A stretch of 64,000 nt of DNA from Nereocystis luetkeana. Lineage: Eukaryota; Sar; Phaeophyceae; Laminariales; Laminariaceae. Below the pieces are notes generated by a model. The model was not told the origin of the DNA. It saw nothing but the letters and a program-made list of their open reading frames with translations, and did no database searches. Made by a program: the position numbers and the translations under genes. Where the stretch lies: contig JARUPZ010000026.1 of assembly GCA_031213475.1 (NCBI GenBank), positions 4,949,567 to 5,013,566 of the forward strand, given 5' to 3'. Positions 1 to 64,000 of this stretch are shown here, one piece after another. The stretch's first letter is position 1, and each line of letters begins with the position of its first letter.

Positions 1-175
1 ATGGCATGAGTACACCTCCCTCTTTACCCCCCCCCCCCCCCCCGATCACCAAGCAATGTCTGCCTGCCTGGTCGGGGAAAACCCGATGTGCCCCGCCCCG
101 GATTATTGTTGGGATGCGAGGGTCTATGGTCTTACGACTACGATCATGCATCATGTGAGTACCCCCCCCCTCCCC
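1..175 (-). repeat. CATGCATGGCC dispersed repeat (R3), truncated copy
   Basis: This is the reverse complement of the repeat seen in full at 6170-6400. Shared landmarks are GACCAGGCAG, the run around CGGAGCATGTCGGG (diverged here), GGGATGCGAGGGTCTATGG and ATGCATGA. C-runs bound it on both sides (about 29-43 and 162-187), equivalent to the G-runs that precede plus-strand copies. It lies in the intron before the first visible exon of the membrane-protein gene. Confidence 0.7.
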
Positions 176-227
176 CCCCCGCCCCCCCGCACCCCTCGAT
201 CCTGCCCCCCTGATCTTGTCGACGTAG

Positions 228-335
228 GGTGTGGACTGCTCCAGGGCAGGGGAGACGCTTCAGACCTTGTCGGTGAAAAAGGGATACTGGCGTGCCGCGC
301 TCGACTTGAGTCAAGTCCGCGAGTGCTTCAACGAG
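228..335 (+). CDS. Membrane-protein gene, exon 1 in window (Cys-rich, GYWR)
   Basis: Encodes about 36 residues with VDC, the GETLQTLSVKKGYWR core and VRECFNE. It ends at 335 before GTAAGA in phase 0. The acceptor TAG at 225-227 follows a pyrimidine-rich stretch. An ending in VR-C-N followed by an AC-GG exon is the usual order in this family, and exon 1777-1846 supplies it. Confidence 0.75.
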
Positions 336-3300
336 GTAAGATGTGTGTACGTATATACTTCGAAGCATGCTCTTTCGACGGGATGCTGCATGTTTTCGCC
401 CGCGGCTCCTCAGGCTACTTGCTCTACATGAAATGGGCTCGATCGATGAGAAGGCCCCGACCGCCTGTACACACTTGGCCGTGCCGCAGTCGGGACTCGC
501 GTTGCACAGCAAGCGATACTTTTCAAGTGCCGCGTTCATCCTGTCGAAAAACAGTCGTTCTCGGGGCTCTACGGCCTTAGTCGGGCTCGATGGTGATCAT
601 TACGGACGTCTTGGCATTCAACTCCAGGGGCAGTCGTCTGATATCCTATCTATCATACGCTAACCGCGACAAGCGGGGCCGTCAAGACCCCGGCGGCAGG
701 CATCATTTGCTCGTATGATCCGGCTTTGCAACAGTCTCATTCATGGCAAAATTTGCACCGTGTTGGGGACAATGATAGCTTTATTGCCGCAGATCCTTCG
801 AATACAGCACAGGACGCCCACCGTGTGTGCTCTTGTTACCCATGAGGTCTGTTGCTTGTCGCTGTGCACCATGACCACCATCTCAAGTACGATGTTTTTG
901 TTTCGTGTTTTTATCAGCGACGAAAAACGTTCGCTGTGAGTAAGATAACCTTCTCTTCGATCCTTGATTTGTTTTTACGAGCCGCGTGCAATGCTTCGGT
1001 GGAAAGCGCGTGAGACGGCGTGCCACTCTCTCCGTATATATAGAGAGATAGGAAGCCATTCGGTGTCAATCTGCCTACCTCATCGTTCCCTACATGTTGG
1101 GGCATAGTGGTCATATGTGATGCTTCGGGGTGTAGCGCGTGAGACCAAATACCGTACTGTCCGTATATATACGTACCCATAGAGTATAAATACGAATACC
1201 TAACGATTCCTTACATTTCCGGACATATTGGTACTACAGCATACGTTTAAACGTCGAGGGGGACATATAGGTAAGTATCCATCTGGTTCTTACATAAATT
1301 CCCAACAATTCCTTGCCTTTTCGGACAAAGGGGTATCACAGTATACGTACAAACGTCGACGGGGACACAAAAATAGGCCGGAAAATGCCCTTTTGGGTGA
1401 AATGGCCAATAGCGTGCCGCATTCGTCCTCGCTCTTTTATATATCCTTCCGCCGAACCTAGTTGGTACAGAACCAAACTGCCTATGAACTCGTCCGGGCT
1501 GATCGGCCGGTATCACTTGCCCGCGGTTGCGGCTTTAAGGGAGGGCTACTTTTTTTTTTTTCTTTGCTGTAGCTTTCAAGAGCCTTTGTCAGTGTGTGCT
1601 TCGTTCTTGGGGCGGTGGCTTACGCCCGAGTAGGTGGGAACGAACGTCCACTGCCGCTGTGTTATCCCTCCCTTTTTCAGCTTCGCGGCACCCCTCGTTT
1701 GATTTCAATTCAGCCCATGATCGATCCCGAGGGGGGGGGAAACTTGTGTAACTCATGCAACCGTCTCTCGACACAGGCTGCTTGCAAGGGAGGAACTGTC
1801 GTTTCGGCGGTGCAGGAGTACTGCAACGACGGCTACGAGGGTGTCGGTGAGTGGCTTGTGGAACGACGGTGCTGCATCTATCTGCAAGCTTTGCCCCTTC
1901 CTGAAAACCTGAAAATTGTCGCAGAGGTCTTTGTGGTGTTGTAGTGTACACCTCCTCGGTGCAGAGCTCGTGTGTTTGCCTCGTTCGTTGTGCATCCCCA
2001 AGGGCCGAAATGTGGATTTTCCGCCATCTCGCTTGATAAGACCTTCCTTCCTTGCCCAACTGCTTTCGTGTGTCCCAAAGGCCGCGACAACGGTAGGGGC
2101 AAATCCCTCTTCTTGTTTTGCGTCGAATGTGTCGCACGCCCAGGGCGTGTCTTCACCCCCCGCAGAGAGCATTGGAACGAAACCCAAAGGAGTATTATTT
2201 GCCACCCGCATGAAAAGGTGCTGATTGGTTGCGGAAAACGAATGGATCCAGTGCAGCCCGAGAAAGACGGTATATCTAGTGAAGAGGAAGAAGAAGTGTT
2301 GCACGCCATTTGTCTTGTTTGGGAGGACCGAACGGCCCGGCCGAGCGGGAACAAATGGCAGATTAGTTGATGTAGATGGTCACCCCCGAAGATGGATGTG
2401 GACACCAATTTGCCATGGCATGTGCAAAAGACACCGTCGTCCGTACTGGTTCGGCAGGCGAGGCCCAGGATTCTGCGTGGATCCGAACACTTTTGTTTTA
2501 CAACACGGACGGAACGAATGACTACGAGAAGCCTCGTTCCGTTCCGCTCGTTCTCAAGCTCTTTACAGGGAGCTAAGACACGCCCTGGCGATTACTCGTC
2601 TCCCCCCCTCCTGCACACCCCCGCTCCCCGCTTTCCGCTTCCCGCACGCCTCTTTTCGTTGAAAGTGTGCTCCGTGTGCTCCTCGGGCTACGGCAGCGGC
2701 GCGGCGAACCAGTGCCACGAGTGCTCGGAAGGCTTCAAGGGCGGCATGTTCTTCCTGCTCTCCGTGGCGTTGGTGCTTGCGCTGGCCGTGGTTGCGCTGC
2801 TAGCGGTGTATCTGGTGAGAGCGGCCCCGCTTGTTTGTTGGGTGGGTGGGTGGGTTTTTTGCGAACCTCCCACGCGTGCAATATATTATTATATATATAT
2901 TATGTCACATATATATAGAAGTATTATATATATATTATCACAAAGATATATAGAAGTATATATATATATATATATTATATCACAAATATATATAGAAGTA
3001 TATAGATATATTATATCACACCTCGGACAAGTCATGATTTAAATCATCTGTATAGACCATCTATAGTTCCTAGCATTCTGCCGTAGTGCAGATTATACAT
3101 ATATACGCAGTACAGACCCGACCCCAACAAAAAAAGCTCGTGCTATTATACTACAAGTAGGATCGTTTGCCTACTTTACGGGTCCCACTCGGCGACACTG
3201 CCTATACACTGCAGACCATACAAGATCAAGGGGACAGTTATTTTCTGCCTCGAAACGATCGAAATCATGCAACTAGGAACTGGACGATCTGTCCGAGGTT

Positions 3301-6300
3301 GTGCGCTTTTTGGCCGAAACATTTTCTGCCTGGCGGAGCTCCTCGAGTGAGGAACTACATACGTGCAGTACCCGGTGTCTGCGCACCTTTTGTTTTTGTA
3401 ACGCGGGCTACAATGGGAGAGGTACTACATCAGTAGGCGACATGTGTTGAGAACTTGGGAGCTGAAAAAATCAGGCTGAATATATTTTCCACATATAGCT
3501 CAAGATTTTTTAAGGCTAAGCGTTTGTGCTCAACCAGGGACGCCACACTCCATCCTATCTATGGCAGCCTGTAAGCGCGCAGTATGTTCAACGTTGGCAC
3601 CACAATATTACGGGGGGCCATAGTTAATAGGACCTATGGCATACATTAAAACCTATATATTTGACCATTTTTACTAACTGTATTTGGTCCTATTAACTAT
3701 GGTCCCCCGTAATAGTAAGCCGCGAGCCTCAGCCGGAATAGGAGAGATTCTTAACCGCTGTCGCGTACCGTACTGTACCTTTATTCGGCCAAACTATTTA
3801 TTGCGACTGCATTCTACAACCATCGAAGCTGAGGAACTCCCTCCCCAATATCGTTCGTTTTCAGTATAGACCTCGTAGGTCCTGGGGTTTTGACTGCTCC
3901 TTGGGTCATACTCGTACCACGTTTCTTGGAACGACCGACCCGCGAGAGGTATGGCTCGGCCCGTGAACATCCCACGCTGAATTCACTACAGTAGTCGTGT
4001 TCTAAGTCCAACCAACAGAATCGCTTACCCCTGTCCCCCATCTTCTATGATCAGGTTGGAGGCAGGGGCGCCGTAACGTCCACGGTGGCGAGCACCAAGA
4101 AGCAGGTGCTCATGCTCCAGCGCCGTAGCGTCGAGGTCCTGTCGCGCTCCGACGGGGCCGGCGTCAGCGACCCCAGCGACAGAAGCGGCCGACAGAGCGG
4201 AAGGGGCGCCGCCAGGTGGGGCTTCGCGTCCGGCTTTAGAACCGACCGGTGGCAGCGATTCAGAGAAAGCGCGTCCGCACGCCGAGGAAGCAGCAGCAGT
4301 AGCAGCGTTGATAACAGCACCGTCGGCGGCGGCGGCGGTGGCGGCGGCGGCGGTGGCGGTGGCGGGGGAAGCGGCGGCAACGGTGGTGATGGTGGCGGCA
4401 CTAACTGGAAAACCATCGCCGGAAATAATGGCGTCAGGGGTGGTGGAGGCGTTCCGGTGAAACCTCAGGTCCCCTCGCACGAGGGGGTGGGGGTGGAGGC
4501 GGCGGCGGCGGCGGCTGTATTCTCCCAAGGAAGTGTCAGCAGTGAACTTTGTTTGACACCGGCGTTGGCACCTGTCAGTGAGGATGCGATCGGTGAAGCA
4601 GCAGCGCCCGCCTTTTTCGGTGTGAACGGCGGTACCAAGCCCGACTCGGCGATGACCGGGGCTTATGCAGGTGGTTGTGGTGGTGGTGGTGGTGGTGGTG
4701 GTGGTGGTGGTGGTGGTGGTGGCCCGGGGCAAACCGGTCGAAATGAGGGCCGAGGGGTGGTGCGCGATAAGAACGCACCGAAACAAGAGGAGAGTACGGC
4801 CGCCGGGCGGATCGGAGCTTTCCTGGCTGGGCTGCCGCTGTCGAAGTTCAAGATTGTCATAGGTGGGCAAGCACAAGTTCCTTGTTCTTGATGTAACGAA
4901 TTGTGTTCAAGCCACCTCTATTCATAGGACATTCTGAGGCTTTAAATAAAAACCTGTTGGTTGACGGTTTTTTAGAACCGCAGTCCCGTTTTGGGGGCAA
5001 AGCACTCAAATTTCAAGTAGTCTGTCCCCAAAACGGGACTGCGGCTCTAAAGGGGTTAAACACCAACAACAAAAACTGGGAGGTCGCGTTCTCACTGCAG
5101 TCGTGGGAAGTATTCCCGCGTAAACGCTGTTATTTTTTCAAAGGTCGCCAAACCCAACCCGCTCGTTTGTCGCTTCGCCGTGCTTGGGGGTTTTCTCCGC
5201 GCGTCAACCACGACACCACCTGCTGTTTCGGAACCCGCGACCTACGCTCATAAGGAAAGCTTACCGCTTTCTAGTAGTAGGTACCAGGTACTCGACACTA
5301 TGGTTGGCGCATGCTGAGCGTTTGTGTAGGAGGGGCAAAGAATACTTACCCTAACCGCAGTCCCGTTTTGGAGACAAAACAGTCAAAATTATGAGCAGTG
5401 TGTCCCCAAAACGGGACTGCAGCTCTAAAATGGCTAAGAGCGTTGAGCTAGCTCGACAGCGACGGCCAGCAAGGAAGAGTGCTAAGGTAGAACGTTTCGA
5501 TTTTCGGAAATGCTCTTTTTTTTTGGTGCCACAGGTACGTCCGGAATCACCTCTTGTTCGATATTTTGGCGAACCATTCCCGTACTCTGGGGAAAAACAA
5601 AAACAAAAACATAATCGAGCGCTGAAAAAGAAACGATGGCACCCACCCCCTGTCCGAGCCCAGCGCTCTTCACGGTAGACAATGGTTGATTAACGAGGTT
5701 GGGAGATGTTTTGTGTGTCGGCGGTGCTTTTCAGCTTGCTTTTTATTTTCTCTTCAGAACTCAGCCGCCGACTGATGTGCGGTATGATACTGTTGCCGAG
5801 TAATAAAACTACTGCAGTTTTCGTGATGAGCCTGTTTTGCCTGGTCTTATCGCCCGTGAAAAACGGAAACCGTAAAAATTGGGTGCCCCTACCGTGTTCG
5901 ACGCCATGGTTGACTACGAGGAAGACTTGCCCTACATACACATTGGACGGCGGTTGCGTTGGGATGTTTTGTGTGTCGGGCGGAGCTCAGCTCGCTAGTT
6001 TCTCTCGCAAGGTTGCTGAGTGAGGTACAAATCACTCTCTCTCTGTCTCGAAAGTACAAGGACCATTTTAATCAAGCACGGACTTACAAACGGCGCATGC
6101 GCGCAAGGACAAAAGTCGTTCGCCCCCAAGTGAGCGAGGGGCCTCAGAACATATTTTACGAGGAGGAGGAAGGGGGGGGTGTACTCGATAGGAGAGATGT
6201 ACTCGATCTCATGCATGGCCATAGTCGTATGACCACAGACCCTCGCACCCCTACAATGCCGGGACGGAGCATGTCGGGTTTTCACCGACCAGGCAGACAT

Positions 6301-9300
6301 TGCCTGCACCAAGCGCGAAGCGCCGTGAGGTGTCCGGCGAGTCGCATGAAGGGTGAGCTGCATCCTACTAAGAACCGCTTGTGAGGCGGACATGCATACG
6401 GATGGCAGCTTCAATGAGTTAGTTTAATTTCCGGTGTAGCCATTTTCAGAGACAGGAATGGGAGTACTATGTAACTTTGTCTTGGGTGCCTTACCTTGAA
6501 CACTACGAAATACGATAAATTCCCTTGTGCGGAGTAACGGTTCTTTACCTCGCACTAATGATCTAACTCGACAACCAGCCGTGGGCGACCGCCAAAAACA
6601 AAAACGGTACCCTGGTTGTCTAGCTCACGTAGTGAGCGGCATGTTTTACAGTGCCGTTGCCAACCGACGTCAACCCAACCTATATAAAAAAGGCGGAGGG
6701 GGGGTTCATACTGATCAGAGCCCACGATGGATCCCCCAAAGAGCCAGGCATCCACGCTTGATTTGGCTCTGACTCGTAACTCCCCGCCCTAAGCCCTTTT
6801 AGGACCGCAGTCCCGTTTTGGAGACAAACCACTCTAGTGCTAAGTAGTTTGTCCCCAAAACGGGACTGCGATTTGCCGGAAAAGGATCAATATAGGTGCT
6901 TGCTTACCCTACCCTACTACGGGGGGCGGGGGGGACACGGGAGCTCCTATCCCGCCATGGGGGTGCCTTACCCGCCAAGATAATGCCTGCCCCGCCGTGC
7001 TTGAAGGCTGTGACTGCTTTGTGACAGTGAGTTGGCAGGACAGTGATCTACATCGCTTCGGGATACCGCGCTCGCCGGCGCTATTAGGGCCTCGTCATAG
7101 AGAGCCTTGCCAGGGAAGGCATATGTAATAAGAAGCAGAACCCACGATGGACTCCAAACACCATGCACCCGCCTTAGGTGTTCACACCCTACTTTGTTGT
7201 GATTGCTGTCATGCCCCCCCGTCTACCGTATCGTCCGTCTCCAAGCTTTTCGCCTGACCGAGTTCACGACGGTTCCCCCCCTGTTCCGCCGACGTCCCTC
7301 TGTTGTGCTCCGCTCCGCCGCACAAACCTTCACCATCGCGTCGGTTTGGCATCAATCTTCCGCCGCTGTGTGATTTTCTGCCGCCGCGTCTGCTGAGGGC
7401 AGTGGTGTGGCAAATCTCGGGCGCGGTAAGCGGGGTAGTAAAAAGCGGGCGTCTAGATGTCGCATGGGGTGTTTGCAGCCATGGCGAGACACCCGCGAGA
7501 GATCCTCTTTGAGTTGTATGTGTCGGTCGCGCTGATGTGTAAACGCGTTTGTTTGCTGTCGGAAGCAAGCATTACCGCCGTCGTATCAATTTGGTGCCAC
7601 CTTTCCATATTTAGGGTGTAATCTCAAGCGCTACTTTAACGATGGGACAGTGTGGTGTACAGCTTGGGACCAGTGAGCCCTCTCTTGCCTGCGATCAGCG
7701 AGAAACTCTCACCCAGGGCTCTACTCTACTTCCACCCCCGCATTGATTCATCGTTAAATCGACGCGGTACATCGTCGCAGGGGGCGATTGCTCTGCCACA
7801 AATAGGCACTTGAAATGAACTGGTGCCGTCGCATCATAAACTGTGCGGGTAAAGTGTGGTGCAGGCAGCCATGGCGAGACACCCGCGGTATGGAGACACG
7901 CGTAGACCACTTGGAATACAGCTTGAGAGCGGTGCAGGCGGTCCGACAGGTCTCTCGCGGTATACGCAAGAGACAAACGTAGGCCACTTGCAGTACATAC
8001 AGCCAGGGAAGAAAAACAAAAAAAAAACTTTTCGGGAGATGAAGATCTCCCCAAGAGCGAGTACCGCATCACACTATCACACTAGGGTGATAAAATAGCA
8101 CACCCCCTCGACAACGGGGAGGGGGCAGACGGCGAGAGAATCGTCTACGGAATAATCCTGTCGATATCTTTCCAGAGCCACCGTTTTTGTTTGTGAGTTT
8201 GAACTCTCTTTTAGGGGTGGGAGAATCGGCACCGAAATTTCAGCGCGGAGGGCGTGTCGTCGTGCGTGTTATATTAATATATAAGACTTTAGACCACTGT
8301 TTGTTTGCCGCACCGAAGTTGAAGAGAGACGATCATACACCTCTGGGAGAAGGAAGGGGGGCGTGGAGGTGCCTCTACAAATATTAAGATTGTCTCACTA
8401 ACTGACAACGATGGAACCGTTAAAGTGAAACGTATAGTGGCGCACCGCATTATTAATAGTTTCCCCTTGAAACCTGACAGGGGCGGCGGGGTGGGGGGGG
8501 GGAAGGCGTCGTACTGCTTAGTAGCCATGCGGGGGGGGGGGGCGGGGGAGGGGGCGAGGGGGGGGGGTGCTGGATAGGAAAGATGTACTCGATCTCATGC
8601 ATGGCCGTAGTCGAATAGCCATAGACCCTCGCATCCCTAAAATGCCGGGACGGAGCATATCGGGTTTTCACGCGGTTTTCACTCACCAGGCAAACTTTGC
8701 TTGCGGGGGGCGGGGGGGGGGGGGGCGGGTGAAGTTTTCCCAACTTCGTGAAAAGTACCTCCAGACCGTCCTCCTCCCGTCCTCTCTCTCACATCTCCCC
8801 ACTTCTTTCTTTCCCCACGCGCTACATTTATGTTGCTGTCCCGGGGTTCGCGCCTGATTGGCCAAAACCCAAAACCAAAAACTGCGTCGGGGGGCTCCGT
8901 TTTTTTTGTTCTCGGTGCTGTGCAGTTTGCCGACGTGACGAACGTGGGGTTTCCTCCGATTTACGAGAAATTTCTGTCGATCATCGGGATATTTTCCCTG
9001 GACCTTGGCTGGATCCTCTCGGCGACGTGCGTGGCGGCGGGCGTGGGCTTCTACGCCAAACTTTTGTGAGTGCGTTTTCTGTCGGGAGGGTGTGCGTAAG
9101 CCTGTCTCAAAAGGTTCGCTGCTGTTTTGTGACCGCGCGTATCTATGGGGTCTGCGTTCCCCCCTGGCGCTCTTTCGCACCGAGGATCATGGCGATGTCT
9201 ACTATCAACATCAACGAGCGAGAGATGCAAGGCTGCTAGGTATTTTTTTGTTTTTATCGTGCAATTTTTGTTACTGCCGGTTTGATGGGGTTGATTTAGG

Positions 9301-12300
9301 TGCGCCTTCTGTCATGCTCTGTTCTGTTATGTTATGTTATGCTCCGTTCTGTTTTGTTTCTTTGGGTTGGGTTGGGTTGGGTCGGGTTGGGATGGGTTGT
9401 ATCGTCTTGTGTTATGTTATGCTCTGTTCTATTGTGTTGGGTTGGGTCGGGTTGGGATGGGTTGTATCGTCTTGTGTTATGTTATGCTCTGTTCTATTGT
9501 GTTGTGTTGTGTTGTGCTGTGTTGTGTTGTGTTGTGTTGTGTTGTGCTGTGTTGTGCTGTGCTGTGTTGTGCCACTACTGCTACTACTGCTACTACTACT
9601 GCTACTACTACTACTGCTACTACTACTGCTACTACTACTACTATTAATACCACTACTGCTACTTAGATAATTGCTACTGCCGCTTCTACCAATATTAATG
9701 CTACTACTGTATCATTACTGCCACGAATATTAATGGTATTGCAAATACTACAGCAGCACTGCTACACAAAAAACGCCGGCACCTGCGTGAAAACCGTCTT
9801 CGCTTCTCCGGCGCGCGCAGGACCGTGACCATCGGGCCCTTAATCCTCCTAGGACTCTTGGGAGTCACCTTTTACCTAGGATCCAGACCGGAAAGACCGC
9901 GCATCGCAACGCTCGACGAGCTCAGCGATAGATCGAAATACAGACAAAACACCCTAGGGGGCGAGGGTCGCCGCGTCACCTCTACCACAACCACGGACGT
10001 GTCGGCACCTCTCGGCGACACACCCGATGCAAACGCCGGTAGCACTTTGGGGGCGTCTCAACATCAATCGACGGCGGGGGAGAAGGGGACGACGAGCCAG
10101 AGCGGCGCGCCACCCCCCACCGACCGGTCAGGCCTAACAGCGGGCGACCGCAACAGCTGGATCATCCATGTCGATGATTCGGGTGCGGCGCAGGAGGGGC
10201 GGCGGGTGTCGTCGGCACAGTCCGGGCGTGTCGTCGAAAGAGACGACTTCGTTTCGAGACGATCCGTTCGGAGCATCTGGAAGGCCGGGCCGGGGGACAA
10301 GACGGACCTGAATCAGGTGAGCAAGCAGAAAGGATTACACGCAGCGGGAGGGGTGGACGGGGTGTGCTCATCATCATGCATGGGCGTAGTCGTTTTACCG
10401 GGGGGGGTGGGGGTGGGGGGGGGGGGGGGTACTCGATAGGAGAGACGTACTCGAGCTCATGCATGGCCGTAGTCGTATGACCGGGCGGGGGGGGAGGGGG
10501 CACTCGTGTCATGCATGGCCGCACTCATACGAAGCATAACCAAAGGCCCTCGCGTCCCTACAATGCCAAGACGGGGCAGGTCGGCTTTTTGCCGATCAGG
10601 CAGACATGGTCTGCACCAAGCGGGGGGGGAGGGGGGGGGGGGGTTCGCATGTGTTGCCTGCCTTAATCATTTGACCATTGACCACGCATCCCATTCGAGG
10701 CAGAGCACCGTTACTACTCCTAATAGAGGCACCTTCGGCATTTGTGCACTCATTATGTTGTTGTTCCACGTATTCCATAGGAATGTTTTGATGGTCTTAT
10801 CCCCTTCCTGATTCGCCGTCTGCGTGGCCACCGTCCCCTGGGATGGGCTCAATTGTCCCGCAGGGCCTTGCTGACTCCATTGTTCTCCTCTTATGCGATG
10901 TATTTGATGCCGCACACCAACCGTCCGTCCCTCCGACGCTATCGAGGTGACAAGACTTTACTTTTCTGTGCTTGGCGAGTTGTGAGGTGCCGATCCCACC
11001 GCATATACTATGTGCTATCTTTCGCCACCTGCAAAAAAAAAGAAGGAAAACTTTGTGTACCCAGCAGCAGTTCATTGCCACGCTGCCGAGGTGGCCCTCT
11101 TTTTGGGCTTCGGTGAGTGTCACAGCTGATGCCTGCTGCTTCGCGTTCATGCCTTCCACTTTCGTTGCCAGGCCTCTGTGTGTGTGTGTGTGTATGTTTT
11201 CCCCAGCAGTAGCAAAGTAACTGAACAGCAGTACGGGGTGTTCGTGTCGCTTGGTTAGTGAGATTCACCTGCTGCTCACAATGTCTTCGATGCTTCCGGT
11301 TCCCCTTGTGCCCCGCGTCCATCGATCGGTCCGTGTGGTGCGGTCGAAACGCGTCGCTGGTTTTGCCCCCGAGCAGACCCGTATGTGGGAGCTGTTCGCC
11401 CGACACACCACCATGACCCTCATCATTCTCTACCTCGTCTACAGCCAAGTATCCACGGTGGTGAGTGCTATTAATACAGTACAAATCGAAGGAGCTTCGC
11501 CCATCAAAATATGGACCGTTTGCATAGTGATGTGGAATCCAAAACATTCCGCACATTTGGCGGCTGTGTGGCATGCAGAGGGGTGAAAATCGACCAAGCT
11601 CTACCCCCGTACCAGGTATCCACTATATCCATCAAGGTATGGACCTTTTGTGTACGAAGTATTGTGGAATCCAAAGCATTCCACACATTTAGAGACAAAG
11701 CGATATGCAGCCTACTGGTACGTACACGGTATCATCTACCAGGTAATACTTTGGGGGGGGGGGGGTACGGGTCAAATTGTTGACGTTACGTCTTGACCTT
11801 CTGTAATTTTTATATTAATAGTTGTTTGTTTACTAAGGACATGGGCGTCTACTAAATGGGTATTGGGTGAAATTGATCAACTAGGCAGTTAAGGTCTTGA
11901 GTAAGCTTGAATTTGTTCCATTGGTTTGTTTTGAAAGAGACGATGGGCTTTCTTTCTTTTTTGTTTTTCCAGTTTTCCCTGGGGTTCGTCTTTTTTTTTC
12001 GCGTAGCCGTTTCAGGTCGCAGTTTATTCATCAGACGGCGAACGACAATAAATACCGTTGGACGCCGTGCGCGAGGGTCAATTCTTGAAAGCTACAGTAG
12101 CCCTCGCCGTTGCCATCGCCTGGAGACACGCTATGCGTAGATATATTGGCGCCTGCAGCAACATACGACACAACCGACGCAGAAGGGTGGAAGGATTCGG
12201 TCCGACCGGCACGATGTACCTGGTATCGTACATACGGATGATAAGAAAAAAACGCCGAGCGGTACTCGTAGTTTGTTTTTTTTCAAAAAAACTCCGGCGG

Positions 12301-15300
12301 ATTAGTAAAAATAAAGCTTAAGGTCACCACACTTCCACGTTCAAAGTTCGTGTCGTGTGTCAATTTAACCTATAGCTCCCGTTGCAACATTAGCACGGCC
12401 TTCTTTCCCCCCCCCGGCAGGTGTTCCAGACCTTCGCGTGCGACCATTACTCGGAGATCAACAAACACTACCTCAGGGCTGATGGCCGCATCCAGTGCGA
12501 TACCGCCGAGCACACGGGGTACATGGTGTATGCCGGCTTCATGATCGCTCTCTGTGAGTGTTTTTTTTTTTCGTGACATGGTCAAAACTTCTGAACGAGA
12601 GGAGGCAACCATGCAAGCCCCAAATATTTCTCGATGTGCCATGTCCCATTCTGTATCAACTTGCTTGCGATCAGTTTTTTATACCACGACCTGCCACGGC
12701 CTAAACTTTTCTCAATATTCTCCTGGCACCACATCTATGTATTAATAGTATCAACTACGACATTTCCACTTCGTATAACATTGGCCCACCCTGCTTTATA
12801 GGAGCAGCCCGACTTGTTTTCTAGGAAAAACGAAGCGTTTTTGCTGCTGTCAGTCAGAGCACGTGCTAAAACGTTGTATACGACCACGACTTGACGGCCC
12901 TGCCCCTTACCATCATGACGTTGCAGCGCTCTTGACATCGAGTCAGCCCTCACAGCCGGTGCTCATCGCTCGCCGTCGCCATTCATAGAGCTTTCGTCGC
13001 GTGTGTTATCACCCGCAGCGGGTTCTGCTGTGTTAATAGCTCGTAGGTGCTAGAGTGCGTGCCCCCAGCCGGCTAGCTGCAGCGGCTTCCCATGCGCCGC
13101 CTGTGGTTCTGCGTCGAGGGGAGGGTAGACAGCTCGATAATTTCTATCGTCGCTGGTTTGAGCAATGCCCTCGTCTCATTTCGGTGCTCTCGGACAACGG
13201 TCGGCGCCGCCGCCGCCGCCGCCGCCGTGTCGCCAAATATTCCGCGCGCGCGCGCAGACCCCTTCGGCATCCCCGCGGCGTTCTGCTACCTGCTTGTGCG
13301 CCAGAGGTCTGCCATCAACCCTCCCAGCGACGAGGGCCTGAAGGATTCCAGAGGAAAACGGCACGTCGTGGTAAGCAGGCACGCCCCCCCCCCCCCCCCC
13401 CCCCGGCCGCCAGTATCACGGGTACACGTGGAAAACTCGAGTAGCAATGGATGACTTGGACCCGCTTTTCATGACGACCCCAGTAGATACGGAGAACACC
13501 GGCCGGCCTGCCCTCTCGTTGAAGAAACCGAGTGTACTGGCCTACATCGTCACGACGGTGTCGTTCGAGAAAATGCCTCCTCGTAACGACAAACGCCTCC
13601 GGTTTTTTGTGGCGATGGCAGTATATTAGCAAAGAGTCCTTTCGTCGAATGAGGGGGATAACAGCGTGCTATTACGCGGTACAGGCACTTGATAGAACAT
13701 TTCTTTTGGTAGAAACGTGTTCTGGATGACGGGAGGCTCCTAAACCCAAAATCATCGGGATTTTCCTCCTGTGCTGCAAGTATTGTAAATTGTTATCGAT
13801 GTGTTCTTATTATCAGGCCGTGGGATTTTTCATCGGGTATTAATAGTAGGTAGCCTTTGCTCTTCCCTTCAAAATCAGTTTTAGGAGCTCCTTAAGGTCA
13901 ATTCAGGAGAATTTTTCCCGGGGGGGGGGGGGGGGGGGGGGGGGGATGTTGCACCTCTACCCTACCAGTATGTTTCAATCATTTTTTGTCCCCCCGGATT
14001 CAGAAAATAAACAAATCCCCATCTTTTTTTTCTACATACATGCTCACGCTGAGTTCGCTTTTTCTCTTTTTGGAGTGGTCGAAAAATCGAAATCTAGATC
14101 TCGAAACTGAACGGCGCAGGGAACAAAAAGACGTGATAACGTGATCCGATATAATTGATCATAAACGCATGAGGTGCAAATTCGGGTGAGAGACAGGGCG
14201 TGTTCCACGCAATTAAAATTCAATAACCTCATCGAAGATAACCTCTCCGGCTTGCATCCCCCCCCCCGCCCCCCCCCCCGTCCCCGGAAAATGAGGCTCA
14301 GCTTTTTTTTCGCGGAATTCTTTGTCAGGGTTTGTTTCGCCAGATTTGGCAAATTTTAGTTGTTTTTTGAAAAAAAAACGACTCTTGAATAAAAACTGGC
14401 CAAAATGATGAAAAACAAAAAAGAAGAATTTTGCCAAAATTCCACAAACTTGCCAACGAAGGGCTGGGGAGGAAGACCGCACGTTATCGTACCACTTCGT
14501 GGCTCTCTCATCTTGGATCTCAGAAACACGGTGCCGAAGAAAGTGGGTGTACACCTCGCACGGACACCGATCTAGGTCCACCAGGTTCCCAAGATCTGGG
14601 AGTTCGCAAAAAAGGGCGGGCCCCTTGTTACCACTACGGGGGGCCATAGTTAATAATAGGACCTACCAGGTATGGTATACATAAAAACCTACCAGGTACC
14701 TGGTACCTGGTATATATTTAACCATGTTTGCTATTACGGGGGGCCATAGTTAACAGGACCAAATATTGTCAGTAAAAATGGTTAAACATATAGGTTTTTA
14801 TGTATACCATAGGTCCTGTTAACTATGGTCCCCCGTAATAAGAATATTTGGTCCTGTTAACTATGGTCCCCCGCAATACCTCCCCCTTAACATGGTGGCG
14901 AGTACAACACGTCACTCATCTTTTTGCCGCGTTTTTTGCGCGTCAAATATATACGACAATATATGTGTACGCATGACGTATGCCTGGTCCTGCAGGCGAC
15001 CACGATACCAACATTTTTTTTGAAATAAATAAATGTGTACGGGTGCTGCAGATATTTTTTTTTACCATGCGCGCACTGCTGTTTGCACGGCCTGTTCGCT
15101 TTACTTCGCGAAATAATATCAGGAAGTCTAGAGGATGGAGCCACAAAATGGTGCGATAACGTGCGGTCTAATCTCCCCCCAAAAAATATAGACCAGGTAT
15201 ATTTTGCGAGAAAAAAAAAAAAAAAAAGCTTGAGCAAAATTGGTAAAATCCAACTGAAACTTGGTGAATTATTTGGCAAACCAGTGTCGTTCGAAACGGG

Positions 15301-18300
15301 ACGACGGCAGTGTGGTGGCGGCACATTCAAGGTTGGTCCAGGCGAGGGAAATGGCAAATATAATTGATGAGAGTTGTTGTAGTATCTGAAATGGGCACCC
15401 TCCGCGTTACCTCCCGGGAGACACGAGTGCGAGCGTTCAACTCATCCACACCCAAGACGAGATAGATCATCGATTTTCACCTGATGAGCTACTGCTGTAG
15501 ATTTTTCAGGGGAGGCGTATCCCTGATCTGTATGATCTGTATGATCTGTACGATATGTATGTTTCAGCTTATGTTGCCCGGTGGGTGAGACCCGCATGAT
15601 CTGCATGGTCTACGAGCACATAATTTCTGGGTTGGATCTGTATGACACCTACAGATCCTGCACAACCTCTCACAACGGTAAAGCTGAGGCACTAGACGAT
15701 CTACAACTGTAGTAGATAGATAGATCAGATAGATCATCGCCTGTCTGTCCGAGGCGCGACCTGATGCCGGGCTGAGCTGCCTATCAGGGCGGGCCGAGTT
15801 GACCGAGCTCAACTCAGGGCCAGCATCGCTGAAGCACCCGAGTCGGATGATCACCCTACGTCAACACGAGTTGAGTTAATAAGAAACGAATTCATTTGTA
15901 GCCGAGTTGACTCCTGCCCCACGGAGAAAAAGTGCGCAAAATACCGGACCGACTGTTTGGTGTGGGCGACGTTTCCCAACAGCAAGGAGCAGCATCCCTC
16001 ATACCCCGAGCTACTTACCTCCCTAGGAAACCCGGGGATGCCGAGGACGCAGACCTTCCGGTTCTCCAAATGAACACCGTAAGGTAAACCATACCAGGTA
16101 TGGACTATTTTCAAGAAAATGCAACAAGTCATCAAAAACCAGCCGCTTTTTTAAAAAAGTACCAGGTACAATTTAGATATCCTTAGTGACTCCGACAATT
16201 TCGGAGGGTATACATAATAAAGGCACACATGTATAATCTATACACGAGAGGTAGAGGAAGGAAACAGAATAGAATAAACCCAACCCGACCGAAAAAAAAA
16301 ACTCCGCAAAACCCCCCTGACAACTTGTTCACTTCCTTGAGCAGACCCATCCACCAGCAAGAAATATATCGTGGGGCTCAAAAATGCATGCGACCACAAT
16401 ACTTCGTGCCGACGAGGAGGGATGCCAAGGTTGAGGAATGCAGTCGGAATGACCCTTTTGGGACTGCAGTCCCGTGTTCTTTTTTGTTTTGTTGTTGATT
16501 TTGTTGATTATTTATTGTCACTTTTTTTATTTCCATCTTGACGCGTAGGAGGTGTTACCCTCGGCGACCTCCTGGAACAAGCCGTGGTCAGTCACTGCGA
16601 ACACAAAACAAGACCTGCTGCTGGCTGTCTGCGCTTCGAACGCTTCGCTCGTCAACCTGACCACACGACACGAGCAAGCAGGCGCAACGCCTTCCCCCCC
16701 CCCCCCCCCCCCCCCGCCCCCACGCCTCACGGAATAAAGGGCTTCTACTATTTCCTCCTTGCTTTCCTTCCTGCTCTCCCGGCGTAACTCATGCTCGTGG
16801 TCCTGCTCGTGGTCCTGCCTGTGCTCCCTTTCCGATGTTTTCGTTGCAGAACGAGAAGATCAACCAGCGCGCTAGTGATGAAAGCATCGCGCCGACTGCC
16901 TTCCTCTGGAACTCCTACTACCCCAACCGCTACTATTTCGAGGTGCGTTTGACTTTTGCCGGACTCGCATAGCGAAAACTTCGCGGCTTCCCCTCGTCCC
17001 TCAAAGGTGTTGGCCACAAATGACGCGTACTAATACGGGGGACCATAGTTAATAGAAACTATGGCATATATAAAAAGGTATATATTTACCGATTTTTACT
17101 AACAATATTTGGTCCTATTAACTATGGTCCCCCGTAATAGTCAGTACTGCAGTACGACAGTAGACTACTGAAGTAGCGCAAACAATGCATTTGGCCTCAA
17201 TGAAGTGTATTAGTAGTCACCACTGTTTGCCGTTCTGCATGCTATTATACTGCCTTGAATGAGGCTGGAAGCCCGGTAATTACCTGGGTTCTAGTATTGG
17301 GTTCGTATTTTGTGGTACTTGGCAGGCGTATCTTAGATGGAAAACCAGGGGTTTCCCCAACGAGGCACAAGCTTGGCTCTCAGTCTCCGCGTGCACGAAA
17401 GGAATGAATAAAGCGGCGCTGCTCTTCTCCTATCTCTCTAAGCAAACAACAGACGTGAGTACCGACGAGTACCGGCTTGATAGGCTAACCTGTCCAGCCA
17501 GGGATACAAAGAAAGTGTCCAGGTATGTGCAAGCGAAGCAGTCGGCTTAGCCTTCAGTCCTTTCGTTTTTGATCCTTTAGTTCACTTTTTTTAGGTTTTG
17601 CACGTATTCTCTTCCTTGCTTGGGTAGCGTCTGAAGACACTCACTCGGTGTTGGTCCACGCGCTGCACGCGCTGTACACCTTGACCAGGCTATTATTACG
17701 GGGGACCATAGTAAATAGGACTAAATATTGTCGGTAAAAATGACCAAATATATAGGTTTTAGTGTGTACCGTAGGTCCTATTCACTACGGCCCCCCCGTA
17801 ATATTGCTACCGCTACTACGCTCCCGGCAAGTGATTTTTCCCGCCATCCGTTGCGTTCTGATTTATTTCCCGCGTTTGTGTGCGCGTGCACATGCGAACT
17901 TCTGTCCTCCGCGGCAGGTGTTCGAGTGCATGAGGCGTCTGCTGCTCACCGGCTTGCTCGTCTTCGTGCCCAACACAACGGGGCAGGTGGCCTACGGGTG
18001 CATATTCGCCTTCATCAGGTACGGACACGGGTCATGATCCCGTCTGTGCCAAGCGACTTACTTCACAGCAACAGGCACTGCTGTGCTGTATATTATAGCT
18101 GGCAGCCTGCGCTGCTCCACCAGCACCATAGAGAGGCGCTACTACTGCTCTACTACTACTGCTGTACGATGCCATCATCATCGTCATGGTGATGTTCGTT
18201 GTGCTGCTACACGCGCGTCGCGTCGCCTGCCTCCCGGCCATTTCGTGAAAGATCGATCGCCCTCGTTGTTGTACTCAAGGGTCAAGGCGGTATTATATAC

Positions 18301-19529
18301 GGGGAACCATAATTAATAGGGCCTATGGTATACATTAAAAAAAACTACCTGGTACATATTTAACCATTTTTACTAACAATATCTGGTCCTATTGACTATG
18401 CCCCCCCCGTAATATTAATATCACGGGGGACCATAGTTAACAGGACCTATGGTACACATAAAAACCTATATGTTTAACCATTTTTACTAACAATATCTGG
18501 TCCTATTGACTATGCCCCCCCCCGTAATATTAATATCACGGGGGACCATAGTTAACAGGACCTATGGTACACATAAAAACCTATATGTTTAACCATTTTT
18601 ACTAACAATATTTGGTCCTGTTAACTATGGCCCCCCGTAATAGTATAAAGATGTTTAGACTAATATTATTGTAAGGGTTTCCGGGGTTTTTTGTTTGCCT
18701 CCCGTCGTTGTGGTTTATTTCTCCATCGACGATTCGGGGAATGCTTTTATACCGTATCGATTTTTGGATCTAGATGGTGTTGTTGTCACACTTAACTCTC
18801 ACAAAAGGTGCTGGAGCGCTACTGTAGGCAGATCCGAAAATCCGTTAAAAAAAAAAAACGAAATTCGGTCGTATCAAAAAAAATACCGAACCGAACTTTT
18901 ACTTTCTACGATACCAGGGGTATATTAAACTTTCGATAAGTCGTATCGAGCGTATGTTGTCCTCCATCCATCCCCTAGCATCCCGGCTTTCGCTATGGCA
19001 GATAGTTAACAAAAACTTCAATGCATTATATCCAGTATCGAAAAAGTATCGATTAGTTTATGTTGATCGATATCGCATCAAAGTCGTTAATCGTTCGATG
19101 TCCGATATCCGATATCCAACACTTCAGCAGTAGTAGTTGAATCTCACGCTCTGCACATTTGATTATGCATGCATGCATGTGATGATTAAGGTGCTATATT
19201 TTGTTGCTGTTTGTGACGTTGCCCTTTTTCCTTTCACTTGCCGCCGCCACCGCTTCCTCCGGGTTTTCCTCCGCTTATGTTTTTCTTGTCTCCTCTGCGT
19301 TCTGACAGCTTGTTGGCGTTCGAGCTTCAGAGGCCGCACATCGACGGCTTGGAAATCCAGCTATACCGTACGGTGAGAGACAGAATAAGAAACGTCGCTC
19401 AATCAATCAATCGATCCATCAGTCAATCAACCAGTCAACGAAGCAATCAAATCGATCGATCAGGTAAGCAGTCGAACAAGCAAGCAAGCAGGGAATCAAG
19501 CAACCAAGCGATCAAGCAAACAATCATCC

Positions 19530-19569
<40 letters not shown>

Positions 19570-22500
19570 CACCCGTCAACCAACCAATCATTCAATCAAT
19601 AAAGCATTCACACGATCAACCAACCAATCATTTCAAACATCCAATCAATCAGACAATCAACTAATCAATCAGCCATCATCAATAAAAAAACTCGGAGGGA
19701 TGTTATGCAGCTTTCCCCAGATTTGAAAAAAAAGGCTGGATTATCCTTGGCTTTGAACCCTGACGCTAAACCCTAATCCGTACCCCCTGGGAAAATATTC
19801 GGAAAATATTCGGAAAATATTCGGAAAACATTCGGAAACTTCTCGAAGCCACATCCCGACCGCCTGAGAAAATCTCGGGAAACTATAGATGTCATGATGA
19901 GTAGTTCTCGTGGGCACTCTATGTATGTAGGCCTTGGACCTGCGCCGTCGACAAAGCGATTGAAAGGCACAATGTCATGACTATAAACGCTATGAGTCCC
20001 AACCCTGGTGGCCGGTGGGCCTCCGGCGGCTCCTGCGGAGGATTACTTGAATTTTTCCACCTTGTAGATGGGAGCGGGGCACCAAATGGGATCAGGCCCG
20101 GATAAGAAGAGGCCAGAGAGGTAACCCTAACCCGAACCGCCTGGGACATTTCACGGAAAGAAGATTCACGGAATGAACGTGTTCGCGTATGTATGGGCAT
20201 GAATTATGCCAACCATTTTGTCGAAGCTGGGTGAAAGTTGCAAGCACTACGTACGTACTGCCCTGTGCCCCCCCGCCCCCCCGCGCGCGCGTGCCGCCGC
20301 TGCTCCCTCCGCGGTGCCTGCCACCCACCCCTCTGCCACATCAACCGCACGCAGCAATGCTACCTTAACTTGGCAGTGAGGGGGGGTGCAATCATGTTTT
20401 GAGCGCTCGATTTGTTTTGTTCCCAGGAACCGGTACGTTTATTACTGCTAAAACACCGAACGAAAGGGTGTTTCGGAAAGTGCTGGTAAAGACGGAGAGC
20501 CAACCGACAACATAATATATATCTATGATGCTCCAGTCCTGTTTTTAGTTTTCACGGGAGGCCATACCTGGTGTTACGGGGGACCGTAGTAAATAGAACC
20601 AAATATTGTTGGTAAAAATAGGGAAATATATAGGTGTTTGTCTACATCGTAGGTCCTATTTGCTATGGTCCCCCGTAATCGTAAATAGGACCAACTATTG
20701 GTAGTAAAAATAGCGAAATATATACCAGGTACCAGGTAGTTTTTTTTGTGTGTACCATAATAGGCCCTATTTGATATGGTCCCCCGTAAATAGCTGTCGA
20801 GATAAAACGAGCGCTGCTAAAACGATCGCTGCACGCCCTTTCCCTTGTCCGCACTCAACGCTGTGTACGCCCCCGCCCCCGCCCCCGCCGTTTCCCACTC
20901 CGTCTCTTTCCGCCGCTTTCCCGCAAACCATCTGTACCTTGCCGCCGGCGGTCCCAACGCAGGGGTGCCTGGTAATCTTCTTCACAAACTTCTTGGCGTT
21001 GATCATCCAGGCCGAGCTGACGGACGAGGCCTCGAGCGGCAGCGCCATCTACTCGGTGCTGCTGATACTGGTCCACGTCTTTTTCCTGCTGTCCATCTGC
21101 TGGAACAGCTGGGCCACGATGAAAGCGACCTTTAGCAGGAGACACGTCCAGGTGAAAGATGCGTATGTCGAGCATGGGCCACTGCTCTGTTCGGCTCTGT
21201 TTTTTTTTTTTTTTTTCATGTACATTGTGCGGGCGGACCGACGGACGGACCGACGGAAGATGTCCGCGCTGCCTGCGTGCACACGCGCACAAAGAAGCAA
21301 GCAAGCACGTACGTGGGTGAAGTATTTCTCAAAAGCGTTTTTTTTTTACACTTACTTGACGCTGACAGTGGAGGTCTATGCTTGGGTGTAAAAATCCAGC
21401 GCCGATACGAAAAAGCTCCTTTTTTTTTCCTACGTCGTAGTGTTTTTTGTTCCCACTCGTTATGTTCGCCTTTCTTTTGTCTTTCCCTCTCCTCCGGTTG
21501 TCGGGCTATATCTATGCACTGGCTGACTCAGTCAGTAGCGATTATACTGCCGACACTACCAATTGGTGTGCTGGATTGCAGCAGTATATATATATGCTGT
21601 CTCTCTGCTCTAGTCTCTCCTCCCGAAGCGCATTCAGTGGGTTTCCCGCCATATTATGGCGTGCTTCTTGGGCGTACGTAATACCAGTATTACGGGGGAC
21701 CATAGTTAATAGGACCTATGGTGTACATAAAAAACTATATATTTAACAATTTTTACGAACAATATTTGGTCCTATTAACTGTGGTCCCCCGTAATAGTAC
21801 AACAGTAATTCTTGAGTGTACGTAGTAGTACAACAGTAATTAATTCTTGGGCGTACGTAGTAGTACAACAGCAGTATGTATCACAACAGCAGTATGTATC
21901 AAAATTGCTGGCGAATATTCTGGCCAGGTCAATCAGTCAGTAGGTTACTCCCTCCTCACCGCTACTAACGGCGCCTTGCGTTTTCATCGCGAGAAGAATT
22001 CAGCACCGTGTCCCCTCGCCGACTACAAGTATGTATGCGTGTGGATAAAAGCTCCTACTACTACTGCTGTACCTATCGTAAGACCCCGAAGAAGAAGGAA
22101 GCCCGCGCACACGATGGAACCCGAACACGGGTAGTTTGTTTATTTTTCAAGGTAACCTGTTCAATGCATTACGCATAGATAGGCCCGGCGAGCGACGGCT
22201 ACTGTCCAGGTGGAAGCCACGGCCCTGAGCCTGTTCGCGTGTTCTATACCGGTCTGATAGCAGCAGCGTTCCGTGCGGTATATCGGTACTCCGATCGGTA
22301 CTCCCGCAAGCGCGATCAACCAAACGATGCCAGCTGCAGCTGCTGCTGCTTCTGTCGGAATGAGCTACGAAAGCGTTACTGCTACGTGCTCCCCCGAAGA
22401 ATATTACCCAAAACGCCTAATTCTCTCTACAACAAACTGCAGATTATTATAGTATCGGTTCCCGATCCCTAACAATATTTCCCATGATTTTACGTTGGTT

Positions 22501-24116
22501 TACCATGTTACTTACCGTTAGTATAGAAGTCGCCGTTCGAAGAGAAGAACGGTGACATGACCTGAACAAGGAAAACCCGGCACACCCAGTAGTAGGTATG
22601 GCAAAATCCTCAGGAGAGAATAATAGGAAGTGATATATATCATGCCATTCTTTTTTGTAGCCATTCTTTTTTTTTTACCGACCGGTAAAAAAAAAAAAAA
22701 AAAAAATACTCGTACATCAAAAATATTTATTTGCTGGTTCGCGTTGACTTTTTTTAGCATTATCCCCTTTATAGAATCGCACTCCCATATATATGTGGGG
22801 ACAAAACACTCTACTTACAAGTAGTTTGTCCCCAAAACGGGACTGGGGTCCTGAAAGGGCTATAAATTAAATTCGGTTCGTTCAATTGAAACCTTTTTTT
22901 TTTTGTTTCCACCCTTCTTCTTCTGTGTAGGGCTGCAGTCCCTCTTTCTTTGGCGACAATAAACCGCTCTATAGAGGCGTTCTTCTACGATAGAGGTTCA
23001 CCCTAAAAATTATGAGGCTCCTCGCTCGCTTGCCGAGCTCGATACCACATCCGAAAACTGACTTCAGCAATAATCAAAATGCATCGCGGGGAATAATCCC
23101 CATGGATGGGCCCGAGTCTACAAGACTTTTTTTTTCGAAATGAAGATGGGCATTCCGACGATTTGGGGTCTAGGAACCCCGTCTTTCAGAAACAAAATAG
23201 CGGAAATGTGCTACCTCTATCGTAGAACGGGTCTATATTCAAGTAGTTTGTACCTAAAACGGGGCCGACTGTAGTCCTGAAGAGGTCGACCCCCCTCCCG
23301 AAAATGACCCCGACGACGACACCGGCCTGGGGGGTAAGTTCGGTGACAAAAACCTCGCCGTGGGAGAAAGAGAACGTTTACAATAAGCTCCCTTCTCTGT
23401 AACACCTTCTAGGCCGTAAGAAGGAGACAACGAGGTAGGCTTGGTGCATGGGTTTCCTTTCGCCTCCGAGGTTTTTGCTTCTTTCGGGAAAGTTACGAGT
23501 GATCCATGTTGAAGATCATGCTGCACATTGTCGGATGGCAAGATAAATAATACATACATGCGTACATGCATACGTACGTACGGAAATCATTAAAACAACG
23601 ATGAGAAGCAGTACAATTTTGTTTTTTACCGGTAACAATACATACCAGGCGCCTGGTAAAACCAATCCATGATTTACGTTCCAACTATTAAATTGAAATG
23701 GTTGACGTTGACTTTTTCGTCTTTCCGTTGGTTGACGGACCGTTTCTTAACCCCCCCTCCCTCCCTCCCTCCTGGTCTCGAACGTGACGCGGCGGCGGCA
23801 CTGAAAGGGGGTCATGCTCGGCGTGGACGTCGTCGGCGACAACACCGCTGATGAGCTCCTAGGCCCTAAAAAGCGCAAGGGGGGCAAAAAAGTTTCGAAA
23901 ATCGACTCGGACTGCAAAGCCGAGGACGAGGACGAGGAAGAGCTTCCGGCCTGGCAAGACCAGCCCTCCATCCCGGAATTCCATGCCGACACCGTCATCA
24001 TCGGCGGCAGCAGCAGCAGCAGCAGCGGAAGGTACGTGTGGTTTTTCGGGTCCTGCCAACGACGCCATTCGTCGGGGGGGGGTGGTACCATAGCCGCGGA
24101 AAGCGCGAGAGCGTGA
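228..24116 (+). CDS. Cys-rich, multi-pass membrane protein (TRP/receptor-like, stramenopile type), 3' part, 15 exons
   Basis: Exons 228-335, 1777-1846, 2666-2814, 4055-4862, 7403-7425, 8926-9065, 9821-10316, 11377-11460, 12421-12553, 13258-13370, 16850-16942, 17918-18018, 19309-19372, 20963-21151 and 23808-24116 join with GT-AG borders and matching phases. Order in the protein: a Cys-rich region (GYWR, ACKGG, CNDGYEG, CSVC, CHEC) at residues 1-80; a first membrane span at about 88-109; a Gly-rich loop; spans KFKIVIVVWQISGAF, then IFSLDLGWILSATCV, then TIGPLILLGLLGVTFYL; a polar loop at about 450-598; LIILYLVYSQVSTVVFQTFAC; YAGFMIALYPFGIPAAFCYL; a span after FECMRRLLLTG; two spans in exon 14; and an acidic, serine-rich tail. 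Large families of such proteins occur in brown algae, with long repeat-bearing ectodomains upstream. Location in the plasma membrane and a sensing or channel role are inferences; I know of no proven function. The 5' end is outside the window. The last exon is read through to TGA at 24114-24116, but a possible donor at 24032 could extend the gene. Confidence 0.85.
336..1776. other. Intron with two pairs of diverged short duplications
   Basis: No coding signal. About 985-1060 and 1115-1180 are related (ATGCTTCGG, GCGCGTGAGAC, TCCGTATATATA), as are about 1235-1275 and 1335-1368 (AAACGTCGA, GGGGACA). Confidence 0.5.
1777..1846 (+). CDS. Membrane-protein gene, exon 2 (ACKGG...CNDGYEG)
   Basis: Seventy nt from acceptor ACACAG to donor GTGAGT. 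Phase 0 in, phase 1 out. An earlier acceptor at 1680 after a strong pyrimidine tract would also stay open, but the 1777 start gives the continuous motif CFNE-AACKGG expected from the family. Confidence 0.75.
2666..2814 (+). CDS. Membrane-protein gene, exon 3 (CxxC pair and first membrane span)
   Basis: Carries CSVCSSGYG and CHECSEGFKGG directly followed by a strongly hydrophobic stretch, FFLLSVALVLALAVVALLAV. It therefore marks the boundary between ectodomain and membrane domain. Phase 1 in (the joined codon is GTG), phase 0 out, donor GTGAGA. Confidence 0.85.
2880..3020. repeat. AT-rich microsatellite, TATATA/GAAGTA units
   Basis: Imperfect tandem units built from TATATATA, TTATATCACA and TATAGAAGTA in the intron after exon 3. 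Confidence 0.8.
3606..3714 (+). mobile_element. TTACGGGGG foldback MITE, near-complete reference copy
   Basis: Both ends are present. The left end begins TTACGGGG and continues CCATAGTTAATAGGACC; the right end is its reverse complement, GGTCCTATTAACTATGG to CCCCCGTAA. The TA flanks suggest a 2-bp TA target duplication, as for Tc1/mariner-like elements. The roughly 105-bp body has no coding capacity. Copies of this family recur throughout the window and are listed separately. Plus orientation is defined here by CATTTTTACTAAC in the middle. Confidence 0.9.
4055..4862 (+). CDS. Membrane-protein gene, exon 4 (long Gly-rich loop, start of span 2)
   Basis: The largest exon, 808 nt. It begins at a CAG acceptor (4052-4054) and ends ATA G before GTGGGC. 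It encodes a basic and serine-rich start, two long glycine runs from GGC/GGT repeats, a run of diverse residues, and LPLSKFKIVI, the beginning of the second membrane span. The loop is low complexity and probably cytoplasmic. An unspliced stretch or an extra small intron inside the G-rich part cannot be excluded. Confidence 0.75.
4324..4368 (+). repeat. Coding GGC/GGT triplet repeat (poly-Gly run 1)
   Basis: A mixed GGC/GGT triplet run in frame inside exon 4, encoding about 15 glycines after STV. Mixed codons suggest an older run than the second one. Confidence 0.85.
4679..4723 (+). repeat. Coding pure GGT repeat (poly-Gly run 2)
   Basis: Fifteen uninterrupted GGT triplets in frame in exon 4, followed by PGQ. 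Pure triplets imply recent expansion, so the protein loop probably varies in length between individuals. Confidence 0.85.
4969..5057. mobile_element. GCAGTCCCGTTTTGGGG foldback repeat (F2), near-complete
   Basis: Inverted ends GAACCGCAGTCCCGTTTTGG and CCAAAACGGGACTGCGGCTC around a short AT-rich centre (TCAAATTTCAAGTAG). Total about 90 bp, so the whole element can fold into one hairpin. This is a second, unrelated non-coding foldback family. Confidence 0.85.
5351..5430. mobile_element. F2 foldback repeat, second copy
   Basis: Ends ACCGCAGTCCCGTTTTGGAG and CCCAAAACGGGACTGCAGCT, with a different centre (TCAAAATTATGAGCAG). It lies only about 300 bp from the previous copy in the same intron. Confidence 0.8.
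5531..5540 (+). promoter_or_regulatory. Candidate recursive (zero-length exon) splice site
   Basis: A T-run followed by GGTGCCACAG directly abuts GTACGT, a joined acceptor and donor in the 2.5-kb intron between exon 4 and the microexon. It matches the form of ratchet points used to remove long introns in pieces. Single-sequence evidence only. Confidence 0.3.
6168..6400 (+). repeat. R3 dispersed repeat, longest copy
   Basis: A G-run, then TGTACTCGATAGGAGAGATG, CTCATGCATGGCC, GACCCTCGCACCCCTACAATG, CCGGGACGGAGCATGTCGGG, GACCAGGCAGACATTGCCTG and GTGAGGTGTCCGGCGAGTCG, ending near CCGCTTGTGAGGCGGAC. No ORF, no terminal inverted repeat and no poly-A tail are visible, so the class is unknown. Confidence 0.8.
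6794..6877. mobile_element. F2 foldback repeat, third copy in the same intron
   Basis: Left end TTTTAGGACCGCAGTCCCG, right end CCCCAAAACGGGACTGCG. The outer right end is diverged (ATTTGCCGG). Confidence 0.8.
7403..7425 (+). CDS. Membrane-protein gene, 23-nt microexon (VVWQISGA)
   Basis: A very short exon between acceptor GGGCAG and donor GTAAGC. It takes the single G left by exon 4 (G+TG = Val) and returns to phase 0, exactly the phase change needed between exons 4 and 6. The joined protein reads SKFKIVI-VVWQISGA-FADVTNVG, one continuous membrane helix and the pattern expected for the family. Confidence 0.8.
7475..7890. other. Intron stretch with a repeated GCAGCCATGGCGAGACACCC block
   Basis: GCAGCCATGGCGAGACACCC occurs at about 7477-7496 and again at about 7866-7885, with diverged flanks. 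No coding signal otherwise between 7426 and 8925. Confidence 0.5.
8053..8130. repeat. ATCACACTAGGGTGATA repeat, short copy
   Basis: Contains CACTATCACACTAGGGTGAT and CACACCCCCTCGACAACGG. Related stretches lie at about 27395-27540 and 42810-42905. Confidence 0.6.
8545..8712 (+). repeat. R3 dispersed repeat, copy with 5' G-run
   Basis: G-runs at 8529-8567, then GGAAAGATGTACTCGATCTC, CATGCATGGCC and ACGGAGCATATCGGG. It stops in a second G-run near 8705. Confidence 0.75.
8926..9065 (+). CDS. Membrane-protein gene, exon 6 (span 3)
   Basis: From acceptor TGTGCAG after a T-run to donor GTGAGT. Encodes FADVTNVGFPPIYEKFLS and then IFSLDLGWILSATCVAAGVG. Phase 0 in, phase 2 out. The FSLDLGWILSA motif is one of the most conserved parts of this family. 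Confidence 0.9.
9300..9665 (+). repeat. Intronic VNTR: GTTATG/GGGTT units, then GTGTT and CTACTA microsatellites
   Basis: A unit containing GTTATGCTCTGTTCTATTGT and GGGTTGGGATGGG repeats twice (about 9413-9477 and, partly, 9329-9412). A GTGTT run (9498-9570) and a CTACTACTG run (9573-9662) follow. Several runs of at least four G-triplets could form a G-quadruplex. Apparent ORFs here are repeat artefacts. Confidence 0.85.
9821..10316 (+). CDS. Membrane-protein gene, exon 7 (span 4 and polar loop)
   Basis: Starts after GCGCGCAG with one base completing a Leu codon, giving TVTIGPLILLGLLGVTFYLG and then about 145 polar residues rich in Ser, Thr, Gly, Arg and Asp. Ends DLNQ before GTGAGC in phase 0. 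The loop is probably cytoplasmic and looks disordered. Confidence 0.85.
10360..10645 (+). repeat. R3 dispersed repeat, two partial copies in tandem
   Basis: CATGCATGGGCGTAGTCG at 10376, then a G-run and ACTCGATAGGAGAGACGTAC at 10431 with CATGCATGGCC at 10460 and again at 10512, and CTACAATGCCAAGACGGGGC further on. The head is duplicated and the 3' half is present once. Confidence 0.7.
11377..11460 (+). CDS. Membrane-protein gene, exon 8 (span 5)
   Basis: Eighty-four nt, phase 0 on both sides, acceptor CCCGAGCAG, donor GTGAGT. Encodes TRMWELFARHTTMTLIILYL and VYSQVSTV, which joins exon 9 to form the family signature VYS-VS-TVFQTFAC. Confidence 0.88.
11505..11695. repeat. Intronic direct repeat, about 60 bp, two copies
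   Basis: About 11508-11565 and 11636-11692 share TATGGACC, TGTGGAATCCAAA and CATTCC-CACATTT. They lie in the intron between exons 8 and 9. Confidence 0.6.
12421..12553 (+). CDS. Membrane-protein gene, exon 9 (FQTFACD, LRAD, IQCD motifs)
   Basis: Acceptor CCCGGCAG, donor GTGAGT, phase 0 in and 1 out. Encodes VFQTFACDHYSEINKHYLRA followed by DGRIQCD and YMVYAGFMIAL. The two cysteines and LRAD-IQC are highly conserved in the family and are likely extracellular between two spans. Confidence 0.9.
13258..13370 (+). CDS. Membrane-protein gene, exon 10 (YPFGIPAAFCYL)
   Basis: Begins after GCGCGCAG. The split codon becomes TAC (Tyr), giving YPFGIPAAFCYLLVRQR, then a polar segment ending RHVV before GTAAGC in phase 0. 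The Pro-rich YPxGIP motif closing a span is typical of the family. Confidence 0.88.
13920..13946. repeat. Poly-G run of about 25
   Basis: One of many long G or C homopolymers in the window. Others are at 13383-13403, 16686-16715, 25899-25920, 30149-30176 and 30549-30577. This one is not next to a recognised repeat. Confidence 0.9.
14635..14878 (+). mobile_element. MITE interrupted by another MITE (outer copy)
   Basis: The left half runs from 14635 to 14733 and the right half from 14841 to 14878 (AGAATATTTGGTCCTGTTAA). Together they rebuild one element. The left half also carries two TACCWGGTA-type insertions, at 14664-14672 and 14690-14712. Confidence 0.85.
14734..14838 (-). mobile_element. 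Inner MITE nested in the outer copy
   Basis: A complete element from TTACGGGG to CCCCCGTAA, opposite in orientation to the outer copy and flanked by TA on both sides (14732-14733 and 14839-14840). The outer sequence continues directly after the second TA, so the insertion duplicated TA. Confidence 0.88.
15495..15750 (+). repeat. GATCTGTAT dispersed repeat
   Basis: Tandem TGTATGATC at 15528-15560, then GGATCTGTATGACACCTACA, ATCCTGCACAACC and TAGATAGATAGATCAGATAG. The same order is found at about 26935-27195 and, inverted, at about 54595-54815. The element is non-coding. Confidence 0.65.
16850..16942 (+). CDS. Membrane-protein gene, exon 11
   Basis: Thirty-one codons, phase 0 on both sides, acceptor GTTGCAG, donor GTGCGT. 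Encodes an amphipathic linker ending FLWNSYYPNRYYFE, which leads directly into VFECMRR of exon 12. Confidence 0.88.
17031..17139 (+). mobile_element. TTACGGGGG foldback MITE
   Basis: Both ends intact (TACGGGGGACCATAGTTAAT and ACTATGGTCCCCCGTA), about 90 bp after exon 11 in the intron. Confidence 0.88.
17250..17545 (-). repeat. Dispersed repeat, related to 31815-32170 (possible SINE)
   Basis: Shares CCTTGAATGAGGCTG, AGCCCG, CACGAAAGGAAT, GAGTACCGGCTT and CCAGGGATACAAAG with the copy near 31815-32120. The strand is assigned from the tRNA-like head of that other copy, which is missing here. Confidence 0.55.
17694..17813 (-). mobile_element. TTACGGGGG foldback MITE, reverse orientation
   Basis: Left end TTACGGGGGACCATAG, centre AAATATTGTCGGTAAAAATG, right end CCCCCCGTAATA. 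About 100 bp upstream of exon 12. Confidence 0.85.
17918..18018 (+). CDS. Membrane-protein gene, exon 12 (FECMRRLLLTG span)
   Basis: Acceptor GCGGCAG, donor GTACGG, phase 0 in and 2 out. Encodes VFECMRRLLLTGLLVFVPNT and a second hydrophobic part ending CIFAFI. The RR-LLTG start of the span is conserved in the family. Confidence 0.9.
18296..18642 (+). mobile_element. Three MITE copies head to tail
   Basis: Copies at about 18296-18414, 18419-18529 and 18534-18642, separated by only TATTAATAT-like bases. The second and third are nearly identical, and the first two share the right-end variant ATTGACTATGCCCCC, so the trio probably arose by local duplication. The first carries TACCTGGTA at 18346-18354. 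Confidence 0.85.
19309..19372 (+). CDS. Membrane-protein gene, exon 13
   Basis: Sixty-four nt between CTGACAG and GTGAGA. The first base completes a Ser codon. Encodes LLAFELQRPHIDGLEIQLYR plus Thr, a short charged link between two spans. Confidence 0.85.
19380..19690 (+). repeat. (AATC)n microsatellite
   Basis: An imperfect AATCAATCAATC run in the intron after exon 13, purest at 19530-19568. Confidence 0.9.
19790..19852. repeat. 11-bp tandem repeat GGAAAATATTC
   Basis: Four to five copies in a row, the last ones diverging to GGAAAACATTC and GGAAACTTC. Confidence 0.8.
20574..20792 (-). mobile_element. Two adjoining MITE copies, second lacking its left end
   Basis: The first copy runs from 20574 to 20679. 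The second starts at GTAAATAGGACC (20681) without its own CGGGGG end and finishes CCCCCGTAAATA. The second carries two overlapping TACCAGGTA units at 20723-20738. Confidence 0.8.
20963..21151 (+). CDS. Membrane-protein gene, exon 14 (last two spans)
   Basis: Sixty-three codons, phase 0 on both sides. Encodes GCLVIFFTNFLALIIQAEL, a short polar loop (TDEASSG) and IYSVLLILVHVFFLLSICWN, ending KATFSRRHVQ. It completes the membrane domain. Confidence 0.9.
21688..21796 (+). mobile_element. TTACGGGGG foldback MITE
   Basis: Complete, between TA at 21688 and TA at 21795, in the intron between exons 14 and 15. Confidence 0.9.
22794..22865. mobile_element. F2 foldback repeat, left end lost
   Basis: GTGGGGACAAAACACTC, then TTTGTCCCCAAAACGGGACT and TCCTGAAAGGG. 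Two more degraded pieces of the family lie at about 22928-22975 and 23226-23290. Confidence 0.6.
23808..24116 (+). CDS. Membrane-protein gene, terminal exon (acidic, Ser-rich tail)
   Basis: An in-frame stop at 23802 forces the acceptor to AAAG at 23804-23807. The phase (0) fits exon 14. Encodes a KKRKGGKK basic patch, an acidic stretch (EDEDEEE), a poly-Ser run from AGC repeats, and a stop at 24114-24116. A GTACGT at 24032 is a possible donor. If it is used, the tail continues from an acceptor near 24264 and ends inside the MITE at 24294. The 3' end is therefore the least certain part of the gene. Confidence 0.65.
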   Translation, partial: GVMLGVDVVGDNTADELLGPKKRKGGKKVSKIDSDCKAEDEDEEELPAWQDQPSIPEFHADTVIIGGSSSSSSGRYVWFFGSCQRRHSSGGGGTIAAESARA

Positions 24117-24293
24117 GTCAGCAACGTTCGATGGAAATCGACGAGCACAGTGGGAATGCCGAGTGAACCCTGCATGCGCGATCAAAATGCAATGAAGGCA
24201 CTTGTATGCTGGGGGGGGCGGGGGAGAAGGGTCACGACACCTGTGACCACGGCTTGTTGTTCAGAAGAAGCTGGAGAGTAAAGGTGGTGATAC

Positions 24294-24423
24294 TATCACG
24301 GGGGACCATAGTTAATGGGACCCATGGTATACGAAGTACATACATAAAAACCTACTTCCGAGTATATATTTAACCATTTTTACTAACAATATTTGGTCCT
24401 TTTAACTATGGGTTCCCGTATTA
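24294..24423 (+). mobile_element. MITE with two extra insertions at TA
   Basis: Ends ATCACGGGGGACCATAG and ACTATGGGTTCCCGTA. Extra bases after GGTATAC (GAAGTACATAC) and after ACCTA (CTTCCGAGTA) lengthen it to about 130 bp. It lies about 180 bp beyond the proposed stop of the membrane-protein gene. Confidence 0.8.
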
Positions 24424-25229
24424 GGAAAAAAAAAGAAGTGTACACCATCTGATAAAATGGTTGACCGTATCCGGTGTAAGCTCAACCTTCCCTGGTATAA
24501 AAGGTGTATTGCCCCTTCGGGCAAAACGTTGAGTCACCAATACCTATCCCAGGAGCATAGATTACAGCAATGCCGTGCCTTTAACATACCGTGGTTTATC
24601 AGTATGCCCCCTGGAAGGTCTGTGCAAGTCAAGAGTCCAGGCCTACAACGGTGGATATGGGCGCGGGGGGGGCGTACTTATTTGTTTGCTTGTCTTAATC
24701 ATTATCCGTTGACCACGCATCCCTTTCGAGACGGAGCTGAGGGGGGGGGGGGTCATATTGTTTGCCACCTTGCCCGGATACGATGGGATGAGTTTTGGAG
24801 GTTACTCTTCAACCGTAGTAGATGCGCGGGAAGGGGTGTCCTACTGTACTATTCGGCCTTGAGAATAAACCTTTTGAAGCTTATTCAACGCTATTCATGA
24901 TGTCCCTATGAAGTGCGGCCGGCCCATTCGGATCGAAGACGATGACATGGTTGACGGCTCTCTAGCCCCCCTTGACGAGACGCCATCCAAAAGGAACTCC
25001 CCTCACTAAAAGTAGTATTGATAGTATACTTCACCAGGTCTGTGCTGCCGCGCTCAAGATACGGGTTGGGGAAGCGATGCGACCGACAGCAGAACACAAA
25101 CCAGGTGTATGTGCAATGCGTACTTATAATGTTTAGCGTTACTTGTCCGTATCCTCCGAAATGGTTGGTTCCGTGCCAATTTTAGCCTTTGTGTGCGCAA
25201 ACGTAGGTTCCGATTGGACGCAATTCATC

Positions 25230-25462
25230 CCGTCATTTATCTCCCTCCCTCCCTCCCTCCCTCCCCCCCCTCCCTTCCCGCAATCGCCTCTATATTAGGA
25301 ATGGCAACGATGATCCCGGGAAAAAAGCAGGTATCAACTCAACGACGACTCCTGCTGCTGCTGCTCCTTCTGCTGCTGCTCCTGCTCCTCCTGCTGCTGC
25401 TTCTGCTCCTGCTCATGCTCCTGCTCCAGCTCCTGCTGCTGCTCCTGCTGCTCTACACCCCA
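25230..25462 (+). repeat. CCCT run and CTG/CTC triplet repeat
   Basis: A (CCCT)n run at about 25241-25265 and mixed CTG/CTC/CTT triplets at 25350-25455. The 91-residue Leu-run ORF here is a consequence of the repeat. Confidence 0.85.
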
Positions 25463-26034
25463 CTCTAGTCTAGCTAGTATGTTGCCTCGTCATGCCACGC
25501 CGACACAGGAAACAAACAGCAACTAGACTGTTCTGCTGTGGTTCGCTGCTCCAACTTCATTCGGCAGAATCCGGCAAAACCAAAAAAAAAACACACACAC
25601 ACACGTCACGCCTCTCTCAAGGCGCAGCAAGTATCTCTCTCGGTGAGGTATATCAGTACACATACATTACTGGCGATGTATACGCGTTGATGGTCCCAGA
25701 CGAGATTTTTCGGACAAAAAAAAACTTTTTTTTTCTATTTTTTCATGAACGAGATATATTTTCAGAAAAAAAAAAGTTGTTTTGGTTGTGTGCACCCCCC
25801 CCGCCCCCATCTCGTTTAGGAGAGAAAAAATGATAGTGGGAAGACCTCGATGAGAGATATGTCAAAAACTAGCATTTTCGTGAAGTGTGAACCCTACCCC
25901 CCCCCCCCCCCCCCCCCCCCCATCATCCCCCATTCGGAGCACGTTGTCCCCCGAAAGCCGTGTTGTACGGTGTAAACAGGGCGAAGCATAGTCCCCGCTC
26001 GCACGCGGCAGCGGGGGGCGGGGGGCGGGGGCGG

Positions 26035-26330
26035 GGGGTGGGGGTGTACTCGATAGGAGAGATGCACTCGATCTCATGCTTAGCCGTACCGTAGTCGTAT
26101 GAGCATAGACGGCGGGAAAGGGGGGGGGGGGGGTACTCGACAACATGCATGGCCGCTTAGTCGCAAGGTCATAGAGCCTCGCAGCCCTACACCGCCGGAA
26201 CGGAGCACGTCGAGCTTTCACCGACCAGGCAGGAAGACATGTTTTTGCTTGCTTGCACAGAAGCGCGAAATGACGCGTGAGGCGTTGGGCGAGTCGTCGC
26301 ACGAAGGGTGCGCTGCATTTTGCCTCGAGC
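26035..26330 (+). repeat. R3 dispersed repeat, interrupted copy
   Basis: A G-run, GTACTCGATAGGAGAGATGC, a second G-run at 26121-26132, ATGCATGGCC, CTCGCAGCCCTACACCGCCG, GGAACGGAGCACGTCGAGC, GACCAGGCAGG, then CGCGAAATGACGCGTGAGGC and CGAGTCG. The duplicated head resembles that of the copy at 10360. Confidence 0.7.
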
Positions 26331-26716
26331 AGCTTGAGACGCAGACTTTCCTTGGATGGAAAAGGGGGAGGAGGGCGGGGGGGGGGGGGGAGTTTTTGCA
26401 CTAGAATAAAAAGCGAAGAAGGTATACTTCGTGCATAGTTAGCGCACACAGGTATGAATTTTCTGACGTTTGTTTATCAAAATAGTACATGCTCGTGGTA
26501 GCTATTGGGCGTGTTTTTTGGCGAGCGCGCTCCAAACCAGCGCCACCGCCAGACAAAGCCCCTCTTTTTTGTTTTTCCGCTGAATGTGTGAATTGGCGCG
26601 GCACAACGCGCTTATTTCTTAGTGTTAGTGTTTTATGGGGGAGGGGGAACGGCCAGCGTTTGATGGGGACCGGTCTACTACTACGGCTGGCTGTCGTTGG
26701 GTCCCTCGCGATGGTG

Positions 26717-26751
<35 letters not shown>

Positions 26752-26934
26752 ATTGATGATGATGATGGTGGTGGTGGTGGCTGGGATCAACGCTCCGCGT
26801 ACAGCACTTTCATCACATGCAGGTTACTTCCTGACGGAGCCCACGTTTTCTTTTGTGCATGTTAGGCACACGATAAGCTTGTTATGGTGGTGTAGTTGAG
26901 AAACGTTACACAGCTCGTATAGATCAGCGATTCC

Positions 26935-27195
26935 CACTCGACCAAGATCTAGATAGTTCGAGGGCAGATAGATTCCTGACCTGCATATCCGTATGATCTG
27001 TATGATCTGTATGATCTGTATGATCTGTATGATCTAGCTCCTCATGTTTGCCGCGTGGGAGTTGTCTGTCTTGCATGATCTGTGGACCGTTTTTCCTGTG
27101 TTGGGATCTGTACCATATACAGATCCTGCACAGCAACACATTACGCACGATCTACACGATCTACCCCTAGACAGACAGATCATGATCTACCTGTC
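26935..27195 (+). repeat. GATCTGTAT dispersed repeat, second copy
   Basis: Five TGTATGATC units at 26996-27032, then TGCATGATCTGTGG, GGGATCTGTACC, CAGATCCTGCACAGC and CATGATCTACCTGTCCGA, in the same order as at 15495. Confidence 0.65.
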
Positions 27196-27394
27196 CGACG
27201 TGTAGAAATTATGTAGTGTTAACGCACGTCAGTATATATATATATATATATGTGTGTAGTATGTAAGTAGACCATCAGCGGGGTTAGATGTCTGCGTTTC
27301 GTTTCTTGTCGGCGTCTCCGGCCGTGTCCGATCCGGCCACTAGCCGCGAGGCCAATAGTGAGCCAGCTCACAGGCGTATCTTACCAGTTACCGT

Positions 27395-27805
27395 GTCACA
27401 CGTGTGATGACACTACCACACGGGTGATAGCACTACCACACGGGTGATAGCACGATCACACCCCCTCGGACCAATTTCCACGCCGATTGCCTCGACGACA
27501 ACAACAAACGAGCGAGAGCGCGCAGATGCCGGCGGGGACGGTGCGTATGCTATGGAAAGTTTTCGACCAGACATTGTTCCAAAGCCATCATCGTTCTCTT
27601 GTTATGGAGAAAATCGATTGGTAAAAATAGCCCCAGGAGATGCGGTATCTCGTCACACCGGTGTTGTCTCAACACGCGTGTGCTACGTTGCCGCACGTGC
27701 GTTATTTTATCACCCGTATGTTACCTTATCACACGGGTGATATCTTATCACACGGGTGATATCTTATCACACGGGTGATATCTTATCACACGGGTGATAG
27801 TGTTA
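27395..27805. repeat. TCACACGGGTGATA palindromic minisatellite
   Basis: Units of ATCACACGGGTGATATCTT, 19 bp, in four near-perfect copies at about 27728-27800. Related single units occur at 27397-27450, and CACACCCCCTCGGACCAATT follows as in the copies at 8053 and 42810. ATCACACGGGTGAT is a near-palindrome. Confidence 0.8.
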
Positions 27806-28589
27806 TTTAGATGGTATAGGAATGCATAGGCGGTACCTCTTTCCTTTTGAGGGCTCCAGATGGGGCCGTACACGACTCGCGGGAACTTTTCTTGTTTGGG
27901 TAGCTTGCGCATTTGTTTGGGGAGTACAACGTAACGTTGGCTATTTTTTCGAAGGGCTACGTAGACGCGAGTAACGCGTTTCTTTAGGGAGTTCAACGTA
28001 ACGTTGGCCAACCTGGTAGGGCACACGAACTAGACGCATCCAGCTATGTTGTTAAAGGTTTTCAGACCACCGCCTCGCCTGGCTTTGATTGAGCTTTAGG
28101 TTTGATTTTTATGTTGTGGTCTACCAGACGATTTTCGACATCTCCGGCCGCTGTTTTTGGAGTACGAGACTTTTGGGGGGGGGGGAGTCCGGGGGGCGGG
28201 GGGGTTCGGTTCTGATATCGTCACCAACTCCCGGCACACGGCCGTATTTTGGTTTTTGTTTTCACAAGCGTTGTTGCTGCATACATGGATCCTCGATTAG
28301 CCGATTTTTCACTTTTTTTTGGGGGGCGGGTTCGGAGCGTTCTTGCTGTACATATGGATATCCGATTCTTCGAGACCATTTTAGTTTGTTTTTTTTCGAA
28401 GCGGCGTTCTTGCTGTATGAATATGTGTGACAGTCATCACGTAGTAGTAGTTGCTTTTCAGGCCATACCACACAGAGTTCTTGGTCAGTTCTCGGTCAGA
28501 ATTTTGACCACCGCCACACGCATCGCGAAACACCCTTGCTTCCCCCCCCGCCCCGGGATAGCTGACTGTGTTGATAGTTTTGCCATGTC

Positions 28590-28955
28590 GAAGCGTGCTT
28601 GTCGTGTGACGCGTTGATAGTTTTGCCAGGTCGCAAATACAACGACTTTTGCTAGCACGCTCACGCCCAGCCAGCACGCGCATTTGCCTCTTGTTCAAAA
28701 AAAGTTTTTTTAGTGCGTACGGTACGATCTTTGTTGCTTGTGGTGGCATGAGCACTTGTGATAGGGTGAATGAACCATGCTTGTCGTGGGACGCGTTGAT
28801 AGTTTTGCCAGGTCGCAAATACAACGGCTTTTGCTGGGCAGACTTCCGCCCCCCCACGCTCACGCTCAGCACGCGCATTTGCCTCTTTTGCCAAAAAAAT
28901 GTTTTTTTAGTGCGTACGGTACGATTTTTGCTGCTTGTGGTGACATGTGCACCAT
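28590..28955 (+). repeat. Tandem duplication, unit about 175 bp
   Basis: About 28597-28755 and 28779-28955 share GCTTGTCGTG, ACGCGTTGATAGTTTTGCCA, GGTCGCAAATACAACG, GCACGCGCATTTGCCTCTT, TTTTAGTGCGTACGGTACGA and TTGTGGTG. No reading frame is shared by both. Confidence 0.8.
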
Positions 28956-29079
28956 TAGGGTTTGGGGACGGACCACAGCACAGCGGCCGTCAGATTTTTT
29001 TGTTTGTTTTTTCCCTCCGACAAGAGGTGTACTGGTGCATGTATACCCTTCGTGGGGCCATACAAAAACCCGGGCTTGC

Positions 29080-30546
29080 ATTACTAGTACGCGCGATGGG
29101 CATTATGACACTTGAAAGAGCTTGCAAGGACCAGCTTTGAAAACAGAAAGCTCAGCCCTCACAGCTACCTTATGTTTTATTGAATGATTTTCAACTCTAA
29201 ACTTATATACTTCGAAGTATGTACTCATGAAGGAAGGCAAGCGGTGTTGTTAGGCCCACGCAGACTTCGTGCATCAGTAATTTTGGCCGCCACACGCATG
29301 CGTACAATCTCTTTCGAGATATATTGTTTTTTGGATTGCAGTACGAAGCGTTCTTACCGCACGTGTCATATCACATGGACGTGTTACGGTAGTTTTCCTT
29401 GAGTGTGTGTGTGTGTTTTCTTTCCAAGTTTTCGCATTTTTGCATTTTTGCATTTTTGCGTTTTTGCGTTTTGAGGTTTGTTTATGTAGGAGTTTCTGTC
29501 CTCCTGCCGATCCCCCCCCCCCCCCCCCTCCCCCCCCCAGCCCCCGGTTGCTTCGTTGATGGTGAATTTAACTCCGTTGCCGCTCATTGTGAGATACACG
29601 GGGTCGTGGGGTTTCCAATTTGTGTTCATGCTTTTTTTTTACCCTTCATGGGGCCCGGACTTGCATTACTATTGCAGGGGACCATAGTTAAAAGGACCAA
29701 ATATTGTTAGTAGAAATGGTAAAATATATAGGTTTTTATGTACACTACAGGTCCTATTAACTATGGCCCCCCGTAATAGTACGCGGCATTGAAGTTGTGA
29801 CGCTTGAAACAGCTTACAAAGACCAGTTTTGAAAGAAAAAAGCTCAGCCCTGCACGGCTGATGTTTTGAAACAGTATACTTTCAATTTTAGAAGTATACT
29901 TCGTGTAGACTTCGAAGTACGTACATCTGACGGGCGGCAAGCGTTGTTCTTGGGCCCACCCAGCCTTCGCACGAGTATATTTGGCCGCCACACGCATGCG
30001 TCTAATCTCGTTCGCGTTTTGTTGCTCCTTGTAGTACGGAGCGTTCCTGCCCCACGTGTGACGGTAGCTTTTCTTGTGTGTAACATTGTTCTTTGCGTTT
30101 TAGCGTTTATACGTTTGTGTAAGTCGGCGTTTTTGTCCTCCTGCCGATGCCCCCCCCCCCCCCCCCCCCCCCCCCCTCCCCCTGCCCCCCTTCCCCGCCC
30201 AAGCCTCCGGTTGCTTCGTTGATGGCGAATTCAACCTCCGTTGCCGCTCATCGTGAGATACACCGGGTCGTAAGTTTCCTTTTTTTTTTGTGTGCTATTT
30301 ATTTTCACCTTCCATTTTCGCCGCGCCCCTCCCTATTTTGCCTGGAGATATTTTGACGAATTTGCCCCCGGCGTTGCGGTGGCATGATTCGTGTATACGT
30401 AGCCTCTGTCTGTCTGTCGGCCATGTGTGATGTCGACCACGCGGTGACGTACGATTTTGTTTTGGCGTTTTTACGCTTTTGCGTGTTTTATTTCTTTGTT
30501 TTGGTGTGTGTTTTTGGTGCTTTTTTCAGTCTTCCTGCCGACCCCT

Positions 30547-30578
<32 letters not shown>

Positions 30579-30670
30579 CCCGCCGCCAGGCCCTCGGTTG
30601 CTTCGTTTGGTGGTGGGTTTTGAACTCTCTGACCAGTCATTGTGAGGTGCATGTATGGACCGTGGGTCAT
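29080..30670 (+). repeat. Large diverged direct repeat split by a MITE
   Basis: About 29085-29660 and 29785-30290 share, in order, CTTGAAA-AGCTTAC/GCAA, AAAGCTCAGCCCT, ACTTCGAAGTA, GGCCGCCACACGCATGCGT, a TTTTTGCGTTTT region, a C-run and GCTTCGTTGATGG-GAATT. A third partial copy of the last part lies at about 30440-30655. The MITE at 29670 sits at the boundary between the first two. Confidence 0.75.
29670..29778 (-). mobile_element. TTACGGGGG foldback MITE, reverse orientation
   Basis: Left end TTGCAGGGGACCATAGTT (one change in the G-run), centre AAATATTGTTAGTAGAAATG, right end CCCCCCGTAATA. Confidence 0.85.
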
Positions 30671-31094
30671 GGATGTCCTTATTTTTAAGCTTGTTTTGTT
30701 TAGGCGTTTCGTTTTCTCCCCCATACCCCCCCCCCCCTCATGTATGTCTAGGTTGGGTTGACGTCGGTTGGCGACGACGCTGTGAAACACGCCTCTCGCT
30801 GCGTGAGCTACACAAAACAGCCAGGGTATCTTTTTTTTTGTTTTTTTTGTTTTGGCGGTTGCCACGGCTGGCGGTCGAGCCAAATCATTTTTTATGGGGG
30901 GGGAAACCTTCGCTCCGCAAAACGGGGGTGATCGTATCACGTAGTGTGCACACACGGTGAGGCACCCACGAGGCAGTTTCATAGTACACCTATCGCTGTC
31001 TCTGCAAGTAGCCACACCCAATTTTCAAATATATCGATTCATTAAACGCTGTCATCTAAATGCAAGAAAAACCGCCTCGAAAGGGGTTGCTATT

Positions 31095-31215
31095 ATTGGT
31101 AGGATGCAGCCCGCCCTTCATGCGACTCGCCCAAACACCTCACGGTGCCGCGTGTCGGCGGTGAAACCCCGACATGCTCCGTCCCGGCACCGTGTTGTGG
31201 TCGTCCTACCGATCC
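31095..31215 (-). repeat. R3 dispersed repeat, truncated reverse copy
   Basis: Reverse complement of the middle of the repeat: AGGATGCAGCCCGCCCTTCA, TGCGACTCGCC, AACACCTCACGG, GACATGCTCCGTCCCGGCAC, ending before a short C-run. Confidence 0.75.
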
Positions 31216-31262
31216 CCCCCCGCTCGGGAGCCGGGGGTAATCAGGATAACATTGACACCCCC

Positions 31263-31485
31263 TATTGCGGGGGCCATGGTTAATAGGACCCGTGGTATAC
31301 ATAAAAGCCTACCTGGTATATATTTAACAATTTCTACTATTACGGAGGACCACAGTAAATAGCACCTACGGTACAAACAAAAAACCTATATATTTACCTA
31401 TCATCACTAACAATATTTGGTCCTATTTACTACAGTCTCCCGTAATAACAATATTAGGTCCTATTAACTACGGTCCCCCGGAATA
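31263..31485 (+). mobile_element. Second MITE interrupted by another MITE (outer copy)
   Basis: The left half is 31263-31339 (with TACCTGGTA at 31310-31318) and the right half is 31448-31485 (ACAATATTAGGTCCTATTAA). Joined, they form a normal copy. Confidence 0.85.
31340..31445 (+). mobile_element. Inner MITE of the second nest
   Basis: TTACGGAGGACCACAGTAAA to TACAGTCTCCCGTAA, same orientation as its host copy, with TA at 31338-31339 and 31446-31447. It sits at the same internal TA as in the nest at 14635-14878. Confidence 0.88.
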
Positions 31486-31809
31486 CTACTGGGGATCAGG
31501 ACCGTCTTGTGTTCTGTGTGTTCACATTTCGCGTTTCCGTCGACTCCCCGCGTTACGGGTGGCATGGCAACGGCTTTCGTTTTGATATCTATCCCCGCCC
31601 TTTCAAGGCTAGCTACAGTTGGCCTTCCTTTCTTTTCTCTTCTTTGGCGTACCTTGGCGGCTTCGTCGCCTTGCCGTTCAGAGGTGTGGGAGTGGGTGTT
31701 GAGGACCCGCGTCTTCGACTCGCGTCCCAACTTGGGGAATCGGAGTTTTCACGCACTCCCCATAATTCTGCGCACGTATACGGCCCATCAGAGTGGGCTA
31801 GCTGTTAAT

Positions 31810-32170
31810 GGTGTTATGATACTTCCTTGAATGAGGCTGAAAGCCCGCTAGTGTCCTGGGTTCAGGCACCTGGGATAGTGTTTTGTTGCGCACTTGGGAG
31901 GCGTCTCTCAGATGAAAAAACAGAGGTTTTCCCGGCGAGGCACGAACGAACGTGGCTCCCAGTCTCCGCGTTAGGTGCACGAAAGGAATAAAGCTGGTTT
32001 TATTGTGTCTCTAACCAAAAACAAACATACACACGTGCGTGACTACCATCGAGTACCGGCTTCATAGGCAAACCTGTCCAGGGATACAAAGTGTCCCGAT
32101 GTGAGAGTGTTCCCCACTTGAGCTATTATAGGTGTAAAAGATCGATCGATTATCCAGCCCAGGGTAATCC
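31810..32170 (-). repeat. Dispersed repeat with tRNA-like head (possible SINE)
   Basis: On the minus strand, TCGATCGATCTTTTACACC is followed by TAGCTCAAGTGG, close to the tRNA A-box TRGCNNAGYNGG, and then a body shared with 17250-17545. The head block (ATCGATC, TTTTACCC, TAGCTC, GGTAACAC) also recurs alone at about 33540-33620 and 33795-33870. I do not see a clear B-box, so polymerase III origin is unproven. Confidence 0.45.
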
Positions 32171-33539
32171 TTATATCACCGACCTTGATCTTAACAATCG
32201 TGATAGGACTAGGGTCATGCATGATACTGCGTACCCCCCCCCCCCCAGGCCCCGGTTGCTTCGTTTGCGGTGAATTTATAACCCTCTCGCCGCTCATCGA
32301 CTCGTTCTACGATAGAGGTAGCAAATTGCCTTAATCCAAAAATCGTCGGAATGCCAATCTTGTTTCGAAAAAATGACGTTTTGGTCTTCATCGGGATACA
32401 ATTCGATTTATGCCGAAATCAGTTTTCGGGTGAGGTATGGAGCTCCTCAAGTGAGGAGCCTCAGAAATATTATTAGGGTGAAGCTCTATCGTAGAACGCC
32501 TCCATCGCGATACGAATGTGTGTGTGTGTTCTTCACACTAAACCGTTCTTTCTACCCGTCGACATCCAGCGCAACCAGTGTCCGTGCCGATTCTTCAATC
32601 CTAGAAGAGATACAAGTTCTGTGGTCACAAAGCTACGCCACAGAGATACTACGTTGCCACAGTATCTAGCAGTAAGCACAGCAGTGGGCAATGCAATGCC
32701 ATGTCATCATACTGGATACGACAGGCACGACATACGCATTCTATGAAATAGAGAAAAGAAAGGAAACAACTTAGGAGAAAACAAAAACAAAGCAGAAAAA
32801 AGAAAAAAATAGAAGACACAAGCTACTGGCTATCGTGCCCCCCCCGCAGGGGATGTGGCAGACACTTGTAACTAACGATCTAGGAAAAATAACTAACTAA
32901 TAAAACATCACTACTTGAAAACAGAGTAAGACAAAGAACCAAGGGAAAATAGCAGGCGAACCAAAGCACACAGCACCCTCCCTGTAGCGGCAGCAGTTCG
33001 TGCTACTATTATAGTCAGGTTCTCCCTGCTAATCCGCCTGGTACCTTGCTACCCTGATTGCCGTCTCCGCCCTGCGTTCGTCAACTATGCCCAGCCCTTT
33101 GGCGTCAGACAATACGAAACGAGCAGAGCAGGTTCGTCTTCCAACCACGCCACACGGCTCCTTCAATGAATAAGGCTTGTCAACAGAAGAAAGGAAGAGA
33201 AAAAAAATTAGGTGAAAATCACAGCGGATCAGCGCAAGAAAGAAAGGAAAGAAAGAGCAAAAAAATGAAAAGACATAAAAAGACCACGTTCGAACCAGCT
33301 GCGCCAGTTGGTGGCACGAGTAATCTAGTCATGTTCTACTCCCTGGTCGGCCTGGCGCCTTGCTATACCCCGTCTGTCATCTTCTTCCTACTTTCGTCCA
33401 CCGCTGTTTCCCTCGTACTCCTCCAGTTCCCGACCCTCCCCGCATTCCCTTGGTCAGGTTTTCTGCCGCTCCTCCTGTTGCCCCCCCCCCCCCTCATTCC
33501 CTTGGACACCACCCACGGCGGATGCGCGGCGCTGCCTAC

Positions 33540-33870
33540 TTTGAAAGTGTTACCTACTGAGCTACACGGGTAAAAGACCGATCGATTCCCTAGCCCAGGG
33601 TACTCCTTACAACACTCTTCCCCCCCTCTGAACAGCGAGATCTTCGGGGCGTCGGTACCGTAAACGTCCGTACGCTGACCTACCCGCTCCATTTCAATAC
33701 CCCCTGGGGACCAGAGATGTGTTATTAGGGATGCGCGCGCAAGCGTTTCTGTAAAAGAAACGTTCGAAGTACCTGGACGACGTCAAGTGTCAATGGTGTT
33801 ACCTGCCGAGCTATAGGGGCAAAAGATCGATCGATTACCCCGCCCACGGTATCACTTGTAACACTACTCA
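33540..33870 (-). repeat. Two solo copies of the tRNA-like head
   Basis: On the minus strand, about 33540-33620 contains GTGTAGCTCAGTAGGTAACA and about 33795-33870 contains TATAGCTCGGCAGGTAACAC, each preceded by ATCGATCG-TCTTTT. This matches tRNA D-arm sequence, but no cloverleaf can be drawn with confidence. Confidence 0.45.
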
Positions 33871-34315
33871 GCTCAGCCTCAGCCTCGTGCCACCTCACCA
33901 TGAACCGTTCGGCTGCTTCAAGGATCCCCCGGTACCACGTCCCCGCCTTTTTTGCTGCAGTGGACCACAGCGCGGTCTCAACTCCAAACACCAAGGGGGC
34001 AAGTGCCGTTGACCCTTCGGTGGTTCGGAACTCCCTAAGGTATTCGAACTACGCATCTAATGCCGAGTCTTAAAAACTGTCCGCCAGGTCTCGGGTTCTC
34101 CCCGCCAGCCATCGTCCCGAACATTGCCCGACTGGGTGATCTCCCGAACATTACCCGACTGGGTAATCGCTCTCTGCTTTGCCGTGCCACGCCCCCCGCA
34201 AGATGAATACATGTGTCGTGGGTCGTGGGGGGGAAGGGGGGCTCAACCTTTTTTTGCGTTTCATTTTCACCCCCCCCCCTCCCCACCCCCTTGGGGGGGG
34301 TATTTTGGCGATACC

Positions 34316-34420
34316 TATTACGGGGGCACCATCGTACATATGACAAAACATTGTCAGTAAAAATAGATACATAATATACAGGTGTTCGTGTGTACCATAG
34401 GTCCTATTTGCCATGGTCCC
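34316..34420 (-). mobile_element. MITE abutting an F2 repeat, right end cut
   Basis: Starts TATTACGGGGGCACCATCG and reaches CATGGTCCC, where the final CCGTAATA is replaced directly by the F2 left end (TTTTAGCACTGCAGTC). Confidence 0.8.
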
Positions 34421-34516
34421 TTTTAGCACTGCAGTCTCGTTTTGGGGACAATTGGGTACAAATTACTAGGAATTTGAGTGGTTTGTCCCCAAAACGGGAC
34501 TGGACTTCTAAAAGGG
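34421..34516. mobile_element. F2 foldback repeat
   Basis: Ends TTTTAGCACTGCAGTCTCG and GGACTGGACTTCTAAAAGGG around a longer centre (GGGTACAAATTACTAGGAAT). Confidence 0.85.
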
Positions 34517-34924
34517 TTCATAGCATCTTACGGGAATGAAGCCGCGCGTGTTTCATGTTGCAGTGGGCGGTATTATTCCCTTCTCCTTGTTTTTTTTGTT
34601 CTCTCGATTCCTCTCGGTGAGGCTTCGTGTATACCTGGTTACCGTACAAGTCTCTCACGCCCCAATTCCGGAGGAAGTCGCTCCATACATACCTTGTATT
34701 AAGCAGTCAGTAGTCAGTCAGAAGGAGCGCCAGCTATTCATACCATCTCCGGCAGCGGTACAGAAGGCCGTTTATTACAGGAAAAAGGACGGCAGGGCGG
34801 AGCAGAAAATACCTTGTGCGTGTCCTTCTGATGATGATCGCCTGGTACTGTCTGTCCACGAGAGACACGCCTGGCGGGGAGCGAGCAAAACCCTCGGACC
34901 CTTTCCGCGCTTGCTAGGAATAGT

Positions 34925-35050
34925 TATTACGGGGGAACATAGTTAATACCAGGTACCTGGTAGGACCTATGGTATACATGAAAAAAAACTATATATTTAA
35001 CCATTTTTCTTAGCAGTATTTGGCCCTATAAAATATGGTTCCCCGTGTAT
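34925..35050 (+). mobile_element. MITE carrying TACCAGGTACCTGGTA
   Basis: The usual AGTTAATAGGACC is split: AGTTAATA, 14 extra bases, then GGACC. The extra sequence with its TA flank reads TACCAGGTACCTGGTA (34947-34962). Confidence 0.88.
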
Positions 35051-35254
35051 AGTGATGATAAGGCAACCACACCAACAGTTTCACGACTTTTCCAGAGAAA
35101 GGACCCCAGTAGACAGACCATATGAGGGGCTTACTTGCCGTCGGAAATGTCCCACGACTTCTTCGTCTTTTTTTCGAGGCGAAACGGGAAACAAACACCA
35201 CTGCTTTGCTGTTCGCGGGTCAGTCCAAATCTCACCAGTCAGATCGGATCAAGA

Positions 35255-35375
35255 AAAGGTGACCCGACCCGACCCGACCCGTTAACGTTTGAAAAATCCG
35301 TAGCACGACAACACCCGACCCGACCCGTGAGATTTGAAGAGTTCCTGATCCGGCCCGCGGGTCGGGTCATGACCC
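35255..35375. repeat. GACCC pentamer repeat
   Basis: GACCCGACCCGACCC clusters interspersed with AAAAATCCGT/AGATTTGAAGA segments. The reverse-complement type (GGGTCGGGTCA with CAGATCTCA) recurs at about 45055-45210 in an intron of the TPX2-like gene. Confidence 0.75.
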
Positions 35376-35663
35376 GCAAAAAAAACTCCGACAACTGTTG
35401 AGTGAAAAGGCGAACCCGTGACCAAAGTGGTGGCACTCAGCACAATGCTATGTACGTACTGTACGTACGAGTAGAGCATTAGTATTTCATTTGCTTATAA
35501 TATCCATTTCATCAGGGAAGTTCCTCCACAACATGCTTCCAGGGAAAAAAAACACGGGAAAATCTTCACAAAAAAATCGGGTGGGAAAGAAACGAAGCAG
35601 CCACCAGGAAGCGAGAAACGCAAAAAACAGACAAAACGGAAAAATGGGAACGGACGTTTTTTT

Positions 35664-36016
35664 TTAGAAAGCAAACCAATTGTGTACAACTCCAAGGAAA
35701 AAGGTTGACAGTCCTGTGGGGCTGTACAGCAGCCTTCGAATGAGCTGTCGCTCAGGCTGGAAGTCCTCGGCATCGCCGCGGTAGCCAGCATCTAGAGAAA
35801 TCACAATAGAGCCAGCGTATATCGCTTTTTGCGCCCACCCGAAGGCACGAGATGGAGCATGACCGTTCTGACGAGCTCCTCTCACAGGGCTGGCCAAGGG
35901 GTTTCGCAGGATCATTTTGGTTCTCTGATACACCACATGGTTCTGGAGATACGGCTTGGTTCTCATTTGAGGTTTCGTTCCCATTTTTCCGATTTGTCTG
36001 TTAAAAACGAAACAAA
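35664..36016 (-). CDS. Possible minus-strand terminal exon or 3' UTR, unassigned
   Basis: After a strong acceptor (TTTTTAACAG, ending at 36017) the minus strand is open in one frame for about 118 codons (IGKMGTKPQMRTKPYLQNHV at the start, FFLGVVHNWFAF before TAA). A second frame is open for about 80 codons, and the third stops after 11. Without upstream exons the frame cannot be chosen. I recognise no family. If the third frame is used, most of this is 3' untranslated sequence. Confidence 0.3.
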
Positions 36017-36203
36017 AACACACTCGTACATCAGCACGAGCAGCAAAAAACAAAAACAAAACAAAAAAACGCGCAGAAAAATCGAGATGCATACAGACAG
36101 AAAAACTCCACGAATATGATGCCATGGCTACCCCAAACGTTACTGCTTGTTATTGCTCTCGTCGGCAGAAGAAACAAAACAAGACACAGCCTAAACTCAC
36201 AGA

Positions 36204-36382
36204 GAAATAAATCCACCTTTTCGGCCCCGGAGGATGCCACCCTCCCCCCCCACCCCCCTCCTGACGCTCCACCTTCTTGCATGGTGTAAGTCGATGAAGC
36301 GCCAGACACCCTACCCCCGCTCTCCTTCTGCAACTCCTCCAAGTACGTAGCGATCAACGAACCACACCCGGCCTGTTTCTTT
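36204..36382 (-). CDS. Possible minus-strand exon, unassigned
   Basis: On the minus strand, after AAGAAACAG, an open frame reads AGCGSLIATYLEELQKESGG and continues through Ser- and Gly-rich sequence to SSGAEK. Donor choices are GTGGAT (after AEK) and GTGAGT 13 nt later. The latter joins the next acceptor near 36017 and reaches a stop within 12 codons. Protein-like composition and a T-rich intron downstream support it. It could belong to a separate gene or to an extended TPX2-like transcript. Confidence 0.35.
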
Positions 36383-36399
36383 TGTACAGTCCAAGGGCA

Positions 36400-38370
36400 C
36401 CTGATTCATCCGTGCCAAACAAAATAAAAAAACGCGGCTGATACACCCACCCACTCACCGACTATACCGCCTCGCCATATGGAGACCCTTCCCCCCCCCC
36501 CTTCCCACTCAAAAGATGCCGATTGACGGCACTTTCCCCTTTGACGGACAGCCGTCAAATAAACCCCTAAACTACAAACAGTACAATGATTAACACCCGT
36601 CAAGTAGCATCTGTCGAGGAACGTCCACACTGAACTACTATATGAAGCCAGAAGGTGTCTTGACGGGTCAAACCTAGACCGCCAGGCGACATATTTTCTC
36701 CCACTCCCACTCCCACTCCCTTCCCTGATCCTGACTCCCCCACCACGCCAACTTCAGCCAATGAAGAAAAAACCGTGCGAGAAACCCCAAAATACCAAGC
36801 AACAAAAAAACAAAAAAAAGTAGTATACGAACGTCGCTTCAGACAGCTCAATAAAGTACACGCGTTGGATGTATCATGCAAAAGTTCCAGCAGACAACAT
36901 ATTCTACTTGTTAGGCAACCAAATAAAAGAACGCGCTGAACAGCAGGGCAAACTACTATTGATACTTGTTAAACGGTTCAGTAAAGTACGCGGCACGCGA
37001 TAGGCAACGCCCCCCCTCCCCCTCCTAGGCATGCATATGGCATACGAAAAATCCCCATCAAGCCCTGCTCTTCAACTGGTCGGCACTCTGGAGCGGCGAG
37101 GCTACCGCTCGTAGCTGGCTGCTGCCGCACTCCTCCAAAAATCATCTAAAAACAAAATAAATAAATGCCCGTCGCTGAAAACGGCGCGGAGGAGCATGCC
37201 AGTACAAAACTTCGTCCGAGGCAGGATTTCTCCTTTCGGCTCCAACAATAGCCCAAACCACCTGTCTCCCTCCCTCCGGCGACTCAACTTGGACAGTAGT
37301 GCCGCCCCCTCTATACGTGTAGTGTCTATGCGCCAGCTGACAACAATACAGGCACTATAGCGGCAGCCGGGGCACTAACTACTCCGCACACTAACCACAA
37401 CGGTACATCTCCCCCGTGCCGAGAGTTTCCACATGCACTATACCCGGCAACCGGCCGTACAAAGGGACCACTCCTGTGCAATCAACGAACCAGAAACAGA
37501 TAATACGTGCCGCCTTGCCGAGGAACGCCGGGAAAAAGACCCTCCAGCCCGTAGCGGCCAAAAGCTTCATTCGGAATTTCTTTAGCATCGGCCTTAACCA
37601 TCGCGTGAAACAAATATGCAAACCAGGTACATAGAAAGCAGTAACGCCGTCGGGCGAGCTACGAACCCCCATTTTCCTGCAGTGCATAGGCATAGACCTC
37701 GCGTCCACTATATAAAAAGCAAGGAAGCGCCAGAAAAGCACGCGCCGAAGCAGCCCGTTCACCGGACCAAGTCGGGAGGAAGGAAGACGGCGTTTCACTG
37801 ACATTCGCAACAAATGAAAAAGGAAAAACCCGACCACCCTTCGAGAGCCGCCTCCCCAAAAGTAGAAACCCCGTACCAGAAAGGCTACAAACGGTATACC
37901 ATCTGCCAGTATAAACTACCGTAGACCAATCGCAAGGGCCATCAGGCATCAGCAACAGGCAAACATATAGCCCTAGATCCCGCTGGAGCGACAACACCCT
38001 CTCCCGCTGAAGACAAAAGAAGCTTTCGCTTCAAAACCAACACCATACACCCCCCCCTCCCCCCGCTAGTACCGATCACCCCGCAAGCACCCGTTGCCCT
38101 TACATTGTCCGTAACCCAAACTCCTGGCCTACAAGAAAGAAAAAAAAAAACAGAAACAAAAATCACATCCTTCTTTCCCTGCCCAAACGAATCGTGTACG
38201 GTACAGCAGAAAAAAAACAGAAGAAACGACGCAGGCGCGAGTCGAAAAGCAACCCCACACGTACCCTATCAAACTCCCGTGCAAACGCACTCACGCTTTC
38301 CGGAGAACGCCTGCCTCAAACACGAGCAATTGGGGCCTCAAGCACCCACCTTTTTTTTTTCCAGGACAAT
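36400..38370. other. A-rich stretch without a confident gene
   Basis: The plus strand is A-rich, like the introns of the minus-strand gene, so transcription from the right may reach this far. Several minus-strand ORFs (37391-37837, 37942-38166) follow acceptor-like sequences, but none forms a consistent exon chain. Confidence 0.45.
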
Positions 38371-38384
38371 CCTCTCCTTGCAAT

Positions 38385-38460
38385 GAGATCAATCGGGCGG
38401 GGGCGCAAGCGGGGCGGCAGCCATGGTCCGTCCGGCGCCAATTTAATAGCCCTCATGTGA
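38385..38460 (-). pseudogene. Degenerate, internally deleted copy of the TPX2-like terminal exon
   Basis: The minus strand reads GGCTATTAAATTGGCGCC, similar to GGCCATCAAGTGGGCCCC at the start of the terminal exon (39071 downward), and then jumps to ACCATGGCTGCCGCCCCGCT, similar to GCCATGAATGCCGCCCCGCT near its end. The middle 80 or so bases are missing and the two parts are out of frame with each other. Confidence 0.55.
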
Positions 38461-38939
38461 AAATATCACGGGGGGAGGGCATAAACCCTTCGAGACTTCG
38501 AGGTAGAGACCGAAAACAAACGATAACTTTGGTGCCATCGAGCGCCTACGTACGGGCAGAGAGAGCGTTCGCCGGCACGGGGGGGAAGGAACCATCTCGC
38601 GCCCGTGTCGCACATGGATCGTACACTCGGACGCCAATCCCCGTATACATCATGCCCGCCAACCACGCGGTTGACCGCTGCTAAAACCGTCAGATTTGAA
38701 ACCGTCGAAAGCTTCCCCGTTCCAAGTCCCCCAAAAAAGGCCTCGAAAGCGCCAAAAAAAAAAAAAAAAAAAAAACGAGACGACCCTTCTCCGAAACGGT
38801 CCCCACGACTATAAACAGCACAGCCACGTCTCACCGCCGCTATCATCATTTCAACATCAAGCACCGGAATCGCGATATATAGCCTAGCCACCATCACCGC
38901 TCCAAACCGCCACCACCTTCGATTGCAACCGCCACCACC

Positions 38940-39080
38940 TTACGCAATCGGAGCGTCAAGCGGGGCGGCATTCATGGCCCGTCGCTTAGTCCTGAGGTTC
39001 GGAGTGATGGGAGTGGTCAGGGGCGCCGTCGAGAGCTGCGAGCAGTCGGGGGCAGTGGGGGCCCACTTGATGGCCTTCGC
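38940..39080 (-). CDS. TPX2-like gene, terminal exon 18
   Basis: Acceptor TTTTTCAG. AKAIKWAPTAPDCSQLSTAP, then LTTPITPNLRTKRRAMNAAP, LDAPIA and TAA (38940-38942). P-L-T-T-P-I-T-P-N-L-R-T-K-R-R is a full motif. A GTAAGG overlapping the stop could act as a donor to a further exon. Confidence 0.72.
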   Translation of the reverse strand, partial: AKAIKWAPTAPDCSQLSTAPLTTPITPNLRTKRRAMNAAPLDAPIA

Positions 39081-42000
39081 CTGAAAAACAAGGGAGCGGT
39101 GGCGGGAATGGAAGCAAGGGGAGAGGCAAAAAACAACAACAACAACAGCGGGTCAGAACGAGTACCGCTTCATCCCAAAGACTGACGGGTCAGAACGAGT
39201 ACCGCTTCATCCGAAAGGCTGACAAGGACAAACTTCATCAAACACGAAAACACACACAAAAATGACGATGTTTCCTTGTAAAAATTACAGTATGCAGCAG
39301 AGCGCGGCGATTTTTTTTTTATTACTACATATACACCGGTACTACTGCGAACGATGTATACGCATTTTTTTCATGTCAAAAGCATAATATCGGCGTCATG
39401 ATGGAATTTCGTAAAATATATTTCTCAAACTGATGCGACACGCGACGCTTATGCATGCATGCGCGAGCAAACCAAACACAAATTAGGCAGCCTGCGTGAC
39501 GTAACAACCTAACATTGCGCTATGCCTTATCCAACGCTACTTCCAAAAATTGATCATTCATTCTAGACCAATTCCAAGTCATGAAATCCCCGACACACAG
39601 CTACAAGTTGATAAATACATGAAGACTTCAAGTACGGTGAGCCTATGTTTGCTGTCCAAAAATGAACTCCGATCGTATATTTTGTATTCGCCTATATAAC
39701 CCGACTGAAGGCAACTAACATACCGTAGTATATATACAGAGAGTTTTCCATCGATCCCGGAGGCTGTTAAATACCTGGTACTATTAATAGTCCAATTTTC
39801 TGTCAGCATTGACAAACAAAGTACACGAAAAAAAAAGCTGAAAACTCGAATGCTCGCAGGTATGAAAAATTGCGCACAGCAATCGTGAGCATTTGTTGAA
39901 TAGTCCAAAAACGTCAGTCAATGCCTAGCGCAAAACGTACCCTACACGACGAGCTACGCACGCTATACGCACCTTGAAGGCCATACCCCCCTCCGCGTGT
40001 GACCGCCGCCGGAGCTCCGCAATGGCTCTCTTCTCCGCTGCCGCCGTTGCCTTCACCAAATCCACCCTAACCGGTGCGGCAAGGAACAACATGAGCAACA
40101 CCACATCGTCAAAAAAACAACATCCACATTCACATCCACAACAACCACTTTTTTTTTTTCAATCTTCCTTGGAGATCTGGGTGAAAAAAGCTTACGCCCA
40201 ACACACTTTCTTATTTGTGTACCGGTTCTAGTCCATCTGTAGGACACAGACTTTAACATGACACTCCGCCAGTGTACATGTCATGAACTTGCCGGACCTC
40301 TTTGGTCGACCCCTTTTAGGTTAGATCAAGAGGTAGGGATAGCCACCCAGGAATCCACAGCTCATTCACAACAACAACAACAACAACAACAACTACGGGG
40401 GACTATAGTTAAAAGGGCCTATGGTATAGATAAAAACCTGTTTGTGTCACCATTTTTACTAACAGTATTTGGTCCTAGTAACTATGGTCCCCCGTAATAG
40501 CGCCGTTTTCGACACCGAGCGATATTCGCGTCGCCTGAACAAAAAAACACGTACCTGGTATACGAGACTGTTATTCACCAGGTAGAACATAAAACGCGTA
40601 CACCAAGCGAAATCCGTGTCGCCCACAGAAAAAAACACGTAAGAACGAGTAGGTTATACATAATGAACACCGAACGTGTAACATCTCCAAGCGCTGTCAG
40701 CAACCCCAAAACATCGCCAGAACAACTACCGTACCGACAGAAAAACAACCACATGTCATCTAAATGTTATCAATAGCACTCGCCGGTATACTTGGATAGT
40801 TGAATTTTACGTCAAAAGCAGGAAACAAAAATTGCCATAACTATTATTACGGGGGTCCATAGTTAACAGGACCAAATATTGTTAGTAAAAAGTGTTAAAT
40901 ATATAGGTTTTATGTATACCATAGGTCCTATTAACTATGATCCCCCGTAATATTATACCATAAGCAGCAAACCACTCTTGATCCTTTTCGGGCAGCAGTT
41001 CCGTTTTTGGGGGCAAACTACATGCTTGGAATTTGAGAGGATTGTCCCCAAAACGGGGCTGCGGTTCTTAAGGGTTCAACACAACATAGAGAAAAATGAT
41101 ATTGTTTAAAACCTGTAAATATCGATCGAACATGGGGATAAAACGCACGGCAAATACACTCCTGCCCCAACCATCGACAACAGACAGAAAGCCCACACGC
41201 AAAATCCAAAAACATAAAAAAAGAGTCGAAAAGGAAAACTGAAGCCAAGGAAGAAGCAAAAGGAAGAAAAAAAACGAAGGAGAAAAGAGAAAAACACTCA
41301 ACAAAGCAACGCTTGAGGGAGAAACAAGAGATACACCAAAACAGAAATCACACACAAAGAAACACGGGTGACACACTTTCCGATGTACAACTGTAAGTAA
41401 TACGTGACGCTCAAGACAGGGCCAGACAAAAAAATAAATAAAAAAAAAACAGGAACAAATTACTTGGAACTCGAGCGGTTCATCCCCAAACGGCACACTG
41501 CAGTTCGGAAGGGATCAACTCGTTGGACATAAAAAAAAAAATCACAAACAACGATGCCGGAGCAAAACACCCAGCGAGGGTCGTCAATAGGGGTTATTAT
41601 TAGGCACGTCCTACGATCGGAAGCCCAAAACATCACCTGGCAGTTTCCTCTGCCTCGATACGAGCTTGGTTGTTCTCCTCCCACTTGGCACGTCCCTCCG
41701 CGCGCGCGCTCGAGTGGAGCACCCTCTGAAAAACGAAAACCGAAACAGCGTTGGGTAACATTGATCGGTCGCTTCACTTGATGTTGATGGAGCGAGTCAT
41801 CGAGTGACTCCAACAACCGCTTGAGGCTTGGATTGAGCCATCGGCTGACAGACTAATCTACTAATCGACTGGATGCTTTCGTCGGCGGCTTGAAAAATTG
41901 ACTTGTTCGATTGATTGACCAGTCGACCGACTGATCAAATCCTGGTTGATATTCCGATCTAAAACCCGCGTGCATAGGCGGGTCTTTACTGTCTATTATG

Positions 42001-45000
42001 CATTGAAACGGTGGATCATTGTATATGGTTATATGGTATCATGCATCATACCAGGTAGGTCTTACTGTAGATTCAGTCGATACACATACATGGATAAGAA
42101 AAGCGTAACACCTATTAATAGCATCAAACTACAGGATAAGAATAAACCAGATCAACTAAAACGGTTCTGCTTAAACACTTTTAGTACCGCAGGCCCGATT
42201 TGGGGGCTAACTACTTGACATTTGACTGGTTTGTCCCCAGAAAGGGACTGCACTTCTAAAAGGGTTAACGAAATAGTGGCATGTGTCGAATCGCCGTTAT
42301 TAGGGCCTATAGGGCCAAGCAGCAACAATATTCTCCGGTCAAAGTCAACACCCTCATCCTACCCACCCTTCTTCCACCCATTTCCGCCTCTTGCCTTACC
42401 AACTGATTTCCCCCCCCCCCCCCGGAAAAGCAATCAACAACAACTAAAAAAACTCTCGAGCTGTCGAGAAAATGCGATCTACCTATCATGCATCGCCTCC
42501 ATCTTAAGCTGCCGTTATCAGAAGTGCATTATCTGTAGTATATACGTAGTGCGAAGCCAACCCAGACATAATCTCCTAGATATTTCAGAACTAGACCCTG
42601 AAGATCAGGAATATGCATGCCCCGCAAGGTACAGATCGTCACGTGGAAGTGAGTGATACTGCATCGAGGCACCGAAGAAACCGCATGCCTGGTATACATC
42701 GAATTACATCACACGCTAAATGTAGTATCCCAACATATGCGGTTTTGTATTGATGTAATACGATATAGATAAAAAACTAAATATATCGGGTTCTTCTAGG
42801 GTGAATTCTGCATAACACTACCACACTAGGGTGATAAGATAACACACCCCCCTCGGACGATTTTCACACCTGGGTTTCTCGACAACGGCGGGGACGTACT
42901 GAGTACGACCAGCGATGCGTCCATGCAACCTTCTCGACGAAATCTTCCCAAGGACACCATTTTCGTTATGTGTGCCCCCCCCAAAATTTTGGAGGAAACC
43001 GGGGCTGACATTCCTCCCAGGGTGTACGCAACCTCGCGTGTTACCCTGTACCAGGTATCTCCGTATCATAATCAACTCTGTTTATGACCGGACACTCAGC
43101 TCTAATGAGTACACCCTCCACGTCCCCTTCCCATACAAACGCAACATTAAGAAAGAAACCCCTCTCGACCTTCTACTGGCTTTTCCAAGTCACCTCAACG
43201 GGCTGGGTGAGAGAAAGTTCCGTCCTCTCCGGATAAAGCTCGGGCTCGAACGTCGCTGCAGGCAGGGGCAGCGCGACAACCTGGTGACGAAAAAGACAAG
43301 ACAAAACAAAACAAAAAAACGAGGTGTGCAAGAAAGTGCAAGCATGTGAGAGAGCGCGACGGATTCAACGAGACCACTTCTGCAATACTTTGCTGCCCAA
43401 CCTCCAGGCAAAGTACGGCAAGTCTTCGTCGACCTGTCGCAGCCCAGAAGAACAGCCCAAGGAATCGGATGCTCTAATCCGGGCCGGCACAAAAGCAAAC
43501 ATGTACGTAGGCATTTCATACCCCCGGAGACCGTAGAGCTCGCACAGGAGGCCTGCGATGACATTTTCAAACGCTCGTTTTTGTTTCTCCATAACCGATC
43601 AAGATGTCTCATTTCCGGAGGCATACCTCGTCAAGAGAGCCTTCCGAACGAAAGAAACAATGTTCGACTTGATGATCTGCAGCATCTACTCGTACAGCAG
43701 TAGCACCCTCTCCCGTTGTTGTCGAGAAAACGATACCAGGTACCACTGTCTCCGAGTATGAAGAACGTGTCGATTCAATGTTAACCGCTTTAGGCCACTT
43801 CTTATGCAGTCGGATTTACAGTAAGTTGGAAATGGTGTTATCAGCACGTTCGCAAGAGCTTTTGCCCCGAAAATGTGGGAAATTACTGTTTCTCGCCTCA
43901 GAATGGCTCGGGCTTTTCTCCAAGACCTATTTAGAGCTGTTTCCCGCTTCTCCATGCGCCCAGTTGCAGGAAATCACCTTATGTACTTTTCCGATTCAAC
44001 TGGGTCAAATACGATTACGATCCAGGATCGGATCGGGAAAAACGCTTTTTCCGATCCAACTGGGGATTGTAATCGTATTTGACCCAGTTGGGTCGGAAAA
44101 GTACCGGAGGTTATTTCCAGCAACTGGGCACCTGGAGCAGCGGAAAACAGCTCTAGATAGGTCTTGGGAGAAAAGTCCAAGTCATTCTGAGGCAAGAAAC
44201 AGCAGTTTCGCACATTTTCGGGGCAAAAACTCTTGCGAACGTGCCGATGACACAATTTCCAACTGACTGCAAATCCGACTGCATAAGAAGGGGCCTTAGA
44301 ACAGCAGTCCCGTTTTGGGGGCAATCCACTCAAATTCCAGGTAGTTTGTCCCCCAAAACGGGACTGCAGTCCTAAAAAAGGTAAACGCACATACCATCCG
44401 ACAGGGTGGTATATAGCCGAAAAGCGAGTCGCGCCCCTCCGCAGACGGGTACATACCGAGACTTTTGGCTGCGATCGGTGCCGTGCGTATCGAACCCGCT
44501 TCTCCTTCAACACTCAAAACTTCCACAATTAATAAGGCCTGTGCTCCACCCCACCCCTCTCTCCCCACGAACCCCTCACTTGCGTCGCCCGGCGAGCACG
44601 CTCCTCTTCCATCCGCACCCTGTCCCGGAACTCTTGCGCCGCTCGCTCGTGGCGCGTTTGGCTGGACAGAACAAACTCCGCCGTCTCGGTGAGTGGTCGT
44701 TCGCTGGGCTGCGGGAAGAAGCCCTGCGAGGGAGCCGGCAACGGTCGCGCCCGCACCTTGGCCGCGGCTTCTTCCTGATTGGTAATAAAATAAACGTTCC
44801 AGCAATTGGTTGTGCCGTTTCGGGGAAAACAAAAACAGAAACAGCGGCGGCATAGATAGAGCATAGGAGGTAAAGGCGGGCGGACAGATAAAAAGATAAA
44901 CAGAGTCAGAGAGGGCGAGAAAGACATGAACGGGAGAAAAAGAGGTTAGGACCAGATAGAACGAAGCGAGGGGAAAATATAGATAGGGTAGTGGCCCCCC

Positions 45001-48000
45001 TATAGTGTCGGTTCATCAGTGCCAGCTGCCCGCTCCGTATAGTCGGGTCAGGAGATGTTCAGAATCTCACAGGTCAGGTCGGGTCGGGTCAAGAGGTTTT
45101 CACAGCTCCTGGGTCGGGTCAGGAAGATTTCAGATCTCACGGGTCGGATCGAGTCGGGCCGAGTCAGGGGTTCTCAGAATCTCGAGGGTCGGCTCGGGTC
45201 AGGCCGGATCTTAAGCAAAAAAATTTTAGGTGATTATATGACTGTTTACGGAGGCTTCGGGGTATCTGGTCCCATATCTGATCAAATTTTATCAAAATCA
45301 CGTCTTATGGGGCCTGTTTGGTGGAAAAAATGTTCCTCCGAGATTTTATCACTCCTGAAATTCCATGAAATGATTTTTTTTGGCAGCCTTTTCTGATCAA
45401 CTCTGAAAGTGATAAAATTTGGCTTTGCACTAGACCTCGGTGGCAATATACAATGTTGTCTAGGTTATAGACTGGGTTCATGACGGGTCACGACGCTACA
45501 TGCTTGGTTACGCTTGTACACAGCTGGGCTCCAACACTTGTGCGTCGGCCACCACGGAGAGGGAGGGCATCAGTACCTTGGCCACCATCGTGTCCCTTGC
45601 GGCTGCCCAACTGCAGCTGCTCTAGGCGAAACAACTTTGGCAACGAATAGGACGAGACTACAGCAGCAGTATCAAAACAATCAAACGGTATTTTTCTGAC
45701 TACGACCGCCGCAAGCAGCTCCTTACTGGTCCAGCGACTAGCAAACCCCAAGGCGAGAGCTCCTTGCTGGTCCAGCGACTAGCAAACCCCTTACGCAGCT
45801 CCCCAGGGGCTTCCACATTCCGTTGCTTCCTTCGAGGAGCTGGTGGTGAAGGTTGATCGCCCAACCCGCGTGAGCGACTCTCGTTCGTGTCGTGGTCCAC
45901 GTGGAGTTCAAAATGTCGGTTGTGTTCTGTTTTTTTAGTTCTCCCATGAAATAAAACCAAAATCACGATGAGACGGCACATGGCGCACCGATCTGGTGTG
46001 GCTTTTTGCCGGTGGAAAATCCGACTTCCTGCCTTTTTCAATCACTCAAAAAAAAATGCATAAGACCCAGCCTCAGGCCACGACATCTGAAAAACAATCG
46101 CCTTTTTTTTCCCTCTTGATGTGGGTCTCTTTCTCGCGCTTCCGGTAGCAAATAGTCCCGTGAAATCGCTTTGCATAGATGGGATTCATGATAGTGAGGG
46201 GTGGTAGGTGAAGGAGATAGAGCCGGTTGCCGCTATGGTGCCATTCATACCGGCTGGCGCATATACACCGGCATTCGCATAGAGGCACCATTACTGTATA
46301 CACCGACAGGGAGAAAAGACGAAAAACGTCCGACGAACGAGACTCTACGCCGAAATGAAAAAACGGGGTTTCAAACAAACCATCAGAGGCGACATACACA
46401 GGGGGAAAGAAACCGTCAGCACTAATCGTATGCGTATGATACACACTTGAACACGGGAAAAAAATCGTCAAGACCAAGCAAGCATTAAAAAAAAAAAAAC
46501 ACACACACACACACAGTACAAGTACGTCCAGGTTTTGAGGGATGAACCAAATGGCCAGACATAACGGTCAGAAAGTTGTGATGCAGCAGCTTTCACATAG
46601 GTCAGGAAATAACAACCCAACCAGGCCCAACTAAACAAAGGCAATGTTGTCTTGTCGTCATTAACAATAAACCAAACCCAACCCATCCCAAGGGAGTCGT
46701 CATGCTGCAATCCGGCGATGGTGTGTGCCGTCCCGAAAGTGCCCGTATTGGGAAAAAAAAAAACATCAAAAATATCTCGAAATCTCGTGGCCATTGTTCA
46801 CAGCACCTACGATCATCACAAGTAACAATCATTGCCAAAAAAAAAAAACACGTATAAATCCAGGACAGCAAGCAGTACCTGTCTGCGCTGGGTCAGAAGC
46901 CTCTGGGCCAGCAAGGCCTGCTTCGCCTTGCCCCTCTCCTCCGACCTCAGGTGGAACGGACGAGTCTCCGTGGGCGCCGCGGGCTGGTCACCAAGGGTAA
47001 CGGTCTGCCTGCGAGCCTGCGGTCACAAAAGCCATAAACAGCGGGGAGAGCAAGAAAAAGAGGACAGCAGCGGACGGGGTGCACTCATGTCATGCGTGGC
47101 CCTAGTCGGATGACCATAGAACCTCGCATCCCTACGTAAGCCACCGGGACGGAGCACGTGGATTTCAACCGAGCAGGCAGGCATTGCTCGCGCCAAGCGC
47201 GAAGAAACGCCGTGGGGTGTTCGGCGAGTGGCACAAAAGGGCAAGCTGCATCCTACTACAGTCGAACCGGCCTGAGAAGCGGACTTGCAAATTGACGACA
47301 GTTGAGAATCCATTGACGGAAGTGCGGGAGACGGTGAGCTAAAGGTCCACCTGCAGGGACGAAATGTAAGGGGGGTATGCAATAGGGGGACCTCGTTGTG
47401 CGTCCAACTCCTCCGACGGGTAACTTCAGGCAGTCACTGGTCTCGAACGACCAAACCCCAGACGACCGAAAAACACACACGAACACACAATCAAGCATTT
47501 GTCAAAAACACCACTCAGCTCAACCGAACCAGCACAAAAACAACAATTACCACGTCAAACAATACCTGGCAACAAACAACCACACCAAGACAACAACAAA
47601 GGAAAGCGAAACAAACCCCAACAAAACACAAACAAAACAAAAACGCAAGCATGAAACAAAAAACGCACGAACCAAGACCACGAAACACACAACAACAACC
47701 AACAAAAACACGAGATACTACATGCCCCAAAACAGAAAAATAACAGCAGGCTTTGTAGACAAGAGAACAATCGTGTCTCATCATTTTGACTAAACTAAAA
47801 TCAATTATGAATTCGAAGCTCAAAGCATATATCAATTACCCTTTGCCACCCAGGTGGGAGCCGATGCAAGGGCCACGGTCGCATACATAAAATATATTAC
47901 ATAAAATATATACCTGTGAAGACATCTTGGAGTAGTTCGGCATCGGACGCGCTCGGAACTGCTTCGCCGCGGCCTCATCAAGTTCGACCTGCTCCGACGT

Positions 48001-51000
48001 CTGCCCTGGCCCGCCGACGCTGCCGGACCGCATGGCCGACCGCCGCTTGGTCGAGAGCATGGGCGACTCAGCAACAGTGAGGCTCTTCGGCTTCACGACC
48101 CCCCTCGGCTTAAGCTCGGCGGACGACCCGGGACCCACGTTGGCACCGGGTCTCACTCTGTCGCACGAAAACGGAAAAGAAACGGGATGACGCGGAACGC
48201 CCAATAAAAATCGGGGTATTGACTGTACTGTACTGCACCTGTGTACAGTGTAATTAGAAAACCTGACCATGATAACAGCGACAACGCAGCAACATAAAAA
48301 AGAACAGCACAACAACCTCTCATAGCTTTTCACCTTATTTGTGCGCGGCGTGTTGACTTTTGGGGAAGCATCCCCGGTCCCCGGCGACGGAAAAAACACG
48401 TGACAAACTAGAACGAAAAAAAATGAACAGCAACAACAGTGGCATCCCTAACAACAATACTAAATCCTAGCGCGATATACATAGCCATTAACACATTGAA
48501 AACATGGGACGGCCGGTACGACCGGAGTCGAATAAAAAAGGATAAAACGCTAAACCGGAATCACTCTGACGCACGCCAAAACAACCACAGTGACAGCGAC
48601 CACTAACCACAAAAACAACCGCACCATTAACAACGACCACAATAGGTCAACAACCACTAACAACAACGGAAGCAGGTACACAAAGCAACACAAACAACAA
48701 CCACAGCATGAGCAGACAGGGAAAGCTCTGCAACATATCAAAAAGCGTAGACTCGTACAGTACACAGGCCACGCCGAAAAAAAACAAAACACACAAACGA
48801 AAAGCGACAACAACAAAAACCTACACACCCCAACCACATTAAAAGAGATGAAAACACACAGAAGGGAACCGCGGCGAAAACCGCATATGTGCTAAACCGT
48901 ACCAGGCATTTACGTATACACATTTGACCAATCACCTTCCAACGCTGGAGCTGCGTCCGGTGGGCAAAGGCCTGGCCTTGAACTGCTTCGACAGCTCCTC
49001 CTCGTCCCTGCTCCGGTGCGGGCTGCACGGATCCATCCCATCCCATCCCATCCAAATGCGGTCCGTTCCATTTGATCAACCGGGTAAGCAGGCGGTACAC
49101 ACAAAGCAGTGACAATCACGGGCGGTGCGAAAAAAAAAAAGCCGACACAGCGCGCGCCACGTCAAAAACGCAATCAACATAACCCAACATAATCCACACC
49201 ACAGAAAATACCGTAGTTCCCGTTATGGAATGTTGTGCAAAACCAAAAGCCGTACCAATGAGTGCGGTGAACCCAAAACCGGAAGCCGTTTTTATTTCTG
49301 CTTTTCCCGACAGAAAACCGACATTTTGTGCGCTCCTGCGCGACACGGCAACAGGAATGAGCATATGATAGACTAAATACCTTGGAGCACGCTTGGAAGC
49401 GCGTCCGTCCGTGCTGAGGCGGAAGGGAGCCGGCTGGGTCAGCGTCTTGTCGCTGTGCTGAGGCCTGAAAACGCCCTGCTCTCCTCCAACTCCGAAGCCA
49501 TCGGGGTTGTATGGTCTGGCCTTGAACTGGTGCTGATATGACACACGGCAGCAAGAAAATACAGAAAAAAAAACCGGCAAAATATATACCGTACGTAAAG
49601 AAAAAAAGAAAAAGTGAGCATCCACATACTGCACATCCTCATGCCGAGAGAATGAAAAAACGTGAAGAGACACGAAAAAAAAACTATTTGCTTCGGAAAA
49701 TCGGGTGTTCTAAGACAGAACAACGGCGCAGCGTTATAACCCTGCGCTCCACTCACAAAAAACATTGGCCTACCCTAAAAAAAGGCAGGGCGTGTAAAAT
49801 ATTTATTAGGGCCGGTCGACCTCCAGCTGTATGGAAAAATCGTGAAGTAGTGCTCCTCAACGGGGGGTACACATTCGATAACGCCTCCGACGCCGTCTTG
49901 ACAGCGTCACATACCCGGCAACAAGGCATTCAGACATACGTGCGTAGCAGTTCGCTGGCATACCGACTGCATCCAACCGCTCCCACGAAACAAAAAAGTC
50001 GGCCTGCATTCTACTGCAAAACCAACCAATCATCAAACAAACATGTCGGCCTGCACTCCGCAGCGAAACCAACAATTTTTAGATGATCAGCGGCTGCCAC
50101 CTTATACATATCGGCTTCCACTTTCACCATGAAACCCACCGACGAGCATACTGGCCGTCTCGTCCGGCATTACACTACGAAACCCACCATAACAACAAGC
50201 CAGAAACAAGAACAACGTACAAAGTATGATGCATCGGCTTCTACTCGCTACCCATAAACACATGCAATATCGCCTTGAAATGAGATATACCAGGTAGCAC
50301 CACACTGCAAATTCGACCACAACCAGATACTTCCCCGCCGCCATGTCCGCATTCCATGGCCTCACCCCACCATAAAGACCCCACCATAAAGCCAACCAAC
50401 AGAAATATATATATATATCCTGGCACCTTTTTCATGTCGGCCAGCTCTGCTTCCTCCCTCTGCTCGCGCGAGGGCAGGTGCGACTTCACGTGGCCCGCCG
50501 CTCTCGCTTCCGTCCTAAACCTGTGACATAACACACACGTACATACAGACAAAGGCGCACACATCATTACCGACGCGTGTGTGGGAAGGGAGGGGCCGGG
50601 TGGTTACAGCACGCGGGTGAAACGATACACGTGTGCGCAAGGCTTTCACCAGAGGCATCCAAACGAAGTACCAATCGTATTTCTAACCAACACGACCACC
50701 GTCAGTAAGGTACTGAAGACGAGGCGGGCAGGAGGGCGCAGGGGGGTGCTCATGTCATGCATGGCCATAGTCGTATGACCATAGGCCCTCGCATCTCTAC
50801 GAAAATGAATGCCGAGAAGGAGCACGTCGGAATTTCACCGATCAGGAAGATAAGAGATTTCTTGCACCAAACGCGAAGCGCCGTGAGGTGTTGAACGAGT
50901 CACCTGAAGGGTGGGCCGCATCCTACCAAGGACCGCTTGTGAGACGGACTTAATGTGCAAGGATGACAGCGTCGAATGAAATCGATTAGTTTTCCGGTCT

Positions 51001-54000
51001 GGCCGGGAGGGAGGGATTACCGCACCCGGATGATACGATAAACTTGCGGGCAAGGTATTTACCCGAAGCATGAGAAAAAAAACGATCGTTTTAGAACCAA
51101 CACGTATAGATAGTGAGAAATATATGGGAAGCAGTGATGGAGAAGACAAGACCAACGATTTCGTTAGGTGTCTGACAGACGCATCGCAAACATGATAAGC
51201 CGTCTCCCACATACCACCGTAACTGCCGGGAGTGTAGGGGGAAGGAAAAGGGGGCGGAGGTAGCGGCAGACGTGGAAGTTGCAATGCAGTGGGCGACAAT
51301 AATGACGTCCGGGCAAGGTTTTTGGCGATAGCCCCGCGGAAGGCGTGGGTCACTTTCGATCAAACCAGATCAGACTACTGTTCGTTATTCAGGTACTAAC
51401 AAGGCGTGTGCAGGAAAGCAGGCAGAGGGGGAAGACACGGACCACATAATCATCTGTTGTGGAAGGTTTCACGCCAAAAGGCCCCTGTTCGGGTCAAAAG
51501 GCGGTCAAACAAAAAGCCAACCAGGGCAAACCGCAATAGGCAACAGCGGCCAGGCACGACGCCGATACAAAAAAAACACCTACTGTAAACGTTAACACAA
51601 ACATTCCGCGAGGTAAGACAACAAGAAAAAGTGCAACAACGTGAAAAGGCAACGCCTACATACAGCACTAACCCAGAACACTACGTAAAAAAAAACGCAT
51701 CGACACGAGAAGGAGCGACCGCGAACTCACTTGGGCGAGACGGGTAGCGTGGGCTTGGGTTCGACATGAGCAACAGGGGCCGGCTGGGCGTGATCGCCGG
51801 CAGGCCTGCTGCGGAAGCGGTCAGGAGTCTGCCAGGCAACAAAAAACAAAAAATGCCAGCAACATCAGCAATAGCAGCGACGACAACCACGGCAGCAAGA
51901 AGAACACCCGCAACGGTAGCAGTAGCAACAGTAGGAGCAGCCGCAAGAAGAACATAGCCTAAAGTAGCGGCAGCCAGGGACAGCAACAATAGCAACAGCA
52001 GCAGCAATACGTATAGTAGAAGCCTCAGAATCATCAGCAGTAGAACAATGTACCAAGGTAAAACGAAGCAAGCACCTGCCGGGTACATACACACCGGGTA
52101 GGACGGAGGACTGTGACCGACCGGGATTCGAAAAGCGCCGACCACGCAAAGTTAGGTTTTAGCTCGAGGCAAGGGCGTTATTGATTACGGTCGTCGGTGA
52201 AACCACCCCAGATGCAATCGTCCGTGCGGGAAATGGCGATTTTCGCAAATGAGCACAGGGCACTGGGTGTGTGCTGCGTGGAGACAGACAGCGGCACCCT
52301 TACGGAAAACACAGACACGCCCACACCTTACACAAACCTCGTCGCCAAAAATTCTGGGCGGAAAAGTAATGGCCATTGGGTAATCACATCGAAACACCAA
52401 CGCCCCCTCCACTTCCCGTCCAAAACGGTAAACTAACGATACCAATGAAAAAAACCAACGCTTACCGGCTATAACATTCTCAACAACCCCATAATAACCC
52501 ATCTCCAAATCAATCCCAAAGACCAATCAAGTCCTGCACAATAAAAAAAAAAAAAACAACTACAACAACAACAACAACAACAAAAACAGCAACAACATAA
52601 ACAACATAGTCTTGCATGCATGCCGCGCGGGGTTTCCCGAAGCGTTTGCCGCGCAAATCAACCCACCTTGTTCTCGATGCGCGCCAGCGACTCCCGGAAC
52701 GTTAGGGTCTCCTCCCTAGTTCGTGGGGTTCCCGGAGCGCTCCCGGGCGCCTTGTCGCTCCGGTTGGACTTGCTCAGGTGGAACGGAGCCGGGACGGTGG
52801 GACCCTGAATAGAAAAAAAAAAAAACGACGACGAGGCCACAACTTAGAACCGACAAAAACAGCATTGGAAGGCGACATCATCAACTCAACATCATGTACA
52901 AAAATTGAAGCAAGAATTTCGACCGAATATTCAATGGGAAAAAAACATCCCACGGCGGTGCTGGAGCTATTTTGCCCAACACGCTTATACACTGCAGCAC
53001 CTACAATAGGTGCTACGACTGCACTCCATACACGTGCTCCGTAGCTTGTTCTGACGAGCTGCTGAATCCGACTCGAGGACGATCCGAGACTGGGGCGGAG
53101 AAGTCTATCTATCCTAACACCTGCTAACCTGTCTTCCTCCTATCCGGACCGCATTTTCTGCATGAGGCCATGTAAAACCCGAAGTACACGCGTTCGAAGT
53201 ATCACACATACCTGGTAGCTTGCAAAGATGAGTTGAGACGAAATCCTCGATATCACGGCCGTTGTGTTTTATTTTCACTAATATCAATACATGCGGGGTT
53301 TCGGCTGGACAGAGGCATGTCCGCAAAGGGAGCACCAAACAATCACCCCTACCAGAAACGTCCAACCAGTTCACTACACCAGAAACTATTTAAACCAAGT
53401 CTGATAATACCATGAGGGGGAAAGCGACAAGACGCGGGCTGTTAACTCCTTTCGAGTGTTGATAATAAAATATACCACTGTGTCCCTAAATATAACGACC
53501 GTTGTTGAAAAAATTAACTATACAAACATTCCTTATATTCAGAGACATAGTGCCGAAAGCAGCGTGAGCACCCAGTTGTGTGCGAAGGTTTTTTTTGCCT
53601 GCTTGTGTGCGTAGGACTTTTTTGCTTGAGCCCGCCCGTCCCGGAGCACTCCTTGCATTCAACCATTTAAAGTCGGTCACCAACCACTGTGGAATCCAGC
53701 GATCACGGAGGAGTGGCCGTTTCTGCACAAAAAATACTCGGACAAAAGTTTGACAAGGTTTCTCCTTTCAAGTCTTATTCTTAAAAAGAGTGAAAGAGCG
53801 AAGCCGAACAAGCGAGACGGCACAGGAAAGAAAAAAGAAAGCAGAATAAAAAACAACAAAAAAACTGACGAACAGTGGAACGTGGAAGTGTGGTGAGCTA
53901 AAGCTTTATTTTTACCAATCCGCCGAAGGACAGTAAAAAACAATCAAAAGAACAAACAGTACGAACCCAACAACAACGCAAGCCTCCACTGATACTGCAC

Positions 54001-54266
54001 CTTAGGCTTCTCCTGGGCCAGAACCTCGTGTTCCTTGAGCAGAGCATTTCCCCTCGCCGGGTGAGTGGGCGAGAACCCAGCCTGCTCCGCCTGCGAAAAC
54101 AGCGGGCATACAGCAAACGAAGGCGACTATGTTTAGACATTTTCACGTCAAACGCGATTCGGGTCATCGTGTTTTACTCCCCAGCTCGTTTCGCATGCCT
54201 AGTGGCGCTAGAGTACACCACCGTACCCTGGCAAAAAGACTGTTCAGGCGGATCAAGACAAGACAG

Positions 54267-54297
<31 letters not shown>

Positions 54298-57200
54298 AGT
54301 GCAGCAGTAAATCAGAACCAAAATGTGACGCGTGAAATAATAGAGGGACATCATTTTTTTTCCGGGTTCCCCGTGGATTCTGATTAGTGTGATGGCGACA
54401 ACAGTCAGAAATAATGGCGTTTTTTGCTCGATTGTTGCTGGCGTATGATGATTCCAGAAATACCAAACCCTCTTTACTGTACGGGCGTACCAACGAGAAC
54501 CACCTAATGTGAAAACTTTGCACATCTTGGACAGAATAGATCATGACATACCCGTGTACTGTAACTCATCTACTGTAGCTCCGCGCCAGCAGCTAGCTGT
54601 GAGAGAGGTTGTGCAGGATCTGCCTAATAGGACAGATCCAACCCAGGAAACACGTGCTACTGTAGATCATGCAAATTATACAGCTCCCACCCGGCAACGT
54701 AAGCTACCGCTGTGGATCATACAAAATCAGGACTACAGTAGATGATCCATCTTCCTTGACAGATCTGGATCGTGATCTATCTGTGTCAGATACGTACATG
54801 ATCTGTCCGATGTGTGACTGAAATAATAATTCAACAACCCTGAGCGTAGTCTATTGAAAACGAAGTACCACGTGGGATTCAGCGTAGCACTCGCCGCTGG
54901 GTACGCTTTTCTGAATCCAGTTGTTGGCGTTTCTCAAAAAGTGGCTCTCACGATCTCACTAGGTGATTACCCATCCTGTACGGGTCCAAACATGTGCTGG
55001 CTGGACAACGGATAGTGGGAGTTAAAGGCATCACGAACAAGCCACGAATCGCGTACCTCCGCAACTGTCGTACCAGGTATACGATAAAACGACACACGAG
55101 CACCACCTGCGAATTGTTTGGCGCAATAACAAAAAAGTCCACGCTGGTGAAATTTCCAGCCGACACCACCCACCAGTTGCTTGATTCAACAGTTTTTTGT
55201 TTTGGGCCGGGCGATGAGAGCATCGTACCTGAGGACCGACCGCCGCGTAAACCTTGCCTCCAAGCCGCCCGATGGTCTTCATAGCGGGGCTCTCCGGGAC
55301 CTTCCCGTAGGCGGCGAGCGTACGTCAGGACAGCGAAGAATAACGGCATTAAAAAACAAAACTTTTTTTGGGTTCGGGAGGGTAGAACACGGGCCAACAC
55401 ATTTCGAACTGCACTAACGTACAGAAACAAGTATACATGCAACCCTGCCTTCAAGTATGTCTCCGAAACGGAAAATGGGATTCTGAAGGTGTTAATTAAC
55501 TGCACATGTACAAAAAAACACAAACGACCGGGTGTATCTCGTCGTAGCCCTCGAAAAGGTTACATTTGAACACGATAAAGCTAACGTAGGTACGGGGGAC
55601 TCGGGAGTGAAAGGACGGTAGGTTGCCGAAGACAAAAACTTATACTGTTTTTTGCTGCCACAACAGCAGCAGTAGTGAGTTGGACTCTTACAGCTGTGTA
55701 CTGTGTCGGCTGCTGCTGCTGCTGTGTTGACAATCTAAAAGTGGCAGCTACAGCAACGGCCACTGCGTGACGGGGGGGACGCTGATACAATTGTTGGTGC
55801 CCCGAGCTACAATGCAAGTATTCGTGAGGGACGGGCGCATCATGGGCCTTACCCACACTGCTGGGTGCTCACCATGATCTTCGGATGGTTGACAAACAAC
55901 AACAATGACAACGACCAGCAACATCATATCAACAAAACAAACGACAACGACCAGAAAAATCAACACACCAACACCACCAGCAAACAACAACAGCGTTACG
56001 ACTGTTTTGTCCGCTATGTCGGGGTTTCATACGGGTGAGGCCACAGTCTCTGCACAAGCCATACCAACAACGACGAAAAAAAAAAAAAGGTGTATCTGCT
56101 CTCACCGTTAAGGGCTTGCTGCTGCGAACGTTCCCGCTGTAGGCGGTGCGGCGGCTGCGCTCCATCATTGCCTGGTTACGCCTGTTCGGAGAAAGGAAAA
56201 AAGACAAAAAGACAAAAAAAAACAAAAGGACGAAATACGTAAGACAACACATATATATATATATATATATATTGAAAAAGGCATCGCTTGTGAAGAACAC
56301 TACTACAAAGCAAAGTACAAAATTACGGAAGTGCGACACAGACGCACTACATTGTTACGCAGTAGGCCGAGTAGGCAAGTCAGTAACTGCCATGCCATCG
56401 TACTGGATACGACAGGAACGCCATATACACGCAACGAAAGAGAGAAACTCGAAAGAAAGAATTGAAGAAAATCAGCTCGGAAATTCAGCTCAGGGTGTGT
56501 GTAATTCTGCGTGTGTTACACGTAACGACAACTAGTAGCATACCAGGTATACAACAAAATCATCATATCTCTTTCAGTACTCTCGGATACCCCCCGGCGC
56601 GCAAGCAAACCCTAGGACTGGATACATGCTTGAGATGCTCCAAAAACAGGTGTACACCCCCGACACTAATCTTCGCGTCTCGAGGTACGGAAGGTCCACA
56701 CCAACCCCCAGCCCCTGCTCGCCTGGTCATCTGCTTCATGTCTTCCTGCATGGCCTGCTGCTTTTTGAACTCCACTTCTTCCGTGGTCTCCTGCGGCTTG
56801 TCGGCCTTGAAGCGGTACCTGTTTCGTTTGGTGTCATCACAGACGCAAGGTAGCCGGCCGCGCCCCCGTCACGGACGCCGTCACGAAATACATCAGACAA
56901 GAACGCCGAACAATCGAGCCGAGCAGAGAAGCGCTCGCACAAAAATACACAAAGTGGTTCTTAGGGATATGTGGCCGCCGGGACAACCCGACCAGTCAAA
57001 ACAGAAATATCAAACATCGGTCTTACTCACACCACCAGATGTATTTGAAAGAAGTTACAAAAAACTAAAGAGGGGGGCGACGACAAAAAAATGAAGTGGA
57101 AAACTTACGTCGTGCGGAAGTTAGGTGTCTTAGGCTGTGTGAGGGGTCTCCTTCCGGTGGACTGCGATCGCGGCTTCTGCTTATGGCCGGCCGGCTGAGA

Positions 57201-60200
57201 GGCTCCGGCAGAAGAGAGTCTCCTCCCTCCGCCTGTAGATCACGACCAAAGCGGAAGACAAAACAAATAAACCAAACGGAGGGTAGAAGTGCGCGAGGTC
57301 GCCCGGTCGAAACGGATAACATGAGAGAAACACAGGCAGAGGTAAGGTCAGGACACGTAAGGCGAGGCAAGGTAGTGCAAAGAGGGGCACCCCAAGGCCA
57401 CGCCAGGACAGACAAGGCAAAACCCAAGATGAACAATAGCCATGAAAGCACCACGAAGACAATGTAGCCCAACGCTAAACCACACCCGACGGATACCCAG
57501 AGAAATGTATTCCTTTCCCCACCAAAAAGTCTCCATCCTAAACGTCCGAATACTAAGACACAACAACAAAAACGACAACCACAAGAAACAGCTTTAGGTC
57601 ATCCCGTTAAAAAGACGATCCTCATTTTTCAAAAACCTTATACTTATCAAAGCTCCAAGTTCAGATTTCGAACAGCTACGCCGCATAAAAATGACTCACC
57701 TGCCGCGCCCGACGGACCGGAACCAAACCCACCGCTGGAAGCGCGACCTCTAGCCGCGGCCACGGCAGGGCTGGCGCTGCGAGGGCGAGCGCGGCCCTGG
57801 GACACCGCAGTCGGGGCAAGCAATCGAGAGCTGGGGGCGACAGCCGCGACTACAGGCGCCACCGGAGTGTCCGCCCCTACAACAACGCGTCAGCCGCGGC
57901 GACAGGAGTTCAACGAAAGTTAAAGGGGAAGGACGAGGTGTGGGGCGGGGGGATGAGGGGGGGATGTAATGGAAGGGTGAGGGGAAGGGAAGGTAGGGGG
58001 TGGGCGAGAGAACTCAGGGTGGGAGAGCAGGTAGGCAAGACTCCTAAGATTACTATGGTGGCTACTGACAACTAGAGAGGTTGGACATGATTCGCCCATC
58101 GGATGTGACACGAGAAAACAAAAATCATGGGAAGTCAAAGGAACGGATAAGTACAGAGATGATGCTATTCGAACATTAGGACATGGTACATTTCAACGTG
58201 AAACCATTCAGCAGACACGTGGTGAAAAAAAAAAAAAAAATGAAAAAACGAAAAAACGAAAAAAACAAAAAAAACGTGGAGAAAAAAACATGAGGACGGC
58301 ATCCTCATTTAGGTGTCGCAAAAGGCGCCTACCGCTGACACCGACTACCTATATAACATACACAGACGATGAACAGCCGTCATCGAAACAAGCCTCCTCA
58401 CCCGCTGCTGCCACGCCTGCTCCGCCGCCAACACCGACACCGGAATCCCTCCGGCGCCCAAACCCTGCACCACCACCACCACCGCTGCCAGTGTCACGTG
58501 CACCACGGTCTCTCCCACGGGAAGTCGGCCTCTTAGCACCGCCCATAGCAGGCCCTGACCCCGCTACCGAAGACGTCACCGCCGCCGCGACAGCCTTCAC
58601 GGGCCCACCCCTTGCAGGGGCGACATCAGGCACGCGTGTTCCGATCGCGAGCGACTGCTGGCGCACATCAACCGCCCGCGTGGCCGCAGCGACCTGCCCC
58701 ACTACAGCCCCCGGCAGCACCGCCGCTGTCGACGAGGCCGCCGGAGGCCCTCCGAACGACATCCTGCCGCTATCGCGCCTGCTAACCCCGGAAGCGCGGC
58801 GGGAGCGCGCAGGGGAGGGGATACGCGAGATGGACACCCTGGGGCTGACGCTGCGGCTAGCACTGCCGGCGGCGCTCCCGCTTTCACCGGCACCGACACT
58901 TGCGGTGGCGCTTGCGCTGACACCGGTGACAGACGCGGTGGGGCGCTTTCCCGATGCTCTGCCGCGCCTGGTAGGGCTGGCATCAACCTTCTTAATGGAG
59001 GCGGTGGCGGCAGCGATAGGAGCAGCATCCGCACCGCCTTTGACGCCTGTGTCAGCCGCCACCGGCTGCAGCGCCGGCACTGTTGTTTCGGCTGAAGCGG
59101 CTTCTTTAGTGGCTGCTGCTGAGGCCGCTGCTTCAGCTGCTGCGACTGCCTTAGCAGCTGCAAGGGCCGCCGCTTTCTCTTTTGCTGCCATAGCTGATGC
59201 TATGGCCGCTGATTTCTCTTTTGCTGCCATGGCTGATGCTATAGCCGCAGCCTTCTCTTTCGCCGCCATAGCTGCTGCTGCTGCTTTAAGCTCTGCTGAT
59301 CTGGTCGCCGCCGCTTTAGCCGCTTTCACTCGTGCCGCCGCTGCTTCAGCTGCTGCCGCTACTCTGACCGACGCTGCTTCAGCCGCGGCTGTCACCTTAG
59401 CCGATGCCGACGCCTTTGCTGCTGTTGCTGAGGATGCCGCTTCGCCCGATCCCGCTGCTAATGTCGACTTGGTCGCTGGTGCGCGAGCAGCCCCGGGAGC
59501 TATCGCGCCCGGCAAGATACTCGAGCGGCGTCTCGCGGAGGCCCCACTCTGTCTCCTCCTGGCGGTTCCGTCCTTTCCGGGAGCGGTAACGCCGAAGAAT
59601 CCAGTAGGCATAGAAGCCACCTTCCCTTTACTCTGTTCTGCTTCACCTTCTCCTCCGGCAGCTCCTCCAGCCCCCTCTTTCCCTGCTCCTCCAAGAGAGG
59701 GCCTCGCGGCTCCCAGAGCTTTAGTCCCCTCCATCTCAGCGACACAAGCGGCGGCCAGCGCCATCGCCTCCTTTTCAACAGCGGATACTACCGCACCAGA
59801 CCCCGCCGCCGCCGCCCCAGTCCTTTGCCTGCCGTTCACCGACGCCACATCTTCGCCCATGTCACCAGCCTTACGCTTACCCTCTCCGTTGCCCTTTCCT
59901 ACGGTGGCAGAGCGCGCTTCGAGGCCAAGCCCACGCCCAAGCCCCGCGCCCGCGCCGGCGTCCAGCAGCATCTCATCCAGAATGACGCTGGTCTCGCAGT
60001 CGACACCCGTATCGGTACCGCCTGCGACGTCGCGGAGGCAGCTGGCGATGGCGTTCGCGGGAGATCCATCCGAAGCAGCACCAGCGGACACCACGTCCCC
60101 CTCCTCCCCCTTCTCGTCCAGCTGAACCTCACGCTGCTGCTTCCCGTTCAGCAACCTCATCTCCTCCCCCTCCTGCTCCTCGCCTTCCTTCTTATGCTCC

Positions 60201-62359
60201 GCCCCGCCATCAACGCCATCGACAGCACCATAGTCGCGGCCACCATCCACCTCAACTTCCTCAGAAGCGCTCGCATTGATTCCGTTCGGCTCCCGCACAA
60301 GGGTTTCCTTAACGCATGGAAGCGTCGGCATTTTCATATCGGCAACACCGGCACCGACTGCGCCAGAAGCGCCCGACGGTCCCGTGAGTCCAGAGGCGCC
60401 TCCAGCGGCAGAGAAAGAAACGGCCGCACCTTCTTCATCATCGTCGCTGCTGAGTCCGAACGTGGAGCTTGTGGACATGCCGCCTGCGCGTTTAGCCCTC
60501 GCCCCGTACGGCGACACCTCAGCGGACGCGCCCTCTTTGGGCGAAAACGTCGGATTACCAGCGCCGCCAGCGGGTGCGGAAGCAACTGCGGGGGAAGGGG
60601 GCTCGAACCAGCTGCCGGCACCGGCCTCTCCGGATGCGCTGTCGGCTGCGGCAGCAGCAGCCGCCGTGGCGGCTGCAGCGGAAGCGGCAGCGTCAGGCAA
60701 AGTCGGCTCCTGGTCCACGGACATGTCCTGGCGACCATGGAAATCACCCACCAGCGCCCCATTAACCGCAGCAGAAGGAACGGGGCCTTCTCCAGCCACA
60801 GCCACCGCAGCCCCTGGCGACGCCACCGTCACGATGCCACACTTGCCTCCGGCAACGACATCCTCATCGCGCCCAAACGAAGCGCCATCTTCATATTTAT
60901 CCTCATCCTCAACGTCCTCATCCGCGCCTAGAGTGAGGCCAGAAATGCGCTCCCCCAGAGACGAAACGCCCTCTTCGTCCACATCCAAACCTTGCCTCCC
61001 GTTCACACACCCGCCACCACCTGAAGTAGAAGGGGACGCGGACACCGCATCACTGAAGTCGCTCTTCCGTGGAGGGGTGCCGGCGGCCCTTTGCGGCGTC
61101 GGGGGTTCGGACTCGAGTGTGCTCAGTTGCGCGTCTAGCGGCTCTTCGAAAAGCGGGCCCCTGAGAACGCTTCCAGGGTCGCCGACGCTGCTATTGGGGC
61201 TAGGCTCCCCCATGATCGCCGTCCTGGCGAAGAAAAAAATTGTCCAATAAAAAAGGGGAGAGGCTTAATCAACCCACACAGCAGTCAGTACCCGAATCTC
61301 GCCACTTGCCCGTAAGAACAAGCACTGCTGGGTACCACGAACAGTTGCAGCGTGAATACAGCAACATCAGCAGACGCAAAAATCCACGAAAAAAACAAAA
61401 AAATTACCAACAAACAAAAACAATACCAACAACCACGACACCAGAGCACCGACACATCACAAGACACCAATCGTCAATCTTAAATCTCCGGTGGCCCTGT
61501 TCACCCAAAAAAACATCGTACACCGGTCGTCAACTTCCGGTCCGCCGGTTGCCCTCTCCCGCCCCCCGCCCCCCCCCCCCGAAAAAAACTGGCAAACCCA
61601 CCAAGCCACTTCTCACCTAAAGGAGGCGTTTTGATCGTCCATGCCACCATCCCCGATTGCGCTTCCCGGCGTAAATGTCTGAAACCTCTGGCTTTCACGC
61701 CTGCTACGACGGCTGCTGTACGGAGTCACGCCGCTAGCGTCCCCACAACCATCATCTCCGCCACCGAGAAGCGACACCCCAACTTTCTTAGCGCTAGGCG
61801 CGGACATGCGTGCCGCAGCCGCCGCGGCCGCCGCCACCTCCGGAGGAGGCGGAGGAGGAACGCCTGCCAGACGAGGAGACCTCCTGAGAGCTTGCGCAGA
61901 CGACGGAACCGCCATTGGCGTGGGCATTGCCCTCGGGGGAGAAGCAGCACGGGGGGACGGGAGAGGAGAAGGAGGATCCTGGAGGCAAAGAACGTCCTCC
62001 AGATTGTGCGCCTGGTCAAGTCTAAACTCCTCACCGGAAGAGCTCGATGCCGCCGCGGCTGCCGTTACTTCCGTCGCTCCCACCCCCCCGGCGGATACGG
62101 TGGCCCCATATTCGTCGGCCATTTCTCCCTCGTCGCTCATCTCCCCGGCCCCGAACGAACCGTCATCGAAGCGTTCCGCAGAGCTTTCCGGAGACCGGTC
62201 CGAGTACCTTTCCGAGGACCGGTCTGCCGGTGCGGGGCCTCCCGCGGTGGCCTCCAAGTGGGCGAGCACGTCAAAGGAATCGTCGTCCTCGCTAAAGCTT
62301 TCGTCGTTACGAGGGGGACCGAAATCACCGTCGGCGGCGCGCGCGGGAAAGCCGCTCAT
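38940..62359 (-). CDS. TPX2-family microtubule/spindle-associated protein, 18 exons
   Basis: Exons (transcription order) 61617-62359, 58402-61223, 57700-57876, 57109-57232, 56702-56818, 56106-56181, 55229-55300, 54001-54090, 52667-52804, 51731-51828, 50427-50520, 49381-49532, 48936-49022, 47914-48157, 46879-47016, 44580-44774, 43194-43280 and 38940-39080 join in phase to about 1,864 residues. Residues 1-247 are acidic and Ser/Ala-rich. Residues 248-1188 are low complexity, with an Ala-rich helical repeat at about 830-970. From about 1248 on, two motifs alternate: P-x-x-P-x-F-x-L/R-x-T-x-x-R (PKTPNFRTTYR, APFRLSTDGR, RPFHLRSEER) and F-x-A-R-P-x-P (QFKARPLP, QFRARPMP). Both are hallmarks of TPX2 proteins, which bind microtubules and help build the spindle with Aurora kinase. 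The repeat number and length exceed those of plant and animal TPX2. I chose the start at ATG 62357-62359 because an in-frame stop lies upstream. An alternative, shorter 3' end is described at 43173. Confidence 0.88.
40394..40499 (+). mobile_element. TTACGGGGG foldback MITE next to a CAA run
   Basis: ACTACGGGGGACTATAGTTA to AACTATGGTCCCCCGTAATA, directly after (CAA)n at 40368-40392. Confidence 0.88.
40845..40952 (-). mobile_element. TTACGGGGG foldback MITE, reverse orientation
   Basis: TATTACGGGGGTCCATAGTT, centre AAATATTGTTAGTAAAAAGT, end ATGATCCCCCGTAATA. Confidence 0.9.
40982..41079. mobile_element. F2 foldback repeat
   Basis: CAGCAGTTCCGTTTTTGGGG and CCCCAAAACGGGGCTGCGGT, 30 bp after the preceding MITE. 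A degraded piece lies at about 41458-41520. Confidence 0.8.
42178..42266. mobile_element. F2 foldback repeat
   Basis: CTTTTAGTACCGCAGGCCCG and AAGGGACTGCACTTCTAAAA, with several changes between the arms. Confidence 0.75.
42810..42905. repeat. ATCACACTAGGGTGATA repeat, third copy
   Basis: CACTACCACACTAGGGTGAT, AACACACCCCCCTCGGACGA, CTCGACAACGGCGGGGA, in the same order as at 8053 and 27395. Confidence 0.6.
43173..43280 (-). CDS. Alternative terminal exon of the TPX2-like gene
   Basis: The same exon read through to the TAG at 43173-43175. Both ends are open and in phase. The sequence cannot tell which is used, but the clear TPX2 motif in the exon at 39080 argues that the long form exists. Confidence 0.4.
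   Translation of the reverse strand, partial: VVALPLPAATFEPELYPERTELSLTQPVEVTWKSQ
43194..43280 (-). CDS. TPX2-like gene, exon 17 (with alternative end)
   Basis: VVALPLPAATFEPELYPERT, ELSLTQPVE, then donor GTGACT in phase 0. If this donor is skipped, the frame adds VTWKSQ and stops at TAG 43173-43175, giving a shorter protein of about 1,824 residues that lacks the last module. Confidence 0.8.
43793..44297. mobile_element. 505-bp foldback element (arms about 225-240 bp)
   Basis: The left arm starts CACTTCTTATGCAGTCGGAT and runs through CAGCACGTTCGCAAGAGCTT and GGCTCGGGCTTTTCTCCAAG to CAACTGGGTCAAATACGATT. The right arm is its reverse complement and ends ATCCGACTGCATAAGAAGGG. The centre is near 44030. 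There is no ORF. It lies in the intron between exons 16 and 17 and abuts an F2 repeat. Confidence 0.88.
44298..44385. mobile_element. F2 foldback repeat adjoining the 505-bp foldback
   Basis: TAGAACAGCAGTCCCGTTTT and CCAAAACGGGACTGCAGTCC, well-preserved arms. Confidence 0.85.
44580..44774 (-). CDS. TPX2-like gene, exon 16
   Basis: EEAAAKVRARPLPAPSQGFF, PQPSERPLTETAEFVLSSQT and a long charged helix ending RVRMEEERARRATQ. R-A-R-P-L-P and P-L-T-x-x-x-F-x-L-S-x-x-T-R are the paired motifs. Confidence 0.9.
45055..45215. repeat. GGGTC pentamer repeat
   Basis: GGTCAGGTCGGGTCGGGTCA and CACGGGTCGGATCGAGTCGG blocks alternating with CAGATCTCA or CAGAATCTC, in the intron between exons 15 and 16. It is the reverse-complement relative of 35255-35375. 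Confidence 0.75.
45710..45800. repeat. Tandem duplication of about 43 bp
   Basis: Two copies of AGCTCCTTxCTGGTCCAGCG ACTAGCAAACCCC within the same intron. Confidence 0.75.
46125..46330. repeat. Dispersed repeat shared with 63180-63300
   Basis: Both contain CACAGATGGGATTC or CATAGATGGGATTC, a CCGGTTGCCGCTAT/CCAGTTGCCGCTAT block and an ATACACCG/TATACCGTCACTATAC block. Diverged, non-coding. Confidence 0.45.
46879..47016 (-). CDS. TPX2-like gene, exon 15
   Basis: ARRQTVTLGDQPAAPTETRP, then FHLRSEERGKAKQALLAQRL: a P-F-H-L-R-S-E-E-R-G-K-A-K module, among the clearest in the protein. Phase 0 on both sides. Confidence 0.9.
47075..47290 (+). repeat. R3 dispersed repeat
   Basis: GGACGGGGTGCACTCATGTC, ATGCGTGGCC, CCTCGCATCCCTACG, GGGACGGAGCACGTGG, AGCAGGCAGGCATTGC, GCCGTGGGGTGTTCGGCGAG, ending AGAAGCGGACTTGCA. 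It lies in the intron between exons 14 and 15, about 60 bp upstream of exon 15 on the minus strand. Confidence 0.75.
47460..47720. repeat. CAACAA/ACAAAAC low-complexity tract
   Basis: A-rich plus-strand sequence (T-rich on the transcribed-gene strand), like the tracts at 48540-48700 and 52555-52605. ORFs of 115-131 codons here are composition artefacts. Confidence 0.7.
47914..48157 (-). CDS. TPX2-like gene, exon 14
   Basis: Contains KPKSLTVAESPMLSTKRRSA, a linker, then ELDEAAAKQFRARPMPNYSK. Acceptor GCGACAG, donor GTATAT. Confidence 0.88.
48936..49022 (-). CDS. TPX2-like gene, exon 13
   Basis: PHRSRDEEELSKQFKARPLP and TGRSSSVG. E-E-L-S-K-Q-F-K-A-R-P-L-P matches the usual TPX2 spacing. Confidence 0.88.
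49381..49532 (-). CDS. TPX2-like gene, exon 12 (both motif types)
   Basis: HQFKARPYNPDGFGVGGEQG, then FRPQHSDKTLTQPAPFRLST and DGRASKRAP: an F-K-A-R-P motif followed by a P-F-R-L-S-T-x-x-R-A motif in a single exon. Confidence 0.9.
49985..50250. repeat. Degenerate repeats of a GTCGGCCTGCA-AAACCAAC unit
   Basis: About four to five diverged units (AGTCGGCCTGCATTCTACTG, TGTCGGCCTGCACTCCGCAG, TATCGGCTTCCACTTTCACC, CATCGGCTTCTACTCGC), most followed by AAACCNAC. They lie in the intron between exons 11 and 12. Confidence 0.6.
50427..50520 (-). CDS. TPX2-like gene, exon 11 (best-conserved module)
   Basis: KFRTEARAAGHVKSHLPSRE followed by QREEAELADMKK. With the preceding LPVSP this is a canonical TPX2 module: P-x-S-P-x-F-x-T-x-x-R-A, then an SREQRE-type helix. 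Confidence 0.9.
50735..50960 (+). repeat. R3 dispersed repeat
   Basis: GGGGGGTGCTCATGTCATGC, ATGGCCATAGTCGTATGACC, CCCTCGCATCTCTACG, CGAAGCGCCGTGAGGTGTTG and GACCGCTTGTGAGACGGAC. Complete from the G-run to the 3' end, in the intron between exons 10 and 11. Confidence 0.8.
51731..51828 (-). CDS. TPX2-like gene, exon 10
   Basis: TPDRFRSRPAGDHAQPAP carries the F-x-x-R-P motif. The end, KPTLPVSP, pairs with exon 11. Donor GTGAGT, phase 2. Confidence 0.85.
52667..52804 (-). CDS. TPX2-like gene, exon 9
   Basis: GPTVPAPFHLSKSNRSDK is a P-F-x-L-S-K-x-x-R version of the motif. It is followed by TREETLTFRESLARIENK. Phase 0 on both sides. Confidence 0.88.
54001..54090 (-). CDS. TPX2-like gene, exon 8
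   Basis: Acceptor TTTTCGCAG, donor GTGCAG. AEQAGFSPTHPARGNALLKE and then HEVLAQEKPK, a helix-like linker between modules. Confidence 0.85.
54590..54820 (-). repeat. GATCTGTAT dispersed repeat, inverted copy
   Basis: GTGCAGGATCTGCC, CAGATCCAACCCAGG, TAGATCATGCA, CCCGGCAACGT, GGATCATAC and GATCTATCTGTGTCAGAT run in the reverse-complement order of the copies at 15495 and 26935. Confidence 0.6.
55229..55300 (-). CDS. TPX2-like gene, exon 7
   Basis: Twenty-four codons, phase 0 on both sides. VPESPAMKTIGRLGGKVYAA completes KPLT-VPESP-T-R. Confidence 0.78.
56106..56181 (-). CDS. TPX2-like gene, exon 6
   Basis: Acceptor CGAACAG, donor GTGAGA. Encodes RNQAMMERSRRTAYSGNVRS followed by SKPLT, the start of the next TPX2 motif. 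Confidence 0.82.
56702..56818 (-). CDS. TPX2-like gene, exon 5
   Basis: Encodes YRFKADKPQETTEEVEFKKQ and QAMQEDMKQM, an acidic/basic helix with the E-E-x-E-F-K-K order typical after a TPX2 motif. The donor is set at GTGTGG (phase 2) because it keeps the frame into exon 6. Confidence 0.78.
57109..57232 (-). CDS. TPX2-like gene, exon 4 (first TPX2 motif)
   Basis: Basic linker, then RRPLTQPKTPNFRTT before GTAAGT. With the next exon this forms the motif PLT-PKTPNFRT-YRFKA. Confidence 0.85.
57700..57876 (-). CDS. TPX2-like gene, exon 3
   Basis: Acceptor GTTGTAG, donor GTGAGT, phase 1 in and out. Encodes ADTPVAPVVAAVAPSSRLLA, then SQGRARPRSASPAVAAARG and a Gly/Ser-rich end. Basic and low complexity. 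Confidence 0.78.
57880..58300. other. Intron 2-3 of the TPX2-like gene, simple sequence
   Basis: G-rich GGGGGATG/GGGAAGG sequence at 57930-58020 and A-runs at 58225-58280. No exon or repeat family was recognised. Confidence 0.6.
58402..61223 (-). CDS. TPX2-like gene, exon 2 (2.8-kb low-complexity exon)
   Basis: Acceptor TTCGCCAG, donor GTGAGG, phase 2 in and 1 out, about 941 residues. Rich in Ala, Gly, Ser, Glu and Lys, with short acidic blocks and no recognised domain. The Ala-rich part includes three near-identical 13-residue units. Splicing at the internal GTGAGG is preferred to the TAG at 58349 because it keeps phase with the next exon. Confidence 0.82.
59160..59290 (-). repeat. Coding repeat, AMAAKEK(A/S)AAIAS units
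   Basis: Three copies of a 39-bp unit in frame within exon 2, predicted to form Ala-rich, charged helix. Synonymous differences are few, so the units are recent. Confidence 0.8.
61617..62359 (-). CDS. TPX2-like gene, exon 1 (acidic N-terminus)
   Basis: Begins MSGFPARAADGDFGPPRNDE. Contains SFSEDDDSFDVLAHLEA and other acidic, Ser-rich stretches, a proline run and RRSRRESQRF near the end. Donor GTGAGA after TTT AG (phase 2). An acceptor-like TATCCCAG just upstream of ATG means a 5' untranslated exon could precede it. Confidence 0.8.
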
Positions 62360-62399
62360 CGCCTGGGATAACGCCAAATCGTGTGAGGGGCATCACGGT

Positions 62400-62640
62400 G
62401 GGAAAAAGAGGGGTGGGGCAGCGGGAAGAGACGGAGCCGGGAGAGGCGTCAGAGAGATAGACGCAAACGGTCGGACGTCCACCCTATAGAAACGCATCCT
62501 CGATGTCGGGTACAAACTCCTCAGAATTAACGTAGGATCATTTGTACCGCTGTCAAGACGTCAAGGTAGGTCGGGTTTCGGCTGAGGCAGGCGTCGGGGG
62601 GAAGGTTCTACACGGACGGATCACGACATTGCAGACCCCG
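62400..62640. promoter_or_regulatory. Likely shared upstream region of the TPX2-like gene and a possible divergent gene
   Basis: The minus-strand start codon is at 62357-62359, and the nearest plus-strand coding candidate begins at about 62740. The interval has GAAGAGACGGAGCCGGGAG-type purine-rich sequence and no repeat family. No TATA-like box stands out. Confidence 0.35.
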
Positions 62641-62742
62641 CCAACATCGTTGACCGAATAGATCATGGATGGAGACCATTAGGATACGTGAACTATCCGC
62701 CCTGCAAGATCTTGATCACGAAATGGGCACCTGGTTCGTCTT

Positions 62743-64000
62743 ATGCGGGGACGCGTCACAACCAAAGTTTTCGGCGTGCCAGAATCCTTTCCGGACGCAA
62801 GGTCGCGAACACTGACGAACCAAATACACGATCGTGTGAAGCAACGCGGGCGGCTCGCGGCTCGGCTGGGAAATCTTACCTTTGAACGTCTACACTGCAA
62901 TGAATCAAGGAGTTCACCCGCCGGACAGATCATGAGTTGGCTCATCCATCCGCCATCGCACAACCCCGGCAAACAAGCGCGCCAGAGCTATCTCCTACAA
63001 CTCGCATTCGATAGCTCAGGAAGCTCTCACAAATATCGCTTCACCTACCCCGGAATTAGCGTATCAGACATATGGTGAGTTGGTCTGCCTGAAGTGTGAA
63101 GGACTTGTACATACGCCACGCATGCCGCATGGTACTACAGCGGTGGTGGTCCCTCCACAGCGCCGATTGCCCGCTGAAATAGTGCGTGAAGAATCACTTG
63201 GCACAGATGGGATTCCCCAGAGTCGTACAAAGCGTGCGGAGTAGTTGGTGCCAGTTGCCGCTATAGTCCCGGTACCGTTGGCAGAGGTATACCGTCACTA
63301 TACAGAGGGGTCCACCACTGCACTCGCATCTCCGTAGGTTCACACTTCAGCGAGGGGCTACGATATACGTAAGCATGTGAACACAAACAAAGAGCCAGCT
63401 CTGGAAAACTCTCGTCGAGTTATTATTTCCCAAAGACGCATGCATCACTCCGCGTTTAATTATTTGCGGTTGTCAAGAAAATCAACCCGGAACCGCCAGA
63501 GGGGTTGTGCTGTCTTGCCGATGTCTGTGTGTTCTTTGTTTCATGTAAATCCCATTTATTTCTTGGCATTTATTTTCTCTGTCCTTCCTGGTCTTTACAC
63601 TCATAAAGTAGGCTCTCCCCCCTCCTCCCCACTACGGCTCGCGCCTTTCATTTTTATCTTGAGAAGGCTCGGCCCTTGCTTCCCTCTCGTCGACTGGCAT
63701 CGAATTGACATGGTACACGGTCAATCCGTCTTACTATACTACTGCAGCGTACACGAACAACACCAAGACTCTAATTCCAAGTCTTTTTTTCCCATAGCAG
63801 GAGTGCGGTCCCAACGAGGTCAACGTACCCACAACGTGGGTTTACAAATAGCGAAGGCATTAACCGTGAAGGGCGTTGGGGAGTTGGCACAGGGGCGCGA
63901 TCGTTTCTTCAGCGCTCGTTTTTTCGACTACGGCGGCATGAATTGCTAAAAGTCGAGCATTGCTATTTCTCCGGAAGGTTCTCAATCAAATATTTTTCCG
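62743..64000 (+). CDS. Possible divergent plus-strand gene, two exons, runs off the window
   Basis: An open frame from 62743 (ATGCGGGGACGC) ends at 63074 before GTGAGT (phase 2). A strong acceptor, TTTTTTTCCCATAGCAG, ends at 63800. In the matching phase the next exon (63801 on) stays open to the window edge: SAVPTRSTYPQRGFTNSEGI and so on. The other two phases stop at 63851 and 63949. The product is unrecognised, basic and Ser/Arg-rich. Matching phase and good splice signals are the only support. The upstream frame could also be chance. Confidence 0.3.

Follow-up and report, generated by a model that had tools for sequence, protein, structure and literature searches.

The nine-base word TACCWGGTA, of which the Nereocystis luetkeana assembly holds 182,395 copies, is best explained as the footprint left on the departure of a putative TA-specific cut-and-paste DNA transposon with CC(W)- ends, a reading to which we assign a probability of roughly 75%. 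The history of transposon hops is generally hard to read because excision footprints are often ragged; in rice, excisions nearly always carry deletions or filler (PMC4423477), which makes the uniformity of TACCWGGTA unusual and speaks to some extent against our reading. If our reading is correct, the past hops of a jumping gene could be read one by one. The presumed element is seen chiefly through its uniform scars, so that the rates, targets, and ages of those hops would be directly countable.

Abundance of TACCWGGTA

All 25 starts reported in the initial annotation of the window (the whole 64,000-nucleotide stretch of DNA analyzed here) are exact copies of TACCWGGTA, and the window contains no further ones (Table 1). 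Markov models of orders 0 to 4 predict between 0.33 and 0.73 copies (0.386 at order 2), and models of orders 5 and 6, which are fitted to almost the entire word, predict 2.8 and 12.4. Ten of the units fall in six loci within a single MITE family, and the 15 outside that family compare with an expectation of 0.33. The excess extends to the genome as a whole, with 182,395 copies versus 1,744 of a reversed-pattern control in 465,085,209 bases, or about one copy per 2.5 kb. One-mismatch relatives number 14 in the window, and in 264 kb there are 108 such forms versus 44 for the control. The centre base is strongly biased, with 145 W-centred versus 4 S-centred TACCNGGTA in 284 kb; the four TACCSGGTA copies are without the target flank described below (WA in 0 of 8 flanks).

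Table 1. MITE copies, TACCWGGTA units, and a TA-12-TA palindrome in the window
Feature	Position	Strand	Remarks
MITE copy, reference	3606..3714	+	about 109 bp, TA-flanked, ends TTACGGGGG..CCCCCGTAA, without units
Single unit	5282..5290	.	TACCAGGTA
Single unit	11610..11618	.	TACCAGGTA
Single unit	11737..11745	.	TACCAGGTA
Single unit	12217..12225	.	TACCTGGTA
MITE copy, partial	14635..14733	+	two aligned pieces, units at two target TAs
Unit in MITE	14664..14672	.	inserted at GGACCTA|TGG
3-unit array in MITE	14690..14712	.	CCAGG, CCTGG, CCTGG; at CCTA|TATATT
Single unit	16092..16100	.	TACCAGGTA; TA 7 bp off on each side
Single unit	16160..16168	.	TACCAGGTA
MITE copy	18298..18414	+	one unit
Unit in MITE	18346..18354	.	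TACCTGGTA; at CCTA|TATATT
MITE copy	20678..20789	-	two units
2-unit array in MITE	20723..20738	.	at CCTA|TATATT (reverse)
TA-12-TA palindrome	23643..23658	.	TACCAGGCGCCTGGTA; sole such one seen in 264 kb
MITE copy, partial	31263..31339	+	one unit
Unit in MITE	31310..31318	.	TACCTGGTA; at CCTA|TATATT
MITE copy	34925..35046	+	two units at AGTTAATA|GGACC
2-unit array in MITE	34947..34962	.	CCAGG, CCTGG
Single unit	39772..39780	.	TACCTGGTA
Single unit	40552..40560	.	TACCTGGTA
Single unit	42049..42057	.	TACCAGGTA
Single unit	43049..43057	.	TACCAGGTA
Single unit	43734..43742	.	TACCAGGTA
Single unit	50288..50296	.	TACCAGGTA
Single unit	53209..53217	.	TACCTGGTA
Single unit	55071..55079	.	TACCAGGTA
Single unit	56541..56549	.	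TACCAGGTA

Units are insertions at a pre-existing TA

The initial annotation had described the units in five MITE copies as insertions of CCWGG+TA at a TA that was already there, and at loci open to comparison, paralogs bear this out in many unrelated sequences, for which relatives with an empty TA exist. In 264 kb, a gap-free paralog was available for 32 non-MITE loci. Of these, 24 have a paralog that differs in unit number, although the 24 are not independent because several belong to the same repeat family and have the same empty relative (C1a 40258); the other eight have no such paralog. The best site of the difference is a TA in 21 of the 24, such that, as in a Tc1/mariner-type footprint, a formerly single TA now flanks the remnant on both sides. 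Examples of empty sites include those matching C1b 13233 (96.6% over 117 bp), C1b 39908 (95.9% over 122 bp), and C2 39740 (100% over 55 bp), while C1b 34425, C1b 35029, and an empty relative form a series of two, one, and zero units. Eleven of 50 non-MITE empty sites aligned at GA, TC, or CA instead of TA. Of 193 flank pairs compared at paralogs of unit loci, 41 had a gap of 2 bp, 28 one of 9 bp, and 82 one of at least 60 bp. No filled site was recognized among the matches listed, in which the gaps of at least 60 bp join different repeat copies; a filled site may nevertheless be present.

Within the MITE family, the insertion points proposed from sister copies hold at all three sites and in every copy concerned (Table 1). 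Four window copies carry 3, 1, 2, and 1 units at the CCTA|TATATT site. Descent from one ancestral insertion had been offered as an explanation for this shared site, but a single inherited event is not required because the site fits the target rule given below and its unit numbers vary; the first unit may still have been inherited. A sixth unit-bearing copy, C2 13226, lies beyond the window; two of the three TAs carry units in it and the third, as read by eye, a one-mismatch unit.

The target is palindromic and is rebuilt by insertion

Insertions favour a palindromic target of 16 bp, WA-N5-TA-N5-TW. W occupies position -7 in 40 of 42 flanks in the window and in 28 of the 30 non-MITE flanks, a count reached by none of 20,000 random draws. 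The same base class is found at -7 in 88% of 290 unit flanks in 284 kb, compared with 53% for all TAs, and the rule is satisfied on both sides by 42,599 of the 182,395 copies (23%) versus 39 of the 1,744 controls (2%). Only 3 of 17 scored TAs in the MITE fit the rule, and precisely these three bear units.

Each insertion creates two new TAs that fit the inner half of the rule, and units stack because the target is rebuilt in this way. As originally noted, tandem units share a TA. Arrays also mix A and T centres. A more daring proposition is that the excision machinery makes its own targets: with every footprint supplying two half-rule TAs, loci would ratchet unit by unit, and a single transposon family, itself rare today, would have left a genomic record of as many as about 182,000 hops. 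In its boldest form, the units would be the work of a programmed or domesticated excision system and not of selfish hops. We put this forward tentatively and think it somewhat more apt to be wrong than right. A self-made target provides a simple, testable model for the stacking of scars.

A proposed mechanism for the uniform footprint

In our preferred reading, the element would insert at a TA, duplicating it. On its later excision, its terminal bases, CC(A/T)..., would form short 3' overhangs that would then be joined. Given that the remnant is palindromic except for its centre base, the ends could pair everywhere but at a single A.A or T.T mismatch, and repair would convert this mismatch to A:T or T:A; such annealing and repair would explain the uniform product. 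The 5-nt stagger initially proposed is one of two arrangements that fit, in that 5-nt overhangs (CCAGG) and 3-nt CCA overhangs that overlap by one base on joining would both yield the same main product. Two minor forms with the CCWGG-type target flank, TACCATGGTA (5 copies) and TACCGGTA (13 copies) in 284 kb, suggest other joins, and 3-nt CCA ends with a one-base overlap would fit these CCATGG and CCGG remnants. Footprint length can serve as a test of how the transposase cuts.

A palindrome with a W centre is also what characterizes the mismatch-annealed footprint of Sleeping Beauty and Frog Prince, TAC(A/T)GTA, in which a short palindromic remnant with A or T at its centre likewise lies between two TAs; PMC3878927 lists the Sleeping Beauty footprint as C(A/T)GTA (Table 1 of that paper), following the same logic. 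The present case differs in that the remnant has 5 nt (CCWGG) and not 3, the target is WA-N5-TA-N5-TW, about 182,000 nine-base copies occupy one genome, and the source element is a putative one. Excision in the Tc1/mariner superfamily at large (mariner, pogo, Minos) shares the TA target, cut-and-paste movement, staggered ends, and a footprint between two TAs. Tc1/mariner footprints are quoted as 2-4 bp (PMC7913693) and those of Passer as 0-4 bp (PMC9976928); the former is a usual and not a defining range, and our main class lies outside it at 5 nt, with minor forms of 4 (CCGG) and 6 (CCATGG).

A second word offers an internal control. TATTAATA occurs 93,112 times genome-wide versus 10,689 for its control, and its flanks (-3T.57, -2A.54, -1C.52) resemble the insertion flanks of the resident TA-flanked MITE itself (.67/.69/.50). 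It looks like the footprint of this MITE, and because it shares the target of a real MITE, this genome probably does contain footprints. The MITE and its likely footprint parallel TACCWGGTA in leaving a TA-palindrome-TA remnant at a preferred target of their own, and differ from it in the remnant (TTAA), in the target (TAC-TA-GTA), and in that the element is present.

Search for the source element

We searched 264-284 kb for elements with terminal inverted repeats and TACCWGG, TACC, or rule-flanked TA ends, and found no element in which the predicted CCAGG ends go with clear inverted repeats. Most passing CC-ended pairs were made of units themselves or of repeats extending beyond the TA, and the candidate at C2 60557-62002 belongs to a large inverted repeat. 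Closest to the sought element was a 29-bp stretch (C1a 28357-28385) that begins and ends with CCTGG and whose flanks obey the target rule. The palindrome TACCAGGCGCCTGGTA at 23643 is present as described, but its interpretation as two fused element ends is left with a lone case in 264 kb. The source element may now be rare, because footprints accumulate with each hop while copies get lost.

The genome does contain TA-specific DDE transposases, with 28 matches to PF03184 (DDE_1, pogo-like; best 3.4e-28), a set that includes identical copies. Two sit in TA-flanked inverted-repeat elements that we could delimit, and these end in CAGTGGGGGG and CGCGACA, unlike the CCWGG ends. PF13358 had no match among 30 candidates scored and PF01359 none among 3, where the controls were silent too. 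Pfam searches gave no matches in 6 window ORFs or in 12 stop-masked translation pieces covering 28-58 kb of the minus strand and 1-30 kb of the plus strand, and 4 of 10 ORFs from other loci matched retroelement and NADAR domains. Viral contigs yielded no exact match to the MITE end; nine contain an exact double unit, which we take as chance. Among the matches listed, literature searches on the two nine-mers and on excision footprints and algal transposons gave no title on the motif, and neither "footprint" nor "excision" occurs in the accessible part of the main text of a study on Ectocarpus transposons (PMC12477816).

Alternative explanations

Our failure to find a source element in 264-284 kb would also be expected if an enzyme, such as a domesticated TA-specific transposase, directly inserted a very short CCWGG duplex with TA duplication and no longer element were involved. 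Such insertion could account for some 182,000 copies of an exact 7-bp unit that rebuilds its own target. We nonetheless consider it unlikely: the CCATGG and CCGG forms at like targets, although few, resemble end joining, the TATTAATA comparison points to footprints in this genome, and we know of no enzyme that inserts such a short duplex. Very large numbers of TA-bounded sites are also a feature of the internal eliminated sequences (IES) of Paramecium, which are removed precisely so that one TA is all that stays behind, whereas here CCWGG stays between two TAs. Units might still be IES-like scars of germline elements cut out in development, with the sequenced DNA showing scars only, as their huge number, their uniformity, and the lack of a clear filled site in the stretches searched would suggest. 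The co-occurrence of bare-TA, one-unit, and two-unit paralogs in one assembly better fits a slow history of hits, however, and the one-mismatch excess suggests that scars are inherited, making programmed excision of this kind quite improbable.

The tandem arrangement of some units raises the prospect of a 7-bp repeat spread by slippage or tandem duplication. There are 15,917 tandem pairs genome-wide, and among the matches listed on the plus strand, 40 of 59 pairs have equal centres, more than the half expected from independent hits. Yet the other 19 have mixed centres, and of the 119 arrays in 264 kb, 108 consist of just one unit, in contrast to the tandem arrays of one orientation seen in a microsatellite. 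Slippage also gives no account of lone units at a host of unrelated TAs, which speaks against it as the main process, and we regard it as the least probable of the alternatives. Scarcely more credible is a conserved protein-binding palindrome under selection, for example a 23-bp site, which would fit both the palindromic sequence and the A/T found at +-11 from the unit centre, about one helical turn away. A binding site would not be expected to arrive as a clean 7-bp insertion at a TA in many repeats, to show an excess of decayed forms, or to recur at the density observed here.

Abundance and insertion of the unit

The initial annotation had listed 25 starts of TACCWGGTA in the window. All 25 were exact and the window held no further copy, whereas 0.33 to 0.73 copies are expected by chance over its whole length (Markov orders 0 to 4); outside the copies of the resident MITE family, we found 15 where 0.33 were expected. 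The check proposed there, a genome-wide count, upheld the excess. The assembly containing the window (465,085,209 bases, 1,987 contigs) carries TACCWGGTA at 182,395 places, about one per 2.5 kb, compared with 1,744 for the same pattern read backwards; this control has the same composition, and the excess over it is roughly hundredfold.

Members of the MITE family, which are TA-flanked, about 109 bp long and have the ends TTACGGGGG..CCCCCGTAA, bear out that the unit, CCWGG+TA, is an insertion: it has been added at a TA left bare in sister copies. For non-MITE loci, we collapsed all units to TA and searched for paralogs in 264 kb, comprising the window and 200 kb of contigs C1 and C2. Gap-free paralogs were found for 38 of 122 loci (6 MITE, 32 non-MITE). 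Among the 32, 8 had no paralog differing in unit number within the 264 kb and 24 did, these 24 not being independent, as five represent one repeat family with a common empty relative. The best differing site at the 24 loci was TA in 21, TC in two and CA in one, and TA stood at 39 of 50 empty non-MITE sites when all were pooled. One repeat family showed two, one and no units at the same TA (34425 and 35029 of C1b, a stretch of C1, and an empty relative, respectively), and in C2 a perfect 55-bp match linked two copies, only one of which contained the unit.

Target preference and tandem arrays

When the 21 window loci were collapsed to TA, 40 of the 42 flanks had A or T as the seventh base out, 26 had A just inside it, and only one had a T adjoining the TA. 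Restricted to non-MITE loci, the seventh base was A or T in 28 of 30 flanks, a value that random sets of 15 TAs never reached in 20,000 draws. The same flank pattern was present in 119 arrays of the 264 kb, window included. In a slightly larger sample of 284 kb, 290 unit flanks had W at -7 in 88%, A at -6 in 52% and T at -1 in 6%; the corresponding values for all TAs were 53%, 25% and 20%. Genome-wide, the two-sided form of the target rule, WA-N5-[unit]-N5-TW, described 42,599 of the 182,395 copies and 39 of the 1,744 control sites, for which the entire pattern was reversed, flanks included; this excess is partly due to arrays, since tandem neighbours meet half of the rule by construction.

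The MITE consensus has 17 TAs with seven bases on each side, 8 of them with W at both +-7. Exactly three fit WA-N5-TA-N5-TW, and the units sit at exactly those three, a set with a 1 in 680 chance of being picked. Because the rule was partly derived from the same MITE flanks, we regard this fit as support and not as a blind test.

An insertion gives both new TAs an inner-side TA seven bases off, so that the inner half of the rule is met, which would explain why tandem units share a TA. Such pairs occur 15,917 times genome-wide and twice for the control. Among the 59 pairs listed on the plus strand of the first 2.9 Mb of C1, a count by eye gave 40 with equal centres (23 AA, 17 TT) and 19 with mixed centres (14 AT, 5 TA). 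Slippage alone would yield no mixed pairs, and independent hits would make half of them mixed. The share lies between these expectations, so re-hits appear to underlie many arrays, alongside some duplication or a bias.

A second palindrome as internal control

TATTAATA occurs 93,112 times genome-wide, compared with 10,689 for its control. Its flanks favour T at -3 (.57), A at -2 (.54) and C at -1 (.52), and the same bases are found at.67,.69 and.50 in 42 flanks of resident MITE insertion sites. If two terminal bases from each end of the TTACGGGGG MITE stayed behind, the remnant would be TA-TTAA-TA, and TATTAATA is probably that family's footprint, a match that is statistical. Two of its window sites are junctions between adjoining MITEs. 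That a resident TA-flanked family is matched by a palindromic scar at the type of target it prefers makes it more credible that TACCWGGTA is an excision footprint.

Other possible footprints of TA elements were seen in the 264 kb, namely TACGAGTA/TACTCGTA (4 nt; 52 versus 9.4 expected) and TACWGTA (3 nt; 81 versus 44).

Locations of individual features
Feature	Location	Description
TATTAATA	window 8272, 8451, 9642, 11469, 11813, 12740, 13838, 18413, 18528, 39782, 42113	over-represented TA-palindrome-TA
MITE copy	window 24294-24423	also contains GAAGTACATAC and CTTCCGAGTA, inserted close to TAs and perhaps left by additional families as footprints
Nested inverted repeats	window 43792-44296	long; arms 130 and 122 nt, 84-89% complementary
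TACCTGGCATAAATAATATAAACCAGGTA	C1a (stretch of C1) 28357-28385	29 bp; pieces L018-L027 stitched
DDE_1 (pogo-like) element	L047:2952-5563	2.6 kb, TA-flanked, 26-bp ends CAGTGGGGGGCCC.. (CAGTGGGGGGCCCTATATAGTGCAGG)
CCCTAA-type repeat	L018:51-3779	start of C1; kilobases long, telomere-like end

Form of the probable scar

The W-centred form outnumbered the S-centred form by 145 to 4 in the 284 kb, where we also found two minor forms, TACCATGGTA with 5 copies where about 0.3 are expected, and TACCGGTA with 13 where about 3-5 are expected. WA at -7,-6 was present, in small numbers throughout, in 60% of 10 flanks of TACCATGGTA, 38% of 26 flanks of TACCGGTA and none of 8 S-centred flanks, compared with 13% for all TAs. 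One repeat locus had CCAGG followed by CCGG; this case and the two minor forms appear to reflect different ways of rejoining broken ends. Overhangs of 3 nt (CCA) suit these forms as well as, or better than, the 5-nt stagger suggested by the initial annotation, so the stagger may be of either length.

Published reports give C(A/T)GTA as the footprint of Sleeping Beauty and Frog Prince (PMC3878927, Table 1), attribute that of Sleeping Beauty to 3-nt overhangs (PMC7827188), quote 2-4 bp for Tc1/mariner footprints (PMC7913693) and describe deletions or filler at almost all excisions in rice (PMC4423477). The TACCWGGTA scars differ from these in length, uniformity, number and their scar-rebuilt target. 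We regard them as a probable variant of a known footprint class; proof would require the source element.

Candidate source elements

The postulated element with CCAGG termini did not emerge, as our search for terminal inverted repeats in 264-284 kb returned none that combined CCWGG ends with clear inverted repeats. The sole short candidate, TACCTGGCATAAATAATATAAACCAGGTA, carries CCTGG at either end and its flanks fit the target rule; it could be a very small element, a remnant or a chance occurrence. Across 193 flank pairs, gaps at paralogs of unit loci measured 2 bp in 41, 9 bp in 28 and at least 60 bp in 82; among the matches listed, these long gaps were joins of different repeat copies.

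Family searches of the genome gave no match to PF13358 and none to PF01359, but for the latter the controls were silent too. PF03184 gave 28 matches, of which the best scored 3.4e-28 and several had open frames. Some of the 28 are duplicates, as two of the loci (L048 and L049) share 6,957 identical bases. One match belongs to the DDE_1 element, whose ends resemble those of the window MITE by eye, and a second lies in a 4.3-kb TA-flanked stretch with ends CGCGACA.., 15 of 16 bases agreeing. Because PF03184 matches lie in TA-flanked elements, TA-specific pogo-like transposons are present in this genome. We rejected the two delimited elements as the CCWGG source, since neither set of ends would leave CCWGG.

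Age of the units

The 264 kb contained 135 intact units and 108 one-mismatch forms, the latter compared with 44 for the control pattern. W stood on both flanks in 79% of intact units, 31% of two-mismatch forms and an intermediate 42% of one-mismatch forms. Given this excess and these intermediate flanks, the units seem to decay over time, and we read their divergence as a few per cent, with wide error. The one-mismatch changes comprised 51 transitions and 57 transversions, without a surplus of transitions.
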